From: Hymenobacter oligotrophus
Lineage (GTDB): Bacteria > Bacteroidota > Bacteroidia > Cytophagales > Hymenobacteraceae
Direction: 5' to 3'
Assembly (NCBI RefSeq): GCF_003574965.1
Contig: NZ_CP032317.1
Span: forward strand, 3,100,001 to 3,164,000
DNA length: 64,000 nt
The notes under the pieces are model-generated. The model made no database searches. It was not told the origin of the DNA and worked only from the letters and a program-made list of their open reading frames with translations. Position numbers and translations under genes: made by a program. Positions 1 to 64,000 of this stretch are shown one piece after another; position 1 is the first letter of the stretch; each line of letters starts with the position of its first letter.

Positions 1-492
1 CAGCGCATCGAGCACGGCGTGTTGGGCGTACTTGCTGGCGCCGTAGGCGGTGCCGTGCGCAAAAGTGCGCTTGCTCACGTCGGAGGCAATGCCCACGATG
101 TGGCCGCGGCGCTGCTCCTTAAAGTGCGGCAACGCGGCTTTGCAGAGCAGGAAGGTGCCCTTCACGTTCACATCGAACATCCGGTCCCACTCGGCTTCCT
201 CAAAGTTTTCGAGCAGGTTAAACGAGCCGACGCCGGCGTTGCACACCACCATATCGAGACGGCCGTAGCGGTTCAGGGCCTCGGCTACCACCAGTTGCGC
301 GTCGGCCTCTTGGCTTACGTCGGCCACCACGGGCAAGCCGTTGGTTTTGTGGGCCACTTCCAGCAGGTCGTCTTCGGAGCGGGCTACCAGCACTACCTGG
401 GCGCCCTGCAGGGCCAGCAACGTGGCAATGGCCCGCCCAATGCCGCGGCTGGCCCCGGTTACAATGGCTACTTGGTTGGTTAGGTCGGTCAT
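1..492 (-). CDS. SDR family NAD(P)-dependent oxidoreductase, 3' end cut by window edge
   Basis: The 164 codons present begin MTDLTNQVAIVTGASRGIG, the Rossmann start of classical short-chain dehydrogenases with the TGxxxGxG nucleotide-binding motif at about residues 12-19. An NAG motif (CNAGVG) follows near residue 85, and the active-site YxxxK (AYGASK) lies near the truncated end. The ATG at 492 is the natural start because the glycine motif follows it at the usual distance. Classical SDRs are about 245 residues, so roughly 80 residues lie beyond the left edge. The substrate cannot be inferred: SDRs act on sugars, ketoacyl groups, steroids and others. The gene reads leftward, away from the GxxExxY element. 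Confidence 0.9.
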   Translation of the reverse strand, partial: MTDLTNQVAIVTGASRGIGRAIATLLALQGAQVVLVARSEDDLLEVAHKTNGLPVVADVSQEADAQLVVAEALNRYGRLDMVVCNAGVGSFNLLENFEEAEWDRMFDVNVKGTFLLCKAALPHFKEQRRGHIVGIASDVSKRTFAHGTAYGASKYAQHAVLDAL

Positions 493-499
493 CGTGTTA

Positions 500-975
500 T
501 TTCTCGCTGAGGTTCGCTGAGGTTTACGCCGAGGTTCGCGGAGAATCTTGCAGGCCATTTACGATACGCACGATTCCTTCTTTGACGTGCACCACGCTGA
601 AATTCATCAACAGGCCAAGCTTGCAGTCCGAAAGTTTCAGGTACGTGAGCAATTGTTTGTGGTGCACATCCAGCAAAGCATCTACCGATTTGATTTCAAC
701 GATAACCCGATTATGCACCAGCAGGTCGAGTCGAAAACCTACGTCCATCCGCTGTCCTTCGTACACCATCGGCAACGGCACTTGGGTTTTCACCTCGTAG
801 CCCAACAGGCGAAGCTCATAGGCCAAGGCCACCTCGTATACCGATTCGAGCAAGCTCGGACATAGGGCCGTATGCACCTTAAAGGCAGCCTTGCGGATGT
901 TGAAAGAAATATCGTTTTCGTGCATAAAAGCTCAGCGAACCTCTGCGCTTTACCTCCGCGAACCTCAGCGAGAAA
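500..975. repeat. Inverted repeats bracketing the GxxExxY gene
   Basis: A perfect 18-bp inverted repeat (500-517 and 958-975) brackets the gene at 524-925. Each arm continues inward for about 42 bp as four quasi-copies of a 10-mer close to CGCNGAGGTT. The right arm is the imperfect reverse complement of the left. A further pair of the same 10-mers stands alone at 34303-34320. The arrangement resembles a small mobile or hitch-hiking cassette, but there is no transposase and no target-site duplication was recognised. Confidence 0.75.
524..925 (-). CDS. GxxExxY protein (PD-(D/E)XK-like fold)
   Basis: This 133-residue protein matches the GxxExxY family: a helical start, then SLLESVYEVALAYEL with the family's ExxY, a strand with LDLLVHNRVIVEIKSVD, and a conserved C-terminal LLMNF. 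The D...ExK arrangement (D68, E77, K79 approximately) is that of PD-(D/E)XK nuclease-like folds. The usual glycine of GxxExxY is replaced (CPSLLESVY). No biochemical role is established for the family as far as I know. The gene lies between two inverted repeats and has no operon partner, which suggests it travels as an autonomous unit. Confidence 0.85.
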   Translation of the reverse strand: MHENDISFNIRKAAFKVHTALCPSLLESVYEVALAYELRLLGYEVKTQVPLPMVYEGQRMDVGFRLDLLVHNRVIVEIKSVDALLDVHHKQLLTYLKLSDCKLGLLMNFSVVHVKEGIVRIVNGLQDSPRTSA

Positions 976-991
976 AATCCTAGGTCAACGA

Positions 992-2893
992 TTACTTCTT
1001 CAGCTCCAGCACCCAGGCCGTGTAGGCGGGCACTTTCAGCGAGGCCAGGTTATCGAGCGAGGTGCCGGTAATTACCTCCTGCGCCGACTTGTAGCCTTGC
1101 ATGCGCTCGGCAAAGCGGGCGGTTTCCACGGTTTTGGCCTCTTTGCTGGCGTTCATCACCACCATCACGGTTTCGCCCTGCTCGTTGTAGCGGAAGTAAG
1201 TGTACACGCCGTTGTCGGGGATGAAGTGCATGTACTTGCCGGTGTGCAGCACGGGGTGCGTGCGGCGGTAGTTGGCCAAGCGGCTTACGTACTCGAAAGC
1301 GGCGTTTTGCTGCTCGTTGCGGCCGGCTTTGGTAAAGGCATTGTTCTTGTCGCCGGCCCAGCCGCCGGGGAAATCCTCGCGCACTTTGCCATCGGGGTTG
1401 GAGTAGTTCTTCATCAGCACCTCGGTGCCGTAGTACAGCTGCGGCGTGCCGCGCGTGGTGAGCAGCCAGGCAATGCCCATCTTGTACTTCTGGAAGTCTT
1501 CGCCCACCACCGAGAAGAAGCGGCTCACGTCGTGGTTGTCGAGGAACACCACGTTGCGCTGTGGGTCTTCGTACATCCAGTCGGTTTGCATGGTGTAGTA
1601 CAGCTTGTTGATGCCTTCCGTCCAGCCGGCGTCGCGCGTCAGGCCTTCGTTGATGGCGTATTGCAGCTGAAAATCGAGCACGCCGGGCATGTTGCTTTTG
1701 AAGCCCTGCACCTCCGGAAAGATGTTGCGCGCGAAGTAGGCCTGCTGCCCGGTGCCTTGCACCCAGGTTTCGGCAAACATCCCTAGGTTGGGGTACTCGT
1801 CGAGGATGGCCTTGCCCCAGTCCATCAGAAACTTGCGGTCCGAGTACGTGTAGGTATCCACGCGGTAGCCGTCGAGGCCGGTGTACTCTACCCACCACAG
1901 GAAGTTCTGGATGAGGTAGCGCGACACCTGCGGGTTGCTCTGGTTCAGGTCGGCCATGTGCTTATCAAACCACCCTTCGCCAAACTGCTTGCGGTCGGCA
2001 GCTGATACGTAGGGGTCGTTGAAGGCGGCGTCGCGGAAGTTGGAGCGCGTAAACGCGGGCCACTGATGAAACCAGTCCTTGGAGGGCGCATCCTTCACGA
2101 GGTAGCCCGAGGTGCCCATGTGGTTCAGCACCACGTCGTGCACCACTTTCAGGCCCTGCTTGTGGGCGTTCTGCACAAAGCGCACGTAGTCGTCGTTGGT
2201 ACCGTAGCGGGGGTCAACGCGGTACCAGTCGGTGGCGGCGTAGCCGTGGTAGCTGGCTTTGGGCTCGTCGTTCTCCACAATAGGCGTGGGCCAAATGGCC
2301 GTTACGCCCAGCTCCTTGAGGTATCCGAAGTGGTCTTCGATGCCCTTTAGGTCGCCGCCGTGGCGCGAGAACATGGAGTCGCGAGCAATGCCCGGGGCCC
2401 GCATGCCCTTCACGATGTCGTTTTTGGGGTTGCCGTTGGCAAACCGGTCGGGCATCAGCAGGTAAATGAAATCGGCGGTGTTGATGCCCTGCACCTTCGA
2501 TTTGTCGCCCGGCGTGGTGCGGGCGCGCAGCTCGTACTGAAACTTCTGCTTTTTGGCGCCGCCCGTAAACGTGAGCGGCAGCTTGCCCGGCTTGGCCGTG
2601 GGCTCGATGCGCAGGTTTACGAGCAGGTAGTTCGGGTTTTCGAGTTTCTCCTGGCTGGTAAGCGTTACGCCGGGGTAGCTGCCATCGATTGCGGCCGTGC
2701 CGGAACCGATTCCGGGACCGTACACGAGCAATTGCACTTCGGGGTTTTTCATGCCCACCCACCAAAACGTGGGGTCGATGCGGGTAATGCCGCTTTTGGC
2801 AACGGCTGCGGGGGCCGGATCGGCCGCTTGGCTGGCCGCGGGCGCGCCGAGTAGCATCAGCAGCAGCGGCGCCCAGGAAAACTTACGGGACAT
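992..2893 (-). CDS. Secreted GH13 alpha-amylase / cyclomaltodextrinase-like
   Basis: A 633-residue glycoside hydrolase family 13 enzyme that should hydrolyse alpha-1,4-glucans (starch, maltodextrin, cyclodextrin). The ATG at 2893 is chosen because it begins a clear signal peptide (MSRKFSWAPLLLMLL...ASQA); an upstream in-frame start would bury it. An N-terminal immunoglobulin-like cyclomaltodextrinase domain (about 40-135) precedes the barrel. The four GH13 motifs are present: DVVLNH at about 253, GYRVDTY with nucleophile D346, FAETW with acid/base E375, and FLDNHD with D455. A C-terminal beta domain follows. The product is probably periplasmic or surface exposed. It is divergent from a GT35 phosphorylase homologue, suggesting joint control of glucan use. 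Confidence 0.93.
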   Translation of the reverse strand: MSRKFSWAPLLLMLLGAPAASQAADPAPAAVAKSGITRIDPTFWWVGMKNPEVQLLVYGPGIGSGTAAIDGSYPGVTLTSQEKLENPNYLLVNLRIEPTAKPGKLPLTFTGGAKKQKFQYELRARTTPGDKSKVQGINTADFIYLLMPDRFANGNPKNDIVKGMRAPGIARDSMFSRHGGDLKGIEDHFGYLKELGVTAIWPTPIVENDEPKASYHGYAATDWYRVDPRYGTNDDYVRFVQNAHKQGLKVVHDVVLNHMGTSGYLVKDAPSKDWFHQWPAFTRSNFRDAAFNDPYVSAADRKQFGEGWFDKHMADLNQSNPQVSRYLIQNFLWWVEYTGLDGYRVDTYTYSDRKFLMDWGKAILDEYPNLGMFAETWVQGTGQQAYFARNIFPEVQGFKSNMPGVLDFQLQYAINEGLTRDAGWTEGINKLYYTMQTDWMYEDPQRNVVFLDNHDVSRFFSVVGEDFQKYKMGIAWLLTTRGTPQLYYGTEVLMKNYSNPDGKVREDFPGGWAGDKNNAFTKAGRNEQQNAAFEYVSRLANYRRTHPVLHTGKYMHFIPDNGVYTYFRYNEQGETVMVVMNASKEAKTVETARFAERMQGYKSAQEVITGTSLDNLASLKVPAYTAWVLELKK

Positions 2894-3236
2894 AGGACTG
2901 GGAGAAATGAGCGGTAAAAGCAACCTAGCAGAAACGCGCCAAAGTAGCATGCTTCGCGGCGCGCACTCAAACCTAGCTCGGCAATTGCAGATAATTTGCG
3001 TTATTTATTTACTTTTTCTTGCGCTTACCCCCTAATTCGCATGCACTTTGGCCTGCTTGGGCCGCGGTGGCTCGCCCGCACCTAGGGCTGCTGCCCGCCC
3101 CAGGCCACCGCGCCTGGGTGGTTGCGGCCCACAGGGTTGCGCATCACTTTTTTGCTTACCCCGCCGCCCGCAAGGCGCGGCACTGTTCATTCACATCAGC
3201 CTTACCAGCTTCATTTCTAACGGATTTTCACACGAA
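2894..3236. other. Divergent intergenic region, amylase / phosphorylase
   Basis: This 343-bp gap between two divergent starts must hold both promoters. It contains an AT-rich patch at 2985-3030, the best promoter candidate, though no exact TAnnTTTG box is present. A GC-rich 9-bp inverted repeat (3063-3071 with 3104-3112) could form a hairpin in the phosphorylase leader. One CCTAGG lies at 3080. No convincing small gene was seen; the in-frame upstream extension of the phosphorylase looks non-coding. Confidence 0.5.
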
Positions 3237-4904
3237 ATGGCCTTTTCATTTACCTCGTACCAGCCCGCGCCCGAGTTCAGCAAATCGGCAGCTTACTTCT
3301 CCATGGAGTTTGCCATCGACCAAGCCCTGAAAACGTACAGCGGCGGCCTCGGCTTTTTGGCGGGCTCGCACATGCGCTCGGCCTACGAGCTGAAGCAAAA
3401 CCTCATTGGCATTGGCATTCTGTGGTCGTTTGGCTACTACGACCAAGGCCGCCAGGAAGACGAAACCTTGCGCGTGGACTACGTGCAGAAGCACTATAGC
3501 TTTTTGCAGGATACGGGCGTGATGTTCGAAATCACCATCCACAACGCCCCCGTGAAGGTGCGCGCCTACTACCTCGCGCCCGAGGTGTTTGGCACGTGCC
3601 CCATGTTCTTCCTGACCACCGACGTGCCCGAGAACGACTACCTCTCGCGCACCATCTCGCACCACCTCTACGACGCCGACCTGGCTGCGCGCGTGGCCCA
3701 GAGCATTCTGCTGGGCGTGGGCGGCGGCAAGCTGCTCGATATCATCGGCCGCACGCCCGAGGTGTACCACCTCAACGAGGGCCACGGCCTGCCCCTGGGT
3801 TTCTACCTCTACAACAAGCACGGCCATAAGTTGGAGGAGGTGCAGAAGCGCTTGGTGTTTACCACGCACACCCCCGAGCTGGCCGGCAACGAGGAGCACG
3901 GCTTTAAGCTGCTCGACGACATGGGCTTCTTCGCCGGGGTATCGGGCGAGGAGGTGCGCCGCCTGGGCTTTGTGGAGCACGAACGCGTAAACTACACCCT
4001 CACGGCCTTGCGCATGTCGCACGTGGCCAACGGCGTTTCGGCCGTGCACGGGCGCGTATCCAACCAAATGTGGGCCGGCAACGCGGGCATTTGCCCCATC
4101 ATCCACATCACCAACTCGCAAAACGGCACCTACTGGCGCGACAAGCAGCTGCACGAAGCCTTGGCCGCCAACGATACCGACGCGCTAAAGGCTCGCAAGC
4201 GCCAGCTAAAACAAGAGCTATTTAAGGAAGTGGCCAACCAAACCGGCAACGTCTTCGACCCCGACGCCCTGACGGTGGTGTGGGCCCGCCGCTTTGCCGG
4301 CTACAAGCGCGCCAACCTTATTCTGCACGACTTTGCCCGCTTTGAGGCGCTGGTGCGCAGCTCGGAGCGCCCGGTGCAGGTAATTTGGGCTGGCAAGCCC
4401 TACCCCAAGGACTACGGCGCTATTGGCTTGTTCAACGACCTGATTAAGCGCACCCGCCACCTCAAGCAGTGCGCCGTGCTCACGGGCTACGAGCTGCAGC
4501 TTTCGGCTTTGCTGAAGAAAGGCTGCGATATTTGGCTGAACACGCCGCGCTTCCCGCGCGAGGCCTCGGGCACCTCGGGTATGACGGCCGCCATGAACGG
4601 CGCCCTCAACCTGAGCATCCCCGATGGCTGGATTCCGGAGTTCGTGCGCCACGGCGAAAACGGCTTCCTGATTCCGCTGGCCGACCTGCACGAGCACGAC
4701 GACACGAAAGACGCCATTGAAGCCAGCGGTACGCTCGACGTGCTGGAGCAGGAAATTCTGCCGCTGTACTACGGCAACCCCGCCGCCTACTGGCAAGCCG
4801 TGCAAACCGCCATGCGCGAGGTGGAGCCCCAGTTCGAATCGGGCCGCATGGCCACCGAGTACTACGAGCTGATGTACAATGCCAACGTGCCGGTAGTTAA
4901 GTAA
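3237..4904 (+). CDS. Alpha-glucan phosphorylase homologue (GT35, short type) lacking the PLP lysine
   Basis: 555 residues of the short bacterial/archaeal GT35 type. The ATG at 3237 gives the family start (AAYFSMEFAID, then SGGLGFLAGSH at 35-45). LNEGH at 179-183 and RRFAGYKR at 351-358, with the Arg and Lys that contact phosphate in glycogen phosphorylase, are intact. In characterised GT35 enzymes PLP forms a Schiff base with the Lys of GT(S/G)(G/N)MK. Here the segment reads SGTSGMTAAMNGAL, with Thr450 in that position. I have the impression that related Bacteroidota proteins share this, but could not check. The enzyme may bind PLP differently or not be a phosphorylase. Its divergent neighbour is an amylase, so a role in glycogen or maltodextrin metabolism remains likely. 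Confidence 0.85.
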   Translation: MAFSFTSYQPAPEFSKSAAYFSMEFAIDQALKTYSGGLGFLAGSHMRSAYELKQNLIGIGILWSFGYYDQGRQEDETLRVDYVQKHYSFLQDTGVMFEITIHNAPVKVRAYYLAPEVFGTCPMFFLTTDVPENDYLSRTISHHLYDADLAARVAQSILLGVGGGKLLDIIGRTPEVYHLNEGHGLPLGFYLYNKHGHKLEEVQKRLVFTTHTPELAGNEEHGFKLLDDMGFFAGVSGEEVRRLGFVEHERVNYTLTALRMSHVANGVSAVHGRVSNQMWAGNAGICPIIHITNSQNGTYWRDKQLHEALAANDTDALKARKRQLKQELFKEVANQTGNVFDPDALTVVWARRFAGYKRANLILHDFARFEALVRSSERPVQVIWAGKPYPKDYGAIGLFNDLIKRTRHLKQCAVLTGYELQLSALLKKGCDIWLNTPRFPREASGTSGMTAAMNGALNLSIPDGWIPEFVRHGENGFLIPLADLHEHDDTKDAIEASGTLDVLEQEILPLYYGNPAAYWQAVQTAMREVEPQFESGRMATEYYELMYNANVPVVK

Positions 4905-4908
4905 AGGG

Positions 4909-5056
4909 TGTTAGCTGTCAGTCATTAGCTGTTAGTTGTCAGGAGTGGTTGCAAGCCGACAACCGAAAACCCGCAACCACCTACTAGGCCGCTAACAGCT
5001 GATAACTGCCAACTAATAACTGATTACTAACAGCTAAAAGCTGACTACTAACAGCT
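4909..5056. repeat. Word-built inverted repeat (TTAGCTGTTAG type)
   Basis: Between the convergent phosphorylase and esterase genes, short words such as TTAGCTGT and TTAGTTGTCAG are iterated on the left (4909-4942). Their complements AACAGCT and CAACTAATAACTG are iterated on the right (4991-5056). An inner stem GTGGTTGC/GCAACCAC sits between. The whole can fold as an imperfect long hairpin. It resembles other gaps here that use different words. Confidence 0.65.
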
Positions 5057-5058
5057 GC

Positions 5059-5121
5059 CCCCGGCGAACGAAGAACGGGCCGGTACCTCCTAGGTGCCGG
5101 CCCGTTCTTCGTTCGCCGGGG
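5059..5121. terminator. Bidirectional hairpin terminator, 25-bp perfect arms
   Basis: Arms 5059-5083 and 5097-5121 are exact reverse complements around a 13-nt loop that contains CCTAGG. It lies between convergent genes and its right arm runs about 30 bp into the 3' end of the esterase gene, so the last codons are also stem sequence. No T-run is evident. Confidence 0.75.
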
Positions 5122-5800
5122 CTTGGCGCAGCACTGGTTCCAGCACTTGCCACACGTTTTCGGCCACAATGCGGTAGCCCGCGGCGTTGGGGTGGGCGCG
5201 GTCGGGTAGGTTCAGCTCGGGGCGCCCCAGCACGCCCTGCAGCAGAAAAGGCACGAAGGGCAAGCGGTTTTTATCGGCCACTTGCCTAAACAAGGCCTTG
5301 AACTCCTGGGCATAGCGCGCAAACTGGTGGTTGCCAAAGGGCCCTAGGTCGAAAGGAAACTCCATACCAACGAGCACCACCTGGGCCTCGGGGTATTTGC
5401 GGTGCACCTCGTCGATGATGCGCTGCAGGTTTTGGGTGGTTTCGCGCACGGGTATGCCGCGCAGGCCGTCGTTGGCGCCCAGCTCCAGCACAAACACATC
5501 GGGCCGGCGCTTGCTCAGCACCGCGGACAAGCGCTGCAGGCCGCCGGCCGTGGTTTCGCCGCTTACGCCCGCGTTGATGCACTGCCAAGCCATGCCGGCC
5601 GAATCGATTTTTTGCTGAATAAGAGCCGGAAAGGCCTGCTGCGGCGGCAAGCCGTAGCCAGCCGTGAGCGAGTTGCCGAAAAACACAATGTTGCGCATAC
5701 GTACCACGGGCGGCGCCGCTCCCGACCGGGCCCGTTCGTCGGGCGAGCAAGCCAGCAGCATTGCAAACAGCATTACCAGCCAGGGAAAGAAGCGTCGCAT
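5090..5800 (-). CDS. GDSL/SGNH-type lipoprotein esterase (TesA-like arylesterase)
   Basis: 236 residues from the ATG at 5800, chosen because it starts a lipoprotein signal (MRRFFPWLVMLFAMLLACS, lipid Cys17); the longer ORF has an unlikely leader. SGNH-hydrolase blocks are present in order: block I FFGNSLTAGYGL with the nucleophile Ser, a conserved Gly in INAGVSGET, GANDG in block III, and DRAHPNAAGY in block V supplying Asp and His. Block I has Asn where most relatives have Asp (GDSL). Such proteins hydrolyse aryl esters, short acyl thioesters or lysophospholipids; the substrate here is unknown. It should sit in the cell envelope. The 3' end overlaps a strong hairpin. Confidence 0.88.
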   Translation of the reverse strand: MRRFFPWLVMLFAMLLACSPDERARSGAAPPVVRMRNIVFFGNSLTAGYGLPPQQAFPALIQQKIDSAGMAWQCINAGVSGETTAGGLQRLSAVLSKRRPDVFVLELGANDGLRGIPVRETTQNLQRIIDEVHRKYPEAQVVLVGMEFPFDLGPFGNHQFARYAQEFKALFRQVADKNRLPFVPFLLQGVLGRPELNLPDRAHPNAAGYRIVAENVWQVLEPVLRQAPANEERAGT

Positions 5801-6010
5801 GTTGTTGCTGTACGGCAAAGCGCTTCCGCAGGATAGGCAGCTCCCTCGCCCCAAAACCCACCCAAGCACCTAGGGCCATGGGCTTGCGGCTTGCGCCGGG
5901 CAGCTGATTTCTCAAAACCATCTGGCCGCTGGCGCGTTGGGAAAGTGCAGCAGCCCCGCTGGCTGGGCTAAACTATTTTTCGCCCAAAACGCTTTAGGTT
6001 TGCAGCCAGG

Positions 6011-6025
6011 TAAGAATGATTCTTA
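6011..6025. promoter_or_regulatory. Fur/PerR-like 7-1-7 palindrome upstream of thioredoxin gene
   Basis: TAAGAAT-G-ATTCTTA is a perfect 7-1-7 inverted repeat with the GAATnATTC core typical of Fur-family operators. It lies 40 bp upstream of the thioredoxin start, a position compatible with repression or iron/peroxide control. The regulator is not in the window, so this is inference from sequence form. Confidence 0.5.
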
Positions 6026-6064
6026 TCTGCACCCGCATCATTTCCTTACATACACATACTATTC

Positions 6065-6382
6065 ATGGCCGTAATCAAAGCCACCGACGCTGAATTTCAG
6101 CAGCTTCTGCAGGAAAACGAGAAAGTAGTTGTGAAGTACTACGCCGACTGGTGCGGCAACTGCCGCCTGTTCTCGCCCAAGTTCAAGCGCCTCTCCGACC
6201 AAGAGGGCAACGAGCAAGTGGTGTTTCTCGACGTAAACGCCGAGAACAGCCCCGAGGCGCGCAAAGCGGCCAACGTTACCAACTTGCCCTTTTTTGCCGT
6301 GTTCCGCAACGGCGAGCTGGTGGATACGGTAGCCGCCAGCAAGGAAGACGCCGTGGCTTCGTTGATCGAAAAAATTCGTTAG
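6065..6382 (+). CDS. Thioredoxin-family protein (WCGNC)
   Basis: A 105-residue single-domain thioredoxin fold with no signal peptide, so cytoplasmic. The redox motif is W29-C30-G31-N32-C33, differing from the classical WCGPC by Asn for Pro, which usually shifts redox potential. The cis-proline motif TNLPFFAVF is present at about 76. Family function is thiol-disulfide exchange, possibly reducing a peroxiredoxin or reductase. It is followed 13 bp later by a DUF6952 gene, a pairing I recall from other Bacteroidota. A Fur-like palindrome upstream suggests metal or oxidative-stress control. Confidence 0.9.
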   Translation: MAVIKATDAEFQQLLQENEKVVVKYYADWCGNCRLFSPKFKRLSDQEGNEQVVFLDVNAENSPEARKAANVTNLPFFAVFRNGELVDTVAASKEDAVASLIEKIR

Positions 6383-6395
6383 CCCCCGCCCCGCC

Positions 6396-6638
6396 ATGAA
6401 GATCCCGGCCATTAAACGCTTGGTTGAAAGCCAAACCCTCCAAACGCTGGTAGAGGCCGAAGAGGCCCTGCTAGATGAGCGCCAACCCTCGTTTGAGGTG
6501 GAAGGCGAAGACGAAGGCGAGCAACTCACGCACGTGTTTGCCGCCATCTGGATATTGAACCACATGAAAGACCACGGCGTGGAGTTTACCGCCGCCCTGC
6601 GCGAGTACACCAAAAAGGTGCGTGTGTCGATTAATTAG
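6396..6638 (+). CDS. DUF6952 family small protein
   Basis: An 80-residue, acidic, mostly helical protein (MKIPAIKRLVESQTLQTLVE...). It resembles the small Bacteroidota family DUF6952 in its MKxPxIKxL start, acidic middle and C-terminal FTAALREYTKKV helix. No catalytic motif or membrane segment is visible. It follows the thioredoxin gene by 13 bp and almost certainly shares its transcript, suggesting a redox-related accessory role. The stop codon coincides with the start of a 39-bp inverted-repeat arm. Confidence 0.75.
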   Translation: MKIPAIKRLVESQTLQTLVEAEEALLDERQPSFEVEGEDEGEQLTHVFAAIWILNHMKDHGVEFTAALREYTKKVRVSIN

Positions 6639-6856
6639 GTTTTAGGGATTGGGGCATTAGGTGACAGGTAACACGACGAGACCTGTGCCGCCAAAGCCCA
6701 TAATACAGCCGGGCCGCCCCAAATGGGGCGGCCCGGCTGTTTTGGTGCCTAGGTGCTGGCAGGTGCCTTTTGCGCAAGGAGCGCCAGCGCACCTAGGAGC
6801 GCAGCGCCAACATGTTGCGTGTTACCTGTCACCTCATCACTCAATTCCCAAAACCT
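6637..6856. repeat. 39-bp inverted repeat spanning the gap between two convergent stop codons
   Basis: Arms 6637-6675 and 6818-6856 are about 85% identical as reverse complements; the inner 17 bp (6659-6675 with 6818-6834) are exact. The arms begin at the stop codon of the DUF6952 gene and end at the stop codon of the TetR gene. A perfect terminator hairpin lies inside. Confidence 0.75.
6705..6740. terminator. Bidirectional terminator, 17-bp perfect arms
   Basis: Arms 6705-6721 and 6724-6740 pair exactly around a 2-nt loop and are followed by TTTT on the plus strand. It lies between the convergent DUF6952 and TetR genes, so it may stop both. Confidence 0.8.
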
Positions 6857-7466
6857 ACATGCGAGCGAAGTACGCGGCAGCGGCCCGAATGCCCTCGTCG
6901 GTGCAAAGGCCGCGGATGTAGTACAGGTACACGCTGCGGAATACCTCGGCGGTGTTGTAGCGCGCCGGCGGAAAGATTTGCTCGTTCAGCACCATGTTGA
7001 GCTGCTCGAGGATGATTTTGGTAACCAGTCCGATGTTGATGTCGCCGCGCAGCATTTTTTGCAGCACGCCCTCGTTGAGAATGCCCGAAATCTGGGGGTA
7101 GGAGTACGTGGCCAAGTGCTGCTGCCCTACGTCCCACACCTCGGGATAATGATGAATGAGGTCGGCGAAGTAAGAGGGCGAAATCTCGCGCAGGTCGCGG
7201 ATGCCCAGTTCGAGCAAGCCCAACAATTGGCCAACGGGGTTTTGCACACGCGCAAACAACTCGACGTGCTCGCGCTTTTGGCGCTCGATGTCGTAGCGCA
7301 TGGTTTGCAGCACCAAGTCGGCCTTGTCGGCAAACATCTCGCGAAACGTGGCCGGCGATACGTCGAGAACGTTGATTATTTGCTCCTGCGACTGGCTTTC
7401 GATGCCTTCGCGCCGGAACAGCAGGTGGGCTTCTTCAAGCAGGGTGTCGCGTAGAGTTCGACTCAT
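6855..7466 (-). CDS. TetR-family transcriptional regulator
   Basis: 203 residues. The N-terminal 50 residues form a TetR helix-turn-helix (RDTLLEEAHLLFRREGIES...INVLDVSPATFREMFADK), and the remainder is a helical ligand-binding/dimerisation domain of unknown specificity. It lies 44 bp downstream of cruF on the same strand, so it is probably the last gene of the crtD-cruF transcript and could regulate carotenoid formation. That role is inferred from position only. Confidence 0.88.
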   Translation of the reverse strand: MSRTLRDTLLEEAHLLFRREGIESQSQEQIINVLDVSPATFREMFADKADLVLQTMRYDIERQKREHVELFARVQNPVGQLLGLLELGIRDLREISPSYFADLIHHYPEVWDVGQQHLATYSYPQISGILNEGVLQKMLRGDINIGLVTKIILEQLNMVLNEQIFPPARYNTAEVFRSVYLYYIRGLCTDEGIRAAAAYFARM

Positions 7467-7510
7467 GGTGGGGGAATAAGGCAGGTGCGAAAACGCGGCA
7501 GCCAGGCAAA

Positions 7511-8203
7511 TTAGCCTATTATCAGGCCCAATGCAAAAAAGAACAGCAGCTGCAGCATGTACACAAACGGTACCAGCGGGTTGCGCCCGGCCATTACGCG
7601 GCTGCGGTTGTAGTAGAGCTGCAGGATAAACGAGACGGCAAACCAGGCCTTAAAGTTTTGCATCGGGATGAGGTCGGCAAACCATTTCCACCAGCCAAAA
7701 TGCACGGCCACCGGCTCGATGCACACATCGAGCCCCACCATGAGCGCGGCGGCCAGCAGCGCACGCGCGAAGCCCGGCAGCGGCAGGCGTTGCGCCAAAC
7801 CGCCGGCTATATACGTCAGAATAAGCCAGTTGAGGCCAATGATAATGGGGGTTTCCAGGAACTTGGGCCCGAGGGTGGTGCCGTACTCGTAGCGGCCAAA
7901 AATTACCCCCGTTTGCACGCCTACTACCTCCACGCCGTAACCTACCAGCATGGTTGTGAGGGCAAACCAGCCGAACATGGGCACCGGGCTGTGCTTATCG
8001 AACCCCAGCAACAGCGCCGCCGTGAGCAGCAGCGTGAGGGGCATAAACTGCAGGTAAAAGGAGGGGTCTTGGGAATAGCCCAGGCCCACCAAACCCGTGG
8101 CGTAAAACAGCAGCAACACGAATTGCGCTATGCGCAGCCGGCGCGATGAACTAGGCGCAGGCGGAGCAGCCACAGACGGGGTTAGTTGATCGGGTTGTGG
8201 CAT
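7511..8203 (-). CDS. cruF: Carotenoid hydratase CruF-like membrane protein
   Basis: A 230-residue polytopic membrane protein (about seven hydrophobic segments after a Pro/Ser-rich N-terminus) of the CruF family (PF04240). Family landmarks are GYGVEVVGVQTGVIFGRYEY and the following PIIIGLNW. CruF-type proteins hydrate the psi end of acyclic carotenoids to give 1-hydroxy derivatives, a step toward monocyclic xanthophylls such as saproxanthin or myxol in Bacteroidota. It lies 27 bp after a CrtD-like desaturase that would act on the hydroxylated product, which strongly supports the assignment. Location is the inner membrane. Confidence 0.85.
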   Translation of the reverse strand: MPQPDQLTPSVAAPPAPSSSRRLRIAQFVLLLFYATGLVGLGYSQDPSFYLQFMPLTLLLTAALLLGFDKHSPVPMFGWFALTTMLVGYGVEVVGVQTGVIFGRYEYGTTLGPKFLETPIIIGLNWLILTYIAGGLAQRLPLPGFARALLAAALMVGLDVCIEPVAVHFGWWKWFADLIPMQNFKAWFAVSFILQLYYNRSRVMAGRNPLVPFVYMLQLLFFFALGLIIG

Positions 8204-8230
8204 TAAGAATGAAAGATTACTAATTAATAA

Positions 8231-9751
8231 CTACGCATTATTAATTAAATCAGCAGTGATTTTGGCCGAGAGCAAGCACAGCGGAATACCGCCGCCGGGG
8301 TGTACCGAGCCGCCGCAAAAGTACAGCCCTTCGAGCTTGCGCGAGAAGTTCGGATGGCGCAGAAAAGCGGCCATCATGGTGTTGGAGGAACTCCCGTAGA
8401 GTGCCCCGCCCGCCGACGAGGTATCGGCGGCGATGCCCGGGGGCGTCCATACCTGTTCGGCCCGGATCAGCGTCTCAACGTCGATACCCAGGGCTTGGTT
8501 GAGGCGGCGCAGCACGGCGGCGCGGGTGTGGCGGGTAAGCGCCTCCCAGTCCTGGCCTTCGTCGTGGGGCACGTTCACCATCACAAACCAGTTCTCGTGG
8601 CCAGCGGGGGCGTCGGTGGGCGTTTTCTTGGAGGTAATGTTGACGTACACCGTCACGTCGTCGGCCACGGTTTTTTGCTGAAAAATGGCCTCGAACTCGC
8701 GACGGTAATCGGCCGAGAAGAAAATGTTGTGCACGCCTAGGTCGGCAAACGCCCGCCCGATGCCCCAATAGAAGATCAGCGCCGACGACGACCTAGGTTG
8801 CCCCAAGGTGCGCTCGGGGGCGGGCTGCCGGGGCAGCAGGCGGCGGTAGGTGGGCACCACATCCATGTTGCTCACCACCTGCCCGAAGTCGTATACCTCG
8901 TGGGCGGTGCGCACGCCCGTAACGCGGCCGCCGGCGGTCAGGATTTCCTCCACGGGCTCGTTGTAGCGGAACTCCACACCCAACTCTTCGGCCAACCGCA
9001 CGAGGCTGCTGGCAATGCTGTAAATGCCGCCCTCGGGGTAAAACGCGCCAATGCCGTGCTCGAGGTGCGGAATCATGCTCAGCGTGGCCGGGGCCTGGTA
9101 CGGGTCGGAGCCGTTGTACGTGGCGTAGCGGTCGAAGAGCTGCACCAGGCGCGCATCCTGCGGAAAGGCTTGCTGGTGCCGCCGGTGCATGGAGCTCAGC
9201 AAACCTAGGCGCGGCATCTCGGCCATGGCGCGCAGCGTGTCGCGGCTGAAGTAGCTCTGGGGCCGGTGCAGCGACTTGTGCAGAAACGTGCTGGCCGTGG
9301 CCTCGTAGGCGCGGCGGGCGCCTTGCAAAAAGCGGCGCACCTCGGCGGCCGGCACTTGTAGCTTTAGTTCTACTTCCTGGGCAAACTTGTGTTCGTCGGC
9401 CCAGGCCGTGAGGCGCGTGCCATCGGCGAAGAAATACTGCGTAATGGGGTCGAGCCGCTCGTAGCGGAAGTAGTCTTTGGGGTCGCGCTCGGCCAGCCGA
9501 AACAGCTCATCCACCAGCTGCGGCAGCGTAAACAACGACGGGCCCGCATCGAACCGGTAACCGCCCGGCAGCTCGAACTGATGCATTTTGCCCCCGAACG
9601 AATCGCGCCCCTCGAACACGGTAACCCGGTGCCCGGTGGCCGCCAGCCGCACGGCCGTGGCAATGCCGCCAATGCCGGCGCCAACTACGGCAACCGGTTG
9701 CTTGAGCGACGAGGCTTGGCGGAGCTTGCGGGCAGCGGGCAGAACGGACAT
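8231..9751 (-). CDS. crtD: CrtD-like carotenoid 3,4-desaturase (CrtI family)
   Basis: 506 residues of the CrtI/phytoene desaturase flavoprotein family. An N-terminal dinucleotide-binding motif (VVGAGIGGIATAVRL, about 22-36) is followed by the FGGK segment and RFDAGPSLFTLP. The C-terminal CrtI signature YFCGGSVHPGGGIPL completes the FAD site. NGSDPYQAPATLSMIPHLEHG and SSALIFYWGI match the sub-group annotated as 1-hydroxycarotenoid 3,4-desaturase. The adjacent cruF favours CrtD over phytoene desaturase, but the latter cannot be excluded from sequence alone. It is the first gene of a crtD-cruF-tetR operon. Confidence 0.82.
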   Translation of the reverse strand: MSVLPAARKLRQASSLKQPVAVVGAGIGGIATAVRLAATGHRVTVFEGRDSFGGKMHQFELPGGYRFDAGPSLFTLPQLVDELFRLAERDPKDYFRYERLDPITQYFFADGTRLTAWADEHKFAQEVELKLQVPAAEVRRFLQGARRAYEATASTFLHKSLHRPQSYFSRDTLRAMAEMPRLGLLSSMHRRHQQAFPQDARLVQLFDRYATYNGSDPYQAPATLSMIPHLEHGIGAFYPEGGIYSIASSLVRLAEELGVEFRYNEPVEEILTAGGRVTGVRTAHEVYDFGQVVSNMDVVPTYRRLLPRQPAPERTLGQPRSSSALIFYWGIGRAFADLGVHNIFFSADYRREFEAIFQQKTVADDVTVYVNITSKKTPTDAPAGHENWFVMVNVPHDEGQDWEALTRHTRAAVLRRLNQALGIDVETLIRAEQVWTPPGIAADTSSAGGALYGSSSNTMMAAFLRHPNFSRKLEGLYFCGGSVHPGGGIPLCLLSAKITADLINNA

Positions 9752-9809
9752 GAACCTTGTTAAGCGTGAAATTCAGAAGTAAACCGCACGGCGGCCGATT
9801 CGTTTGCGG

Positions 9810-11030
9810 CTAGTTGCCCGGGGCCTCGATACGCTCGTAGCGCAGGCGGGTTGGCTGGGCCGGATCGGCGTAAAAAGCAAATCGGGCTGTTTCGGTGCCC
9901 ATTACGAAGCGTACTTCGGTGGGGCGCTGCGGCTTGCGAAAGCGTTGCATCTGCTGAAAGCGTACTTCCGTAACCCGCGCGGGGTTGTGCTTATCGAGCA
10001 CGTGCACGCCACGCGCTTCGTCGAGCAGGTAATAAGAGTGCGTTTGCCACACGTAGCGCCGGGGTACTTCATAGTCCAGCACCTCGTAGTAGCCTGCGTA
10101 GCAGAACTGCTGACGTATTTGGCCCTTGGTGTTTAGAACAAAGGCGTTTGGAGAATTGCGCAGATGTTTGTCCGCTACCCACTCGTAATCCTTAAGGCTA
10201 TCGGCACCTAGGACCTCACGGTAGTACCCGTACCGGTAAAGGGTAAAAAGCGTGGTGTCGGTAAGCGGCAGCGCGGCTATCAGCGTAGCATTGGGCTTCT
10301 TCAACCTCACGCTGGTACCGTCGGGGCGGCGCAGCTCTTCGCAGTTCAGCACTGTTCCATCGGCCAAGAGCTTCACCTCGCAGTCGGGGCCCTCGCCGCC
10401 CGTCCAGCGCCCGGCCGTTAGCTGCCGCACGCGTCCGTCGAGGCCAAGTGTGAGCGCGCAAATTCTCGACACGTCGCTGTCCGGAATGCCTACAGGCACG
10501 GTGAAAACCAACGCTTGGCTTGGCGCATGGTAGCCGATAAAGCGCGGGCGCTCCGGCGCACTCACCGTCACTATGTCGCGGCCAACCGCTTTGTAGAAGT
10601 CGGCCTTGCCTAGGCGCCGCCGAAACACCTGCCGCCCTGCCGCGTCGAACAGGGTGATGGTTTGCCCGCCTTCGTAGCCGCGCACCCGGTGGGTTACCTG
10701 AAAGGTGGCGGTGTCTTCGGCATAATAGGGCCCTACGATACCTTCCGTCACGGCTACTAACGGCTTGGTTGAGTCCGTTTCGGCCCGCAGCAGCAGCCGG
10801 TAGCGTTGCCGCCCGATGTAAAAGGTGGTATCGCGCCCTGGTTGATAGCTGGACTGGGGTCGGCTGGCGTCCACTGTATCAGGCAGGGCTACAACAGGGG
10901 TCGGAGCGGCGGCGGCAACGGCAGTATTCCGCGCAACGGGCGGGGTAGTTTGCTCCGCCGCGCGTTGCGGTTCGCAGGCAACCAATAGCACCGCCCCCGC
11001 TAGCGCAGCACTTATTCGGCGGCTAATCAT
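9810..11030 (-). CDS. Lipoprotein of unknown function
   Basis: 406 residues with a lipoprotein signal peptide (MISRRISAALAGAVLLVAC, lipid Cys19), a Thr/Pro/Ala-rich linker to about residue 60, and a beta-rich body with no family I recognise. Features include an early IGRQRYRLLLRAE strand and a C-terminal VRFVMGTETARFAFYAD segment. It probably sits in the outer membrane or periplasm. It is alone, between the carotenoid operon and an rRNA methyltransferase on the same strand, with a hairpin upstream. Confidence 0.75.
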   Translation of the reverse strand: MISRRISAALAGAVLLVACEPQRAAEQTTPPVARNTAVAAAAPTPVVALPDTVDASRPQSSYQPGRDTTFYIGRQRYRLLLRAETDSTKPLVAVTEGIVGPYYAEDTATFQVTHRVRGYEGGQTITLFDAAGRQVFRRRLGKADFYKAVGRDIVTVSAPERPRFIGYHAPSQALVFTVPVGIPDSDVSRICALTLGLDGRVRQLTAGRWTGGEGPDCEVKLLADGTVLNCEELRRPDGTSVRLKKPNATLIAALPLTDTTLFTLYRYGYYREVLGADSLKDYEWVADKHLRNSPNAFVLNTKGQIRQQFCYAGYYEVLDYEVPRRYVWQTHSYYLLDEARGVHVLDKHNPARVTEVRFQQMQRFRKPQRPTEVRFVMGTETARFAFYADPAQPTRLRYERIEAPGN

Positions 11031-11087
11031 GCCGGAAAGTAGCCAAAGCTGAACCGTTGTACTAGCTGCTCAGCGGTATAAAACTAT

Positions 11088-11131
11088 GTAGGCTGCTGAG
11101 ATAGGAGAACAAGCCTACCTCAGCAGCCTAC
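11088..11131 (-). terminator. Hairpin terminator after the rlmI-like gene
   Basis: 13-bp exact arms (11088-11100 and 11119-11131) with an 18-nt loop lie just downstream of the rlmI-like gene and upstream of the lipoprotein gene. On the minus strand the sequence continues into AT-rich DNA. Confidence 0.6.
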
Positions 11132-11152
11132 GCATTGATCTGGTTGTCGAGT

Positions 11153-12340
11153 TTAATCCACGGCCAGCACCAAGCCCTTCAGGTACTCGCCCTCGGGGTG
11201 GAAGAGGCTCACGGGGTGGTCGGCGGGTTGGGTGAGGCGGTGCAGAATGCGCGCCGGGCGGCCGGCCTCGATGGCGGCGGCCATTACGGCACCCTCGAAC
11301 AGCTCCATGCTCACCACCTGCGAGCAGCTAAAGGTGAACAACAGCCCACCGGGCGCAATTTGCTTGATGCCGGCCACGTTCAGGCGCTTATAACCCATAA
11401 TGGCGTTGTGGCGGGCCGAGAGGTGCTTGGCGAAAGCCGGCGGGTCGAGCACGATGAGGTCGTACTGGTTGTGGCGGTCTTTCAAGAAGCTGAACACGTC
11501 CTGGGCGTAGGCTTCGTGCTTATCACCTAGGCCCGACAGCTCGGCGTTGCGGTTGGTCAGCTCAATGGCTTTTTTGCTCGAATCGACGGAGTCCACCAAC
11601 TCGGCACCGGCTTGCAGGGCGTATACCGAAAAGCCGCCGGTGTAGCAGAACGTGTTGAGCACGCGGCGGCCCGGCGCGTAACGGGCCAGCAAAGCGCGGT
11701 TGTCGCGCTGGTCGATGAAGAAGCCGGTTTTCTGGCCCGTTTCCCAGTCCACGGCAAAGCGGTGGCCGTTTTCGTTTACCACGTGCTCGGCACCGGTGCT
11801 TTCGCCCAGCAGGTAGCTGTTCTGGGCATCGGGCGCAGCTTTGGCGGGTACGGTTTCGCTGCTCTTGTCGTAAATCGCGCGCAGGCTGGGCACGGCCTGC
11901 TGCAGAGCGGCGGCAATTTCGGGGCGGGCCTGGTACATGCCGGCGCTGTGGGCCTGCACCACGGCCACGTCGCCGTACACGTCGATGATCAGGCCGGGCA
12001 GGCCGTCGCCTTCGGCGTGCACCAAGCGGTACACGTTGGTGTTGCCGGCGCCCGTAAGCCCTAGGCTGTGGCGCAGCTTGTAGGCGTTGCGCAGCTTCTC
12101 AACCCAAAAATCAGCATCGATGGGTGCGGTTTCGCCGAAGGCCAGCATGCGCACGGCAATGGAGCCCGGCGCGTAGTGCCCCTGGCCCAGCAGCTCGCCG
12201 TTGTGGGCGTGCACGCTCACCACCTTGCCCTCTACCACTTCGCCCTGCATGCGGGCAATGGCTCCCGAAAACACCCAGGGGTGCAGGCGGCGCAAGGATT
12301 GGTCTTTACCGGGTTTGAGAAAGATGGTAGCGGCTGACAT
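11153..12340 (-). CDS. rlmI: Class I SAM-dependent 23S rRNA cytosine methyltransferase, RlmI-like
   Basis: 395 residues from the ATG at 12340, which gives the family start (SAATIFLKPGKDQSLRRLHPWVFSGAI). An N-terminal PUA domain (about 1-80) leads into the RlmI/RlmK-type Rossmann methyltransferase: TGQKTGFFIDQRDNR, then motif I RVLNTFCYTGGFSVYA, and catalytic motif LDPPAF. C-terminal FTFSCSQVV holds a Cys typical of m5C enzymes. E. coli RlmI makes m5C1962 in 23S rRNA. The enzyme is cytoplasmic. An upstream extension to 12445 lacks family similarity and was rejected. A TAnnTTTG box lies about 29 bp upstream. Confidence 0.9.
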   Translation of the reverse strand: MSAATIFLKPGKDQSLRRLHPWVFSGAIARMQGEVVEGKVVSVHAHNGELLGQGHYAPGSIAVRMLAFGETAPIDADFWVEKLRNAYKLRHSLGLTGAGNTNVYRLVHAEGDGLPGLIIDVYGDVAVVQAHSAGMYQARPEIAAALQQAVPSLRAIYDKSSETVPAKAAPDAQNSYLLGESTGAEHVVNENGHRFAVDWETGQKTGFFIDQRDNRALLARYAPGRRVLNTFCYTGGFSVYALQAGAELVDSVDSSKKAIELTNRNAELSGLGDKHEAYAQDVFSFLKDRHNQYDLIVLDPPAFAKHLSARHNAIMGYKRLNVAGIKQIAPGGLLFTFSCSQVVSMELFEGAVMAAAIEAGRPARILHRLTQPADHPVSLFHPEGEYLKGLVLAVD

Positions 12341-12368
12341 GGGCATTCGGCAAAACAGGTACGAAAGG

Positions 12369-12376
12369 CAAAGGTA
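12369..12376 (-). promoter_or_regulatory. Promoter -7 box TACCTTTG for the rlmI-like gene
   Basis: Exact TAnnTTTG on the minus strand, 28 nt before the start codon, matching the Bacteroidota primary sigma -7 consensus. No clear -33 TTTG at the expected spacing was found. Confidence 0.6.
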
Positions 12377-12510
12377 CGCACCTGGGCGCAGGCGGCCGAG
12401 GTAAGCACCAGGCATACGGACAACCGCCGCGCCGCCTAGGTTCAACCAGCACTAGGTTTGGCCCGAAGGCAGCAGCGGCATGTGCGCAAGCTTTCCGACC
12501 TTTGCCGCCG

Positions 12511-12987
12511 ATGAACACCGCCTCTGCTACCGTCGACATTCTGCCTTACGCGCCCGAGCACCAAGCCGCATTCCGCGACCTGAACCACGAGTGGATTACC
12601 CGCTACTTTGTGCTCGAAGACCTCGACCGCCGCATGCTCGACGATCCGCAGGGCTACATTCTCGACCGGGGCGGCTACATCTTCATGGCCCGGTACCAAG
12701 GGCAGCTGGTGGGCACTTGCGCGCTCATATTCGAGCACGAGGGCGTGTACGAGCTGGCCAAAATGGCCGTAACGCCCAGCGCACAGGGCCTAGGCATTGG
12801 TTGGCTACTGGGGCGGGCCGCCATCGAGAAGGCCCGCGAAATAGGTGCCCGCGAGGTAGAGCTGCTCTCGAACCGCAAACTGGCGCCGGCGTTGCAGCTT
12901 TACCGCAAGCTGGGCTTTGCGGAGGCGCCGCTGCCCGCCTCGGAGTACCAGCGGGCCGATATCCGGATGGTACTTGCGTTGAGTTAG
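12511..12987 (+). CDS. GNAT-family N-acetyltransferase
   Basis: 158 residues from the ATG at 12511. The GNAT core is clear: a strand GQLVGTCALIF, then YELAKMAVTPSAQGLGIGW with the acetyl-CoA pyrophosphate loop (Q-G-L-G-I-G), and a C-terminal VELLSNRKLAPALQLYRKLGF. It should acetylate a small amine or protein N-terminus; the substrate is unknown. It is transcribed divergently from the rlmI-like gene and converges on an SRPBCC gene. Confidence 0.9.
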   Translation: MNTASATVDILPYAPEHQAAFRDLNHEWITRYFVLEDLDRRMLDDPQGYILDRGGYIFMARYQGQLVGTCALIFEHEGVYELAKMAVTPSAQGLGIGWLLGRAAIEKAREIGAREVELLSNRKLAPALQLYRKLGFAEAPLPASEYQRADIRMVLALS

Positions 12988-13015
12988 TTGTCAGTTATCA
13001 GTTGTTAGCGGCTTT

Positions 13016-13462
13016 TCACCCGCCGAAGTAGCGCCGGTAAATAGGCCGGCGCCAAGCAAATTGCGCCCACACCAGCGGGTACAACAAAGCATCGAGCACC
13101 CGCGAGGCAGTGCGGTACTCCAGGTCTTCCACTATCACAGTGCCGCCGTTGGGGGCAGCTTCCATCAGGTGGCGGTGCTGCCAGTAGCGCAGCGGCGCGG
13201 GTAGTTGCTGCCCTAGGTCGACGAAGTAGCGGCCGCCGCCGGGCAGCTCGCCGTGCTCGGTAATGAGCGAGGTCCAGCGGGCAAGGCCCACGGGCCCTAG
13301 GTACATTCCGATTTCGACCAAGTTGCCACGCTCGCAGCCATCGAAGCGCAACAGGCGCAGTTGCGGCAGCGGCGGGGCTAGGTCGAGGAACAGTTGGCGG
13401 GTGAAACCGGCCCAAACCTGGGCAGGCGGTTGGGCCACGGGGGTGCGGAGCTGCATGCGCAT
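13016..13462 (-). CDS. SRPBCC-family ligand-binding protein
   Basis: 148 residues, no signal peptide. The pattern (strand MQLRTPVAQPPAQVWAGFTR, long beta stretch ending in RYWQHRHLMEAA, then a C-terminal helix DALLYPLVWAQFAWRRP) is that of START/SRPBCC folds related to the polyketide cyclase-type proteins YndB/AHSA or DUF2867. These bind lipophilic ligands or act as cyclase-like enzymes. No ligand can be assigned. It ends 29 bp from the convergent GNAT gene; the gap holds words of the TTAGTTGTCAG type. Confidence 0.7.
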   Translation of the reverse strand: MRMQLRTPVAQPPAQVWAGFTRQLFLDLAPPLPQLRLLRFDGCERGNLVEIGMYLGPVGLARWTSLITEHGELPGGGRYFVDLGQQLPAPLRYWQHRHLMEAAPNGGTVIVEDLEYRTASRVLDALLYPLVWAQFAWRRPIYRRYFGG

Positions 13463-13552
13463 ATAGTAGGATAACTAGGTGAGTGCACAGGATGTTGTGG
13501 CCAAGTCCGAAAGCTCGTATGTTCAGGCATTTCCTACCCTACGCCATAGCCT

Positions 13553-14641
13553 ATGCTGCACGCCGACCAGCTGCCGGGCCGTACGCTGCTTGCCGCCGAC
13601 GGCCGCCAGTACCTGTTCTGCAGCGGCACAGGCTACCTAGGCATTGCCCGAAACCCGGCTTTTGCCGAGCTGTTGGCCGAGGGCTTGGCCCGCTACGGCA
13701 CCAACTACAGCAGCTCGCGCAACAGCTCGTTGCAGCTGCGCATTTACGACGAAGCCGAGCAGTACCTGGCGCGTTACACCGGTGCCGAAGCGTCCCTTAC
13801 CGTGTCGTCGGGGTACTTGGCGGGGCAAATGGCCGTGAAGGCACTGGCCCGCGCTGGCCGTTTCGAGTACGCCCCCGGCACGCACCCCGCCGCTTGGCTT
13901 GCCGATCACCCCGCTTTGGTTGGCGCTGCGCGAACTTTTGACGAGTGGGCCCAGCACTTGCTGCACCGCCTGCACCACGAGGCACCGCACCCGGTAGTCA
14001 TCGTCAGCAACTCGCTCGACGCGCTGCGGGTGCAGCGCTACAATTTCGGCTGGGCGCAGGAGCTGCCCACCGACCGCCCGGTTACCCTACTCATCGACGA
14101 TTCGCACGGTTTTGGCCTAATCGGCCGCGGGGGAGCAGGCATTTTCACCGAAGTGCAGGTGCCCGCTTCGGTGCGGCTGGTGGTGGTTAGCTCCCTAGGT
14201 AAAGCCTGCGGCATACCCGGTGGGGTGGTACTCGGCGATGCGAGTTTTGTAGGCAGCCTGCGCCGAAGTGCGTTTTTCGCGGCCAGCTCGCCGGTGGTGC
14301 CAGCTTATTTATATGCCTTTGTGCACGCCCAAGCGTTGTATCAACAAGCCCGCCAGCAGCTTGCCACTAATGTGCAACGCTTTGCCGAGGCTGCGCCAGC
14401 TGCGCTGTTTCAGGGTGCCGAAGGGTTTCCGGTGTTCTACACCCCTGCCAACAGCCTAGCCGATTACCTGCAGCAGCGGGAGGTGCTCATCTCGAGTTTC
14501 CCCTACCCCGCCCCTACCGACCTATGCATTACGCGCGTAGTGCTTTCGGCGCTGCATACCCCGGCCGATGTAGAGGGGTTGGCCAGCCTGACAACCGATT
14601 TTGCCCGGCAGCAAATTTACGATGAGCTGAAGGGCAACTAG
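13553..14641 (+). CDS. PLP-dependent alpha-oxoamine synthase-like aminotransferase (BioF/KBL fold)
   Basis: 362 residues, fold type I PLP enzyme. Landmarks are YGTNYSSSRNSSLQL (like the BioF/KBL start), SGYLAGQMAV for the cofactor, IDDSHGFGLIG with the PLP-binding Asp and His, and SSLGKACGIPGG with the Schiff-base lysine. This is the arrangement of 8-amino-7-oxononanoate synthase and glycine C-acetyltransferase, but the protein is about 30 residues shorter than typical. It is not in a biotin cluster, so the substrate is uncertain. It has no partner gene nearby. Confidence 0.82.
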   Translation: MLHADQLPGRTLLAADGRQYLFCSGTGYLGIARNPAFAELLAEGLARYGTNYSSSRNSSLQLRIYDEAEQYLARYTGAEASLTVSSGYLAGQMAVKALARAGRFEYAPGTHPAAWLADHPALVGAARTFDEWAQHLLHRLHHEAPHPVVIVSNSLDALRVQRYNFGWAQELPTDRPVTLLIDDSHGFGLIGRGGAGIFTEVQVPASVRLVVVSSLGKACGIPGGVVLGDASFVGSLRRSAFFAASSPVVPAYLYAFVHAQALYQQARQQLATNVQRFAEAAPAALFQGAEGFPVFYTPANSLADYLQQREVLISSFPYPAPTDLCITRVVLSALHTPADVEGLASLTTDFARQQIYDELKGN

Positions 14642-14739
14642 TTGCCAGCAGATAAGCCGCCGAAGGCATATTCAGCAGCACGAGCCACTTCGCAAGCACA
14701 CCTAGGTTCTGCGGCCTCACCGCAGTGCTCGGTATCTTT

Positions 14740-14757
14740 ATTTAGAAGATTCTAAAT
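14740..14757. promoter_or_regulatory. Palindrome ATTTAGAA-GA-TTCTAAAT upstream of TonB receptor
   Basis: 8-bp exact arms with a 2-bp spacer, lying just upstream of the receptor's promoter. A related but imperfect copy, TTTAGAA-ACA-TTCCAAA, sits at 14800-14816 near the predicted transcription start. Placement and target gene suggest an iron-responsive operator of Fur or DtxR type; the regulator is not identified here. Confidence 0.5.
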
Positions 14758-14761
14758 AATG

Positions 14762-14792
14762 TTGCGGCACTGGACAACCGCATATACTTTTG
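14762..14792 (+). promoter_or_regulatory. Bacteroidota-type promoter for the TonB receptor
   Basis: TTG at 14762-14764 is followed after 20 nt by TACTTTTG (14785-14792), matching the TTTG/TTG-N19-TAnnTTTG consensus. It lies between the two TTTAGAA palindromes. The predicted start near 14798 leaves a leader of about 60 nt. Confidence 0.6.
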
Positions 14793-14858
14793 CTGCTGTT
14801 TAGAAACATTCCAAATGGCAACCATGAACACCTGCGTGGCTGCCATTTACCTTACTTC

Positions 14859-17273
14859 ATGTATTCACCACTTCTGCTCGCCCTCTTGGCGACGGAGTTG
14901 CCGCTCCCGTCGTCAGCTGCTTCTGAAATTTCAGCCTACCGTGTTGCACCCGTTGCGGGTGGTACCCTCGAAGGCGTAGTTCGTACCGCCGATGGCCAGC
15001 CAGCCGCCTATGCCGCCGTAGCCCTTAAAGGCACCACGTTTGGCACCAACACCGATGCGCAAGGCCGGTTTGTGTTGGCGGGTGTACCAGCAGGCCGGTA
15101 CACGGTAGTTGCGTCGGCAGTAGGCTTTACCCCCGCCGAGCAGCAAATAGAAGTAACCGAAAGCGCCACTGCTACCGTGCCAGCGCTTAGCTTGGCGCGA
15201 ACTGATCAGGAACTGGGCGAAGTAACGATTACGGGCCGCAGCTACACGGCCTACAAGCGCGACGCCACCAACCTGGCCACGCGCTCCGAAACCCCACTGC
15301 GCGATATTCCGCAGAGCGTGCAGGTGTTGCCCGAGGCCGTGCTGCGCGACCAACAAGTGCAACTGCTGCAGGAAAGCATCCGCAACTTTGCCGGCATCAC
15401 GCAGTTCGGCGGCTACAACGACTTCAACATGCGCGGTTTCCGGTCGAGCACCGGCAACTTCGCCCTGAACGGGCAGCGCCTAGGTGGCTCCTCGTACACG
15501 CCGCAGCCTACCTACAACCTGGAGAGCGTGGAGGCCGTGAAGGGTCCGGCTTCGGTACTCTACGGTTTCGCGGCACCCGGCGGCATCATCAATCAAACCA
15601 CTAAGCTGCCCCAGGCCGAAGCCCGGCGCGAAATACGCCTGACCTACGGCAGCTTCAACCAAATGCGGGGCGTAGCCGACGCTACCGGCTCGCTTACGGC
15701 CGATGGCAAGTGGCTGTACCGCGTGGTGGCAGGTGCCGAGCGCACTGGCCACCAAATGCGCGACTGGAAAACCCGCAACGTGTTCATCAATCCCTCGCTC
15801 ACGTTCCGGCCCACCGACCGCACCCAACTCACCCTGACTTCTTCGTACTTCCACCAGAACGAAGACGGCGGCACCTGGTACAACCGCGGCATCATGGCTG
15901 TGCAAGGCGACCTAGGCGTGCTGCCCCGCGACTGGAGCCACCACGAGCCTGACGACAAAGCCCACGACCGGATTTGGAATACGCAGCTGCTGGCCCAGCA
16001 TCGCCTGTCCGACAAGCTGGCCGTGAACCTGCTAGCGCGTTACACGCACTACGATTTTCTGCAGCAGTACCACCACATCAACCGGCGCAGCTTCAACCCC
16101 GCCACGGGCAATATCAGCCGGCACTTCCGCGACTTTCACGACATCAACTCCGATGTCTTCGTCAATGCCTACCTGACCTGGAAGCCCACTACCGGAGCCA
16201 TTGAGCACACCGTGTTGGCCGGGGTAGACTACGGCAACAGCCAGCGCCGCTACGACTACGCGCAGAGCTACGACGGCGTACCCCAGCTGAACATCTTTAA
16301 TCCGCGCTACGGCCTCTCCGACCGTGCTGCCTACCGCGGCGAAGGCTACAACGCCACCTACCAGAACCCGGTGTACTTTGTTGGGGCCTACGTGCAGGAC
16401 CAGTTCACGCTTACGCCGCAGCTGAAGGCCGTACTGGGTTTGCGCTACGACACCTACCGCAGCACCAGCCTCGACCTAGACCGCACCGAGCAGGTTAGCA
16501 ACCCCGCCGCGGCCGTAGTAACCACCCGCGATACTTCGTCGGCGTCGGCTTTTGTGCCCCGCGCCGGGTTGGTGTATCAGCCGCTGCCGCAGCTAAGCCT
16601 GTACGGCTCGTACAGCCAGAGCTTCGAGCCGCAGTACTCCAACCTGCCCCGCGCCGGTGGCCCCTTCGACCCAGAAACCGGCAAGCAGTGGGAAGTGGGC
16701 GCCCGCACCGAGCTGCTGAACCGCCGCTTGGTTGGCTCGCTGGCCTTCTACCGCATTCGTAAGGTCAACATTCTTACCACCGACCCGAACGACCCCGACG
16801 GGCAGCGGCAGATTGCCGGCAACGAGGCCACCAGCCGAGGCGTGGAAGCTTCGCTGACGGGCCGCGTGCTGCCGGGCCTCAACCTGATTGCCAACTACGC
16901 CTACAACGAGGCGCGCATCAGCAAAAACGGCAACCCCGATCAGCCTTACGGCTCGCCGTGGTTCGAGAATGCGCCCAACCACTCGGGCAACCTGTGGGCG
17001 GTGTACACCGTGCCCCAAGGTACGTTGCAGGGCTTGGCCCTAGGGGGCGGCGCCTATTACGTGGGCAAGCGTTACAGCTTCGATTCGGGTTTCTCGATAC
17101 CGGGCTACAAAACTTTCGATGCTGTGGTTAGCTACGAGCTTAAGCGCGCTTCGCTGGCGCTTAACCTGTACAACCTGGCCGATAAGCGCTACTACTCGGG
17201 CGTGTTCTTCCGCGACGTAGTGTGGGTTGGCAACGGCCGCTCGTTCCGCCTTACGGCAGGTTATTCCTTCTAA
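14859..17273 (+). CDS. TonB-dependent siderophore receptor
   Basis: 804 residues from the ATG at 14859, chosen because it opens a signal peptide (MYSPLLLALLATELPLPSSA). Order: an N-terminal CarboxypepD_reg-like beta domain (about 35-115), a plug (RDIPQSVQVLPEAVLRDQ to VEAVKGPASVLYG, about 150-250), then a 22-strand beta-barrel ending in the aromatic terminus RLTAGYSF. QSVQVLPE and NMRGF are typical of siderophore receptors of the FhuA/FecA class. It imports ferric siderophores across the outer membrane using TonB energy. The promoter is flanked by iron-box-like palindromes, and a PepSY membrane protein follows in the same operon. Confidence 0.93.
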   Translation: MYSPLLLALLATELPLPSSAASEISAYRVAPVAGGTLEGVVRTADGQPAAYAAVALKGTTFGTNTDAQGRFVLAGVPAGRYTVVASAVGFTPAEQQIEVTESATATVPALSLARTDQELGEVTITGRSYTAYKRDATNLATRSETPLRDIPQSVQVLPEAVLRDQQVQLLQESIRNFAGITQFGGYNDFNMRGFRSSTGNFALNGQRLGGSSYTPQPTYNLESVEAVKGPASVLYGFAAPGGIINQTTKLPQAEARREIRLTYGSFNQMRGVADATGSLTADGKWLYRVVAGAERTGHQMRDWKTRNVFINPSLTFRPTDRTQLTLTSSYFHQNEDGGTWYNRGIMAVQGDLGVLPRDWSHHEPDDKAHDRIWNTQLLAQHRLSDKLAVNLLARYTHYDFLQQYHHINRRSFNPATGNISRHFRDFHDINSDVFVNAYLTWKPTTGAIEHTVLAGVDYGNSQRRYDYAQSYDGVPQLNIFNPRYGLSDRAAYRGEGYNATYQNPVYFVGAYVQDQFTLTPQLKAVLGLRYDTYRSTSLDLDRTEQVSNPAAAVVTTRDTSSASAFVPRAGLVYQPLPQLSLYGSYSQSFEPQYSNLPRAGGPFDPETGKQWEVGARTELLNRRLVGSLAFYRIRKVNILTTDPNDPDGQRQIAGNEATSRGVEASLTGRVLPGLNLIANYAYNEARISKNGNPDQPYGSPWFENAPNHSGNLWAVYTVPQGTLQGLALGGGAYYVGKRYSFDSGFSIPGYKTFDAVVSYELKRASLALNLYNLADKRYYSGVFFRDVVWVGNGRSFRLTAGYSF

Positions 17274-17284
17274 TCGGTCGGCGC

Positions 17285-18412
17285 ATGTCCCGCTCGCAAG
17301 TAACCCGGCGCCTGTTCAAACTGCATAGCTGGCTGGGGCTGGCCACGGGCGCGCTGCTGCTGGTGGTGAGTCTCAGCGGGGTGATTCTGCTTTTCGAGCC
17401 CCAGCTGGACCACGCCCTGAACTCGCGTTTGCTTACCGTTGCCGTACCCGCTCAGCCGCAACCCTCGCTCGACGGGGTGCTGCGGGCGGCCCGCCAGCGG
17501 TTTCCGCAACCTGCTTACCTGCGCCTGCGTCGGCTGCCCGAAGCGCCCAATCAGGCCGTGGAAGTCAGCGTCGATCAGCCTGACCATACCTGGACGCTGG
17601 CTTACTTCGACCCATACACCGCCCGCTACCTAGGGCAGCGCAACGCCCGAGAGCATTTGTTTGGCTGGCTCCTGGGGCTGCACTACAGCCTGATGGGGGG
17701 CAAAGCGGGCGAGTTGGTAGTGGCCTTGCTGGGCCTCACGTTGCTGCTCAGCGTGGGCACGGGTACTGTAGTGTACCGCAAGCACCTGCTGCCGGTGCTG
17801 CTGTTTCGGCAGCGCATCAACTGGAAGAACGCCCGCACCGCGGCCTCGGGCCTGCACCGGGTGGTGGGCGTATGGGCGCTGCTGTTTAATCTGGTTATGG
17901 CCGGCAGCGGCGCCTGGATGTTGCGGGCCTCCTTTCTGCCGAGCACTTATGCAGCCGAGGAGGACGCCGAAACCCAAACTGCAGCGCAGCCCCCCGTTCA
18001 GGTCTCGCTCGACACCTTAACCCTGCGAGCCACCGCCGCGGTACCCAGCCTGCAGGTGCAGGGCGTGGTGCTGCCCCGCACAGCTACCGATACGCTGGTG
18101 ACGGTGTCGGGCCGCTTGGCCGACAGTCCGCTGTTGGGTAACTTCAGCCAGGCGGTAGAGCTATCGGCGAGTACTGGGCGCATCGTGCGGGCCGACGACG
18201 TGCGAGCCAGTGGCGTGACCGAACGCGCGGAGCTGGTAGCCCTAACGCTGCACTTCGGGCAGTTTGGGGGTTGGCTAGTGAAGCTGCTCTGGACCGTAGG
18301 AGGCCTTTCGCCGGCGCTGCTCAGCATTACTGGTTTTGTGCTATGGCGGCGCCGCACTGCGCCTCGTACCCGAGCGGCTCGGCGCCAGCCCGCAAAGCAG
18401 CTTTCGCGCTAA
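17285..18412 (+). CDS. PepSY-TM domain protein, putative ferric-siderophore reductase
   Basis: 375 residues starting at the ATG at 17285, 11 bp after the receptor stop. Pattern of PepSY-associated TM proteins: TM1 right after the start (LHSWLGLATGALLLVVSLSG), a periplasmic PepSY-like region, TM2-TM3 with a conserved His (GLHYSLMGGKAGELVVALLG), a fourth TM with LHRVVGVWALLFNLVMAGSG, a second periplasmic region, and a C-terminal TM followed by a basic tail. Conserved membrane His residues could ligate haem, as in reductases of this family. Tight coupling to the siderophore receptor supports a role in releasing or reducing imported iron in the inner membrane. Confidence 0.88.
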   Translation: MSRSQVTRRLFKLHSWLGLATGALLLVVSLSGVILLFEPQLDHALNSRLLTVAVPAQPQPSLDGVLRAARQRFPQPAYLRLRRLPEAPNQAVEVSVDQPDHTWTLAYFDPYTARYLGQRNAREHLFGWLLGLHYSLMGGKAGELVVALLGLTLLLSVGTGTVVYRKHLLPVLLFRQRINWKNARTAASGLHRVVGVWALLFNLVMAGSGAWMLRASFLPSTYAAEEDAETQTAAQPPVQVSLDTLTLRATAAVPSLQVQGVVLPRTATDTLVTVSGRLADSPLLGNFSQAVELSASTGRIVRADDVRASGVTERAELVALTLHFGQFGGWLVKLLWTVGGLSPALLSITGFVLWRRRTAPRTRAARRQPAKQLSR

Positions 18413-18422
18413 GCGCCATCCA

Positions 18423-19337
18423 TCAGCTCGAACTTGGCGCCATTTCGGCCAGAAAACTACGCAGCGCTTGGGTTAGCTCGGCCGAGTTTTCTTCGGGTAT
18501 AAAATGGCCGCAATTGAGCTGCACGGTGCGGGCTTGCGGCAGCAGGGTCTGCCAACGCCCTAGGTGCTGTTGGTTGAAAAAGGGGTCGTGGGTGGCCCAG
18601 ATCAGCAGTGCGGGCTTACTGGCTAGTCGCGGTAGCTCCTGTCGGCGTGCTGCGTACCAATCGGCGGCGCGCACGAGCCATTGCCCAAGGCGCCACGGCC
18701 CCATGCGTTGGCTCCGGTGGGCAAATGGCTGCAAGTAGTGTCGATGAATGGCAGGAGTGAGTTGCCGCGCGTCGGCGAAGCCTTTTTTCAGCAACACCCG
18801 CGCCGAGAAGTTCAGCCCCAGGTACAGCCAGCGGCCGAGCCAACTGTGCAGCAGCCAATCGGCTTGCCGGGCTTGCGGTTCGGCGCCGGTATCCCAAAGC
18901 CAGGTGTTCAGCACCACCACACGGCGGATGCGCTTGGGGTACTGGGTGGCAAACCCCAAGCCTATCGGGCCGCCGAAATCGTGCACCACCAGCGTTATTT
19001 GGGTTAGTTGCAGGTGGTCGAGCAGTTGGCCTAGGTTGGCTGCGTGGCTGGCGGGGTGGTAATCCCAATCGGTGGGTTTGTCGGAAAGGCCGAAGCCTAG
19101 GTGGTCGGGTGCTATGCAGCGGTAGTGCTGCCGCAGCGCCTTGATTTGCTGCCGGAACAGCCACGACCACGTCGGGGTGCCGTGCACGAAGACCACCGCC
19201 TCGCCCTGGCCCTCGTCGACGTAGTGCAGGCGGCCGGCCGGGGTTTGCAGGTAATGCGTGGCAAAGGGGTACTCGGCGGTGTCGAGCCAGGCTGGTGCAG
19301 CTGGTTGTGCAACGGGGGTGGCGGTTGGGGTTTCCAT
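18423..19337 (-). CDS. Alpha/beta hydrolase, haloalkane dehalogenase-like
   Basis: 304 residues from the ATG at 19337. Hydrolase landmarks: oxyanion HGTPTWSWLFR at about 50-60, the nucleophile elbow VVHDFGGPIGL with Asp as nucleophile (haloalkane dehalogenase/epoxide hydrolase type rather than Ser), LLIWATHDPFF with the acid, and NCGHFIPEE with the catalytic His. The Trp that follows the nucleophile in true haloalkane dehalogenases is Phe here, so dehalogenation is uncertain and epoxide or ester hydrolysis is possible. It lies 76 bp after a Crp/Fnr regulator on the same strand. Confidence 0.85.
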   Translation of the reverse strand: METPTATPVAQPAAPAWLDTAEYPFATHYLQTPAGRLHYVDEGQGEAVVFVHGTPTWSWLFRQQIKALRQHYRCIAPDHLGFGLSDKPTDWDYHPASHAANLGQLLDHLQLTQITLVVHDFGGPIGLGFATQYPKRIRRVVVLNTWLWDTGAEPQARQADWLLHSWLGRWLYLGLNFSARVLLKKGFADARQLTPAIHRHYLQPFAHRSQRMGPWRLGQWLVRAADWYAARRQELPRLASKPALLIWATHDPFFNQQHLGRWQTLLPQARTVQLNCGHFIPEENSAELTQALRSFLAEMAPSSS

Positions 19338-19413
19338 GGTTCCGTGGATTGAAGAAGTTGACGGAACAAAGGAGCCCACGCGGCTCAGCAAAACTCTTGG
19401 TGCAGACCAAGAT

Positions 19414-19983
19414 TCAGACCGGCAGCTGGTTCAGCAGCTTGCTGAAGTTGGTAGCATCCATGCCCAGGTACGAGGCCAGGTGCTTGTGCGGTACCGCGTT
19501 GAGCAGATGCGGGCTGCGCTGCAGAAACAACCGAAACCGCTCGGCCATGGAGCAGGTAAGCAGCTCCGTTTGGCGGTGCAGCACGCCCACGAGTATCTGC
19601 TCGGTTAGCTTGCGCATCAGCCGCTCCGCCGCCGGCGACTCAAGCATCAGCTGCTCCATTTTGTCGTAGGGCAGGCGCAGCAAGCGGCTCGGCGTGATGC
19701 ACTCTAGGAAGTGCGGCGAGGGCTGCCGCACCAGCACCGATTCCGGAATGCCCGTAAACGACGGCGGGTAAGTAAATGCCAGGGTGTACTCCTTGCCGTC
19801 ACGCAGGTGGTAGCTGCGCTGAATGCCCTCGAGCACAAAGTACAGGTGCCGCCCCACTTCGCCGGCCCGCGTTATGAACTCGCGCCGACCAAAGTGCACC
19901 TCCTGCCACAGCGGCAATATGCGCGCTAGGTCGGCATCGGGCACAGGGTAGATGCGGCGCAGGAAATCGGTAAGTGGCTCCAT
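19414..19983 (-). CDS. Crp/Fnr-family transcriptional regulator
   Basis: 189 residues. An N-terminal cyclic-nucleotide-binding beta-roll (FITRAGEVGRHLYFVLEGI...YTLAFTYPPSFTGIPE) is joined through a helix to a reduced C-terminal helix-turn-helix (AVPHKHLASYLGMDATNFSKLLNQL). This is the common short Bacteroidota Crp type; the PRS phosphate cassette of cAMP-binding CRP is not conserved, so the ligand is unknown. It is probably cotranscribed with the downstream alpha/beta hydrolase. Confidence 0.88.
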   Translation of the reverse strand: MEPLTDFLRRIYPVPDADLARILPLWQEVHFGRREFITRAGEVGRHLYFVLEGIQRSYHLRDGKEYTLAFTYPPSFTGIPESVLVRQPSPHFLECITPSRLLRLPYDKMEQLMLESPAAERLMRKLTEQILVGVLHRQTELLTCSMAERFRLFLQRSPHLLNAVPHKHLASYLGMDATNFSKLLNQLPV

Positions 19984-20045
19984 AACAAAGCAGCTCCCAC
20001 CTCAGGTAGGAGCGGCAATAACGTTGTTCTGCTGCCCGTACAGAC

Positions 20046-22952
20046 TTAGCCGAGCAGCTCCTCGATATCTTCCTTGGTGAGGCTTTTGATAATGGCCTCA
20101 TCGGTAGTTATCAGGTCCGACACCAGCTGAATCTTGCGGTTTTGCAGAGCTAGAATCTTTTCCTCCACCGTGCCCTTGGTGATGAACTTGTAGGTGAACA
20201 CCGTACGCTCCTGCCCAATGCGGTGGGCGCGGTCGACGGCCTGAGCTTCTACAGCGGGGTTCCACCACGGGTCGAGAATGAACACGTAGTCGGCGGCGGT
20301 GAGGTTAAGGCCCACGCCCCCGGCTTTCAGGCTGATGAGGAACACGCGCAGGTCTTCCGTGGTCTGAAAGCGCGCTACCTCTTTGGCTCGGTCGCGGGTG
20401 TTGCCGTCTAGGTAGGCGTACTCAATCTGTTTTTCGTCGAGCACGTGGCGCACCAGCTCTAGGTGTTTCACGAACTGACTAAACACCAACACCTTGTGGC
20501 CTTCGGCTACTACGCTCCGAATCATGCGCACCACTTCGCGCAGCTTGCCCGACTCGGCCTCGTAAGTTTCGTCGGCCATGCGGGGGTGGTTGGCAATCTG
20601 GCGGAGCTTGGTAAGGCCCTGCAGCAGCATAAACTGGGTGCTGGCCGTGCCGTGCTCCTCAATGCTCTGCAGAATCTTGTTGCGGTAGTAGCTCTTGGTT
20701 TCTTCGTAGCACTGCTGCTGCTCCTCCGTCATGCGGCAGTAGCTCAGGTGCTCAATCTTCTCGGGCAGCTCGGTGGCTACCTGCGCCTTGTGCCGACGCA
20801 GGATAAAAGGCTTGATGAGCGTGTGCAGGCGCCGCGTCTTTAGCTCGTCCTTCTCTTTTTCGATCGGTTTGAGAAACTCCTTGCGGAAGAACGCCTGCGA
20901 ACCTAGGAGACCCGGGTTGATGAACGACATCTGCGACCACAAATCCATGGTGCTGTTCTCCACGGGCGTGCCCGTGAGGATGAGCCGGTGGCGCGAGTGC
21001 AGGTGCCGCACCGCCTGCGAAGTGGTGGAGCTGGGGTTCTTGATGGCCTGCGACTCGTCGAGGATTACGTAGTCGAACTTGTAGGTTTTGAGCAGCTCCG
21101 CATCGAGGCGCACAATGCCGTACGACGTCAAGATAAGGTCGTAGTCGGCAAACTGCTCCACGTTTTTGTCGCGGTAGGTGCCGGTGTAGGTCAGCACGCG
21201 CAGGCCGGGCGTAAACTTTTGGGCTTCGTTCAGCCAGTTGTATACCAGCGACGTGGGCATTACCAGCAACGAAGCCGCACCGCCTGCCGCACCGCTCTCT
21301 TTGCGCTGCAACAGCATGGCCAGCGTCTGAACCGTCTTGCCAAGCCCCATATCGTCGGCCAGGCAGCCGCCGAAATGGTAGTCCTGCACAAAATGCAGCC
21401 AGTTGTAACCGGCTTGCTGGTAAGGGCGCAACGCACCGTTGAAACCCACGGGCAGCGGCCGATCTTCCACCGCCTCAAAACCGCGCAGGCGTTCCAGCTT
21501 GCGCGACATGGTGACGGTGGCAAGATTGCCGTTCTCTAGGTCCGAAACCAGCGCTACGTGGTGCTTTTTGAGCGTGAGCGAGTGGTGGTGCTCCTCCGAG
21601 AAGGCAAACAGCTCGAGGTACTGCGTAAACCACTCCTCCGGAATAATGGCAATCTGGCCGTTGGGCAGCTTAAACTCGTGGCGCTTCTGCAAAATGTAAG
21701 GCCGCAGCTTCACGAACGGGATTTCGAACTCGCCGAAGCGCACCGTGCCGTGAATGTCGAACCAATCGTTGTTTTCGGTGATGCCCACGTTCACCGTAAC
21801 CGTGCCGATAAAGTAATCCTTGCCCGAAGTGCTGCCTTGCTGCACCGTGAAGCCTAGGCGGGCCAGCTCCTCGGCGTGCGAGTGCAGCCACTTAAAGGCG
21901 GTGGCTTTTTCGAGCACGGCGCGGCCGTTGCGCACCTCCAAGGCGCGGTCTTGCAGCTCCCGGATAAAGTTCTGCTCGTTTTCCAGGTCGCGGATGAGGC
22001 GGTGGAACACGTACGACTCGGGCGTTTTTTCCAGCTTCACACTCACGCGCTTGTCGTGGTTGCGCACGATATGGTCGCCGTACTGGAAAGCAATATCGAA
22101 GTGGATCTGGTCGGCGTTGGCGTCGAGGTCGTAGGTAGTGGTGCCAGCCGTGGGCACATCCGAAAAGATGAGGTGCGGCTTGGCCTGGTAGCGCTCCGAG
22201 CGGATATCGAACCCGCGGGCGTGCACATCGAACGACTCTACCAAAGGCGCCACAAAGCGCTGGTAGTAGCTGTCCTCTACCTGCCTAGGTATTACAATGA
22301 ACTTCTTGTTCAGGAAGGGCTGCAGCTTCTTGCCATCTACCTCATTGCGGAAGTTGTGCAATACCCCATCCAGCAGCATCCAGGCGGGCTGGCAGCACAC
22401 CATCACGGCGTTGCGCTGCTGAAAGTCGAGCCGCTGCCCGCGGTACTGAATGGTGGGGAAGTAATGGGTGTTTTCGGGGTTGCGGCGGAAGTGAAACAGC
22501 ACCGAAGCGGCCTCAGGCGCTACCGAAATTTCCTTCCAGGTCGGCTCGCCGTCTTTGCCCATGATGAACACCTGCTTGCCGTGCAGCCCATCGAGCAGCT
22601 GGCCCATGCGCTGCTGAATATAATTGCAGATGCGCTCCTGCAGGGCTTTGTCGCCTTTTTCGGGGTCGTAAATCTTCAGGAAGAAGTCGGCCGGCGTGGT
22701 TTTCTTTGGCCAAAACTCTTTGATAACCGCGTCTTGCTGAATTTGGTCCGTCAGGGCTATCAACTCGAAGTCAATGGCGTCGAGGCCATCGGCAAATTCG
22801 GCCGCGTTCATGGCCGAAATGTTCTGGTGCTGCAGGGTCAGTTGCCCCTTGGCATTACGCTGAACCACGTAGGATTCAAACAGATATCCAAGGTACTCGT
22901 GCTCGAAGAGCGAGTACACTATTTGGAAAGGCTGTGAAGTAGAAACCTTCAT
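20046..22952 (-). CDS. SNF2/HepA-family DEAD/DEAH box ATPase
   Basis: 968 residues. The N-terminal half (about 1-500) has no recognised domain; the C-terminal half is a SNF2 ATPase with motif I DDMGLGKT near residue 535, motif II DESQ (in LDESQAIKN, near 632), motif III LTGTPVEN, motif V GVGLNLTAADYVF and motif VI QAVDRAHRIGQ. Bacterial SNF2 proteins related to RapA/HepA remodel RNA polymerase or DNA-protein complexes. This is a stand-alone version without restriction or phage-defence neighbours. It is preceded by a 200-bp AT-rich leader region. Confidence 0.9.
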   Translation of the reverse strand: MKVSTSQPFQIVYSLFEHEYLGYLFESYVVQRNAKGQLTLQHQNISAMNAAEFADGLDAIDFELIALTDQIQQDAVIKEFWPKKTTPADFFLKIYDPEKGDKALQERICNYIQQRMGQLLDGLHGKQVFIMGKDGEPTWKEISVAPEAASVLFHFRRNPENTHYFPTIQYRGQRLDFQQRNAVMVCCQPAWMLLDGVLHNFRNEVDGKKLQPFLNKKFIVIPRQVEDSYYQRFVAPLVESFDVHARGFDIRSERYQAKPHLIFSDVPTAGTTTYDLDANADQIHFDIAFQYGDHIVRNHDKRVSVKLEKTPESYVFHRLIRDLENEQNFIRELQDRALEVRNGRAVLEKATAFKWLHSHAEELARLGFTVQQGSTSGKDYFIGTVTVNVGITENNDWFDIHGTVRFGEFEIPFVKLRPYILQKRHEFKLPNGQIAIIPEEWFTQYLELFAFSEEHHHSLTLKKHHVALVSDLENGNLATVTMSRKLERLRGFEAVEDRPLPVGFNGALRPYQQAGYNWLHFVQDYHFGGCLADDMGLGKTVQTLAMLLQRKESGAAGGAASLLVMPTSLVYNWLNEAQKFTPGLRVLTYTGTYRDKNVEQFADYDLILTSYGIVRLDAELLKTYKFDYVILDESQAIKNPSSTTSQAVRHLHSRHRLILTGTPVENSTMDLWSQMSFINPGLLGSQAFFRKEFLKPIEKEKDELKTRRLHTLIKPFILRRHKAQVATELPEKIEHLSYCRMTEEQQQCYEETKSYYRNKILQSIEEHGTASTQFMLLQGLTKLRQIANHPRMADETYEAESGKLREVVRMIRSVVAEGHKVLVFSQFVKHLELVRHVLDEKQIEYAYLDGNTRDRAKEVARFQTTEDLRVFLISLKAGGVGLNLTAADYVFILDPWWNPAVEAQAVDRAHRIGQERTVFTYKFITKGTVEEKILALQNRKIQLVSDLITTDEAIIKSLTKEDIEELLG

Positions 22953-23157
22953 GGCGACAACGAAAGCAGCGTTGAAAGTAGGAACAAATGCTAAATAGCA
23001 TATAATTTCAATAATATTGAAATTGATTCTATAAATAGTTATACGCTATAGACCAACTAGCCCGTTCGGGTAGGCGAACGAACTACCTGGCTCGATTAAC
23101 AACCCGAACGACGGGGCAAAAGTTGGTTTTGGGGGCCTCAAAACGGCCGAGCTTGCG
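22953..23157. other. AT-rich region upstream of SNF2 gene
   Basis: About 205 bp upstream of the SNF2 gene on the minus strand. It is much richer in AT than its surroundings at 22985-23050. It contains a 9-bp inverted repeat AATTTCAAT-AAT-ATTGAAATT (23004-23024) that may be an operator. Near 23061-23115 an imperfect CCCGTTCGGGT/ACCCGAACG pair may be the lolE terminator. No gene was seen. Confidence 0.45.
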
Positions 23158-24387
23158 CTAAAGGTTTTCGCGCAAATCGATTTGCGGCGCATTCAGCGCC
23201 GGCCGAATCGATACGATGATGGTGATTAGCACAATGGCAATGCCCACCCATATCACGTCCGACAACTGCATCTTCACCGGGTAAGCGTTTACCACGCTCG
23301 TGGCCATGCCCATCGACACCAACTCGAAGCGCTGCTGCAACCAACAGATGGAAACACCTAGGGCCAAACCCGTAACAGCGCCCACCTGCGCCACAATGGC
23401 GCCTTCCATCAGGAAGATGCGCCGAATAGTATTGGGCGTAGCGCCCATGGCCATCAAAATAGCCACGTCTTTCCTCTTGTCGATTACCAGCATCGAGAGC
23501 GAGAAAAAGATGTTGAGCGAAGCTATTAGCAGAATAAAAGCGAAGGTGATGAACACGAACATCTTCTCCACCTTAATGGCTTTCAGCAACGATACGTGCT
23601 GCTCGTCGGAGTTCAGCACCTGAAACTGCTGCCCCAGGAGCTGCTTGAGCTCCGCCTGCACCTCTCCGATGGGGCGGCCCGATACATTCACCTCCAAGGA
23701 GGTGCGGCGGTTGCCGTAGCGCAGCAGGCGCTGGGCAAACTGCAGCGGCACGAAGATGTAGCTGTCGTCGACGTGCTGCTCGATGGCAAACACGCCGCCG
23801 GCCAGAATAGGCTCTTGGGTAAAAGCGTTTTCGGGGTTGATGCTGAGCGTGCGTTTGCCCGGCGTGTTGCGCGGGTAAAGCAATTGCAAGGGCGAGAAGC
23901 GGTTTTCGAGTGCAATGCTGAGCTCGTGCTGCACGCCGGCGCCAATAAGGGCAAAGTCTTCGCCGTTGCGGCGCAGGCGGTGGTCACCGTCGACGATGGC
24001 CGAATCGATGTCGCTCTGCCCGTAGTAGTTTTCCGATACGCCCTTCATCTTCACCACCATCTGACGCTCGTGGTAGCGCAGCAGGGCATTGTCCTCGATT
24101 ACCTCGGTCACCAGCCCAACGCCCGGAACGGCACCTAGGCGCTGCAGCAAAAAGCTATCAACCGAAAAGCTTTTGCCTTGCACAGCGGTAATCTTCAGGT
24201 CGGGGTCGGATTTGCCGTAGAGCGAGCGTACCAGGTCTTCGAGCCCGTTGAACACCGACAGCACAATGATCAGCGCCATCGTTCCCACGGCTACCCCAAT
24301 CATGGAGATGTTGGAAATGATGCTGATGATGTTGCGCTTTTTCTTCGAGCGGAAGTAGCGCCAGGCTATCAGGAAGGGTACGTTCAT
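23158..24387 (-). CDS. LolC/LolE-type FtsX-family ABC transporter permease
   Basis: 409 residues from the ATG at 24387. TM1 (IISIISNISMIGVAVGTMAL, about 19-40) precedes a large periplasmic MacB_PCD-like domain (about 50-265). Three C-terminal TMs follow within the FtsX domain (FVFITFAFILLIASLNIFFS; then DVAILMAMGATPNTIRRIF...GLALGVSICW; then VIWVGIAIVLITIIVS). It is the permease of a lipoprotein-releasing (Lol) complex moving lipoproteins out of the inner membrane. No ATPase gene is adjacent. It ends the rbfA-methyltransferase-lolE gene series, separated from the methyltransferase by a terminator-like hairpin. Confidence 0.88.
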   Translation of the reverse strand: MNVPFLIAWRYFRSKKKRNIISIISNISMIGVAVGTMALIIVLSVFNGLEDLVRSLYGKSDPDLKITAVQGKSFSVDSFLLQRLGAVPGVGLVTEVIEDNALLRYHERQMVVKMKGVSENYYGQSDIDSAIVDGDHRLRRNGEDFALIGAGVQHELSIALENRFSPLQLLYPRNTPGKRTLSINPENAFTQEPILAGGVFAIEQHVDDSYIFVPLQFAQRLLRYGNRRTSLEVNVSGRPIGEVQAELKQLLGQQFQVLNSDEQHVSLLKAIKVEKMFVFITFAFILLIASLNIFFSLSMLVIDKRKDVAILMAMGATPNTIRRIFLMEGAIVAQVGAVTGLALGVSICWLQQRFELVSMGMATSVVNAYPVKMQLSDVIWVGIAIVLITIIVSIRPALNAPQIDLRENL

Positions 24388-24432
24388 GCGGCGGGGCAGG
24401 CCCAAACGCGGGCTGTCGGGCTATAAAAGTAG

Positions 24433-24463
24433 CCGGCCGGTAGTACGATGAACTACCGGCCGG
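24433..24463 (-). terminator. Rho-independent terminator after methyltransferase gene
   Basis: 12-bp exact arms (24433-24444 and 24452-24463), loop 7 nt. The plus-strand AAAA to its left becomes the U-tract on the minus strand. It lies between the methyltransferase stop and the lolE start. Confidence 0.7.
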
Positions 24464-24467
24464 GTTC

Positions 24468-25277
24468 TTATTTCCAAGCTTTCACGATCAAACCGGTGCC
24501 CGAATCGTGGCGGGAGGTGGTATCCAGCCAGTTGAGCAGCAGGCAGAGCGGGAATGTAACGAGGTAGTAGAAAGGCAGTACGATGAAGAACAATTTGGAA
24601 GCGCCCAGCATCTGGATGGGATACTTCATCGACAAGCGCCACGAAATCTGGCCCGGAATGCCGTAGCTGTACTTGGCCTCGATGCGGTCGAAGCCGGCTT
24701 TGCGCAGCTTCTGCTGGATTTCATCGATGTTGTAGCCATCGCGCACGTGCTCTTCGATAAAGCTGGCGTCGTCGGCGCCGTGCACGTCGGAGCCGCCTTG
24801 GTCGGAGGGCGTGCTGATGATGAGCATGCCGCCGTCTTTGAGCGAGGTGTGCAGGTTGGTCATCACCTCCACATCTTCCAGAATGTGCTCCATCACATCG
24901 ATGGCCAAGGCCAGATCGAAGCTGTTGGGCTGCTGGTACAGCACAAGGTCTTGCACGGCAAACTGCACGTTGGGCCGCCCAATTTGCCGGAAGAAATTGT
25001 TGGAATCGGTTACTTGCTCATCCTTTACGTCCACGGCCAAAATCTGCCACTTCGGGCTCATGCCCGACAGCCAGTAGGTGTATTGGCCGTAGCCAGCACC
25101 CGCATCGATGATGTTGACGGCCTGCTCGCGGCGGTTTTGGGCCCACTGGCGCAACTCGCGGTGCACGTGCCAAGTTCGGAGCAGTAGCAAATCGAGCAGG
25201 TTGTAAAACAGCCGGCGGAGCCATGGCGTGCGGTTGAACACGTTGCCAAGCGTCCGCTTAATCGGGTCGTAATGCAA
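24468..25277 (-). CDS. Class I SAM-dependent methyltransferase with C-terminal membrane segment
   Basis: 269 residues, TTG start at 25277 (MHYDPIKR..., a start I recall in related Bacteroidota proteins; there is no nearer ATG). Methyltransferase motif I is NIIDAGAGYGQYTYWL, followed by the acidic LAVDVKD, and LALAIDVMEHILED as motif IV. A hydrophobic stretch near the C-terminus (FIVLPFYYLVTFPLCLLLNWL) probably anchors it in the membrane, suggesting a lipid-linked or membrane substrate such as a quinone or glycolipid. It lies between rbfA and lolE on the same strand. Confidence 0.82.
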   Translation of the reverse strand: MHYDPIKRTLGNVFNRTPWLRRLFYNLLDLLLLRTWHVHRELRQWAQNRREQAVNIIDAGAGYGQYTYWLSGMSPKWQILAVDVKDEQVTDSNNFFRQIGRPNVQFAVQDLVLYQQPNSFDLALAIDVMEHILEDVEVMTNLHTSLKDGGMLIISTPSDQGGSDVHGADDASFIEEHVRDGYNIDEIQQKLRKAGFDRIEAKYSYGIPGQISWRLSMKYPIQMLGASKLFFIVLPFYYLVTFPLCLLLNWLDTTSRHDSGTGLIVKAWK

Positions 25278-25278
25278 G

Positions 25279-25378
25279 GAAAGGAAGAATTGAGTACTGA
25301 GTATTTGGTATTGAGTAGTGAGCGAGGTCAGCAGTAAGAATACCGAGTACTAACTACTCCGTACTCTATACTCACTAC
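25279..25378. repeat. Word-built inverted repeat (GAGTACTGAGTA type)
   Basis: The rbfA-methyltransferase gap is filled by iterated GAGTACTGAGTAT / TATTGAGTAGTGAG words on the left and their complements (GAGTACTAACTACTC, ACTCTATACTCACTAC) on the right. It can fold as an imperfect stem. Confidence 0.65.
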
Positions 25379-25794
25379 TATTCCTCGTCGGCGAAGAGGC
25401 GCGGGCGGGCGGGCTTGTCGTCTTGGTCTTCGGGCGGCGCCGGCGGAATATTAAGGTCCGAAATGACCTTGTCCATGTGCGTAGCGTAAGCGGCCGAGTC
25501 GTCGAGAAAGAATTGCAGATCGGGCACCACGCGCAATTGGTTGCGCACGCGCTTGGCCAACGCGAGGCGAACTTCTTTGGTGTGTTCCTTAATAGCCGCT
25601 ATCTGCCCCTGCGGATCGGCCACCAGCAACACGCTTAGATAAATGCGCGCCACGCCCAGGTCGGGGCTCACGCGCACCGCCGTGATGCTGGGCGGCAAAG
25701 TGCCGCTGAACAAGTGCGGCAAATCGCGCCGGAACACTTCGGCCAGTTCTTTAGTAAGTAGGCTGGCGAATTTCTGCTGTCGTTTGCTTTCCAT
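25378..25794 (-). CDS. rbfA: 30S ribosome-binding factor A
   Basis: 138 residues. The KH-like RbfA fold is recognised from RQQKFASLLTKELAEVFRRD, then ITAVRVSPDLGVARIYLSVL (the conserved V-SPDL segment) and the C-terminal VVPDLQFFLDDSAAYATHMD. RbfA helps mature the 5' end of 16S rRNA in 30S assembly. The acidic tail after residue 118 is lineage-specific. A TACCTTTG box ends only 8 nt before the ATG, so the transcript may have almost no leader. It heads a minus-strand series with a methyltransferase and lolE. Confidence 0.93.
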   Translation of the reverse strand: MESKRQQKFASLLTKELAEVFRRDLPHLFSGTLPPSITAVRVSPDLGVARIYLSVLLVADPQGQIAAIKEHTKEVRLALAKRVRNQLRVVPDLQFFLDDSAAYATHMDKVISDLNIPPAPPEDQDDKPARPRLFADEE

Positions 25795-25802
25795 AGAATG
25801 TG

Positions 25803-25810
25803 CAAAGGTA
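25803..25810 (-). promoter_or_regulatory. Promoter -7 box TACCTTTG for rbfA
   Basis: Exact TAnnTTTG on the minus strand, ending 8 nt before the rbfA ATG. This predicts a transcript with a leader of only a few nucleotides. No clear -33 element. Confidence 0.6.
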
Positions 25811-25970
25811 AGTATTTAGGGCCTTGGGAGCTCGGGCTCATAGGATGCTAGGATCACGAACCATTTCATACGGCCTGTGCAACCACTGTTTCGCGCGGCG
25901 GAGGTTAATTATTCTGATTACCGCGCAGCCGGCAGTTGCTGCAAGCACCAAACATTGCAGGGCCGCCCGC

Positions 25971-25978
25971 TACCTTTG
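25971..25978 (+). promoter_or_regulatory. Promoter -7 box TACCTTTG for the polytopic membrane protein
   Basis: Exact TAnnTTTG in the plus orientation, about 50 bp upstream of the TTG start at 26029. Together with the rbfA box this makes the 25795-26028 gap a divergent promoter region; nothing else was recognised in it. Confidence 0.55.
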
Positions 25979-26028
25979 AGCAAGTGTAGCCGGCCATCAG
26001 GCCACAAGCTTCCAACACCCATCCTGTT

Positions 26029-27450
26029 TTGCTTCAGTTTTTTCGAAGTACGCTTCCCTCGCGCCTTGTGCTGCTGGTGCTGCTGGCCCTAGGTCTGCGG
26101 TTGCCGCTGCTGTGGTTGGGCGAAGCACCCCTCTCGCTGGCCGAACTGCGCGGCTGGCTGCTGGGCGAGCGGCTGCACGCCGGCGCCGTGCTCTATCGCG
26201 ACCTGTACGACCACACGGCCCCGCTGGCCGCACTGATGTACGGTTTGCTCGATTTGGCCTTGCCCCGCTCGTGGGTGCTGTACCGCTTTGCGGCCTTAGG
26301 GCTGGTGGTGGTGCAGGCCATTCGGCTGAGCGTAGTGTTTAACCGCTACAACGTGCACCCCGAGCGCGGCTACCTGGCGGCGCTTACCTACGCGCTGCTC
26401 GCTAGCGTTACCACCGACCTCGATGTGCTTTCGCCCCTGCTTATGGGCCAAACCTTCGTGGTGTTTTCGCTGAGCGCGCTGCTGCCCACCTCGCGCGAGG
26501 GCTACGACAGCAGCCGCTTGTTTAGGGCGGGTTTTTTGCTGGGGCTGGCGGCGCTGTGCTACCTGCCGCTGGCTTGGCTGCTGGTGGTGGGGCTGTTCGC
26601 GGTTATCAGCTTCGCGGCCAACTCGTTCCGAAGCTTTTTGCTGTTGCTGTGCGGCTTTGCTTTTCCGTACGCCGTTACGGCCACGTTCTTCCTGTATACC
26701 AACTCTCTATCCAGCTTTCAGCAGTTCCATTTTGCGCCCATGCTTACCGGGGCCGCCATGGCCGATGCCCTGCCGCGCAGCTTGCAGCTGGGGTTGGCCA
26801 TTCTGCCGGGCGTGGTGTTGCTGGCCGCGCTGGGGCGCACTTTCACTTCTTCCCTAGGTCTTGTCTTTCAGGTAAAGTTTCAGCAGCTAATGCTGGTGTG
26901 GCTGGGTGTGGCGCTGGTACTGGGGGCGGCTTTGCGCGCAACGGCACCGGGCATTTTGGCCATTGCTTTGCCGCCAGCGGCATACTTCGCGCTGTTTTTG
27001 TGGCAGCGTACGCAGCGCGTATGGGTGGCCGAGGCCATGTTTTTGGTACTGGTAGGAGCCGTGGCCGTGGTGCGCTACCGCACTGTGTTGGGCCTGGAGC
27101 AACTGCTGCGCCTGCCCAGCGAAGCACGCTACGCCGCCCGCCCCGATAAGCGCTATGCCGCAGTGCGGGGCCAGCGCGTGCTGGTACTGGGCCCAAGCCG
27201 GGGCGTGTACGTCGAAAACGCGGCGGGTAGCCCCTACGTCGACTGGCGCCTGGCGCAGCGCGATTTTGGCTACCTCAACCAGTACAGCGCCATCTTCAGG
27301 CTAGCCAACAACCTGGCGTCGCCCCCGCCCTATCTCATCGACGAGGTAGGCTTGCTGCCCGAGCTGCGCTACAAGCTGCCCACCATCTTCGGCCGCTACC
27401 ATCCCACCAGCACACCTAGGGTTTACCGCTTGGCCGGGGCAGGCCGCTGA
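26029..27450 (+). CDS. Polytopic membrane protein, GT39/ArnT-like architecture
   Basis: 473 residues. The only plausible start before the first TM is TTG at 26029; a stop lies 14 codons upstream and no in-frame ATG intervenes. About 10-11 TM segments are followed by a soluble C-terminal tail (from about 390, with VLVLGPSRGVYVENAAG). The early loop GERLHAGAVLYRDLYDHTAPL resembles the first extracytoplasmic loop of GT39-type glycosyltransferases, whose acidic residue is catalytic. Function may be lipid-linked sugar transfer, but similarity is too weak to name. It ends in a perfect bidirectional terminator. Confidence 0.7.
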   Translation: MLQFFRSTLPSRLVLLVLLALGLRLPLLWLGEAPLSLAELRGWLLGERLHAGAVLYRDLYDHTAPLAALMYGLLDLALPRSWVLYRFAALGLVVVQAIRLSVVFNRYNVHPERGYLAALTYALLASVTTDLDVLSPLLMGQTFVVFSLSALLPTSREGYDSSRLFRAGFLLGLAALCYLPLAWLLVVGLFAVISFAANSFRSFLLLLCGFAFPYAVTATFFLYTNSLSSFQQFHFAPMLTGAAMADALPRSLQLGLAILPGVVLLAALGRTFTSSLGLVFQVKFQQLMLVWLGVALVLGAALRATAPGILAIALPPAAYFALFLWQRTQRVWVAEAMFLVLVGAVAVVRYRTVLGLEQLLRLPSEARYAARPDKRYAAVRGQRVLVLGPSRGVYVENAAGSPYVDWRLAQRDFGYLNQYSAIFRLANNLASPPPYLIDEVGLLPELRYKLPTIFGRYHPTSTPRVYRLAGAGR

Positions 27451-27457
27451 GTTACTT

Positions 27458-27500
27458 CCAAAGCAAAAGCCGCCGATACGATCGGCGGCTTTTGCTTTGG
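27458..27500. terminator. Bidirectional terminator, 20-bp perfect arms
   Basis: Arms 27458-27477 and 27481-27500 pair exactly around ACG, with CAAAGCAAAA/TTTTGCTTTG ends, between the convergent membrane-protein gene and rpiB. Confidence 0.85.
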
Positions 27501-27515
27501 GTTGTGTGGCTTGGT

Positions 27516-27950
27516 TTAGCACTCAATCTTGCCCACGCGGTTCTGATGACGCCCGCCCTCGAAGGCGGTGTTCAGGAACTCGGTGGTGATTTCGCGGGCT
27601 TGCTCCTCGCTCACAAAGCGGGCTGGCAAGCACAGCACGTTGGCGTTGTTGTGCTGACGCGCCAATGAGGCCAGCTCGGGCAGCCAGGCAATGGCTGCGC
27701 GCACGCCTTGGTGCTTGTTGGCCGTGATGCACACGCCGTTGGCCGAGCCGCAGATAAGAATGCCCTGCGGCAACTCGCCCGAGGCCACTGCAGCGGCCAG
27801 CGGGTGCGCAAAATCGGGGTAATCGGCCGAGTCGGTGGAGTAAGCGCCGAAGTCGCGCAGCTGGTAGCCTTGCGCTTCAAGCCAAGGCTTCAACATTTCC
27901 TTGTAAGCAAAACCGGCGTGGTCGGAGCCGATGGCGAGTTGCTTGTTCAT
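27516..27950 (-). CDS. rpiB: Ribose-5-phosphate isomerase B
   Basis: 144 residues from the ATG at 27950. RpiB/LacAB landmarks: IGSDHAGFAYKEML at the start (conserved SDHAG), YPDFA, the phosphate-loop GILICGSANGVCITANK with the catalytic Cys, and the C-terminal RHNNAN-like segment RQHNNANVLCLPARFV. It interconverts ribose-5-phosphate and ribulose-5-phosphate in the cytoplasm. Length is typical. It is monocistronic, separated from tatC by a terminator. Confidence 0.93.
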   Translation of the reverse strand: MNKQLAIGSDHAGFAYKEMLKPWLEAQGYQLRDFGAYSTDSADYPDFAHPLAAAVASGELPQGILICGSANGVCITANKHQGVRAAIAWLPELASLARQHNNANVLCLPARFVSEEQAREITTEFLNTAFEGGRHQNRVGKIEC

Positions 27951-28011
27951 GCGGGTTGTGGGGGTTGGGTACCGCGGGGGCACCTAGGGTTTATCAATCG
28001 GCAACAAAGAA

Positions 28012-28037
28012 AAAGAGCGGGCCGCAACCCGCTCTTT
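28012..28037 (-). terminator. Terminator after tatC
   Basis: Arms AAAGAGCGGG (28012-28021) and CCCGCTCTTT (28028-28037), loop 6 nt, just beyond the tatC stop. The plus-strand A-run to the left reads as a U-tract on the minus strand. Confidence 0.8.
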
Positions 28038-28044
28038 CCGAAAC

Positions 28045-28920
28045 TTATACCTGGCCGTGGTTTTCGGCCAACTGGGCGTTCAGGCGGGCCACATCCTTGC
28101 GCCGCACCACGCGGGCAATGTTGATGCTAAGCTCGTAGAGCAGCAAAATGGGCAGCGTTACAATCAGCTGCGACGACACATCGGGCGGCGTGATTACAGC
28201 GGCTATTACCAGAATTACCACAATGGCATGCTTGCGGTACAGGCGCATGATTTCGGGCGTAATCAGCCCGGCTTTGGCCAGGAAGAACACCACCATGGGC
28301 AGCTCGAACACAAAAGCGCACGAAAGCGACATCGTGGTGAGCGTGCTGATGTAGCTCTGCAGGTCGATTTGGTTTTCGATGGTGGGGTCGAGCTGGTACG
28401 AAGCCAGGAACTGAATGCTCAGCGGCGCCGCGATGTAGTAACCGAACAGCAGGCCCAGCGCAAACAGCACCGACACGAAGAACACCGCCCCGCGTGAGTT
28501 GGCCCGCTCGTGCGGGTAAAGCCCCGGGCTGATGAACCGCCACAGCTCCCAGAACAGGTACGGAAACCCGAGGGCCAGGCCCACCACAAACGAGGTGCTG
28601 ATGTGCATGCTCAGCTGCCCGCTCATCTGCCGGTTCTGCAGATCGAAGGTCAGCTCCTTGAGGCAAAGCTCGGCGGAGTTCAGGGTTTGCCCGAGCTGGC
28701 AGAACATGCGGTAGGTCCAGAAATCCGGCCGCGAGGGGCCCAAAATCAGCTCGTGAAACAGGAACTCCTTCGAGAGGAAAGCCCCGAGCGTGAACACCAC
28801 GATGGCAATGGCGGCCCGGATGATGTGCCAGCGCAGGGCTTCGAGGTGGTCGATAAAGGACATCTCGCCCCCTTCGGCGGCCGCGCGGTTTTGCTGGAAT
28901 TGTTGGGTCGGGGACTGCAA
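28045..28920 (-). CDS. tatC: Sec-independent protein translocase TatC
   Basis: 291 residues counted from a TTG at 28920; an ATG at 28863 (MSFIDHLEALRWH) is the alternative start. The conserved SFIDHLEALRWHIIRA precedes TM1. Six TM segments follow, with the conserved FVVGLALGFPYLFWELWRF motif and the proline of the TatC fold. It is the substrate-receptor of the twin-arginine pathway. TatA/B genes are not in the window. The gap to glyA is filled with a word-type repeat. Confidence 0.92.
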   Translation of the reverse strand: MQSPTQQFQQNRAAAEGGEMSFIDHLEALRWHIIRAAIAIVVFTLGAFLSKEFLFHELILGPSRPDFWTYRMFCQLGQTLNSAELCLKELTFDLQNRQMSGQLSMHISTSFVVGLALGFPYLFWELWRFISPGLYPHERANSRGAVFFVSVLFALGLLFGYYIAAPLSIQFLASYQLDPTIENQIDLQSYISTLTTMSLSCAFVFELPMVVFFLAKAGLITPEIMRLYRKHAIVVILVIAAVITPPDVSSQLIVTLPILLLYELSINIARVVRRKDVARLNAQLAENHGQV

Positions 28921-29050
28921 AGAGTTGATGAGTTAGGTAGTTGGCGAGTTTATGAATTCAGGCATCCAACCCGTGGTAAGCAGGAAGAGGTACGCGCAAA
29001 GCCGGCGAGTAGATTTTCTCCGGCTCCAAAACTCATAAACTCTTCAACTC
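28921..29050. repeat. Word-built inverted repeat (GAGTTGATGAGTT type)
   Basis: Between glyA and tatC: GAGTTGATGAGTT, GAGTTTATGA words on the left and AAACTCATAAACTCTTCAACTC on the right form imperfect arms around GC-rich unique DNA. Confidence 0.55.
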
Positions 29051-30346
29051 TTAAACCGAAAAGAGTGGCAGGTCGCGCATCATGGCGTTTACCTGCTGGC
29101 GCACCTCGCCAATGCGGGTATCGTTGTCGTGGTTCATGAGCACCTGGTCGATGAAGTCGACGACGCGGGCCATGTCGGCTTCGCGCAGGCCACGGGTAGT
29201 TACCGCCGCCGAGCCAATGCGCATGCCCGAGGTAACAAACGGCGACTTGTCGTCGAAGGGCACCATGTTTTTGTTGATGGTGATATCGGCCTTGATTAAG
29301 GTGTTTTCGGCCAGTTTGCCCGTGAGGCCTTTCGAACGCAGGTCAATCAGCATCAGGTGGTTATCGGTGCCGCCCGAGATGATTTGGTAGCCGCGCTCCG
29401 TAAAGGCGGCGGCCAAGGCCTGCGCGTTTCGGATTACCTGCTGCGTGTACTCGCCGTAGGCGTCGCTCAGGGCTTCGCCGAAAGCCACGGCTTTGGCACC
29501 GATTACGTGCTCGAGCGGGCCGCCCTGCGTGCCGGGGAACACGGCACCGTCGAGCACCGACGACATCAGGCGGATTTCGCCCTTCGGCGTTTTCAGACCT
29601 AGGGGGTTCTCGAAGTCGCGGCCGAGCATGATGAGGCCGCCGCGCGGGCCGCGCAGGGTTTTGTGCGTGGTGGTGGTTACGATGTGGCAGTGCTCGAAGG
29701 GCGAGTTCAGCAAACCCTTGGCAATGAGGCCCGAGGGGTGCGAAATATCGGCCAGCAGCAGCGCGCCTACCTCGTCGGCGGCTTCGCGCAGGGCTTGGTA
29801 GTTCCAGTCGCGCGAGTAGGCCGAGGCACCGCAAATAATAAGCTTGGGCTGCTCGCGGCGGGCGGTTTCCTTTACCTTTTCCCAGTCGATGAGGCCGGTT
29901 TCGGGCTCTACACCATAAAACGAAGGCTGGTACAGCTTGCCCGAGAAATTGACGGGCGAGCCGTGGGTGAGGTGGCCGCCGTGCGAAAGGTCGAAACCCA
30001 GGATTTTGTCGCCGGGCTTCAGGATGCCCAGCATTACGGCGGCGTTGGCCTGCGCGCCCGAGTGGGGCTGCACGTTGGCCCACTCCACGCCGAACAGCTC
30101 TTTTACGCGGTCGATGGCCAGCTGCTCGATTTGGTCGACGATTTCGCAGCCGCCGTAGTAGCGTTTGCCGGGCAGGCCCTCGGCGTATTTATTCGTCAGG
30201 ATGGAGCCCTGGGCTTGCATTACCTGCTCCGACACGAAGTTTTCGGAGGCAATAAGCTCGAGCCCATGCATCTGCCGCTCTTTTTCACGGCGAATCAGAT
30301 CGAATACAACGGTATCGGGAGCGAGAGTGCGGGTCGTGGTTTCCAT
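29051..30346 (-). CDS. glyA: Serine hydroxymethyltransferase
   Basis: 431 residues, typical length. Landmarks: [12 protein letters not shown] near the N-terminus, [21 protein letters not shown], the PLP-lysine segment [15 protein letters not shown] with Lys in HKT, and a C-terminal [14 protein letters not shown]. It converts serine and tetrahydrofolate to glycine and methylene-tetrahydrofolate in the cytoplasm, the main one-carbon source. The only plausible ATG is 30346, yet a TACCTTTG box ends 4 nt upstream, so the mRNA may be leaderless. Confidence 0.96.
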
Positions 30347-30350
30347 TCTT

Positions 30351-30358
30351 CAAAGGTA
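30351..30358 (-). promoter_or_regulatory. Promoter -7 box TACCTTTG for glyA
   Basis: Exact TAnnTTTG on the minus strand, ending 4 nt before the glyA ATG, which predicts a leaderless mRNA if used. Confidence 0.6.
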
Positions 30359-30567
30359 AGGCGCGGCTTCTTACCGATGAACAACCCCACCCCTGCCTTG
30401 TGCCGGCGGCTGGCCCTAGGTGCGCGGCCCGGTTTTGGGCGGCGGGGCCAACCAAAGCCAAGCCCGGCCGTTAGGGCAGGTAGCCTAGGTTGTACGGGCT
30501 TTTCTTTCCTCGGCAGCAGCGGGCGTATGCCAATTGTTGTTACTTGCTGCTTGAAGCCTTTCGCCCC

Positions 30568-31860
30568 GTGAGTTACTTTCTGTCGGAACAGCTTGCCCGG
30601 TTGCGCACCGGTACCCTCACGCCGCTCACCGATTTTTACGAGCAGCAGCGCGACATTTTTAGCCGTTGGGCTCGGCGCCAATTCGGCACCGCGCCCGAGT
30701 CGGCCCACGCGGTGCTGCGCGAGGTGCTGCTCGAGTTTTACGACCAAGCCAACGACGGGCGCCTGAGCCGCTGGCCCGCCGACCTGCGCGCGCACCTCTA
30801 CGGCGTGGCGCGGCAAATCCTGACGGCCACCGTAACCAACACGGCCCTACCCGCCGATACGCCCCTGCTGCCCGCGTCGGAGGCCGACCGCCGCCAGCTG
30901 TTGCTGCGCACCATGCGCCAACTGCCCTACGACAGCCAGCTGGTGCTGCAGCAATTCTACTTCCACGGCTCCAATTTCGAAACCCTAGCCGTAAAGCTTG
31001 GCTACCCCAACGCCAACGTGGCCCGCCGGCAGAAATCCGACGCACTGCGCAAGCTGTACGAAGCCCTGCAGCGGCAGGGCGCCGTGGGTGCTGCCGAGCT
31101 GCTGCCGCACCTTACCGAAGTGGAGCGCTCGGCCGATGGCCTCCTGACCGTGGCCGAGCAAGACGAGTTTGACACGCAACTGCTGCTCGACGGCGGGCTG
31201 CGCCAAGCGTGCTTGGCCTACGAGCAGTACGCCGCCGACCTGCGCTGGGCCGCCGGCCGCGAAACCTTGCGGCTGCGCCTCGAGTCGCTCGACCGGCGCG
31301 TGGCGCAGCGCGTGGCCGCGCAGCAGCGTATTACCCGCCGCAAGCGGCGGCAGCGCGCGCGCCTGGGCGTGGGCCTTGCGGCGCTGGCCATTTTACTTGG
31401 GTGCTTGGTGGTGTTTTGGCCCAAGCGCAGCACGCCAAGTAGGGCCTGGTCGGACTTTGATGTGCAGGAGCCGGGGCTGCCCGCCGCCGTAACCAAAGGC
31501 CGCACGCTGCTCGAGCAAAGCATGAACCTGTACCGCAGCGGCAGCTACCCGGCCGCTTTGCACTCGTTGCGCCGCCTGCCGGCCGGTTCCCTAGGTCAGG
31601 ATACTTTTTTGTTTTACAACGGCCTGCTGTTGTTGCGCCAGGAGCAGCCCCAGCAAGCCGAAAGCTATTTTCAGCGGGTAAGCCAAATGCGCAACTCTGC
31701 CATGGCCGGGCGAGCCTCTTTTTACCTAGGGCTGGCGCACTGGCAGCAGCAAGAGTTGCCGCAGGCCCAAACCGCGCTGCAACAGGCCGCCTCCACAGCC
31801 CCCGAGCCCCAGCGCGCCGAAGCCCGCCGCGCCCTGCGCGAGGCTGGCCTCCGGCGCTAA
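30568..31860 (+). CDS. Sigma-70-like domain fused to TM segment and TPR-like C-terminus
   Basis: 430 residues from a GTG at 30568 (the longer frame to 30490 adds an unlikely leader). Residues about 10-190 resemble an ECF sigma factor: a region-2-like start (DFYEQQRDIFSRWARRQF...RAHLYGVARQIL) and a region-4-like helix-turn-helix (LPYDSQLVLQQFYFHGSNF then ETLAVKLGYPNANVARRQKS). Next comes an anti-sigma-like acidic segment (LLTVAEQDEFDTQLLLDGGL), a basic stretch RRKRRQRAR, one TM helix (about 268-285), and a periplasmic region with TPR-like repeats (LYRSGSYPAALHSL, AGRASFYLGLAHWQQQEL). A membrane-tethered sigma-like protein is unusual. Region 2 core-binding residues are weak, so it may be a transcription-related regulator rather than a true sigma. 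Confidence 0.75.
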   Translation: MSYFLSEQLARLRTGTLTPLTDFYEQQRDIFSRWARRQFGTAPESAHAVLREVLLEFYDQANDGRLSRWPADLRAHLYGVARQILTATVTNTALPADTPLLPASEADRRQLLLRTMRQLPYDSQLVLQQFYFHGSNFETLAVKLGYPNANVARRQKSDALRKLYEALQRQGAVGAAELLPHLTEVERSADGLLTVAEQDEFDTQLLLDGGLRQACLAYEQYAADLRWAAGRETLRLRLESLDRRVAQRVAAQQRITRRKRRQRARLGVGLAALAILLGCLVVFWPKRSTPSRAWSDFDVQEPGLPAAVTKGRTLLEQSMNLYRSGSYPAALHSLRRLPAGSLGQDTFLFYNGLLLLRQEQPQQAESYFQRVSQMRNSAMAGRASFYLGLAHWQQQELPQAQTALQQAASTAPEPQRAEARRALREAGLRR

Positions 31861-32049
31861 CGCCTGGCGCGGCCACAAAGCCTAGGTGCTAATAGGCCTG
31901 CTCCCAACAAGGCACCCCGTGGCAACGCTGTGGTTTACCGAATGCGGTGGCCACGGCCTTGGCGGCCAGCGCGAATTGCTGCTGGCGGCGCCAACTGCGG
32001 CGTGTTGTGCTCGGCGGGCAAAGGATGGCGGAGCGCAGCCCAGGCGTGG

Positions 32050-32751
32050 TTACCGGTGCCCGATGGGATAAGGCGGCTCCAGGTTTTCTTGACGCAGCAG
32101 CTCCCAGGAATCGAGGTTGAGGGCCGAAAGGTGGCGCAGCTCGGGGTTGTGGCGGTACACGCAGCCGGTATCCAGACCGATGGCGCCGGCTCGCTGCTTC
32201 AGGCGGCGGCGCAGCTCCTGCGTGGGCACGGGCGTGTGGCCGTGCAGCAGGCGTTTGCCCTGCAAGCGCGAGGCATCGAAGGTAAAGTTCTTGATGTTGA
32301 GCATGCTATGCCGGTCGGTGCGCATGCGCTCGGGCGGCAACCGAAAATCGAAGCCGGCGTGCACCAATACAAAATCCGGCAGCTCCAGCGTGAGCGGCAG
32401 CGCCTCCAACCACTGCAGGTAATGCTCCGGAATGTGCTGCGGGTGCGCCACGCCAAAACTACCTAGGGTGAGTTGGTCGGGCTTGGGCCCGGCAGCCCAC
32501 GGCGCCAGGGGCCGCGCCTCGCGGGCAGCTTGCAGCAACTCGTAGTCGTGGTTGCCGAGCAAGCAGTGAACTTGGTAGCCGGTGCGTTGCAGCTGCATCA
32601 GGTAATCGAGTACGCCGCGGCTGTCGGGGCCTTTGTTTACGTAGTCGCCCAGCAGGTACAGCTCGTCGGTGGTGCCAAGGCCAATGCGCTCCTCCACCAA
32701 ATGGCGTAGGGTGCGCAGGCAGCCATGAACATCGGTGGTGGCGTAGCGCAT
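32050..32751 (-). CDS. Metallophosphoesterase, PrpA/ApaH-like serine/threonine phosphatase
   Basis: 233 residues with all PPP-family motifs: TTDVHG at the start, GDYVNKGPDS (classical GDxVDRG changed to NKG), LLGNHD, LVHAGFDF and LHGHTP. Two metal ions should be bound by the Asp/His set. The family dephosphorylates phosphoproteins or cleaves diadenosine tetraphosphate; which applies here is unknown. Cytoplasmic. The 190 bp on its downstream side (31861-32049) hold no gene that I recognise. Confidence 0.88.
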   Translation of the reverse strand: MRYATTDVHGCLRTLRHLVEERIGLGTTDELYLLGDYVNKGPDSRGVLDYLMQLQRTGYQVHCLLGNHDYELLQAAREARPLAPWAAGPKPDQLTLGSFGVAHPQHIPEHYLQWLEALPLTLELPDFVLVHAGFDFRLPPERMRTDRHSMLNIKNFTFDASRLQGKRLLHGHTPVPTQELRRRLKQRAGAIGLDTGCVYRHNPELRHLSALNLDSWELLRQENLEPPYPIGHR

Positions 32752-32919
32752 ATTTTTTTAAGGAATAAGGAGGAATGAGCAAGGAAGAAGCGCAGATGCG
32801 TAGTCGGGCCGCGGCGCCGCGGCCGGGGCCTGGGTGCTGCGGCATCTAGGCTCCCGCGTGCAGGGCAATATGTAGGGCGGCGTCATTGTTCTTCTTTCTT
32901 CCTTACTAATTCTTCCTTC
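32752..32919. repeat. Purine-rich/pyrimidine-rich word repeat
   Basis: AAGGAATAAGGAGGAATGAGCAAGGAAGAA on one side and its approximate complement (TTCTTCTTTCTTCCTTACTAATTCTTCC, as separate words) on the other flank a GC-rich centre. It is a word-type imperfect inverted repeat upstream of the phosphoesterase gene. Confidence 0.5.
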
Positions 32920-32997
32920 CCGCCGGCGCGCCGAACGCAAAAGCCCCGGCCTTTTCCGCGGAAAAGGCCGGGGCTTTTGCGTTCGGCGCGCCGGCGG
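32920..32997. terminator. Perfect spacerless 78-bp palindrome at the 3' end of a small gene
   Basis: Every base from 32920 to 32958 pairs with 32959-32997; the centre is CCGCGG. It abuts the stop codon (32998-33000) of the minus-strand 74-residue gene. AAAAG/CTTTT blocks and GC-rich ends look like a terminator, but the length and lack of a loop are exceptional. Confidence 0.85.
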
Positions 32998-33222
32998 CTA
33001 GTGGCCGCCGCCGTAGCTGGGCTTATCCAGGTCGGGTTTGTTGAGGTTGCGGTTGGGGTGGGCTTGCGGTGCATCTTTGGCCAGCTGCTCCAAACGCTCT
33101 TCGGTTTCGTCGTCGCGGTTGGTAACGGGCAATTGGCCTACAGCGCGCGGCTGGCCTTCGCCCGCCGGATCACCGTGGTTTTCTTTCGATTGCTTGTTGG
33201 TGTTATTGCTCTTGTAAGGCAT
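32998..33222 (-). CDS. Small hydrophilic protein of unknown function (74 aa)
   Basis: 74 residues, strongly hydrophilic, rich in Asn, Lys, Glu, Pro (MPYKSNNTNKQSKENHGDP...). No TM, Cys or known motif; predicted disordered except for a short helix around DDETEERLEQLAKDA. It lies 61 bp after a 194-residue hydrophilic protein on the same strand, probably one transcript. A role in osmotic or desiccation tolerance is only a guess. Confidence 0.6.
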   Translation of the reverse strand: MPYKSNNTNKQSKENHGDPAGEGQPRAVGQLPVTNRDDETEERLEQLAKDAPQAHPNRNLNKPDLDKPSYGGGH

Positions 33223-33283
33223 GACTTTCTGAGGTTTAAACGTGATACTCCTAGGTTCTCAGTAGCCCGGCACTGCCAGAGAG

Positions 33284-33868
33284 TTAGAACCCTTTGGCAA
33301 TGCCCGACTCCTGCGCGTCGGGGTCGGTGAGGTCGGCGTTGGTATCGGGCCGGGCGTCCTCGGCTTTCATATTATAGTCGATGGCAGCGCCGCGGCGGGC
33401 GTTGTTGCCGGAGCCGTCGTTGTCCGTGCCGGTTTCGTCCTCGCCGGCGTCGTTGCGGCGGTCTACGCTGTCAAAATCGTCTTCGTCGGTCAGGTCCTCG
33501 TCGGCGTTGCGGGCGCGCATGGTATCGCCTTCGGTTTCGCTAACGGGGTCGGGCAGGCGGCGCGGGTCGAGCATGTCGGGCGTGGGCATGTCCTCGTTGG
33601 GTACTACCGGGCGGCCTTCGTCGTCGGAGCGCATGTTGTCAGCCGGGTGGCCAGGCTTGTCGGCGTCTTCGTTGACGGAAACCGAGGTAATGCCGTCCGA
33701 CGAATCGGTGCCAAAACCCTGCTTGCCGTCGCGGTTGCCGAAGCCGCCGCGGGCGTTTTCGTTTTTGGGCGGATCGGCGCCCGGAATAATATGCCCCGCG
33801 TTCAGTTCTTCCTCGGTCGTATCGTTCGGTATTTCCCGGATCGGCCGGTTTTTCGGATCTATAGCCAT
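33284..33868 (-). CDS. Acidic, low-complexity hydrophilic protein (194 aa)
   Basis: 194 residues, very rich in Asp, Glu, Asn, Gly and Pro with almost no hydrophobic runs. Quasi-repeats such as DDEGRPVVPNEDMPTPD and TDEDDFDSVDRRNDAGEDE suggest intrinsic disorder. No family is recognised. The ATG at 33868 gives MAIDPKNRPIREIPND. Its smaller hydrophilic neighbour lies downstream on the same strand. Function unknown. Confidence 0.65.
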   Translation of the reverse strand: MAIDPKNRPIREIPNDTTEEELNAGHIIPGADPPKNENARGGFGNRDGKQGFGTDSSDGITSVSVNEDADKPGHPADNMRSDDEGRPVVPNEDMPTPDMLDPRRLPDPVSETEGDTMRARNADEDLTDEDDFDSVDRRNDAGEDETGTDNDGSGNNARRGAAIDYNMKAEDARPDTNADLTDPDAQESGIAKGF

Positions 33869-34012
33869 GGGAGTAGGTGCGGTGTTTTGGAAGAGAAGGT
33901 TCTTGCGGAGGTTTACTGCAGCGGGCCTGTTTGGGTTGCCGTTCGGCCGAAGCTGTGTATGTTGGCAAAGCCCACGGGCTTGCCCAACGTTTCACCGACC
34001 GCCTCAACCATT

Positions 34013-34270
34013 ATGTGGACTGAAGTAGACAACTCCCTCCGCTGCACCTTCCGCTTTAAGGATTTTCAAACGGCATTCAGCTTCATGACCGACGTGGCCG
34101 AAGAAGCCGAACACCAGGACCACCACCCGTGGTGGGCCAACGAGTGGAATACCGTGGAGTTTCGGTTGCGCACCCACGATGCGGGCAACACCGTATCGAA
34201 GCGCGACCACCGCCTGGCCGAGTCCATCGACAAGATTGCGGCCGAGTACGGGGGCGAGGCCGTGGCCTAA
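34013..34270 (+). CDS. phhB: 4a-hydroxytetrahydrobiopterin dehydratase-like (PCD/DCoH)
   Basis: 85 residues, slightly short for the family. The ATG at 34013 is used because it opens FRFKDFQTAFSFMTDVAEEAE. The active-site block EHQDHHPWW is followed by NTVEFRLRTHDAGNTVSKRD, matching pterin-4a-carbinolamine dehydratases with the catalytic His-His pair. It recycles the pterin cofactor of aromatic amino-acid hydroxylases. No hydroxylase gene is in the window. The next gene is rsmI, about 115 bp later. Confidence 0.88.
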   Translation: MWTEVDNSLRCTFRFKDFQTAFSFMTDVAEEAEHQDHHPWWANEWNTVEFRLRTHDAGNTVSKRDHRLAESIDKIAAEYGGEAVA

Positions 34271-34302
34271 CGTCGGGTTCCCGCCAAGGTCGACGGAAGA
34301 AA

Positions 34303-34362
34303 CGCGGAGGTTCGCAGAGGCCAAACATCATCCGCTTGCATCCGTTTCTGCATCCGTCAATA
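34303..34362. repeat. CGCNGAGGTT pair and GCATCCG repeats between phhB and rsmI
   Basis: CGCGGAGGTTCGCAGAGG (34303-34320) matches the 10-mer that flanks the GxxExxY gene at 500-975. It is followed by three quasi-repeats of GCATCCG (34331-34358). They lie just upstream of the rsmI promoter box. Confidence 0.5.
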
Positions 34363-34371
34363 TCTGTGGTC

Positions 34372-34379
34372 TACCTTTG
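34372..34379 (+). promoter_or_regulatory. Promoter -7 box TACCTTTG for rsmI-lnt
   Basis: Exact TAnnTTTG ending 7 nt before the rsmI ATG; predicts a near-leaderless mRNA. A weak TTTC lies 23 nt upstream. Confidence 0.6.
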
Positions 34380-34386
34380 CCGGCCC

Positions 34387-35085
34387 ATGCAAGACAACAC
34401 GCCCGAACCCGCCGCGCTTACCATCGTGCCCACGCCCATTGGCAACCTCGAGGACATTACCCTCCGGGCCATTCGGGTGCTGGGCGAAGTGGATGTGGTG
34501 CTGGCCGAAGACACCCGCACCAGCGGCCGCCTGCTGCAGCACCTAGGGCTGAAAAAGCCCATGCAGAGCTACCACCTGCACAACGAGCACAAAGTGGTGG
34601 CGGGCCTGCTCGAGCGCCTCGAAAAGGGCGAGCGGATGGCGTTGGTGTCGGATGCGGGCACGCCGGGCATATCGGACCCCGGTTTTTTGCTGGTGCGCGA
34701 GTGCTTGGCCAAAGGCCTAAAAGTAGAGTGCCTGCCCGGTGCCACGGCGTTTGTGCCCGCGCTGCTGAAATCGGGCTTCGGGGCCGAGCGGTTTACGTTT
34801 GAGGGATTTTTGCCCGTAAAAAAAGGGCGGCAAACCCGCCTGCGCGAACTTGCCGAGGAGCGTCGAACGTTGATCTTCTACGAGTCGCCGCACCGCGTGG
34901 TGAAAACGCTCGAGCAGCTGGCCGAGGTATTTGGCCCCGAGCGGCCCGCCTCGGTAAGCCGCGAACTAACCAAGTTATTCGAAGAGACCGTGACGGACAC
35001 GCTGGCCAACCTGGCACAGGTGTTTGGCGCGCGTCCGGCCATTAAAGGAGAAATTGTCATTGTCGTTCAAGGACTTCGCGAATAA
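34387..35085 (+). CDS. rsmI: 16S rRNA (cytidine1402-2'-O)-methyltransferase
   Basis: 232 residues from the ATG at 34387. RsmI/tetrapyrrole-methylase landmarks: LTIVPTPIGNLEDITLRA, LAEDTRTSGRLLQHLG, LVSDAGTPGISDPGF with the SAM-binding GTPxxSDPG, and FEGFLPVKKGRQTRLREL. It 2'-O-methylates C1402 in the 16S rRNA decoding centre. It overlaps the start of lnt by about 26 bp, so the two are translationally coupled. Confidence 0.94.
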   Translation: MQDNTPEPAALTIVPTPIGNLEDITLRAIRVLGEVDVVLAEDTRTSGRLLQHLGLKKPMQSYHLHNEHKVVAGLLERLEKGERMALVSDAGTPGISDPGFLLVRECLAKGLKVECLPGATAFVPALLKSGFGAERFTFEGFLPVKKGRQTRLRELAEERRTLIFYESPHRVVKTLEQLAEVFGPERPASVSRELTKLFEETVTDTLANLAQVFGARPAIKGEIVIVVQGLRE

Positions 35086-36694
35086 ACCCTGGCTGCTGGT
35101 TCTGCTAGGGCCGCTGTTGCTGTGGGCAGGCTGGCCGGTGCACCCCGCACCCGCGCCGCTTTTGCTGTTGGTTGGTTTGGTGCCGCTGCTGCGCCTCGAG
35201 CAGGTGCTGCGGACGCAAGGCGCCCGCACCGGCCGTTTTTGGTGGCTTAGCTACCTGTTTCTGCTGCTCTGGAATGTGCTTACCACCTACTGGGTGGCCT
35301 ACAGCACCCTAGTCGGCGGCATTGCGGCCAACATCCTGAACGCGGCCTTGCAAAGCCTGCCGCTGCTGGCCTTTTGGCATACGCGCCGCCGCTTGGGCCC
35401 GGCCCTGGGCTACCTGGGGTTTGTGGTGTACTGGCTGGCCTTCGAGCAGCTGCACCTTACCTGGGACCTATCGTGGCCTTGGCTCACGCTCGGCAACGGC
35501 TTTGCCATGGTGCCCGGCTGGGTGCAGTGGTACGAGTACACCGGGCAGCTCGGCGGCTCGCTGTGGGTGCTGCTGGCCAACCTGGCGGTGTTTTGGGTGC
35601 TGTTTGGCCGACAGGAGGTTGCAGCACCTAGGATGCTGGGCCTGCGCTGGAAGCCCTGGCTGGCCGCTTTTACTACGCTGGTTTTGCCGCTGCTGGTGTC
35701 GTTTGCCATTGATGCGCGCTGGCAGGAGAAAGGACAAGCGGCCGAGGTAGTGGTAGTGCAACCCAACATCGATCCGTTTCAGGAGAAGTTTGCCGGCGGC
35801 GCCAAGTACATTCCGGCCGATCAGCAGTTGCAGCGCTTGGTGTCGCTTACCGAATCGGCCCTGACGCCGCAAACCAAGCTGGTGCTCTGGCCCGAAACGG
35901 CGCTGGAAGAAACCCACTGGGAAAACCAACTAGCCCAACAATCCGATGTGCAACGCGTGCAACGCCTCGTGGCCGCGCATCCGGGCTTGCGCCTGATTAC
36001 CGGCATCACCTCCGTTAGTTCGTATGCTTCCAAGGAGGTGGCCAGCCCCACGGCCCGCTTCCGCGACGACCTCGGCTACTACGATGTGTTTAACGCGGCC
36101 CTGCACGTGAGCAGCCCCACCGGGCCGCTGCAGGTGTACCACAAATCGAAGCTGGTGCCCGGCGTGGAGAAAGTGCCCGGCTGGCTCAACTCGGCCCTAG
36201 GTACCATCGACCTGGGCGGCGTAGTTGGCTCGTACGGCTCGCAGGAGCAGCGCACGGTGTTCCGCTCGTTCAGCCCCACCGCCGACAGTTCGCTGCGTGT
36301 GGCGCCGGTCATCTGCTACGAATCGGTGTACTCCGACTACGTAGCCGAGTACGTGCGGCGCGGGGCCACGCTTATCGGCATCATCACCAACGACGGCTGG
36401 TGGAGCGACTCGCCCGGCTACAAGCAGCACCTTACCTACGGCCGCCTGCGCGCCATCGAAACCCGCCGCGACATTGCCCGCTCGGCCAACACCGGCATTT
36501 CGGGCTTCATCAACCAGCGCGGCGATATTGTGCAGCAAACCGGCTGGTGGGTGCCCGCCGTGAGCCGCTACACCGTGCACCTCAACGACGAGCTTACCTT
36601 TTACACCCGCCACGGCGAGCTGCTAGGCCATGCTGTGCAAGCTGTGGCCGTGCTGCTGCTGGCCTTTGTGGTGGTTCGGCGCTTCGTGAAGTAA
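35060..36694 (+). CDS. lnt: Apolipoprotein N-acyltransferase
   Basis: About 544 residues from a TTG at 35060, selected because AAAGGAG lies 9 nt upstream and overlaps the rsmI 3' end; a longer frame is inside rsmI. Six or more TM segments (to about 220) precede a nitrilase-like domain with the catalytic triad Glu279 (LWPETALEE), Lys362 (VYHKSKLVPG) and Cys419 (APVICYESVYS). The enzyme transfers a third acyl chain to lipoproteins at the inner membrane. A C-terminal TM ends the protein. Many lipoproteins in this window are its likely substrates. Confidence 0.92.
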   Translation: MSFKDFANKPWLLVLLGPLLLWAGWPVHPAPAPLLLLVGLVPLLRLEQVLRTQGARTGRFWWLSYLFLLLWNVLTTYWVAYSTLVGGIAANILNAALQSLPLLAFWHTRRRLGPALGYLGFVVYWLAFEQLHLTWDLSWPWLTLGNGFAMVPGWVQWYEYTGQLGGSLWVLLANLAVFWVLFGRQEVAAPRMLGLRWKPWLAAFTTLVLPLLVSFAIDARWQEKGQAAEVVVVQPNIDPFQEKFAGGAKYIPADQQLQRLVSLTESALTPQTKLVLWPETALEETHWENQLAQQSDVQRVQRLVAAHPGLRLITGITSVSSYASKEVASPTARFRDDLGYYDVFNAALHVSSPTGPLQVYHKSKLVPGVEKVPGWLNSALGTIDLGGVVGSYGSQEQRTVFRSFSPTADSSLRVAPVICYESVYSDYVAEYVRRGATLIGIITNDGWWSDSPGYKQHLTYGRLRAIETRRDIARSANTGISGFINQRGDIVQQTGWWVPAVSRYTVHLNDELTFYTRHGELLGHAVQAVAVLLLAFVVVRRFVK

Positions 36695-36702
36695 GCATGG
36701 CA

Positions 36703-36988
36703 AGCTCCCCTCCTCAGCTGAGGAGGGGACGCGGCCACGCAGTGGACGCTGGGGTGGTTGACCTAGCGTCAGATAGTAACCTTACCTAAAAGGGATGTCA
36801 TGCTGAGCTTGTTGAAGCATCTCTACCGCTTGGTTGAGAATACTATCAGTAGAGATGCTTCGGCTGCGCGGACGCCAGATGCGCATGACGACCTAGGGTT
36901 ATCGACTTAGAATAATCGTTCTAGCCTACCACAACGACCATCAACCACCCCGCCCTTCGGGCACCCCTCCTCATCTGAGGAGGGGAGT
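36703..36988. repeat. REP-like composite, copy 1 (upstream of suhB)
   Basis: Left unit 36703-36762 has a palindrome CCCCTCCTCAGCTGAGGAGGGG (spans 36707-36728, here as separate halves) followed by a CTGGGGTGGTTGAC end. Right unit 36941-36988 is the same in inverted orientation. Between them lies another imperfect inverted repeat at 36797-36889. The composite fills the 318-bp gap between lnt and suhB; no gene or clear promoter was found inside. Confidence 0.75.
36797..36889. repeat. Nested inverted repeat GTCATGCTGAGC...GCATGAC
   Basis: Left words GTCATGC, GAAGCATCTCTA (36797-36825) are mirrored by AGAGATGCTTCG and GCATGAC (36850-36889). I recall similar sequences as dispersed repeats in Hymenobacter-type genomes; copy number cannot be tested here. 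Confidence 0.6.
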
Positions 36989-37012
36989 ATCGTTCAATAT
37001 GCTTTCTGTTCC

Positions 37013-37813
37013 ATGACTCCAGACTTCGACCAACTCAGCCTCCAAGTAGCCGACATAGCCCGCCGGGCCGGTCAGTTCATTCGCCAGGAAGCGGCCAACT
37101 TCGACCGCAACCGCGTGGAGAACAAGGGCCTACACAACCTGGTATCGTACGTCGATGAAGAGTCGGAACGGATGGTTGTAGCGGGGCTGCGCGAGCTGTT
37201 GCCCGAGGCCGGGTTCATTACCGAAGAAGGCACGGCCGGCGAAGCCACGCGCCAGGAGTACACCTGGATTATCGATCCGCTCGACGGTACCACCAATTTC
37301 ATCCACGGCTTGCCGTGCTATGCGGTAAGCATTGCGCTGCTGCATGGGCAGGAGCTAGCCATTGGCGTGGTGTATGAAGTCAACCTCGACGAATGCTTCC
37401 GGGCCGTGCGCGGCGGCGGCGCCTTTTGCAACGATACGCCCATTCGGGTATCAGCCGCGCCCGATTTGAACCACTCGTTGGTGGCCACGGGCTTCCCGTA
37501 CAGCAACTTCCACCGCATTGACGCTTACTTGCCGATCCTCACGGAGTTTATGCGCCGCACCAACGGCGTCCGCCGCGTGGGCTCGGCAGCCGTTGATTTG
37601 GCGTGGGTGGCCGCTGGCCGCTTCGAAGGATACTTCGAGTTCAATATCAACTCCTACGACGTAGCCGCCGGCATTTTGCTCGTGCGCGAAGCAGGCGGGC
37701 AGGTAACCCAGTTTCTAATCGACGGCGACCCCATTTTCAGCCGCGAAGTGCTGGCCACCAACGGCCACGTGCACCGCGAAATGCAAGAGGTAATAGCCGA
37801 GCACTGGCGGTAG
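37013..37813 (+). CDS. suhB: Inositol-1-monophosphatase family protein
   Basis: 266 residues. IMPase metal-site motifs in order: EEGT (about residue 70), the DPLDGTTNF box (IIDPLDGTTNFIHG), and GSAAVDLAWVAAGRFEGYFEF with a C-terminal YDVAAG (usually WDxAAG). Two or three Mg2+ are bound by these acids. Family members dephosphorylate inositol phosphates, PAP or bind the ribosomal antitermination complex (SuhB). Substrate is not resolved by sequence. It is flanked on both sides by copies of the same REP-like composite. Confidence 0.9.
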   Translation: MTPDFDQLSLQVADIARRAGQFIRQEAANFDRNRVENKGLHNLVSYVDEESERMVVAGLRELLPEAGFITEEGTAGEATRQEYTWIIDPLDGTTNFIHGLPCYAVSIALLHGQELAIGVVYEVNLDECFRAVRGGGAFCNDTPIRVSAAPDLNHSLVATGFPYSNFHRIDAYLPILTEFMRRTNGVRRVGSAAVDLAWVAAGRFEGYFEFNINSYDVAAGILLVREAGGQVTQFLIDGDPIFSREVLATNGHVHREMQEVIAEHWR

Positions 37814-37835
37814 ATAGCAAGCAGTGGCAGAACGA

Positions 37836-38038
37836 CAAGCTCCCCTCCTCAGATGAGGAGGGGGACGCCGCGGCGCAGCTGCGGCTGGGGTGGTTGACAA
37901 TCGTTGCTGACGTGCGGGCAGTAACTTCCCGTAGCTACCGTCCTAGGTCAACAACATCAGCAACGACGCAATCACCCCCGTCGCTGCTAAAGCAACAGCA
38001 TGCCTTCCTCAGATGAGGAGAGGATGCGGCCACGCAAC
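37836..38038. repeat. REP-like composite, copy 2 (downstream of suhB)
   Basis: Left unit 37836-37898 repeats the CTCCCCTCCTCAG/CTGAGGAGGGG palindrome and CTGGGGTGGTTGAC end. An inverted, more diverged unit occupies about 37969-38022, closing with GCGGCCACGCAAC. Matching inner words TCGTTGCTGA and TCAGCAACGA also pair. Together with copy 1 it brackets suhB. Confidence 0.7.
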
Positions 38039-38070
38039 TTTTTATCTGCCACGCTAGTTTTGCAAGCGTT

Positions 38071-38271
38071 ATGCTGATTCAGGAACTCATCATTCTGGCG
38101 CTTTTCCTAGGTGCGGCCTTCTATGTGGGGCGCCGCCTGTGGCAGAGCTTCTTTGCCAAATCCGAAGGTGCTTGCCCCAAAGGCTGCGGGGGCGCGTGCG
38201 GCACCATCAACGTCGATGCCCTGCAGCGCACCATCGAAAAATCTCAGCAGCAAAAGCAACAACCTGCTTAG
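38071..38271 (+). CDS. FeoB-associated Cys-rich membrane protein
   Basis: 66 residues: one N-terminal TM (LIQELIILALFLGAAFYVGRRL) then a Cys-rich motif ACPKGCGGACG and a Gln-rich tail. This is the pattern of the small FeoB-associated family (PF12669), thought to help ferrous-iron uptake. feoA/feoB are not in the window, so the association is by family only. Inner membrane. Confidence 0.85.
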   Translation: MLIQELIILALFLGAAFYVGRRLWQSFFAKSEGACPKGCGGACGTINVDALQRTIEKSQQQKQQPA

Positions 38272-38296
38272 TCAAGCATTTCGCTTGGGGTATATA

Positions 38297-38334
38297 ACCC
38301 GCCCCGCCCATGGCTGCGTATAGCCGGGGCGGGG
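38297..38334 (+). terminator. GC-rich terminator after FeoB-associated gene
   Basis: CCCGCCCCG...GGCT / AGCC...CGGGGCGGGGC imperfect stem followed by GTGTTTT, 25 bp after the stop. Confidence 0.6.
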
Positions 38335-38399
38335 CGGCGTGTTTTCAGCCGCTTCGGTTTCCTTCTCTCAATCCTTCCACACCAAGCACCCCCTGCGTT

Positions 38400-38741
38400 A
38401 TGCAAGACAAAGAAGAAGAACGCGCCCTTGTCAACGTCGAACGAAAGCTGACCGAAGACGGCTTTACCTCCGATTTCAACGTGCAAGACGGCCGTTTGTG
38501 CGTTATCGGCTCCGAAACCAATAAAACCTACGGCCCCGAGGAGGTGACCATCGTTGATTTTTACCGTTTTGAGGGCGAAAGCAACCCCGACGATATGTCG
38601 ATTCTGTACGCCATCGAAACCGCCGACGGCATCCGCGGTACCATCTCGAATGCCTTTGGCACCTACGCCGATGCCGACGTGGATGATTTTCTGCGGAAAG
38701 TAGAAGACCTGGGAAAAAACCTCGACAAGGCACACAAGTAA
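38400..38741 (+). CDS. Small conserved protein often labelled phosphoribosylpyrophosphate synthetase
   Basis: 113 residues from the ATG at 38400. The core DFYRFEGESNPDDMSILYAI and GTISNAFGTYAD matches a small Bacteroidota family that databases often call phosphoribosylpyrophosphate synthetase. It has none of the PRPP-synthetase motifs and is a third of the size, so that name is not supported. No TM or Cys. An alpha/beta sandwich is plausible. It lies 105 bp upstream of an erythromycin-esterase homologue on the same strand. Confidence 0.7.
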   Translation: MQDKEEERALVNVERKLTEDGFTSDFNVQDGRLCVIGSETNKTYGPEEVTIVDFYRFEGESNPDDMSILYAIETADGIRGTISNAFGTYADADVDDFLRKVEDLGKNLDKAHK

Positions 38742-38846
38742 GCCTTAGGCCGTATACCTATTGCCGCGCCGCCACCAGCTGCCTCCCCACACCTGGGGAG
38801 CAGCGGGGGCGGCGCTCCGTTTTTCATCCTTCCCCCCAAGCTGGCC

Positions 38847-40133
38847 ATGAAAACAATCATTCCGCACCACCCGTTGCGCCGCGCCGCCGACCTCGACCCG
38901 CTCCTCGAAGCAATCGGCGATGCGCGCGTGGTGCTCCTGGGCGAGGCCTCGCACGGCACCCACGAGTACTACACCTGGCGCGCATCCCTGAGCAAGCGCC
39001 TCATTCAGGAGAAAGGCTTCAATTTTATTGCTGTGGAGGGCGACTGGCCCGATTGCTTCGAGGTGAACCTGGCCGTGAAGCAGCAGCCCGACGGCCAACC
39101 TAGCTCCAAACTGCTGCAAAACTTTAACCGCTGGCCCACCTGGATGTGGGGCAACTGGGAAATTGCCCACCTCGTGGATTGGCTGCGCCAGCACAACGCC
39201 CAGCAGCTTACGGGCCATAAGGCCGGTTTTTATGGCCTCGACGTGTACTCGCTGTGGGAGTCGCTGGAGCAAATTATGCAGTACGCCGGCCGTAAAGGCG
39301 AGGCCGCAGCCCAAGCCGCCCAGCGCGCCTACAAGTGCTTCGAGCCGTACAGCGCCGACCCGCAGGAGTACGCCGAGGCCGTGGCGTTTGTGAGCGAAGA
39401 TTGCGAAGACGAAGTGCTGACGATGCTGCGCGCCCTGCAGCGCCGCACGCCTACCACCGGCACCGACGGCCTCGAAAAGGAAATTGACTTTGCCACCGAG
39501 CAGAACGCCTTGGTAGCCGTGAATGCCGAACGCTACTACAAAGCCATGCTGCGCGGCGGGGGCTCGTCGTGGAACGTGCGCGACCACCACATGATGGAAA
39601 CCCTGCAGCGCCTGCTCGATTTGCACGGGCCCGAGAGCAAAGCCATTGTGTGGGAGCACAACACCCACGTGGGCGACGCGCGCTACACCGATATGGTGGC
39701 CGATGGCATGGTGAACGTGGGGCAGCTGGCCCGCCAAGAGCTCGGCCGCGAAAACGTGTTCATCGTGGGGTTTGGCTCGTACCAGGGCTCGGTAATTGCC
39801 GGCAAAAGCTGGGGTGCCCCCTTCGAAAAAATGACCGTGCCCGAAGCGCGCAGTAACTCCTGGGAAGCCATACTGCATGCCGATATCGGCCAAAACGCGC
39901 TGTTGTTCTCCGATGAGCTGCGCCGGCACGATGCCTTGCTCGACCACCTGAACCACCGGGCCATTGGCGTGGTGTACCGGCCCGAACGCGAACGGTTTGG
40001 CAATTACGTACCCACGGTAGTGCCCGAGCGCTACGACGCCTTCCTGTACCTCGACGAAACCCGGGCGCTGCACCCATTGCCCACCGCCGCCGACGAGCAC
40101 GTGCCACCCGACTTGTATCCCTGGGTGTACTAA
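38847..40133 (+). CDS. Erythromycin esterase family protein
   Basis: 428 residues. Ere-family landmarks: VVLLGEASHGTHEYY (Glu33, His36), IAVEGDWPDC (Glu64) and WEHNTHVGDARYTDM with paired His, matching the putative active-site Glu/His set of EreA/EreB. EreB-type enzymes open macrolide lactones, but most chromosomal relatives lack demonstrated macrolide activity. No mobile or resistance genes are nearby, so a housekeeping hydrolase is more likely. No signal peptide; cytoplasmic. Confidence 0.9.
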   Translation: MKTIIPHHPLRRAADLDPLLEAIGDARVVLLGEASHGTHEYYTWRASLSKRLIQEKGFNFIAVEGDWPDCFEVNLAVKQQPDGQPSSKLLQNFNRWPTWMWGNWEIAHLVDWLRQHNAQQLTGHKAGFYGLDVYSLWESLEQIMQYAGRKGEAAAQAAQRAYKCFEPYSADPQEYAEAVAFVSEDCEDEVLTMLRALQRRTPTTGTDGLEKEIDFATEQNALVAVNAERYYKAMLRGGGSSWNVRDHHMMETLQRLLDLHGPESKAIVWEHNTHVGDARYTDMVADGMVNVGQLARQELGRENVFIVGFGSYQGSVIAGKSWGAPFEKMTVPEARSNSWEAILHADIGQNALLFSDELRRHDALLDHLNHRAIGVVYRPERERFGNYVPTVVPERYDAFLYLDETRALHPLPTAADEHVPPDLYPWVY

Positions 40134-40153
40134 GCGGCGGCAGCTGCTGCTTT

Positions 40154-40206
40154 AAGCTGAGCCCTGGGTGCCCCACGCAGCCGACGCGGCACCCAGGGCT
40201 CAGCTT
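40154..40206. terminator. Bidirectional terminator, 19-bp perfect arms
   Basis: Arms 40154-40172 and 40188-40206, loop 15 nt, between convergent genes. The right arm includes the last 7 bp of the flavin oxidase gene, so the stop codon is inside the stem. Confidence 0.8.
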
Positions 40207-41492
40207 TGGCGCTGGGCAATAATGGCCTCGGCAACTTCGCGGCCGGTGGCCATGGCGCCGTTCAGCGAAGGGTAGGAGGCCCAGTCGCCGCAACGGTACA
40301 GGCCTTCGGCCAGCTGCAGCGGTTGGCGCGCGGGTTGGCCGGCGCCGTACAGAGGCAAAGCGTGCTCGATGTGGTAGGTACCTAGGCGGCGCCATTTGCC
40401 GGCGGCAGGGCCAAACCACGCCATTAGCTCGTCGCGCAGGCGATGGGCTAGTTCATCGTCGGCGAGGCCGTGGTTGCCGTGCGTGCTTACCGACACCAAC
40501 GTTTGGCCTACGGGGGCATACTCCTGTGCCACATCGCTCAGGAAAGCCACGTTTTGGGCCAGCGCATTGGGCGCGGCGTTCAGTCGCAACAGCCCGTCGC
40601 CGCGGCCCGGCGAGCGGCCTTCGGCAGCAAAGTACGTGCAGGTAGTGCGGCGCGCCTCGGTGGGCTCGTGGGTGCGAAGGGCAGGCACCAAGTTGCGCAG
40701 CGCGGGGCCGTCGGTGGCTAGCACCACGGCGCTGCCTTCGTAGCTGCGGCCGTCGGTTAGCTGCACCTTCGCGCCGTCGAGGGCGGCAACGCGGGCGTGT
40801 AGCAGCACGCTGTCGGCGGGGAGGCGCGCCGCCAGCTGCCTAGGTATTTCCTGAATGCCGCGGGCGGGCAGGGCCGCGTCGCCCTCCACAAATTGCTTGA
40901 ATACAAATTCGAAAAAGTTGCTGGCCGTGGTCAGCTCCCGATCCAGGTACACGCCGCCAAAAAACGGCCGGAAAAACGTTTCGATAATCTGCTCGCTCCA
41001 GCCGTAGTTGCGCAAAAACGTGAGGGTATCGGTAGAGGGGCGAGCCAGCAGTTCCTCGTTGCTGCGGCGGCTTACGTGCTGGGCCAGGCTTACCAGGCGC
41101 AGCTTATCGGCCAGTGTGCCAATCGGGGCCGTTACGGCCGATAGCGCCCGCAGCGGCTGGCGTAGCGGGTTGCGCAAGGTGATTTCCTGCCCGTAAGGCA
41201 GCCGAATAACAGCGCCGGAGGTAAACGTCTTAAGTTGCAGCGCACCATAGTCCATCAGGCGCTGCACCTCGGGGTACTTCGTGAGCAGGATTTGAAACCC
41301 GTGGTCGAGCCGGAAACCGTCGGGCGTAACGTCGGTGCGCACGCGGCCGCCCACGGCATCGGCCGCTTCGAGCAACAACACGGGCTGGCCGGCGCGGTGC
41401 AGGTAGCAGGCGCAGGCCAAGCCGGCCATGCCACCACCAACAATAATTACAGGCTTTTGCGCAGCAGGCGAGGAGGGAGCTTCAGCGTTCAT
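40200..41492 (-). CDS. Flavin-containing amine oxidase-like FAD oxidoreductase
   Basis: 430 residues. FAD-binding GxGxxG (VIIVGGGMAGLACACYL, about 14-30), followed by the second dinucleotide motif LLLEAADAVGGRV, and a C-terminal FAD motif GLYRCGDWASYPSLNGAM. This is the amine-oxidase/protoporphyrinogen-oxidase/carotenoid-isomerase superfamily; there is no Cys for covalent FAD. Substrate unknown. The downstream end is a strong bidirectional hairpin. Confidence 0.85.
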   Translation of the reverse strand: MNAEAPSSPAAQKPVIIVGGGMAGLACACYLHRAGQPVLLLEAADAVGGRVRTDVTPDGFRLDHGFQILLTKYPEVQRLMDYGALQLKTFTSGAVIRLPYGQEITLRNPLRQPLRALSAVTAPIGTLADKLRLVSLAQHVSRRSNEELLARPSTDTLTFLRNYGWSEQIIETFFRPFFGGVYLDRELTTASNFFEFVFKQFVEGDAALPARGIQEIPRQLAARLPADSVLLHARVAALDGAKVQLTDGRSYEGSAVVLATDGPALRNLVPALRTHEPTEARRTTCTYFAAEGRSPGRGDGLLRLNAAPNALAQNVAFLSDVAQEYAPVGQTLVSVSTHGNHGLADDELAHRLRDELMAWFGPAAGKWRRLGTYHIEHALPLYGAGQPARQPLQLAEGLYRCGDWASYPSLNGAMATGREVAEAIIAQRQS

Positions 41493-41535
41493 ACCCTGCC
41501 CAAACTGCGAAACCGGCCCTAAGGTTGGGCGGGTG

Positions 41536-41583
41536 GTGGCTGCGTGTAGCGCGAACGTTGTAGTCCGCGCTACACGCAGCCAC
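41536..41583 (-). terminator. Terminator after the haem lipoprotein gene, 18-bp perfect arms
   Basis: Arms 41536-41553 and 41566-41583 pair exactly, loop 12 nt, directly after the stop of the minus-strand haem lipoprotein gene. Confidence 0.8.
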
Positions 41584-42225
41584 CTACCACAGCTTGCGGC
41601 GCTTGGGAATTTTGCGGGTTTTTTGGGTGTAGAACTCGGCCACGCCTTTGCGCGTCATCGGAATATCCCAACGACCAATTAACTGGCCGGCGGTGTAGCC
41701 CGTGAGTTGCTTGCTGGGATAAGTATCGGCCAAAAGCTGGGCGTCGGCGGTGGCTACGTCGGTGCCTACTTGGCCGTGGCAACGCAGGCACATGTCGTTG
41801 GGCATCAGCACCAAGGGGCTTTGCACCAGAAACTTATCCTGGCCGGGGCGCTGGGCGCGCAGCGAGTCGCCCTCGGTAATGGCGCGGGGCGGCAGCAACG
41901 CGCGGCGGGGCTGGGCTTGCAGCTCGCGGGCCAGCGCCAACACCGCGGGCAGGCGCTCGGGCTGGCAAAACGGGTGGGCCGCGGCCACGCCTCCGGCGTT
42001 GAGGCGTTCGGTTAGCTGGGCGCGCCAGCCGCGGTCGGCGGTGCGGGTAAGCGAGTCGGAGGCCCAGCGGGCAGCCTGCAGCAACTGCTCGGGCTTGATG
42101 CGCTTGGGCTGGAAGTTCTCGACTTCGCGAGCAATTTCCTTGGTGTTCTCTAGGTGCTCAACTTGGTCGGGGCGGCAGGCAGCCAGCAGGGGCAGTAAGG
42201 CCAGTAAGGATAGGCTTCGGCGCAT
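41584..42225 (-). CDS. c-type haem lipoprotein (Tll0287/DUF3365-like)
   Basis: 213 residues from the ATG at 42225, which gives a lipoprotein signal peptide (MRRSLSLLALLPLLAAC, lipid Cys17). A single c-type haem motif CLRCH lies near residue 145 in PNDMCLRCHGQVG. The arrangement (helical N-terminus with RWASDSLTR, then AQPRRALLPPRA and CxxCH) is like Tll0287/DUF3365 proteins, single-domain PAS-like haem sensors. It probably sits in the periplasm and senses or transfers electrons. It is divergent from prfA. Confidence 0.82.
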   Translation of the reverse strand: MRRSLSLLALLPLLAACRPDQVEHLENTKEIAREVENFQPKRIKPEQLLQAARWASDSLTRTADRGWRAQLTERLNAGGVAAAHPFCQPERLPAVLALARELQAQPRRALLPPRAITEGDSLRAQRPGQDKFLVQSPLVLMPNDMCLRCHGQVGTDVATADAQLLADTYPSKQLTGYTAGQLIGRWDIPMTRKGVAEFYTQKTRKIPKRRKLW

Positions 42226-42276
42226 ATAGCAAAACGACAACACTGCCGGAACCACTCCCGGGCCCGACGGGTTTTG

Positions 42277-42284
42277 TACCTTTG
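42277..42284 (+). promoter_or_regulatory. Promoter -7 box TACCTTTG for prfA
   Basis: Exact TAnnTTTG 35 bp upstream of the prfA ATG. Confidence 0.6.
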
Positions 42285-42319
42285 CAAAAGTACCGCCCAA
42301 TTTCGGACCCCAACGACCG

Positions 42320-43393
42320 ATGCTCGACAAATTAGAGGCTATCAGCCAGCGCTTCAACGACGTGAGCCAGCAGCTGCTGGACCCCGAGGTCATGAGCGAC
42401 ATGAAGCGCTATAAAGCCCTCAACAAAGAATACAAAGACCTCAACAAGATTGTAACGGAGTACAAAGCCTACCAGAACGTACTCTCGAACATCGAAGGCG
42501 CCCGCGAAGTCATTGCCACGGAGAAGGATCAGGACTTTCGTCAGATGGCCAAAGACGAGCTGGACATGCTGCTTCCCGAGCAGGAACGCCTGGAAGCCGT
42601 CATCAAAGACCTGCTGATTCCGAAGGACCCGAACGATTCCAAGGACATCATCATGGAAATCCGGGCCGGGGCCGGCGGCGACGAAGCCGCGCTGTTTGCC
42701 GGCGACCTGCAGCGCATGTACATGCGCTTTGCCGAAAAGCAGGGCTGGAAGATGGAACTCATCGACGCCATGGAAGGCACGGCGGGCGGCTACAAAGAAA
42801 TTATTGTGGCGGTGCGCGGCGAAGACGTGTACGGCAAGTTGAAGTTCGAATCGGGCGTGCACCGCGTGCAGCGCGTGCCGGCCACCGAAACCCAGGGCCG
42901 CATCCACACCTCGGTGGCTTCCATCGTGGTGCTGCCCGAAGCCGAGGAATTCGACATCGAGCTGAACATGAACGACATCCGCAAGGACTTGTTCTGCGCC
43001 TCGGGCCCCGGCGGGCAGTCGGTAAACACTACCTACTCGGCCGTACGCCTGACGCACTTGCCCACCGGCCTGGTGGCCCAGTGCCAGGACCAGAAGTCGC
43101 AGATGAAAAACTTCGACAAGGCCCTGCAGGTACTTCGCTCGCGCGTGTACGAAATGGAGCTGGCCAAGAAGAACGAAGCCGAAGGGGCGCAGCGCAAGAG
43201 CATGATCGGCGGCGGCGACCGTTCCGATAAAATTCGCACCTACAATTACCCGCAGGGCCGCGTTACCGACCACCGCATTGGCTACACGGTGTACAACCTG
43301 GTGTCGGTGATGGATGGCAACATCGACGACTTTGTGGAGCAGCTGCGCATCGCCGAAAGCGCCGAGCGCCTGCAAGAGGGCACGGTAGCTTAA
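42320..43393 (+). CDS. prfA: Peptide chain release factor 1
   Basis: 357 residues, full length. Release-factor landmarks: an N-terminal coiled coil, the PxT stop-codon-recognition motif PATETQGR, and the GGQ motif in ASGPGGQSVNT that enters the peptidyl-transferase centre. PAT, not SPF, identifies RF1, which reads UAA and UAG. Cytoplasmic. The 3' gap ends in a rho-independent terminator. Confidence 0.96.
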   Translation: MLDKLEAISQRFNDVSQQLLDPEVMSDMKRYKALNKEYKDLNKIVTEYKAYQNVLSNIEGAREVIATEKDQDFRQMAKDELDMLLPEQERLEAVIKDLLIPKDPNDSKDIIMEIRAGAGGDEAALFAGDLQRMYMRFAEKQGWKMELIDAMEGTAGGYKEIIVAVRGEDVYGKLKFESGVHRVQRVPATETQGRIHTSVASIVVLPEAEEFDIELNMNDIRKDLFCASGPGGQSVNTTYSAVRLTHLPTGLVAQCQDQKSQMKNFDKALQVLRSRVYEMELAKKNEAEGAQRKSMIGGGDRSDKIRTYNYPQGRVTDHRIGYTVYNLVSVMDGNIDDFVEQLRIAESAERLQEGTVA

Positions 43394-43396
43394 TTG

Positions 43397-43490
43397 ATCT
43401 GTTAGCTATTGGCTTTTGGCTGTCCGCTTCTGATGAGGGCTTACCCACAGCCGTTGGCCTAACAGCTAACAACTGGCAACTAATAGCTTA
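43397..43490. repeat. Word-built inverted repeat (TTAGCTATTGGC type)
   Basis: CTGTTAGCTATTGGC and TTTTGGCTGT words left, ACAGCCGTTGGCC, AACAGCTAACAACTGG and CAACTAATAGC right, forming imperfect arms between prfA and the next gene. The words resemble those at 4909-5056 and 12988-13010. Confidence 0.6.
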
Positions 43491-43525
43491 AAACGGACCT
43501 TGCTGCGGTGGGGTCCGTTTTTTCT
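43491..43525 (+). terminator. Rho-independent terminator after prfA
   Basis: Stem AAACGGACC (43491-43499) / GGTCCGTTT (43512-43520) with T-run following. Confidence 0.85.
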
Positions 43526-43612
43526 TGCCCAAGCTTAGTTTCTTTGCGTTTCACCACCTAGGGTTTGCGGCCGGCGGCCGGCAACTCGCAACCAACCTGA
43601 TTGCCCCTGCCC

Positions 43613-44209
43613 ATGGATTGTTCGCGCTGCATCACGCTCGAGAATAGCCGCGTACGGCTGCGCCCGCTCGAGGCATCGGACTTTGATGCCCTGAAGCAGA
43701 TTGCTTTCGACGCCGATATTTGGCGCTACTTAACCACGCCCGCTCCGCGCGACAACATGGCTCTGGCGGCCTACCTGGCGCAAACCCTCAAGGACCGCCA
43801 ACAGGGCAAGCGCTACCCCTTTGCCATCATCGACCTGGCAACCGGGCGCTTGGCGGGCAGCACCAGCTACGGCAGCTTTGCCATGCCCGATGGCCGCCTG
43901 GAAATTGGCTGGACGTGGCTGGGCAAAGAGTTTCAGCGAACAGGCGTAAACCGCGCCGCCAAGCATCTGCTGCTGAAGTATGCCTTTGGCGAGCTGGGTT
44001 GCGAACGAGTGGAGTTGAAAACCGACCTGCGCAACCACCAGTCGCAGGAAGCCATGCGGCGCATGGGCGCGGTGCAGGAGGGCATCCTGCGTAGCCACAT
44101 GGCCCTGCCCGATGGTTCGCGCCGCGACTCGGTGTATTTCAGCATTCTGCGCTCGGAGTGGGACAAGCTGCGTCAGTCGGTATTTCGCGAGTACGACGGC
44201 CGTGGCTAA
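43613..44209 (+). CDS. GNAT acetyltransferase, RimJ/RimL type
   Basis: 198 residues from the ATG at 43613. RimJ/RimL-like pattern: LENSRVRLRPLEASDFDALKQIA, YPFAIIDLATGRLAGSTSY, an acetyl-CoA loop EIGWTWLGKEFQRTGVNRAAK, and ELGCERVELKTDLRN ending with AMRRMGAVQEGILR. It acetylates protein N-termini or small molecules; substrate unknown. Its stop overlaps the GTG start of dgkA by 8 bp, so the pair is coupled. Confidence 0.9.
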   Translation: MDCSRCITLENSRVRLRPLEASDFDALKQIAFDADIWRYLTTPAPRDNMALAAYLAQTLKDRQQGKRYPFAIIDLATGRLAGSTSYGSFAMPDGRLEIGWTWLGKEFQRTGVNRAAKHLLLKYAFGELGCERVELKTDLRNHQSQEAMRRMGAVQEGILRSHMALPDGSRRDSVYFSILRSEWDKLRQSVFREYDGRG

Positions 44210-44603
44210 GCCCCCGAGCCGGCACCGCGCGCGTTGGCGCCACGAGGTAGCCTCGTTTGGCTACGCCCTGCAGGGCATTGGCGAAGCCCTCAAATCGGAA
44301 CCGCACCTACGCTTTCATGCCCTGGCCACCGCGGCGGCCGTAGCCCTAGGTGCGTGGCTGCAATTGCCCAGGTACGATTGGGCTTTGGTGGCGCTGGCCA
44401 TTGGCGCCGTCTGGACGGCCGAGCTGATGAACACGGCCGTGGAAAGCATTGTCGATTTGGTGTCGCCCGACTTTCATGCGCTGGCCGGCCGCGCCAAAGA
44501 CGTAGCCGCTGGCGCCGTGCTGCTGGCCTCGTTGGCCGCCGTGGTGGTGGGCTTGCTGGTGTTTGGCCCGCCGCTGTGGGCCAAGCTGCTGCCGCTGCTG
44601 TAG
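44202..44603 (+). CDS. dgkA: Diacylglycerol/undecaprenol kinase, DgkA type
   Basis: About 133 residues from a GTG at 44202 that overlaps the preceding stop. The DgkA core is present: SEPHLRFHA at TM1, then ELMNTAVESIVDLVSPDFHA with the catalytic Glu and Asn, and LAGRAKDVAAGAVLLASLAA. Three TM helices. It phosphorylates diacylglycerol or undecaprenol in the inner membrane, recycling lipid carriers. Confidence 0.9.
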   Translation: MAKPPSRHRARWRHEVASFGYALQGIGEALKSEPHLRFHALATAAAVALGAWLQLPRYDWALVALAIGAVWTAELMNTAVESIVDLVSPDFHALAGRAKDVAAGAVLLASLAAVVVGLLVFGPPLWAKLLPLL

Positions 44604-45161
44604 CTATTCGGCCGCAGCACCTAGGATAAACTGCGGCGGTACGCTATCCGTCAGCCACACGCCGTTTTCTGATCGGTAAAATGGATGCCCTAGGTCGTGC
44701 ATCTGGCCGGCGGCAACAGTTAGCACCACGGGGCGGCCGTAGCGCTGGCCCACACTGCGGGCCGTGGCCACATCAGCCGAAAGGTGCACGTGGTGGCGCT
44801 TTTGCTTGAGCAAGCCATGTTGCCGAATGCTGGCCAGATTACGCTCGGCGGTGCCGTGGTACAGGAAATCGGGCGGTGCTTTCGGCTGATAGCCTAGGTC
44901 GATGGAAACCGAGTGGCCTTGGTTGGCCCGAATGCGCTGCCCATCGGGGCTGAAGGCAAAGCGTTGCTTATCGTTGTGGGCCACCACGGCCTCCAGGGCG
45001 GCGCGGCTAATGCCGCGGCCGTGCTGCTGCAGGCGCTCCAGCAACTCCGTTACATTGGCCCAGCCGGCGTCATCGAGCCGAAGGCCGATAAGCTGCGGCT
45101 GGTGGCGCAGCACCAACGACAGGAACTTGCTCAGGCGGCGGTCGGAATCGGGAGTAGCCAT
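44604..45161 (-). CDS. kptA: RNA 2'-phosphotransferase (Tpt1/KptA)
   Basis: 185 residues. Tpt1/KptA landmarks: [12 protein letters not shown] with catalytic Arg19-His20, RIRANQGHS (Arg76/78), YHGT, the NAD-binding [12 protein letters not shown] and a later Arg ([13 protein letters not shown]). The enzyme removes an internal RNA 2'-phosphate with NAD+ via a 2'-phospho-ADP-ribosyl intermediate. In eukaryotes it ends tRNA splicing; in bacteria the substrate is unclear. It converges on dgkA with no gap. Confidence 0.94.
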
Positions 45162-45223
45162 GGCAACGCTGATTGCGTAAGGGAAAAGTAAGTAAGCCCG
45201 TCTGGCAACGCCGGGGCAAGTTG

Positions 45224-45231
45224 TAGATTTG
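45224..45231 (+). promoter_or_regulatory. Promoter -7 box TAGATTTG
   Basis: Exact TAnnTTTG 22 bp upstream of the lipoprotein gene at 45254. Confidence 0.5.
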
Positions 45232-45253
45232 CCGCCTTCTCTCGAAAAAGCCT

Positions 45254-45721
45254 ATGCGCTGTATTGCTGCTTTTGCCCTGGGTGCCCTGCTGCTGAGCGG
45301 CTCGTGCGCCCGCCGCGTCGACCTGACCACGCCCACCGATACCTCGGAACCTAGGGCCACGGGCAACGCCTCCACACCTGCGCCTACCACCACGCCAACC
45401 ACCATACCCGTGCCCGACGGTGGTCAGGTACCTTTCGACAAGCGCAACCGCCCCACGTGGCTGGACGACAAGATCAATAAATATCTGGCAGCCAAGCCCG
45501 AGAACCCGCCCATCCGCATCATGAGCTACCAGTATAAGGGCCAAACGGTGTACTACGAATCGGCTCCTTGCTGCGACCAGTTCACCACGCTCTACGACGC
45601 CAAAGGCAACGTTTTGTGCAGCCCCGATGGCGGCATCACGGGTCGCGGCGACGGCCGCTGCGCCGATTTTGAAAAGCTCCGCACCAACGAACAACTGGTG
45701 TGGCAGGATCCGCGCAAATAA
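45254..45721 (+). CDS. Small lipoprotein (possibly DUF6970)
   Basis: 155 residues. Lipoprotein signal MRCIAAFALGALLLSGSC (lipid Cys18), a Thr/Pro linker to about 60, and a conserved C-terminal domain YQYKGQTVYYESAPCCDQF...YDAKGNVLCSPDGGITGRGDGRC. The domain resembles DUF6970, which I recall with the same CCDQF and PDGGITGxGDG segments. Four Cys suggest disulfides in the periplasm or outer membrane. Function unknown. Confidence 0.78.
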   Translation: MRCIAAFALGALLLSGSCARRVDLTTPTDTSEPRATGNASTPAPTTTPTTIPVPDGGQVPFDKRNRPTWLDDKINKYLAAKPENPPIRIMSYQYKGQTVYYESAPCCDQFTTLYDAKGNVLCSPDGGITGRGDGRCADFEKLRTNEQLVWQDPRK

Positions 45722-45793
45722 CCTTTTGCTCTTTACCTCGGGTAAGATGACCTACTCACACCTAGGTCCGTCTTCCGCATACACTACTCAACA

Positions 45794-46273
45794 ATGATTA
45801 ACACGATCGAAAAGCTCGGTGCCTACAACGTGTGGGCCAATGGCAAACTGCTCAGCCACCTCGATGGCATTGTAGCCACCGGCCAACAGCTGCCCGAGCG
45901 CGCCCTTCGCCTTTTTAGCCACGTACTGAATGCCCAAGCTATTTGGCTGGCTCGCCTTACGGGCACCCAAAGCCCTGTGAAGGTGTGGCAGGAGCACGAT
46001 TTGCAAGGCCTGCACAAGCTGCACCAGCAAACTTCGCCTTCGCTGCACCAGTACATGCAGGATGCCGACGACGCCGAGATGACGCGCATGATCAGCTACG
46101 CCAACTCGCTGGGCAACGCCTACGACAGCCAAGTGTCCGATATCCTGACGCACGTGTGCGTGCACGCCAACTACCACCGTGCACAAGTAGCTGCCGATTT
46201 GCGCCAGAACGGGTTGGAGCCCATCAACACCGACTTTATTACTTATTGCCGCGAGCTGGCTGGCCAGGCTTAG
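45794..46273 (+). CDS. DinB-family protein
   Basis: 159 residues, four-helix bundle. The DinB metal triad is a His in FSHVLNAQAIW and a pair in HVCVHANYHRAQV, typical of the HxxxHRxQ signature. Family members include damage-inducible proteins and thiol S-transferases that use bacillithiol or mycothiol; substrate unknown. Cytoplasmic. It is followed by a strong terminator. Confidence 0.88.
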   Translation: MINTIEKLGAYNVWANGKLLSHLDGIVATGQQLPERALRLFSHVLNAQAIWLARLTGTQSPVKVWQEHDLQGLHKLHQQTSPSLHQYMQDADDAEMTRMISYANSLGNAYDSQVSDILTHVCVHANYHRAQVAADLRQNGLEPINTDFITYCRELAGQA

Positions 46274-46307
46274 GCCGCGCAACCTAGGGGGCCGCTCCCT
46301 GCGTTTC

Positions 46308-46336
46308 AAAACCCTTCCGACCCGGAAGGGTTTTTT
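46308..46336 (+). terminator. Rho-independent terminator after DinB gene
   Basis: AAAACCCTTCCG (46308-46319), 3-nt loop, CGGAAGGGTTTT (46323-46334) then TT. Confidence 0.9.
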
Positions 46337-46368
46337 ATTGCTCCTTTACCTTATCAGCCACAGAAACC

Positions 46369-46995
46369 ATGTCGGATAATACCACTGCCTCGGCGGCCGT
46401 GCTGGCGCCCGAGCGCCTGGCCCAGGCCTATACTTACGAATCGTACCGCCAACTCATCGACGATTTGCTGGCCCAAGGCCTCACCACGGGCCCCAACCAA
46501 TCGGCCGATTTGCTGAAGTACGCCCGCCTGAACGAACAGCGCATGTCGCGCATAGACAAAACGGTGGTGCTGGTGCCCGAGCTGCAAGCCGAGCTCGACC
46601 GCCTGCAGGGCCGCTACGTGTGGCTGGTGCTGACCGAAGGCTGGTGCGGCGATGCGGCCCAGATTGTGCCCGTGTTCGAAGCCGTGGTGCGCGCTAGCCA
46701 CGACAAACTAAAATCGGCCTACTTGATGCGCGACGACAACCTGGACTTGATGGACCGCTACCTCACCAACGGCGGCCGCTCCATCCCGAAGCTCGTGGTG
46801 CTGCAAGCCGACACTCTGGCCGAGGTAGCCACTTGGGGCCCGCGCCCAGCTCCGGCCCAGGAGATGTTCGTGCGCTTGAAGGAACAGCAGCTGCCCTTCG
46901 AAGAATTTGCTACCCAGCTGCACAGCTGGTACGCCAAAGACCGCACCCAGAGCACCCAGCGAGAGTTGTTGGCACTGCTGCAACAATTAGCTTAG
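46369..46995 (+). CDS. Thioredoxin-fold protein with a single active-site Cys (Thioredoxin_9-like)
   Basis: 208 residues, no signal peptide. The thioredoxin-like core has LVLTEGWCGDAAQIVPVF where WCGDA replaces WCxxC, so the resolving Cys is missing. A cis-Pro segment RSIPKLVVL is present. The family (PF14595-like) is widespread in Bacteroidota with this change, and its function is not established. It might act as a monothiol enzyme or a binding protein. Confidence 0.85.
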   Translation: MSDNTTASAAVLAPERLAQAYTYESYRQLIDDLLAQGLTTGPNQSADLLKYARLNEQRMSRIDKTVVLVPELQAELDRLQGRYVWLVLTEGWCGDAAQIVPVFEAVVRASHDKLKSAYLMRDDNLDLMDRYLTNGGRSIPKLVVLQADTLAEVATWGPRPAPAQEMFVRLKEQQLPFEEFATQLHSWYAKDRTQSTQRELLALLQQLA

Positions 46996-47071
46996 CTGCC
47001 CCAGGGAGCCCGGTTCCGCGCCACCTAGGTGGCCCGAGGCCTCTCTATTTCCTCCGATTTACGCTTTGTTC

Positions 47072-47662
47072 ATGTCCGTAAAACACGCCCAAACCAAGTA
47101 CCCGGTAGCCGATTTCATTAAGCACCGCTGGAGCGCCCGCTCATTCAGCAACCAGCCCATCGACGACGAAACCTTGCGGACGCTGTTTGAGGCTGCGGCT
47201 TGGGCCCCCAGCGCCATGAACGAGCAACCCTGGCGCTTTGTGTACGCCCACCGCGAGCAAACCGAGGCTTTCGGGCAGCTGTGGAGTTGCTTGTTGCCTG
47301 GCAATCAGCCTTGGGCTAAGAATGCGGCCGTGCTGGTGCTGGTGCTGGCGCACAAAGCCTTTGCCCAAAACGGCCAGCTCAACCGCCATCACCTGCACGA
47401 TACGGGCATGGCCACCACCAATCTGTTGCTGCAAGCCGGCGAGCTGGGCATTCATGGGCACCCCATGGGCGGCTTCGACGTGGCCAAAACGCGCGAGGCC
47501 TACCACCTGCCCGACGAGTTGGAGCCCGTTACCGTACTGGCCCTAGGGTACGTGGGCCCAGCCGAGCAGCTGGAGGAGCCATTTCGCTCGCGCGAGTTGG
47601 CCGCCCGCAGCCGCAAACCCCTCGAGGAGTTCGTGTTCGAAAACAATCTGCCCAAGCAGTAG
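47072..47662 (+). CDS. Nitroreductase-family NAD(P)H oxidoreductase
   Basis: 196 residues from the ATG at 47072. FMN-binding landmarks: RWSARSFSNQPID (Arg-Ser phosphate contact), AAAWAPSAMNEQPWRFVY, and the C-terminal LGYVGP. The family reduces nitroaromatics, quinones or enones with NAD(P)H as an FMN homodimer. Upstream gene is a thioredoxin-fold protein, downstream a pirin, all co-directional. Confidence 0.9.
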   Translation: MSVKHAQTKYPVADFIKHRWSARSFSNQPIDDETLRTLFEAAAWAPSAMNEQPWRFVYAHREQTEAFGQLWSCLLPGNQPWAKNAAVLVLVLAHKAFAQNGQLNRHHLHDTGMATTNLLLQAGELGIHGHPMGGFDVAKTREAYHLPDELEPVTVLALGYVGPAEQLEEPFRSRELAARSRKPLEEFVFENNLPKQ

Positions 47663-47703
47663 CTTCTGCTGCTACCTGCCACACCTCATCCTGTTCAGCT
47701 GCA

Positions 47704-48414
47704 ATGAAAACCCAACGCTTTGCCGCCGCCGAGCGCGGCCTGAAAGACATTGGTTGGCTGCAAAGCAACTTCACCTTCAGCTTTAGCTCCTACGCCAACC
47801 CTGCGCGGTCCGGCTTTGGGCTGCTGCGCGTGTTCAACGACGACTTTGTGAAGCCCGGCAACGGCTTTGGCATCCATCCGCACCAGAACATGGAAATCAT
47901 TTCCGTGATGCTGGCCGGCCGCATGAACCACCTCGACACCCTAGGGTACAAAGAAGTGGTGGAGCAGGATTGGGTGCAGATTATGAGTGCCGGCGCCGGC
48001 TTGCGCCACGAGGAGCATAACGTGGGCGACGACGAGGTAAACTTCCTACAGATCTGGATCGAGCCCAAGCTGCAGAACATCAACCCGCGTTATCAGCGGC
48101 GGCAGTTTCCGCGCGAGCAGCGCCGCAACAAGCTCACTACCGTGGTTTCGAACGAGGAGGGCCAAACGCATTGCTGGATCAACCAGAACGCCAAGTTGAG
48201 CCTGGGCTACTTTGATGCCGGCCAAACGCTGACGTACTCGCTCAACCCCGTGAATAAGTGCTTGTTCTTGTTCGTGATGGAGGGCGAGCTGCGCGTAGCC
48301 GGCGAGCCGCTGCTCAAGCGCGAAGCCCTAGGTATTTGGGAAACCGACAGCCTCAGCATCGAATGCACTGCCGAAAGCCAGTTCTTGCTGATTGAGGTGC
48401 CCGTAAACCACTAA
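47704..48414 (+). CDS. Pirin-family protein (YhhW-like)
   Basis: 236 residues with two cupin domains. The metal site is the classic HPHQNMEI (His-His) followed by GLRHEEHN. FSFSSYANPARSGFGLLRVFNDD matches the pirin start. YhhW-type pirins have quercetinase activity in E. coli; physiological role unclear. Cytoplasmic. It is followed by a perfect palindromic terminator. Confidence 0.92.
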   Translation: MKTQRFAAAERGLKDIGWLQSNFTFSFSSYANPARSGFGLLRVFNDDFVKPGNGFGIHPHQNMEIISVMLAGRMNHLDTLGYKEVVEQDWVQIMSAGAGLRHEEHNVGDDEVNFLQIWIEPKLQNINPRYQRRQFPREQRRNKLTTVVSNEEGQTHCWINQNAKLSLGYFDAGQTLTYSLNPVNKCLFLFVMEGELRVAGEPLLKREALGIWETDSLSIECTAESQFLLIEVPVNH

Positions 48415-48432
48415 GCTTTGTTTCAGAAACAA

Positions 48433-48470
48433 CAAAAAGCCCGCACGGCAGCTGCCGTGCGGGCTTTTTG
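48433..48470. terminator. Perfect 38-bp palindromic bidirectional terminator
   Basis: A spacerless palindrome CAAAAAGCCCGC...GCGGGCTTTTTG with centre CAGCTG, between the convergent pirin and DUF4382 genes. Confidence 0.88.
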
Positions 48471-48489
48471 CATTGGTGCCTAGCCGAAA

Positions 48490-49305
48490 CTACTGTACCG
48501 CAATGGTGCCTAGGTCGGTGGTGGCTTCGTTGGTTACGGTTACGCCGGTGCGCGTGGCTTCTTTGTAAGCGCCTTGGCCTTGCGGAGCCGTGGTGGTCGG
48601 GAACAGCTTCACGGTGTAGGTGCCAGCCGGCAAGCTCATCAGCTGGAAGCTACCCGAAGCATCGGCTTGGGTGCTGAACGTGTCGGGCACCGTAATGCTC
48701 TGGCGAATGGCTAGCACCTGGGGCAGGGCCGCCGAGGGCGAAGCCACGCCGCGCAGCATGCCGTTCAGGTCTTGGGCTACTACGCGAATAACCGGCTTCA
48801 GAAGGTAGCGGTCGGAGCCGTTGCCGCGCTCTACAATGGATTTGGCCACGTCGAAGTCAAGCAGCAGCTGGTAGGTTTCGCGCTCCTTCAGGTTCACGTT
48901 CTGCAGCTTCAGCTTTACGCCCGAAGTCTGGCCGCTCGGGGTTTTCAGGGCAAAGGTGCCGGTGCGGGTGGTAACGGTGTTGTTCGGACCGAGTACCAAG
49001 CGAATTTCCTTGATGTCGCCGGGCTCGAAATCGGTATCCACGAGCAGCGCCGACTTGCCGTTCACGTACTCGAGGATGTTGATAGTCTGCGCCGTAAAAG
49101 GCAGGTTCTGCCAGCCGTCGGGGTTGCCTTCGTCTTTCAGGTGCACCTCAATCTGGCGCAAGTCGAGGTTCACGGCCCGGAAGTCGCCGGGGGCGTCGGT
49201 CATGCGAATCTGCAATTTGGCCGACTTCGAATCGTTGTCTTTGCCGCAGCCACCTAGGGCCAGGGCGGCCATCAGGGCCAGCGGGGCGAGAAAGAATTTT
49301 TTCAT
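48490..49305 (-). CDS. DUF4382 domain lipoprotein with C-terminal carboxypeptidase-like domain
   Basis: 271 residues. Lipoprotein signal MKKFFLAPLALMAALALGGC (lipid Cys20). The DUF4382 domain (about 30-165) has KLQIRMTDAPGDF and LVLGPNNTV; residues about 180-270 form a CarboxypepD_reg-like beta domain (GSFQLMSLPAGTYTVKLFP). Such proteins are surface or periplasmic with unknown role. Monocistronic, with its own terminator on the far side. Confidence 0.88.
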   Translation of the reverse strand: MKKFFLAPLALMAALALGGCGKDNDSKSAKLQIRMTDAPGDFRAVNLDLRQIEVHLKDEGNPDGWQNLPFTAQTINILEYVNGKSALLVDTDFEPGDIKEIRLVLGPNNTVTTRTGTFALKTPSGQTSGVKLKLQNVNLKERETYQLLLDFDVAKSIVERGNGSDRYLLKPVIRVVAQDLNGMLRGVASPSAALPQVLAIRQSITVPDTFSTQADASGSFQLMSLPAGTYTVKLFPTTTAPQGQGAYKEATRTGVTVTNEATTDLGTIAVQ

Positions 49306-49479
49306 TGGTGGAGAAAGAGGAGGCGGAGAAAAAATGCAAGCGGGCCTAATACGAACGAACCGTAAAAAGGGTACACAGCATAAAATATACCATTTCAGCT
49401 ATGAATATCCTTCGGGTAACAGCCTCGCTGCGCTGGTTGCCTGCCAGAAATCCTCAGCGATAATCGGACCAAAAACAAA

Positions 49480-49509
49480 CCGGCCCGCCGATAAACATCG
49501 GCGGGCCGG
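49480..49509 (-). terminator. Terminator after AsmA gene
   Basis: 13-bp exact arms (49480-49492 and 49497-49509), loop AAAC, just beyond the AsmA stop. The rest of the 49306-49528 gap holds no visible gene. Confidence 0.8.
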
Positions 49510-49528
49510 CACCTAGGAACATTGCAAC

Positions 49529-52500
49529 TTACTTACCTCCAGCGGAGGTCGTATCGGTTTTGGCGGGCGCAGGTTGCGGCGCCTCTGCCGGCGGAGTGGC
49601 CTCGGTGGGGGCCGGTTGCGTCGGTTGCGCGGGTTTCTTGCGGCGGTTTAGCAGGTTGTCGAGGCCTTGCGATGCCTTGGCCTTCAGCTTGGCTTCGGTT
49701 TCGAGGCGCTTCTTCTCGATTTCCTGCTGCGCCTTGGCCTGCAGCTCCAGTTGCTTGCGCTCCAGCTCGCGGCGGGCGCTGTCTTGGGCTACCTGGGCTT
49801 TGGCGGCCAGCTTCAGCTTGGCGTCGTCGACCTTGCTTTGCACTACGCTTTGCACTAGGTTCTTGGCTTGGGCCTTGGCGCCGGCCGTGGTCAGGCGCAC
49901 CTCGGGGTTGGTCATGGTGCCGCCTATTTTGAGGCCCATGGTTACGCGCTCGGTGCCTTTAATGTCCTGCACGCCGGTTAACTGGGTGAGCTTGGCGTTG
50001 AGTTGGTTGCCAATTTTGCCAGTGGGCACATCCAGCGCCATTACGTACTCCAGGTTGCCGCCCACGTTGGAAGAGCCGCCCACGGTGGTTTTGATCTGGC
50101 CCACGGTAAAATCAAAGGGCTTCACGATGAAGTTGCCGTTGAGCATTTCGGCGGCCACGTCTTTGTTTTCCACCACAAAGCGCTTGAGCTCCTGCAGTTG
50201 CGTGAGGTTGCTCACTTTCGTCAGCGCCGGCGAGTTGCCTACGGCGGCGCGCACCACCTCAAACAAGCCTTTGCCGGTGAGCGAGCTGTACACGGGCATC
50301 ATGTCCTGGCCCATTTCGCCGCTCACGTTGAAGTTGGTGGAGAAAATGCCCTCCACCTGCGAAGCCAGCGGCAACAGCACCTTCACGGAATTGAAAGCCC
50401 GGAAAGCGTTTTGGAAATCGAGGTTCTTGATGTTCAGGCCCAGCGCAAAGCGCGGGTGCTGCAGGTTTTTGCTGCTGTAGCTACCCGTGGTGGCAAACGC
50501 CCCACCTAGGGTGTTGAAAGTGAGCCCGCTCAGGTTTACCGTTTCGTCGTTCACGCCAACGGTGCCCTTCACGTTGTCGAGCTTCAGGTTGTCGTACACC
50601 ACCTGGCCCACGTTGGCATTCAACTTCAGATCGAAGTACTTCGGAATTTCCAGCACGCCCTGGGCGGCGGCCGGCGCTGCTTGGCCTTTGGCAGTAGCCG
50701 TAGCGGTTGGCTTGCCGCTCACCTCGTCTACCATCCACTCGTTTACGTTGAAGCGGCGCGAGTTCACGGTGAGATTGCCGCGCAGCGGCTGACCAGGCGT
50801 GAACAAATAGCCCATGTAGTTGCTGATGGTGCCCGACGCGGCAATATCCGACGAGCCCACAAAGCCCGCCATGTTCTGCAACACAATGTTGGCGTTGTTG
50901 AAGGTAGCCGTGGCCTGCGTAATGCGCATGCCCTGCGGCAGGTCGGTGCTTTTGTACGTCACGTTTTGGGCATTCACGGTGCCCGAGGCCACGATGTTCT
51001 GGTAACGCTCGGCCTCAATGTCGGCCATGCTGCCTTTGGCGGCCACGTTGCCGTTGAGGCGGCCCGTAACCGTCATGCCCTCCAGCGGGAAAATCTTGGT
51101 CAGTTTGGTCAGGTCGACTACGCCTTTCACGTTGGCATCGAACACGGGCTTGTCGATGTTCTGGGCAGCCACGCGGCCCTCCAGCGGCTCGCCGTCGAGC
51201 AGCATCCGAAACTGCGGAATGTCGATGCGCGTGTCGTTTACCTGGCCGGTGGTGTTCAGCACGGTGCCGTTCAGGGTCAGGTTTTGGATGGGAGCCGGGA
51301 ACTGCTTGGCTTTTACGTAGCCATTACTGAGGCGCAAAGCCGCCTGCGTTACCGGCATTTGGGTTTTGGAGTACGTGCCCTTAGCCGTTGCATCCACAAA
51401 CAGCAAGCCGCGCAGCACCATATCGGGCACGGGGTACACCTTGGTAGCCTCAGCCAAATCGATGTTGGCCTTTACGCGGCCATCTACCTTCATGGGCTCC
51501 AGGCCGTCGATGGCCACGTTGCCGTCGACGGGGTTCTTACCTAGGTCCAAATGGAAGCGCTTCACGTTCACCTTCACGTTGTTGGTAAAGCCCGAAGGGT
51601 TGTCCACCTGCATGTCGACGTTGATGTTGCGAGCGGCTTCCGGCAACTCGGGGTAATGGAACATGCCGTTCGTTACCTGCAGGTTCACGCCGTAGCCGGG
51701 CATTCGCACCTCGTTCTGCACGCCTTTGAAGTAGCCTTCGAACGCCACCTTGCCGGCGGTTTCAATCTTGTCGAAGTCCTTTGTGAAGGTGCCCGGCACC
51801 AAGCTCAGAATATTCTTGAAATCGGTTTCGAGGGCCTTGAAGGTGAGGTCATAGGTGATGTCGGTATCGTTGGGCAGGCCAATAGCGCCTTGGAAGCTGA
51901 ACGGAAAGTCGTTCAATCGCACCTGGTTGTCCTTGAAAGTGAAAAGCATTTTGCCTAGGTTCATGCCCATGGTCACGTCGGCCGTCAGCTGCTTCTTGTC
52001 GAGGTATGTGGTGCCGTCGTAGCTCATCGTCAGTGCCTCGGCCGTGGTCTGCGACTTCATATCGAACACGTTCTCGGCAAAATCGCCCGAGCCCGAGTGG
52101 TCGATGCCGCGCAGCTGCATGGCAAACGGGATGCTCTCGTCGGCGTAGCGCAGGCGGCCGTCGGCAATTTTCCAACCTTTGATGGTGAGCTTCACGGCGG
52201 CGGTGTCCTTGCCTTGCTCGGCCAAGGTCGAATCCGGAATGACAATGTCCCAGTTGGCGCGGCCGCTCTTCAGCACGTGCACGTTGATGTCGGGCTGCTC
52301 CAGGTTGACTTGGTTGATTTTGATCTGGTCGCCGCCGATGACGCTCATCAAATCAAGCCCAACGTCGAGGCGCGGCAGGTAAGCCAAAGTGTCGCGCGCA
52401 AACGAATCCTGCCCAATAATGCGCAGCTGTTCGATGCTCAGCGCCATGTCGGGGAAGGTGCGCAGCAGGCTTACGCTCACGTTTTCGGGTTGGTACTCTA

Positions 52501-52636
52501 CCCGCGCCGCAAGCTTTTGCGCGAGTTGCTTGTCGAGGGCGGCTTTCAGCTTGTCCTTGAACAGCACCGGCGCCAACGCAAGGGCAGCTACCAGCACCAC
52601 CAGGAAAATCAGCAAGCCCAGAAAAAATTTACGCAT
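49529..52636 (-). CDS. AsmA-family envelope protein
   Basis: About 1035 residues from the ATG at 52636, which opens an N-terminal TM (MRKFFLGLLIFLVVLVAALA); the ORF extends further upstream but without similarity. The AsmA domain (RTFPDMALSIEQLRI near 60, and a C-terminal FDFTVGQIKTTVGGSSNVGG) brackets a long beta-rich stretch. The last 100 residues are a Lys/Glu/Gln coiled coil with a Pro/Ala tail. AsmA-like proteins (TamB, YhdP relatives) are thought to bridge inner and outer membrane and move phospholipids. It is divergent from porP/sprF. Confidence 0.88.
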   Translation of the reverse strand: MRKFFLGLLIFLVVLVAALALAPVLFKDKLKAALDKQLAQKLAARVEYQPENVSVSLLRTFPDMALSIEQLRIIGQDSFARDTLAYLPRLDVGLDLMSVIGGDQIKINQVNLEQPDINVHVLKSGRANWDIVIPDSTLAEQGKDTAAVKLTIKGWKIADGRLRYADESIPFAMQLRGIDHSGSGDFAENVFDMKSQTTAEALTMSYDGTTYLDKKQLTADVTMGMNLGKMLFTFKDNQVRLNDFPFSFQGAIGLPNDTDITYDLTFKALETDFKNILSLVPGTFTKDFDKIETAGKVAFEGYFKGVQNEVRMPGYGVNLQVTNGMFHYPELPEAARNINVDMQVDNPSGFTNNVKVNVKRFHLDLGKNPVDGNVAIDGLEPMKVDGRVKANIDLAEATKVYPVPDMVLRGLLFVDATAKGTYSKTQMPVTQAALRLSNGYVKAKQFPAPIQNLTLNGTVLNTTGQVNDTRIDIPQFRMLLDGEPLEGRVAAQNIDKPVFDANVKGVVDLTKLTKIFPLEGMTVTGRLNGNVAAKGSMADIEAERYQNIVASGTVNAQNVTYKSTDLPQGMRITQATATFNNANIVLQNMAGFVGSSDIAASGTISNYMGYLFTPGQPLRGNLTVNSRRFNVNEWMVDEVSGKPTATATAKGQAAPAAAQGVLEIPKYFDLKLNANVGQVVYDNLKLDNVKGTVGVNDETVNLSGLTFNTLGGAFATTGSYSSKNLQHPRFALGLNIKNLDFQNAFRAFNSVKVLLPLASQVEGIFSTNFNVSGEMGQDMMPVYSSLTGKGLFEVVRAAVGNSPALTKVSNLTQLQELKRFVVENKDVAAEMLNGNFIVKPFDFTVGQIKTTVGGSSNVGGNLEYVMALDVPTGKIGNQLNAKLTQLTGVQDIKGTERVTMGLKIGGTMTNPEVRLTTAGAKAQAKNLVQSVVQSKVDDAKLKLAAKAQVAQDSARRELERKQLELQAKAQQEIEKKRLETEAKLKAKASQGLDNLLNRRKKPAQPTQPAPTEATPPAEAPQPAPAKTDTTSAGGK

Positions 52637-52790
52637 GGGTATAGCTTTGAAAGCGAAGCCGAAATACCTAGGCAAATGTTCGGCCAGCTTGGGTGGCAAT
52701 AGAATGATGGGCGAATTTGCAATTTTAGTTCCGGCGCCCCGCAGCACCCGTGCACCAAACGCAGCCATTTCGCCGTTAGTACCGCCACCT

Positions 52791-53864
52791 ATGCACGCCA
52801 CCCCCGCCTCGCTACGTTTGCTTTGCAGCTTCCGGTTTGCTCGTCGGGGCAAGGAGCTGGCAACGGCTTTGGCAACGATTGGGGCCCTAGGTGCTGCGCC
52901 CGCCGTGCAAGCCCAAGACGTGTACTATTCGCAGCCCTACGCCACGCGGCTGCACCTCAACCCGGCTTTCACGGGCCTGCTCGACGATTTCAGCGCGACG
53001 CTCGCCTACCGCAACCAATACCCTACACTGATCGGCACGTTGCAAAGCAGCCAGCTCGCAGCCGATTACCGCTTCCGCGACCAGCGCAGTGCCCTAGGTT
53101 TGCTTGTGAATGCCGACAGGGGAGGGGGCCTTAACCTGACGCGGCTGGAGGCAGGCTTTACGTACGCCTACCGCACGCGCTTGGCCCGCGACTTGTATGC
53201 CAGCGCCGGGGCCCATGCCGCCTACGGCTCACAGCGCATCGACTACGGCAACCTGATTTTCGGCGACCAGCTCGATACCGACGGCAACTCCATCGGCCCT
53301 TCGGCCGAGCCCGTTGAGCTGTACGACCCCAAACGCTACCTTACCCTAGGTGTGGGGGGCTTGCTCTACACCAGCCAGGCCTGGCTGGGCGTGGCGGCGC
53401 ACCACCTCAACCAGCCGCTTATCGGCTATGCCACAGATGCTAAGCTGCCCGCGCGGCTGGCAGCCCACGGCGGGTTCAAATACTATTTCGTGCGCAGCAA
53501 CGTTAAGCAGCAGTACCGCGAGGTTAGCCTAGCGCCTACGGCCGCCTACACCTACCAAGGCGGTTCGCAGCGCGCCGAAGTTGGCCTTTACGGTACCAGC
53601 ACGCCGCTTACCTTGGGCGTGTTGTGGCGTGGTGCTTTGCCCGGGCCCGGCAAGGCGCAACAGAGCTTGGTAACACTTCTTGGCTTGGCATGGAACGGCT
53701 TTCGGTTTGGTTACAGTTACGACGTGAGCCTCAGCCGTTTCAGCCGCGAAGTTGGCGGCGCGCACGAGCTCACATTGTGTTTAGAAAAGATTGACTTGCT
53801 CGAAGCCGCGAAGCGTCGGCTCAGGCGCAAAAATTACGCCGCTCCCCCTTGTCCGACCTTCTGA
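52791..53864 (+). CDS. PorP/SprF-family type IX secretion membrane protein
   Basis: 357 residues from the ATG at 52791; the long upstream extension overlaps the divergent AsmA gene and is rejected. A signal peptide (ALATIGALGAAPAVQAQ) is followed by the family opener DVYYSQPYATRLHLNPAFTG and a beta-barrel with LGVGGLLYTSQAWLGVAAHH and FRFGYSYDVSLS. PorP/SprF proteins are outer-membrane parts of type IX secretion or gliding. Its neighbour gldJ supports this. Confidence 0.9.
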   Translation: MHATPASLRLLCSFRFARRGKELATALATIGALGAAPAVQAQDVYYSQPYATRLHLNPAFTGLLDDFSATLAYRNQYPTLIGTLQSSQLAADYRFRDQRSALGLLVNADRGGGLNLTRLEAGFTYAYRTRLARDLYASAGAHAAYGSQRIDYGNLIFGDQLDTDGNSIGPSAEPVELYDPKRYLTLGVGGLLYTSQAWLGVAAHHLNQPLIGYATDAKLPARLAAHGGFKYYFVRSNVKQQYREVSLAPTAAYTYQGGSQRAEVGLYGTSTPLTLGVLWRGALPGPGKAQQSLVTLLGLAWNGFRFGYSYDVSLSRFSREVGGAHELTLCLEKIDLLEAAKRRLRRKNYAAPPCPTF

Positions 53865-53935
53865 AAACTCGTAGTATTGCGTTCAGTTTGCCTATCTCAA
53901 GCCTTTTTCGCTCAAGGAGTTCCACGTAAACAAGT

Positions 53936-55207
53936 ATGAATTTTTCCAAGTACCTGCGTTTAGCTGTCGTTGGCGCGTGCGCCCTGTCGGCTTGCAAAAG
54001 CGGTCCGCCTTCGGCTCAGAAGCCCGGTAAGTACTCGTCCACCACGGGCATCGAGTACAACACCGAGGAGGGCATGAAGGTAGCTGACTATCAAGGCATC
54101 CCCGAGGGCCCCGGCCTGGTGTTCATCGAAGGCGGCCGTACGGTTTTGGGTTCGGGTGAGGAAGATGTGGCCATGACCCACGACAACCTCGAGCGCACCG
54201 TAACCGTGGCCTCGTTCTACATGGACGAAGCCGAAGTAGCCAACATCCACTGGCTCGAATACCTGCACTACGTTCGCAAAGACTCGTCGGAGGAGGTTTA
54301 CCAGAAGGCGCTGCCCGACACCACCGTGTGGGCCCGCGACCTGTCGTTTAACGACCCCTACGTTGACTACTACCTGCGTTACCCCGGCTTCCGCTACTTC
54401 CCGGTAGTAGGCGTAAGCTGGCTGCAAGCCAACGACTACTGCACCTGGCGTACGGCCAAGGTGAACGAAAACCTCGCCGGTATTTCCGAAGAGGGCACCG
54501 AAGAGGCTCCCAAGAAGAAAAAAGGCGGCCTGTTCGGTAAGAAAAACAAAGGCGGCGACGCCCCTGCCGACGGCGCCGAAGGCACCGACGAAGAAGGCAA
54601 GGTAAAAATCTCGATCGAGAACGGTAACACGCTCCCGAACTACCGCCTGCCCACCGAAGCCGAATGGGAATACGCTGCTCAGGCTATGATCGGCACCCAG
54701 GAAACCGGCAACGAAAACCAGGAGAACAAGCGCGTGTACCCTTGGGATGGCCGCCAGATGCGTAACCCCTACGGCAAGAAGATGGGCCAGTTCCTGGCGA
54801 ACTTCAAGCGTGGCCGCGGCGACTACGCCGGTATTGCCGGTTCGCTCAACGACGGCGCCATGATTACGGAGTACATCTACAACTACCCGCCCAACGACTA
54901 CGGCCTCTACAACATGGCTGGCAACGTAAACGAGTGGGTGCAGGACGTGTACCGCCCGCTGTCGTTCGAAGACATGGAAGACCTGAACCCCTTCCGCCGC
55001 AACGGCGTGCTCGACGAATCGGAGAAGTACGACAAGAAAGGCTACCAGTCGCTCATCGACGACCACGTGCGCGTGTACAAAGGCGGCTCGTGGAAGGACG
55101 TAGCTTATTGGCTCTCGCCCGGTACGCGTCGCTTCATGGCTGAAGACTCGGCTACGGCCTCGATAGGCTTCCGCTGCGCCATGATCAACCCCGGCTCGAA
55201 CAAGTAA
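53936..55207 (+). CDS. gldJ: Gliding motility / T9SS lipoprotein GldJ
   Basis: 423 residues. Lipoprotein signal (lipid Cys20 in ALSACKSG). The SUMF1/formylglycine-generating-like fold has PGLVFIEGGRTVLGSGEED, FYMDEAEVANIHWLEYL, PNYRLPTEAEWEYAA, DYGLYNMAGNVNEWVQDVYR and RVYKGGSWKD...GFRCAM. GIAGSLNDGAMITE and the last blocks match GldJ better than GldK. A Lys/Gly-rich insert lies at about 196-225. GldJ stabilises other Gld proteins in gliding and type IX secretion. It follows porP/sprF by 70 bp; gldK-N are not in the window. AAGGAG lies about 20 nt upstream of the start. Confidence 0.93.
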   Translation: MNFSKYLRLAVVGACALSACKSGPPSAQKPGKYSSTTGIEYNTEEGMKVADYQGIPEGPGLVFIEGGRTVLGSGEEDVAMTHDNLERTVTVASFYMDEAEVANIHWLEYLHYVRKDSSEEVYQKALPDTTVWARDLSFNDPYVDYYLRYPGFRYFPVVGVSWLQANDYCTWRTAKVNENLAGISEEGTEEAPKKKKGGLFGKKNKGGDAPADGAEGTDEEGKVKISIENGNTLPNYRLPTEAEWEYAAQAMIGTQETGNENQENKRVYPWDGRQMRNPYGKKMGQFLANFKRGRGDYAGIAGSLNDGAMITEYIYNYPPNDYGLYNMAGNVNEWVQDVYRPLSFEDMEDLNPFRRNGVLDESEKYDKKGYQSLIDDHVRVYKGGSWKDVAYWLSPGTRRFMAEDSATASIGFRCAMINPGSNK

Positions 55208-55232
55208 GCCACCTAGGGTTATCTAAGCTGAC

Positions 55233-55267
55233 AACGGCCCGGACTCTCGTAGTCCGGGCCGTTTTGC
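55233..55267. terminator. Terminator between gldJ and comF
   Basis: 13-bp exact arms (55233-55245 and 55251-55263), 5-nt loop, then TT on the plus strand; convergent pair. Confidence 0.85.
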
Positions 55268-55279
55268 GTTTTTGGGCAC

Positions 55280-55981
55280 CTAGGCGCAGGCAATGGTAGC
55301 AATGCTAACGCGGGCAGCCCCGGCCTGCAACAACTGTTGCGCACAAGCTTCTAGGGTAGCGCCGGTGGTTAGCACATCATCCACCACCAGCACGTGCTTG
55401 CCGGTTACGGCGGCGGGCTCGGTCACTTCAAACACGTTGGCCACATTCTCCCAACGTTCGGCGCGGTTTTTCTTGGTTTGGGTGCTGGTGTAGCTGTTGC
55501 GCCGCAGCGCTTGCGCCGACCACGGCACCTGCAAACTCGCGGCTAAGCCTTCTGCAAACGCATCGGCTTGGTTGTAGCCGCGCTTGGCCAGCTTGCGCCG
55601 GTGCAGCGGCACGGGCACTACCAGGTCGATGTCGGCTAGGTTGCCGCTGGAGGCCAGCTCTTGCCCGTACATCTTACCTAGGGCCACGCCCACCTCCGAT
55701 TGCCCACGGTATTTCAGCTGATGCAACAAGTGCTGGACGCGGCCCCGCCGCAAAAAGCGCAGGTAGCTGAGCACTTGCTCGACGGGCACACGGCCCCAGA
55801 AACGGGGAGCCAACGGGTTTTCGGCAGGGGCGAGCAGGTGGTAGTCGGTGTAGGGCAGCGCGGTGCGGCACGTGGTGCAAATGTGCTGCTCGCCACGGCT
55901 CAGGGCTTGCTCGCAGGCCAAGCAAGTGCGCGGAAAGATGAGCGCGATGAAATCGGACAGGGCGGTACGCAGCATAGGCAT
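55280..55981 (-). CDS. comF: ComF-family phosphoribosyltransferase
   Basis: 233 residues (a second ATG at 55975 is equally possible). An N-terminal zinc-ribbon-like CLACEQ...HICTTCRTAL is followed by the PRTase domain with LVVPVPLHRRKLAKRGYNQA and the PRPP loop VLVVDDVLTTGAT. ComF is needed for DNA uptake in transformable bacteria and aids single-strand DNA import; related proteins are widespread. Cytoplasmic. Confidence 0.92.
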   Translation of the reverse strand: MPMLRTALSDFIALIFPRTCLACEQALSRGEQHICTTCRTALPYTDYHLLAPAENPLAPRFWGRVPVEQVLSYLRFLRRGRVQHLLHQLKYRGQSEVGVALGKMYGQELASSGNLADIDLVVPVPLHRRKLAKRGYNQADAFAEGLAASLQVPWSAQALRRNSYTSTQTKKNRAERWENVANVFEVTEPAAVTGKHVLVVDDVLTTGATLEACAQQLLQAGAARVSIATIACA

Positions 55982-56093
55982 AGGCTAACGGCTACGCATA
56001 CGTGCTTGGGTGCCCACCGTTGAAACCTAGGGCGCAAGCAGGTGGTTGTGGTTACTTTCGTGCTTTCACTTAGCCTTACACTTGCCGAAGCCC

Positions 56094-56474
56094 ATGAGCC
56101 TCGTTACGGAATTTAACGACTACCGCCAGCGCATGAATGAAAAGATCATGGCGGCGGATAACAAAGTCATCAAGCGCTTTTTCAACCTCGATACCAATAC
56201 CTACCAGGCCGGCGCCCTCGACGTGCGCACCAAGGAAATGCTGGGCCTGGCCTGCTCCATGGTGCTGCGCTGCGACGACTGCATCAAGTACCACCTAGGC
56301 AAGTGCTACGAGGAAGGCATCAACGACTCGGAGATTTACGAGGTATTTGCCATTGCCAACCTCATCGGCGGCAGCATCGTGATTCCGCACTTCCGCCGCG
56401 CCGTGGAGTACTGGGAAGCCCTGAAAGAAGAAACCGCTACCCCCGCCGCGCCCCACGCCGAACACAGCGCCTAG
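56094..56474 (+). CDS. Carboxymuconolactone decarboxylase / AhpD-like protein
   Basis: 126 residues. The AhpD-like helix bundle has ACSMVLRCDDCIKYHLGKC with redox CxxC (CDDC) and the EVFAIANLIGGSIVIPHFRR segment. CxxC CMD proteins often act as peroxide-linked disulfide reductases. No reductase partner is next to it. The next gene begins 2 bp after its stop, so they form an operon. Confidence 0.88.
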   Translation: MSLVTEFNDYRQRMNEKIMAADNKVIKRFFNLDTNTYQAGALDVRTKEMLGLACSMVLRCDDCIKYHLGKCYEEGINDSEIYEVFAIANLIGGSIVIPHFRRAVEYWEALKEETATPAAPHAEHSA

Positions 56475-56476
56475 GT

Positions 56477-56836
56477 ATGCTGAACCCCCAGGAAACCGAA
56501 GCACAGTTTGAGCACCGCTGGTGGGAGCTGATGAGCGAGTTACGCCAGCGCTTCGGCAAAAAGCCCGACCTGAACGCGCTGTTGCTGCTTATTGGCGTGC
56601 AGGAGTTGGGGCAAGGCGCGGGTCCGTTCTCGAAAGAGCAAAAGCAGGACCTGATGCACATTGCTACCTGCAAGCTGTTTAGCTTATCGGGCTACTACGA
56701 GCTGGAGCGCATCGACGAAGACGGCTGGCCGCACTACCGCCTGGCGAAACCGGTGCCCTTTGCCAACCTGAAAGAGCAGGAACGCATGCTGAAATGGCAC
56801 ATCCTGGAGTACTTCGCGCAGCAAGACAATGAATAG
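56477..56836 (+). CDS. Conserved protein of unknown function (119 aa)
   Basis: 119 residues, start ATG 2 bp after the CMD stop. Landmarks: FEHRWWELMSELRQRFGKKP, LLLLIGVQELGQG, FSKEQKQDLMHIA and a C-terminal YFAQQDNE. Mostly helical; no known domain. The order CMD-this gene-xth is one I recall in other Bacteroidota. Function unknown. A 28-bp hairpin arm begins at its stop codon. Confidence 0.75.
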   Translation: MLNPQETEAQFEHRWWELMSELRQRFGKKPDLNALLLLIGVQELGQGAGPFSKEQKQDLMHIATCKLFSLSGYYELERIDEDGWPHYRLAKPVPFANLKEQERMLKWHILEYFAQQDNE

Positions 56837-56905
56837 ATGAATGGATGAGCGGGTGAGTGGATGGACGGATAATCTTTCATCCACTCACCCGCTCATCCAT
56901 TCATC
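56836..56905. repeat. Hairpin with 28-bp perfect arms, word type GATGAATGGATGAG
   Basis: Arms 56836-56863 and 56878-56905 pair exactly (loop 14 nt). Further copies of CTCATC words continue to 56940, and the xth start follows. It fills the gap between the 119-residue gene and xth. Confidence 0.85.
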
Positions 56906-56943
56906 CGCTCATCTACTCATCTGCTCACCTACTCATTTATCTC

Positions 56944-57708
56944 TTGAAAATCATTTCATACAACGTTAACGGCCTGCGCTCGGCCCTGAGCAAAGGCTTG
57001 CTTGATTGGGTGAAGGAAGCCAACCCCGATGTGCTTTGCCTGCAAGAAATCAAGGCTGGGCGCGAGGCGTTGGACGTAGCCGGCTTCGAGGCCCTAGGTT
57101 ACCATGCTTACCTGTACCCGGCCCAAAAGCCGGGCTACAGCGGCGTAGCCATTTTCAGCAAACAAGTGCCTAGGTCGGTAACGATGGGCTGCGGCCGCGA
57201 GCTGTACGACCACGAAGGCCGCGTGCTGCGCCTCGACTTCGAAGATGTTTCGGTGCTGAACGTGTACATGCCCTCGGGCACCAGCAGCCCCGAGCGCCAG
57301 CAGTTCAAGCTCGATTGGCTGGCGTGGTTCTCAACCTACATCAAAGCGCTGCGCCACACGGTGCCGCCGTTGGTTATTTGCGGCGACTTCAACTGCTGCC
57401 CCACGCCCATCGACCTGCACAACCCCAAGGCCAACCAAAACAGTCCCGGCTACACGCCCGCCGAGCGCGCTTGGTTTGCCGCGTTTCTGGCCGATGGCTA
57501 CACCGATTCGTTTCGGCACCACCACCCCGAAACCCCGCACCAATACTCGTGGTGGAGCTACCGGGCGGGCAGCCGCTCGCGCAACGTGGGCTGGCGCCTC
57601 GATTACCTGTTGGCCGACAACGCTCTGCAACCTAGGCTAGCCGCGGCGGGTCTGTTACCCGATGCCGTGCACTCCGACCACTGCCCGGCTTTTGTGGAGC
57701 TGACGTAG
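56944..57708 (+). CDS. xth: Exodeoxyribonuclease III
   Basis: 254 residues from TTG at 56944 (KIISYNVNGLRSAL follows, the family start, and no closer ATG). AP-endonuclease landmarks: LCLQEIKA with catalytic Glu, GYSGVAIFSK, NVYMPSG, VICGDFNCCP with Asp and Asn, VGWRLDYLLA and SDHCPAFVEL with the active Asp-His. It cleaves AP sites and 3' blocked ends in base-excision repair. Cytoplasmic. Confidence 0.94.
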   Translation: MKIISYNVNGLRSALSKGLLDWVKEANPDVLCLQEIKAGREALDVAGFEALGYHAYLYPAQKPGYSGVAIFSKQVPRSVTMGCGRELYDHEGRVLRLDFEDVSVLNVYMPSGTSSPERQQFKLDWLAWFSTYIKALRHTVPPLVICGDFNCCPTPIDLHNPKANQNSPGYTPAERAWFAAFLADGYTDSFRHHHPETPHQYSWWSYRAGSRSRNVGWRLDYLLADNALQPRLAAAGLLPDAVHSDHCPAFVELT

Positions 57709-57717
57709 GGGCGCGTC

Positions 57718-57803
57718 GCACGCACCTAGGCATTCGGTGTTGCCCCTAGGTCGTAGGGCGGCGCCACCGACCCAGGGGCAACACCGAATGCCTAGGTGCG
57801 TGC
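57718..57803. terminator. Large hairpin after xth, 30-bp perfect arms carrying CCTAGG
   Basis: Arms 57718-57747 and 57774-57803 pair exactly, and the 26-nt loop can form a further GGTCG/CGACC stem. Three CCTAGG copies lie in it (57725, 57743 area, 57791). It may terminate xth or be a repeat element; no T-run. The rest of the gap to 57938 is AT-poor with no visible gene. Confidence 0.75.
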
Positions 57804-57937
57804 AACGCACCCCACATGCCACTTTTTCGGGCGGACGGTGGTTAAGAAGCTCAACGGCGCGGTGCTGCTCAGCCTACCGAGCGGTTTCGTCGTATCTTCC
57901 TGTACTCTGCCGTTCACCTGTGTCGAAAGGTTCTGCC

Positions 57938-60900
57938 ATGCCGGCAACGCAATACGCTTCTTCTGCGGCCGCTCCTGCCAGTTGGCAGGCCGTACGCCAA
58001 CACCTAGAGGGCTTCAAACGCAAATTTTACCTCAGCCTGCTAGTGCGCGGGGTGCTGGTAGCCGGTGGGCTGCTGCTTACGCTGTTTGTGGTCTTCAACC
58101 TGCTCGAGTACTTCTTGTACCTGCCCACCTGGGTGCGGGGCGGGCTGCTGTTCGGCTTTTTGGGGCTGACGGTTTGGGCCTTTGTGCACTGGATTTGGCA
58201 GCCGCTGGCCGCCCTCACCAACCTGCGCCGCCTGCTCTCCGACGAGCAAGCCGCCCAGCGGGTAGGTCAGCTGTTTCCGGAGGTGCAAGACCGCCTGCTG
58301 AACGCGCTGCAGCTGCAGGGCCAAGCCCGCGACAACGCCCTGATTGCCGCCAGCCTCGAGCAACGCGCCGGCCAGCTGCAAGGCATCGACTTTGCCGGCC
58401 GAATCCGCATCAAAGAGGAAACCCGCCCGCTCTGGAAGTACGCCGCCGTGCCGGCCCTGGTGGCCGCGGGCTTGCTGTTGGTGTGGCCCAGCCTGTTTGT
58501 GCAGGGTACTGAGCGCATTTTCCACTACAACCGAGCGTACTCGCGGCCCATGCCGTTCCGCTTTGTGGTTGGCAATAAGCAGCTGCAAACCTTCAAAAAC
58601 GAAGATTTCAAGCTGGAAGTAACAGTGGAGGGCGACGTGATGCCCAACGAAGTAAGCGTGCTGTACGACGGCCGCGAGCGGCGCCTCACCAAAGTAGGTC
58701 CGGGCCGGTTTGCGTTTACGTTTCAGCAGCCGCAGCGCAGCACCGATTTTCAGCTGGCCGCTGCCGGCTTCACTTCCGACGACTACCAGCTGCGGGTGCT
58801 GGAGCGCCCCACCTTGCGCGAGTTTGCCGTGCGGGCCGAGTACCCCGGCTACCTGCGCCGCGCCGCCGAAACCCTGCCCAACGACGGCAACCTCACCGTG
58901 CCCGAAGGCACGCGCCTGACCTGGCAGTTCAGTACGGCCGCCACCGAGCAGGTAAAGCTGGAATTTCTGGAGCCCAACGAAACCCTAACGGCCCAAGCGG
59001 CCAACGACGACGGCCGGTTCACCATCACGCGCCAGGCCCTGCGCAGCCAACCCTACCGCGTGCAGCTGCGCAACGCCATCAGCCCGCAACGCGACCCGAT
59101 TGAGTACCAGCTCACGGTGGTGCCCGATCAGGCGCCCAGCATCACTGTAGAGGCTTTTGCCGACACAGCCACGCGCCGATATTTGGCCCTGGCTGGCACC
59201 CTGCGCGACGATTACGGCTTGTCGCGGTTGGCGCTGCACTACCGCGTAGGCACGGCGCAACGCCCCGGCCAGTGGCGCACGGCACCCATTGCCTTAGCCA
59301 ACAACGGCCCTGCCCAAACCTACACGCACCAGTGGGACCTAGGGCCGCTGCGCCTGAAAGCCGGCGACCAGCTGGAGTACGCCGTGGAGGTGTGGGACAA
59401 CGACGGCCTGCACGGCCCCAAAAGCGCCCGTACCCGCCCCATTACCTACCGCTTGCCCTCCCGGGCCGAAATGCGCGAGCAGCTGAACGCCAGCGCTTCG
59501 GCCATGCAAAACAAAATGACCAGCGCGCAAGAGCAGAGCAAAAAGCTGCAGCGCGAGTTGGCCAAAGCCGAGCAAAAGCTGAAAACCAAGCGCGAGCTGA
59601 GCTACTCCGACCGCAAGGAGATGCAACAGATGCTGCAGCAAAAGCAGCAGATGGATCAGCAGCTCTCGGAGATGAAGCAGCTATTTGAGCAGCTGCAACA
59701 AAAGCAGGAGCAAATGGACCCGCGCAGCCAGCAGCTTGCCGAAAAAGCGCAGGAGCTGCAAAAGCTGATGGACTCGATGATGGACGAGCAGACCAAGAAG
59801 CTGTACGAGGAGCTGCAAAAGCTGCTGCAACAGCAAAAGGCGCCCGAAAGCGAGATTCAGAAGCTGCTCGAGAAAATTGAGAACAAAGAAGAAACGCTGC
59901 AGAAAGAGTTGGAGCGCGCCATGGACTTGTTCAAGCAATTGCAGCTTGAGCAGAAGATGGAAAGCACCACCGAGCAGCTGGAAAAGCTAGCCGAGCAGGA
60001 GCAGAAGCTGGCCGAGCAAACCCAAAAAGCCGCCGACAAGCCCGCCGACCAGCGCAAGCAGGAAAACGAGCAGCTAAAGCAACAGCAGCAGGAAGCGCAA
60101 AAGGCGTTCGAGGAGGTAAAGAAAGAGCTGCAGGAATTGCAGAAGATGGATCAGCAGCTCGACAACCAGAACAACCTCGACCCCATGCAGCAGCAGCAGC
60201 AGGAAACCGAGCAGCAAATGCAGGACAGCCAGGAGCAGCTGCAGAAAAACCAAAACCAGAAAGCCAGCCAGAGTCAGCAACAGGCCGCTCAAAACATGAA
60301 GGAAATGGCGCAGAAGATGCGCCAGCAGATGGAGGAAGAAGAGTCGGATGAGCAGCAAGAGAACATCGACCACTTGCGCGACATCCTCGAAAACCTACTG
60401 AAGCTTTCGTTCGACCAGGAAAACCTGATGAAGCAGTTTCGGCAGGTCGATCAGTCGGACCCGCGGTTTGTGCAGCTCAGCCAAAACCAGCGCAAGCTTC
60501 GCGACGATGCCGTGGTGGTGCAAGACTCCTTGTATGCCCTGGCCAAGCGCGTGTTCCAGATCCAGAGTTTCGTGACGCGCGAGGTGACGGAGATGAACGG
60601 CCAGATGGACCAGGCCATGGAGCAGCTGCGCCAGCGCAACCTAGGCCGCGCCACCAACTCGCAGCAGCTGGCCATGACCTCGATGAACAACTTGGCCCTG
60701 ATGCTGAACGATGCCCTGAAGCAAATGCAGGAGCAGCAACGCCAAGCGCAGCAAAACCAATCGGGCAGCGGCAGCCGCGGCAAAAAAAAGAAAAGCGGCC
60801 AGCAGAACCCTGGCGCCGGCCAAATGGGCAAGTTGCAGCAGCAGCTCAACCAGCAAATTCAGCAGTTGCAGCAAAGCGGCAAAAGCGGGCGGCAGCTTTC

Positions 60901-61345
60901 GGAAGAGCTAGCCAAGATGGCTGCCCAGCAGCAGATGCTGCGGGAGGCACTGCAGCAACTCGAGAAAATGCAGCAGCAAGCCAAAGACGGCAAAAACGGC
61001 CAGAAAAAAGGCTCCGACGGCCAGGGGGGCCTAGGGGATTTGAAGAAGATGATGGAACAAACCGAGGAAGACCTCGTAAATAAACGGTTGACGGAGCAAA
61101 CCGTTATGCGCCAGCGTCAGATCCTGAGCCGCCTCTTGGAAGCCGAGAAATCGGCCCGGGAGCGGGACCTCGACAACAAGCGCGAAGCCGAAACAGCACG
61201 CACGGTGCCGCCCGGTTTTCCGCCGGCTTTCGAGAAATATCGTCGGGAACGTAACCGTCAGACGGAGTTGCTACGTACGGTACCGCCGGCCCTCACGCCG
61301 TATTATCAGCGGGAGGTGAGCGAGTATTTTCAGAAAATGAAATAG
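57938..61345 (+). CDS. DUF4175 family membrane protein with long Gln-rich coiled coil
   Basis: 1135 residues from the ATG at 57938 (the longer frame runs through the hairpin and is rejected). Two N-terminal TM segments (about 30-85) and a third (about 165-185) precede a beta-rich region (190-510). From about 510 to 1080 it is a Gln/Glu/Lys-rich coiled coil. DUF4175 is widespread in Bacteroidota with unknown role; the shape suggests an envelope scaffold. Downstream are an RsbW-like ATPase and ybeY, a conserved order. Confidence 0.85.
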   Translation: MPATQYASSAAAPASWQAVRQHLEGFKRKFYLSLLVRGVLVAGGLLLTLFVVFNLLEYFLYLPTWVRGGLLFGFLGLTVWAFVHWIWQPLAALTNLRRLLSDEQAAQRVGQLFPEVQDRLLNALQLQGQARDNALIAASLEQRAGQLQGIDFAGRIRIKEETRPLWKYAAVPALVAAGLLLVWPSLFVQGTERIFHYNRAYSRPMPFRFVVGNKQLQTFKNEDFKLEVTVEGDVMPNEVSVLYDGRERRLTKVGPGRFAFTFQQPQRSTDFQLAAAGFTSDDYQLRVLERPTLREFAVRAEYPGYLRRAAETLPNDGNLTVPEGTRLTWQFSTAATEQVKLEFLEPNETLTAQAANDDGRFTITRQALRSQPYRVQLRNAISPQRDPIEYQLTVVPDQAPSITVEAFADTATRRYLALAGTLRDDYGLSRLALHYRVGTAQRPGQWRTAPIALANNGPAQTYTHQWDLGPLRLKAGDQLEYAVEVWDNDGLHGPKSARTRPITYRLPSRAEMREQLNASASAMQNKMTSAQEQSKKLQRELAKAEQKLKTKRELSYSDRKEMQQMLQQKQQMDQQLSEMKQLFEQLQQKQEQMDPRSQQLAEKAQELQKLMDSMMDEQTKKLYEELQKLLQQQKAPESEIQKLLEKIENKEETLQKELERAMDLFKQLQLEQKMESTTEQLEKLAEQEQKLAEQTQKAADKPADQRKQENEQLKQQQQEAQKAFEEVKKELQELQKMDQQLDNQNNLDPMQQQQQETEQQMQDSQEQLQKNQNQKASQSQQQAAQNMKEMAQKMRQQMEEEESDEQQENIDHLRDILENLLKLSFDQENLMKQFRQVDQSDPRFVQLSQNQRKLRDDAVVVQDSLYALAKRVFQIQSFVTREVTEMNGQMDQAMEQLRQRNLGRATNSQQLAMTSMNNLALMLNDALKQMQEQQRQAQQNQSGSGSRGKKKKSGQQNPGAGQMGKLQQQLNQQIQQLQQSGKSGRQLSEELAKMAAQQQMLREALQQLEKMQQQAKDGKNGQKKGSDGQGGLGDLKKMMEQTEEDLVNKRLTEQTVMRQRQILSRLLEAEKSARERDLDNKREAETARTVPPGFPPAFEKYRRERNRQTELLRTVPPALTPYYQREVSEYFQKMK

Positions 61346-61386
61346 CGCTGCCTATTTTTACGCCCGTTGCCCCCTTTCTCCACACC

Positions 61387-61818
61387 ATGAAGCAGGTTAA
61401 AATCCAGATTCCTTCCCTCGTCGAGAACATCCGCGTGGTGGAAAGTTTCATCGACAACTCGAAGGAAACGTTTCACATTGAGGACGACATTTACGGCAAC
61501 ATCATGGTGGCCGTAACGGAGGCCGTGAACAACGCCATTCGCCACGGCAACAAGTTCGATAAGGACAAAAACGTGTTGCTGTGCCTTTCCGTGGACGAAG
61601 GCCAGGTTAAGTTCGAAATCGAAGACCAAGGACCGGGCTTCGATTACAACAACCTGCTCGACCCCACCGCCCCCGAAAACCTCGAGAATCCCGGCGGGCG
61701 CGGTATCTTCCTGATCCGCCACCTGGCCGATGAGGTAGAGTTTACCAAGGACGGCCGCAAAGTAGAACTTACGTTCTTCTTGCCCCCGACGTCGGGCAAC
61801 GGCCACGCCACTGCCTAA
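61387..61818 (+). CDS. RsbW-like GHKL ATPase / anti-sigma factor-type kinase
   Basis: 143 residues. Single HATPase_c domain: N-box VTEAVNNAIRHGNK, G1 box IEDQGPGFDY, and G2 box GGRGIFLIRHLAD. Size and start match RsbW/SpoIIAB-type protein kinases that bind sigma factors or phosphorylate STAS antagonists. No STAS or RsbU gene is adjacent, so the target is unknown. The gene lies between DUF4175 and ybeY. Confidence 0.88.
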   Translation: MKQVKIQIPSLVENIRVVESFIDNSKETFHIEDDIYGNIMVAVTEAVNNAIRHGNKFDKDKNVLLCLSVDEGQVKFEIEDQGPGFDYNNLLDPTAPENLENPGGRGIFLIRHLADEVEFTKDGRKVELTFFLPPTSGNGHATA

Positions 61819-61849
61819 AACCGTGTCATCATCCTTTTTCGGCTCCGCC

Positions 61850-62335
61850 ATGCAAGACGATGCCCAGCTCCCGCCGGCCCACGACGAGGCCTACGACCCG
61901 TTGCACGACGCGCCGGGTATCGAGTTTGTGGTGGAGGATGTAGACTTTGAGCTGACCGACGCCACCGAACTCACCGAGTGGGTGGAGCGCGTAGCAGCCG
62001 TGCACGAGCACAAAATCGTGCAGCTTACTTACATTTTCTGCTCCGACGAGTACTTGCACCGCGTGAACGTGGAGTACCTCGACCACGACACGTACACCGA
62101 CGTTATCACCTTCGACAACGCCGACGACGCCGACATCATCGAGGGCGACGTGTTCATTTCGGTGGAGCGGGTGCGCGAAAACGCCCAAAGCCACAACGTG
62201 AGCTTCCGCGACGAGCTGCACCGCGTAATGATACACGGCGTGCTGCACCTGCTGGGCTACAAAGACAAAGACCTGCTGAGCCAGACGGCCATGCGCAAGA
62301 AAGAAGACGACTGCTTGTCGCTGCGCACCTTCTAA
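61850..62335 (+). CDS. ybeY: Endoribonuclease YbeY
   Basis: 161 residues from the ATG at 61850. The UPF0054 signature HRVMIHGVLHLLGYKDKD holds the Zn-binding His pair and an Asp in the place of the third His, common in relatives. FCSDEYLHRVNVEYLDHDTYTDVITF precedes it. YbeY processes the 3' end of 16S rRNA and joins ribosome quality control. An N-terminal extension of about 30 residues is acidic and unusual. Upstream is the RsbW-like gene. Confidence 0.93.
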   Translation: MQDDAQLPPAHDEAYDPLHDAPGIEFVVEDVDFELTDATELTEWVERVAAVHEHKIVQLTYIFCSDEYLHRVNVEYLDHDTYTDVITFDNADDADIIEGDVFISVERVRENAQSHNVSFRDELHRVMIHGVLHLLGYKDKDLLSQTAMRKKEDDCLSLRTF

Positions 62336-62355
62336 CTCATACCAGCTGCTACTTC

Positions 62356-62386
62356 AAAACGCCCACTTCACCGTGGGCGTTTTTTG
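62356..62386 (+). terminator. Rho-independent terminator after ybeY
   Basis: Stem AAAACGCCCAC / GTGGGCGTTTT (62356-62366, 62373-62383), followed by a T-run. Confidence 0.92.
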
Positions 62387-62508
62387 TTTTTATAGGGTCA
62401 TTGACTGAGAAACAACCTCAACCACCTAGGGTTAGGAACTATCCGGCCTTGCGCGTACTCTTGTAGCTATTCGGCACCTAGGCAGCCCTGGGCCCGGCGC
62501 TTTTTGCT

Positions 62509-63237
62509 ATGTCCGTTTCCCCGTCTTCGTTGCCCGTTATTCAGGGCGAGGTGCTCGATTTTTACTTAAGCCAGGGCTATTACCGGATGCACCAGGACTT
62601 GTTTACCTGCCGGTTTTTGCCCCTCGACGAAAGCCTGTACACGGTGCATTGGCTGCGCCTCGACCTAGGCCGCGTATCGTTTGGCAGCGAGCAGCGCCGC
62701 CTGTTGCGCCAGAACAAGCGGTTTACGGCCGTAGTGCGTCCGTTTCGGCTTACTGCCGAGTACGAGGAGTTGTACGCCCGCTACCGCAGCTCCATCACCT
62801 TCGATGCGCCCGAAACGGTAGAGGCCTTCTTGCTGGCCGGCGCGCAGCACAACGTATTTACCACCCACGTCATCGAGCTGCGCGACGGGGAACAGCTGAT
62901 AGCCGCCGGCATTTTCGACAGCGGCGAGCAGAGCCTGGCGGGCATCATGAACTTCTACGACCCAGCCTACCGCAAGCACAGCCTGGGCAAGCACCTGATG
63001 CTGCTCAAAATCATCTATGCCTTGCAGGAGGACAAGGCCTACTACTACCCGGGCTACGTGGTACACAACTACCCCAAGTTCGATTACAAGCTGTACCCGT
63101 GCCCAGCCGCTACCGAGGTGTACGATTGCGCCACCGGCTACTGGCTGCCTTTCTCCTGGGATGTTGTAGCGGCGCAATCGGCTGAATTGCTGAAGAATTG
63201 GCCGCCTAAGTTCAGCGAAGAAGGGGAGGCGGAGTAA
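62509..63237 (+). CDS. Arginine-tRNA-protein transferase-like (ATE/Bpt C-terminal fold)
   Basis: 242 residues. The ATE-type GNAT-like core is recognised in FTTHVIELRDGEQLIAAGIF, LAGIMNFYDPAYRKHSLGKHL and AYYYPGYVVHNY. The N-terminal CxxC zinc motif of full Ate1 enzymes is reduced, with Cys only at DLFTCRF. Relatives attach Leu/Arg to protein N-termini for N-end-rule degradation. It could also act on other acceptors. It stands alone between ybeY and mnmG. Confidence 0.82.
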   Translation: MSVSPSSLPVIQGEVLDFYLSQGYYRMHQDLFTCRFLPLDESLYTVHWLRLDLGRVSFGSEQRRLLRQNKRFTAVVRPFRLTAEYEELYARYRSSITFDAPETVEAFLLAGAQHNVFTTHVIELRDGEQLIAAGIFDSGEQSLAGIMNFYDPAYRKHSLGKHLMLLKIIYALQEDKAYYYPGYVVHNYPKFDYKLYPCPAATEVYDCATGYWLPFSWDVVAAQSAELLKNWPPKFSEEGEAE

Positions 63238-63333
63238 GGTTTTTCAGCACCCTAGGTCGGTAAGCCTGCGCGCGCTACAGCAGCCTTATTGGGCTCATAA
63301 CCAGCTTATCATCTAGGAAAGCGGCGGAGTGCG

Positions 63334-63341
63334 TATCTTTG
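63334..63341 (+). promoter_or_regulatory. Promoter -7 box TATCTTTG for mnmG
   Basis: Exact TAnnTTTG about 137 nt upstream of mnmG. The long leader contains an AAAACCG...CGGTTTT hairpin (63384-63416) that might attenuate transcription. Confidence 0.5.
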
Positions 63342-63477
63342 CGCACGTTCTGAGCGGGTTAGACCACAAGTCACTTGATATACGAAAACCGTTTCTGCCG
63401 AGCGTAGAAGCGGTTTTGTGTTTTGGCACAAAACGCGGGCTAACGCTGTTCATACCCTCCGAAACAACCCTCCAGCT

Positions 63478-64000
63478 ATGCTGACTCAGGAATACGATGT
63501 GATTGTGGTAGGCGCCGGCCACGCCGGTTGCGAAGCAGCGGCGGCCGCGGCCAACCTCGGCTCGAAGGTGCTGCTCATCACGATGAACATGAACACCATC
63601 GCGCAGATGTCGTGCAACCCGGCCATGGGCGGGGTGGCCAAAGGCCAGATTGTGCGCGAGGTGGACGCCCTGGGTGGCCAGAGCGGCATTATCACCGACA
63701 AAACCATGATTCAGTTTCGGATGCTGAACCGCTCGAAGGGCCCCGCCATGTGGAGCCCCCGCGCGCAAAGCGACCGGATGCGTTTTGCCGAAGAGTGGCG
63801 CCTGACGCTGGAAGGTATTTCGAACGTTGATTTCTGGCAGGAAGCCGTAACCGGCCTGTTGGTTGAAGGCGACGTGTGCGTGGGCGTGCGCACGCAACTC
63901 GGCATCGAGTTCCGTTCGAAAACGGTGGTGCTCACCAACGGCACCTTCCTGAACGGCCTCATTCACATCGGCGAGAAGCAATTTGGCGGGGGCCGCGCCG
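63478..64000 (+). CDS. mnmG: tRNA uridine-5-carboxymethylaminomethyl modification enzyme MnmG, 3' end cut
   Basis: The first 174 residues are present. FAD motif DVIVVGAGHAGCEAAAAAA starts at about 7; the conserved MSCNPAMGGVAKGQIVREVDALGG and MLNRSKGPAMWSPRAQ follow. MnmG (GidA) with MnmE adds cmnm5 to the wobble uridine of certain tRNAs. Full length is about 620 residues, so some 450 lie beyond the window. The start is preceded by a hairpin leader. Confidence 0.94.
   Translation, partial: MLTQEYDVIVVGAGHAGCEAAAAAANLGSKVLLITMNMNTIAQMSCNPAMGGVAKGQIVREVDALGGQSGIITDKTMIQFRMLNRSKGPAMWSPRAQSDRMRFAEEWRLTLEGISNVDFWQEAVTGLLVEGDVCVGVRTQLGIEFRSKTVVLTNGTFLNGLIHIGEKQFGGGRA

Follow-up and report, generated by a model that had tools for sequence, protein, structure and literature searches.

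An abundant asymmetric word built on CCTAGG in a Hymenobacter genome, and the differing words of its relatives

The hexamer CCTAGG, highly iterated in the genome of Hymenobacter oligotrophus, is in this clade the core of a longer, asymmetric unit, ACCTAGG[G/C]; the asymmetry of its flanks was overlooked in the first-pass annotation. Comparison with related genomes supports well that selection or drive acts on the DNA word itself. As to how the word is read, we favour, tentatively, a sequence-specific double-stranded-DNA-binding protein acting chromosome-wide as the most likely of the explanations considered. The window is the whole 64-kb stretch of DNA analysed (C1:3,100,001-3,164,000 of genome G000). 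G-numbers denote the family genomes compared, and G004 and G007 are the other two CCTAGG-rich genomes of the genus, which form a same-dialect clade with G000.

Abundance of CCTAGG and its true unit

By direct count the window contains exactly 95 copies of CCTAGG, in agreement with the approximately 95 first reported. Base composition predicts 20.9, close to the earlier estimate of about 20, and Markov models of orders 1, 2 and 3 predict 12.8, 12.0 and 21.0. At each of these three orders CCTAGG has the highest z-score among all 6-mers in the window, and 100 dinucleotide-preserving shuffles gave a mean of 12.79 copies and a maximum of 22. The fourth-order (maximal-order) model is the sole one under which the hexamer looks ordinary (80.6 expected, z 1.6), and it is unable to test the excess because CCTAG and CTAGG occur almost solely within CCTAGG. 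The excess is larger than first described: the whole genome of 4,188,814 bases holds 5,678 copies, approximately one per 740 bp, compared with 67 of GGATCC, which has the same letters backwards. The ratio of observed to expected copies is 6.5 in G000 and G007 and 0.12 in samples of five sister genomes.

Single-mismatch relatives had been described as few. This holds for the neighbours that keep CTAG (ACTAGG 6, GCTAGG 14 and TCTAGG 10 in the window, both strands) and also for CTTAGG (5), but not for others, with CCCAGG, CCTCGG and CGTAGG reaching 59, 71 and 40 on the same count. In a 464-kb sample of the genome, 622 of the 1,053 CTAG tetramers belong to CCTAGG.

The flanks define the unit. Exactly one A/T flank accompanies 82 of the 95 cores in the window, both flanks accompany 5 and none accompanies 8. 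Among 621 sites in 464 kb of G000, 337 read ACCTAGGG, 184 ACCTAGGC, 47 ACCTAGGA and 11 ACCTAGGT in either orientation; 42 have neither an A on the left nor a T on the right, and 11 have both, against about 140 expected under independence. Over 544 kb from G000 and G007, ACCTAGGG exceeds its first-order expectation 37-fold, and it is found once in 320 kb of the five sister genomes without the word, 0.16 of expectation. The side that carries the A was never switched, either in the 99 cores common to G000 and G004 or in the 87 common to G000 and G007.

Placement of the sites

Simple gene calls on 464 kb of G000 place 403 sites in 392,287 coding bases (1.03 per kb), 191 in 71,713 intergenic bases (2.66 per kb; coding versus intergenic, Fisher p 4e-24) and 28 at gene edges, which bears out the higher intergenic density noted earlier (about 3 versus 1.2 per kb). 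Density peaks at 6.6 per kb within 25 bp past gene 3' ends and at 5.2 per kb between convergent genes. Within genes of the same sample, 349 of 1,074 CTA codons lie inside CCTAGG. A map of strand bias, which the first-pass annotation had proposed, reveals none in the window's clade: 169 sites have the orientation of the gene strand and 197 the opposite one (464 kb of G000), and relative to the G-rich strand, local GC skew standing in for the replichore, the counts are 233 versus 219 in G000 and 86 versus 99 in G007.

Spacing in the 464-kb sample is near random, save for the codon period and inverted pairs at 33 bp. Periods of 10.5, 11 and 12 were tried, and only the codon period of 3 appears; the gaps deviate slightly from an exponential distribution (KS p 0.03). 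Inverted neighbour pairs at exactly 33 bp occur six times, one of them inside a called gene, where uniform placement predicts 0.16. At 23 to 28 bases past CCTAGGT there is a second, weak half-site (N 1,026, from three related genomes and hence not independent), which 141 intergenic sites of G000 show by themselves as well. Its conservation (0.874) is not clearly higher than that of its surroundings (0.841 and 0.873), and it is not seen in the dialect of G182 (N 237).

The sampled small contigs nearly lack the word, with 2 sites in 51 kb against 68 expected (the first 20 kb of C2 and C3 and all of C4). These contigs are probably plasmids, and they may simply be recent arrivals. On the main contig, one 20-kb stretch (L080, G000:C1:2800001-2820000) has 7 copies against about 27 expected, with 25 and 23 in the neighbouring stretches, and may be a recently gained island.

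Site clusters in the window are listed in Table 1, together with gldJ. The window also encodes a PorP-family protein. Its gldJ has its best matches in named Hymenobacter genomes, and in G005, of the same genus, gldJ has the coordinates found in Hymenobacter sp. CRA2.

Table 1. Positions in the window of the CCTAGG sites, of selected clusters and of the anchor gene.
Feature	Positions	Strand	Remarks
CCTAGG sites, 95	1..64000		start-to-start distances 20 to 2718 bp, median 520
Inverted pair GCCTAGGT / ACCTAGGA, starts 44 bp apart	6748..6797		not in one called gene
gldJ_short (gliding motility lipoprotein)	53936..55207	+	Bacteroidota marker; anchor for the orthologous region in relatives
Inverted 8-mers ACCTAGGC and CCCTAGGT, starts 20 bp apart	57725..57750		second just inside open frame 57737-61345
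Third site of the 57725 cluster, GCCTAGGT, 46 bp further	57791..57796		within open frame 57737-61345
Direct pair ACCTAGGG / ACCTAGGC, starts 52 bp apart	62425..62482		not in one called gene

Retention of the word

Between G000 and G004 (89.7% identical over 104 kb aligned), CCTAGG is kept at 99 of 122 sites, compared with a mean of 58% for 6-mers, and ranks 34 of 1,711 6-mers. The corresponding figures for G007 are 87 of 132 versus 59%, a difference that alone is not significant (p 0.11).

How firmly the word is maintained can be read directly from synonymous codons. We compared, inside and outside the word, Leu codons whose CT is kept between genomes. In G004, CTA stays CTA at 71 of 75 positions within CCTAGG and at 42 of 106 elsewhere (Fisher 2e-15), while CTG stays CTG at 11 of 28 positions within C-CTG-GG and at 1,111 of 1,288 elsewhere (Fisher 2e-8). 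In G007, CTA is kept at 55 of 74 positions inside the word and 25 of 104 outside. The usual codon preference is therefore inverted inside CCTAGG. A codon or codon-pair effect, raised at the outset as a possible source of the excess, is ruled out by this opposite behaviour of the same codons and by the denser intergenic sites.

Sister genomes without the word share almost none of the sites (0 of 71 aligned with G005, 0 of 37 with G001 and 1 of 17 with G006, the last in L124). Hymenobacter sp. BT559 (G104), which is word-bearing and 74% identical, shares 3 of 7 with G000. Relative to G005, 65% of 48 Leu-Gly pairs inside the word are kept, as are 68% of 105 outside it, and the figures relative to G001 are 57% of 21 and 74% of 31, respectively; the word makes use of Leu-Gly pairs that already exist. 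Identity between G000 and G004 falls to 0.81 beside the core and is 0.91 beyond 400 bp, and the word therefore sits in weakly constrained sequence. Retention extends to a different word in Fibrivirga and Fibrella (79% identical), where 15 of 18 GGTACGT sites are common and 19% would be expected.

Distribution and dialects among relatives

CCTAGG is patchily distributed. Across 204 family genomes, nine have 5,325 to 8,806 copies, four have 1,209 to 2,331, eight have 507 to 888 and the remaining 183 have 54 to 468. The window's own genus is split, with three of eight genomes high and five at 123 to 249 copies. The window's gldJ protein is 99% identical to those of G004 and G007.

Further words came to light in other genomes, from samples of 20 to 80 kb. 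Some retain the CTAG core: CCCTAGG[GC] in G072, ACCTAGGT in G030 and G123, A[CG]CTAGGT in G036, and CCTAGG with mixed flanks in G088 and G104. G041, G043 and G137 carry TGGCCTA[GC] inside a longer A[GC]TGGCCTA[GC], which is weaker in G129. The word is GGGTAGGG in G075 and Hymenobacter citatus, TATACTT in G155, G174 and Pontibacter vulgaris, TATACCT in Pontibacter ramchanderi and CTGGGTACGTT in Fibrivirga and Fibrella. In G182 it is CTATAGTT, with 44 sites as the palindrome AACTATAGTT; this and AACCTAGGTT of G030 have the outer AAC and GTT in common and differ in the four middle bases. In most dialect words, two short and usually unlike halves flank a TA step close to the centre.

Polarity by GC skew is likewise absent from the G043-type word (105 versus 99), TATACTT (42 versus 39), GGGTAGG (31 versus 23) and GGTACGT (21 versus 19), and the word of G182 is divided 67 to 73 between contig strands. 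There are two exceptions. CCCTAGGC in G072 occurs 28 times on the plus and 6 times on the minus strand of four stretches of contig C1 (L086-L089), a bias not accounted for by gene strand, and TATACCT is found 26 versus 11 times in one 21-kb locus of P. ramchanderi.

Among 68 gldJ loci of at least 15 kb, out of 80 fetched, seven show a clear word and Adhaeribacter rhizoryzae shows AATATT weakly. Of 20 further family genomes, sampled at 20 kb each, four show a clear word and G013 shows AATATT weakly. Three candidates were set aside as dialect words: the G-runs of L131; TGTGGATA, whose copies in L163, L182 and L185 are mostly clustered towards one end and which from its appearance we take to be DnaA boxes; and TTACTTAC in L216, a tandem repeat. 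In L216, the tetramer TACT is repeated perfectly in tandem about 44 times (G146:C1:1507713-1507887).

We found no prior description of such words in Hymenobacter, Pontibacter or the Cytophagales in the open-licence literature. A table in PMC1939737 gives GCCTAGGC as 0 observed and 151 expected in one genome.

A candidate protein reader

According to the explanation that we favour, CCTAGG would be the core of an asymmetric 8-bp chromosomal word kept for its DNA itself, and a lineage-specific double-stranded-DNA-binding protein would read ACCTAGG[G/C] across the chromosome. The absent polarity in the clade, the inverted pairs and the placement of the sites favour a protein that binds duplex DNA, conceivably as a dimer, at chromosome-wide sites. 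Such binding could organise the nucleoid or mark the chromosome as self. The word would settle where proteins tolerate it, namely between genes, past gene ends and, through synonymous change, in existing Leu-Gly pairs. The words of other relatives, most of which are divisible into two parts about a TA step, suggest one class of reader with shifting specificity.

Several observations count against such a reader. The gain and loss of thousands of sites between sister species would be odd for an ordinary architectural protein, and the weak retention of the hexamer in G007, the unclear second half-site and the strand bias in G072 and P. ramchanderi add to this. The earlier suggestion of a site for a chromosome-organising protein agrees with the inverted pairs and the absent polarity, but such a protein did not come to light: the families searched (four methyltransferase families, Vsr, the PilT family and ComEC) did not yield a reader gene.

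With somewhat less assurance, we consider it possible that Cytophagales lineages carry a self word held by strong selection or drive, with thousands of sites of 8 to 10 bp that often consist of two short halves about a TA step, dialects that change between related species, and a candidate protein reader that is neither a standard methyltransferase nor a part of type IV pilus uptake. If the reader marks self DNA, the Bacteroidota would have gained a new kind of system, for recognising mates or marking the chromosome. The role of highly iterated words is still open for HIP1. As related species have the word, another word or no clear word, it should be possible to map the reader gene from its presence or absence among them.

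Comparison with known systems

CCTAGG works like HIP1 and like an uptake sequence, yet we assign it to neither class, since one defining component of each was sought without success. Genes were sought in a panel of 36 genomes, of which 17 bear a word and 19, judged from samples of 20 to 100 kb each, do not; the panel excludes G013, G146 and the eight genomes with 507 to 888 copies of CCTAGG.

The alternative that survives best, although we think it doubtful, is an uptake-type self word, in which bearing DNA would be preferentially taken up or recombined and molecular drive would spread the word, as for DUS and USS. The word resembles the uptake sequences of Neisseriaceae and Pasteurellaceae, as far as PMC3630211 and PMC1939737 describe them, in its thousands of copies, density of about 1 per kb, non-coding excess, unbiased orientation, occasional inverted pairs and dialects, a likeness confined to the genomic profile. 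Inverted pairs of uptake sequences have been linked to terminators (Frye 2013, PMC3630211), and Riemerella columbina, also of the Bacteroidota, is described as preferring its own DNA in transformation (PMC7965970). ComEC (PF03772) is present in 36 of 36 panel genomes, with one stop in the G174 match, and is therefore uninformative, being just as present in genomes without the word. The PilT motor family (TIGR01420), the one family of the machinery searched, was found in none of the 17 word-bearing genomes at E 0.001. None of the 36 panel genomes exceeded the cut-off, and three without the word had sub-threshold matches; the control gave matches in 13 of 14 genomes, five of them above the cut-off. 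A scan for secretion-ATPase P-loops over 4.5 Mb of fetched loci gave one match, in G016, whose 20-kb sample is without the word (for a type IV filament survey see PMC6668835). Sequence near the sites is less conserved, not more, and sister species in one genus lack the word. Its bias towards positions downstream of genes is unlike most uptake sequences, which show none in the comparisons given by Bakkali (2007, PMC1939737).

We regard as unlikely a highly iterated palindrome in the sense of Elhai, in which a cognate methyltransferase would methylate the word and methyl-directed repair would create and keep it. The resemblance to HIP1 pointed out in the first-pass annotation stands for abundance (5,678 copies in 4.19 Mb), for the palindromic core, and for sporadic occurrence with other words in relatives, as described for HIP1 and for the alternate HIPs of cyanobacteria, which match resident methyltransferases (Elhai 2015, PMC4390886). 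It ends at the 8-mer, which in G000 and G007 is asymmetric (in G030, ACCTAGGT predominates), at the several non-palindromic dialects, at the TA step that most dialects have near the middle, and at the phylum, here Bacteroidota.

It also ends at the methyltransferase, since none of four Pfam families tracks the words. PF00145 (C5 methyltransferase) is absent from nine of 13 motif-rich genomes and within the clade occurs in G007, not in G000 or G004. PF01555 is missing from G000 and seven others of the 13. PF02384 (N6_Mtase) is present in 33 of 36 panel genomes, the exceptions being G004, G129 and G089. PF02086 (D12) is missing from all 17 word-bearing panel genomes, G000, G004 and G007 among them, and occurs in 5 of the 19 others. 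All four families are absent from G129, a single-contig genome in which the TGGCCTA word is weak. Vsr (PF03852), whose very-short-patch repair could also have produced such a word, is found in three of the 13 motif-rich genomes and is absent from ten, including G000. No one of these five families is present in every word-bearing genome tested or in all three of G000, G004 and G007. A scan of the fetched stretches for amino-methyltransferase motifs, with partial coverage, gave no match and carries no weight here. In these five families, the methylation or repair signal proposed earlier (repair taken here as of the Vsr type) finds no support.

Still less probable is a biased mutation or mismatch-repair process that produces the word without any use of it. 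Recent gains do frequently derive from CCCAGG or CCTGGG, one transition away. However, at sites common to G000, G004 and G007, 46 of 63 outgroup words are at least two bases off (a site may count for two outgroups) and transversions are common. These words are varied, with CCTCGG the most frequent (seven), which argues against a single mutational reaction. Retention is raised along with gain, Vsr is lacking in most motif-rich genomes, and the sampled small contigs are nearly free of the word. Erosion of CCTAGG to CCCAGG by Vsr in G007 was considered and rejected: at six of nine places with a known outgroup word, the outgroup has CCCAGG as well, so that these places look like gains in G000 and G004.

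A polar site of the Chi or KOPS kind, acting in recombination or segregation, shares with CCTAGG the character of a short, genome-specific and over-represented word, here at its density of about one per 740 bp, and would suit the strand counts in G072 and the P. ramchanderi locus, but is highly improbable given the lack of replichore polarity, by the GC-skew proxy, in G000, G007 and four other dialects, and of contig-strand bias in G182.

Other words and loci

GATC is nearly absent from some word-bearing genomes, with 2 copies against 108 expected in G072 and 0 against 116 in G088 (samples L086-L092), and counts of GGATCC vary between 0 and 645 across the family, and even inside genus g4 between 0 and 325. 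This scarcity amounts to strong avoidance, perhaps of a restriction site. CGATCG is strongly depleted in G000 (19 versus 218 expected in 464 kb) and is depleted too in its sisters G001 and G002; GCGATC and GATCGC together have zero copies in the window. The frame of a 968-residue SNF2-type helicase at 20046-22952 on the minus strand of the window overlaps a predicted tRNA-Arg (gcg) at 20981-21059 on the plus strand, and the tRNA call may be false.
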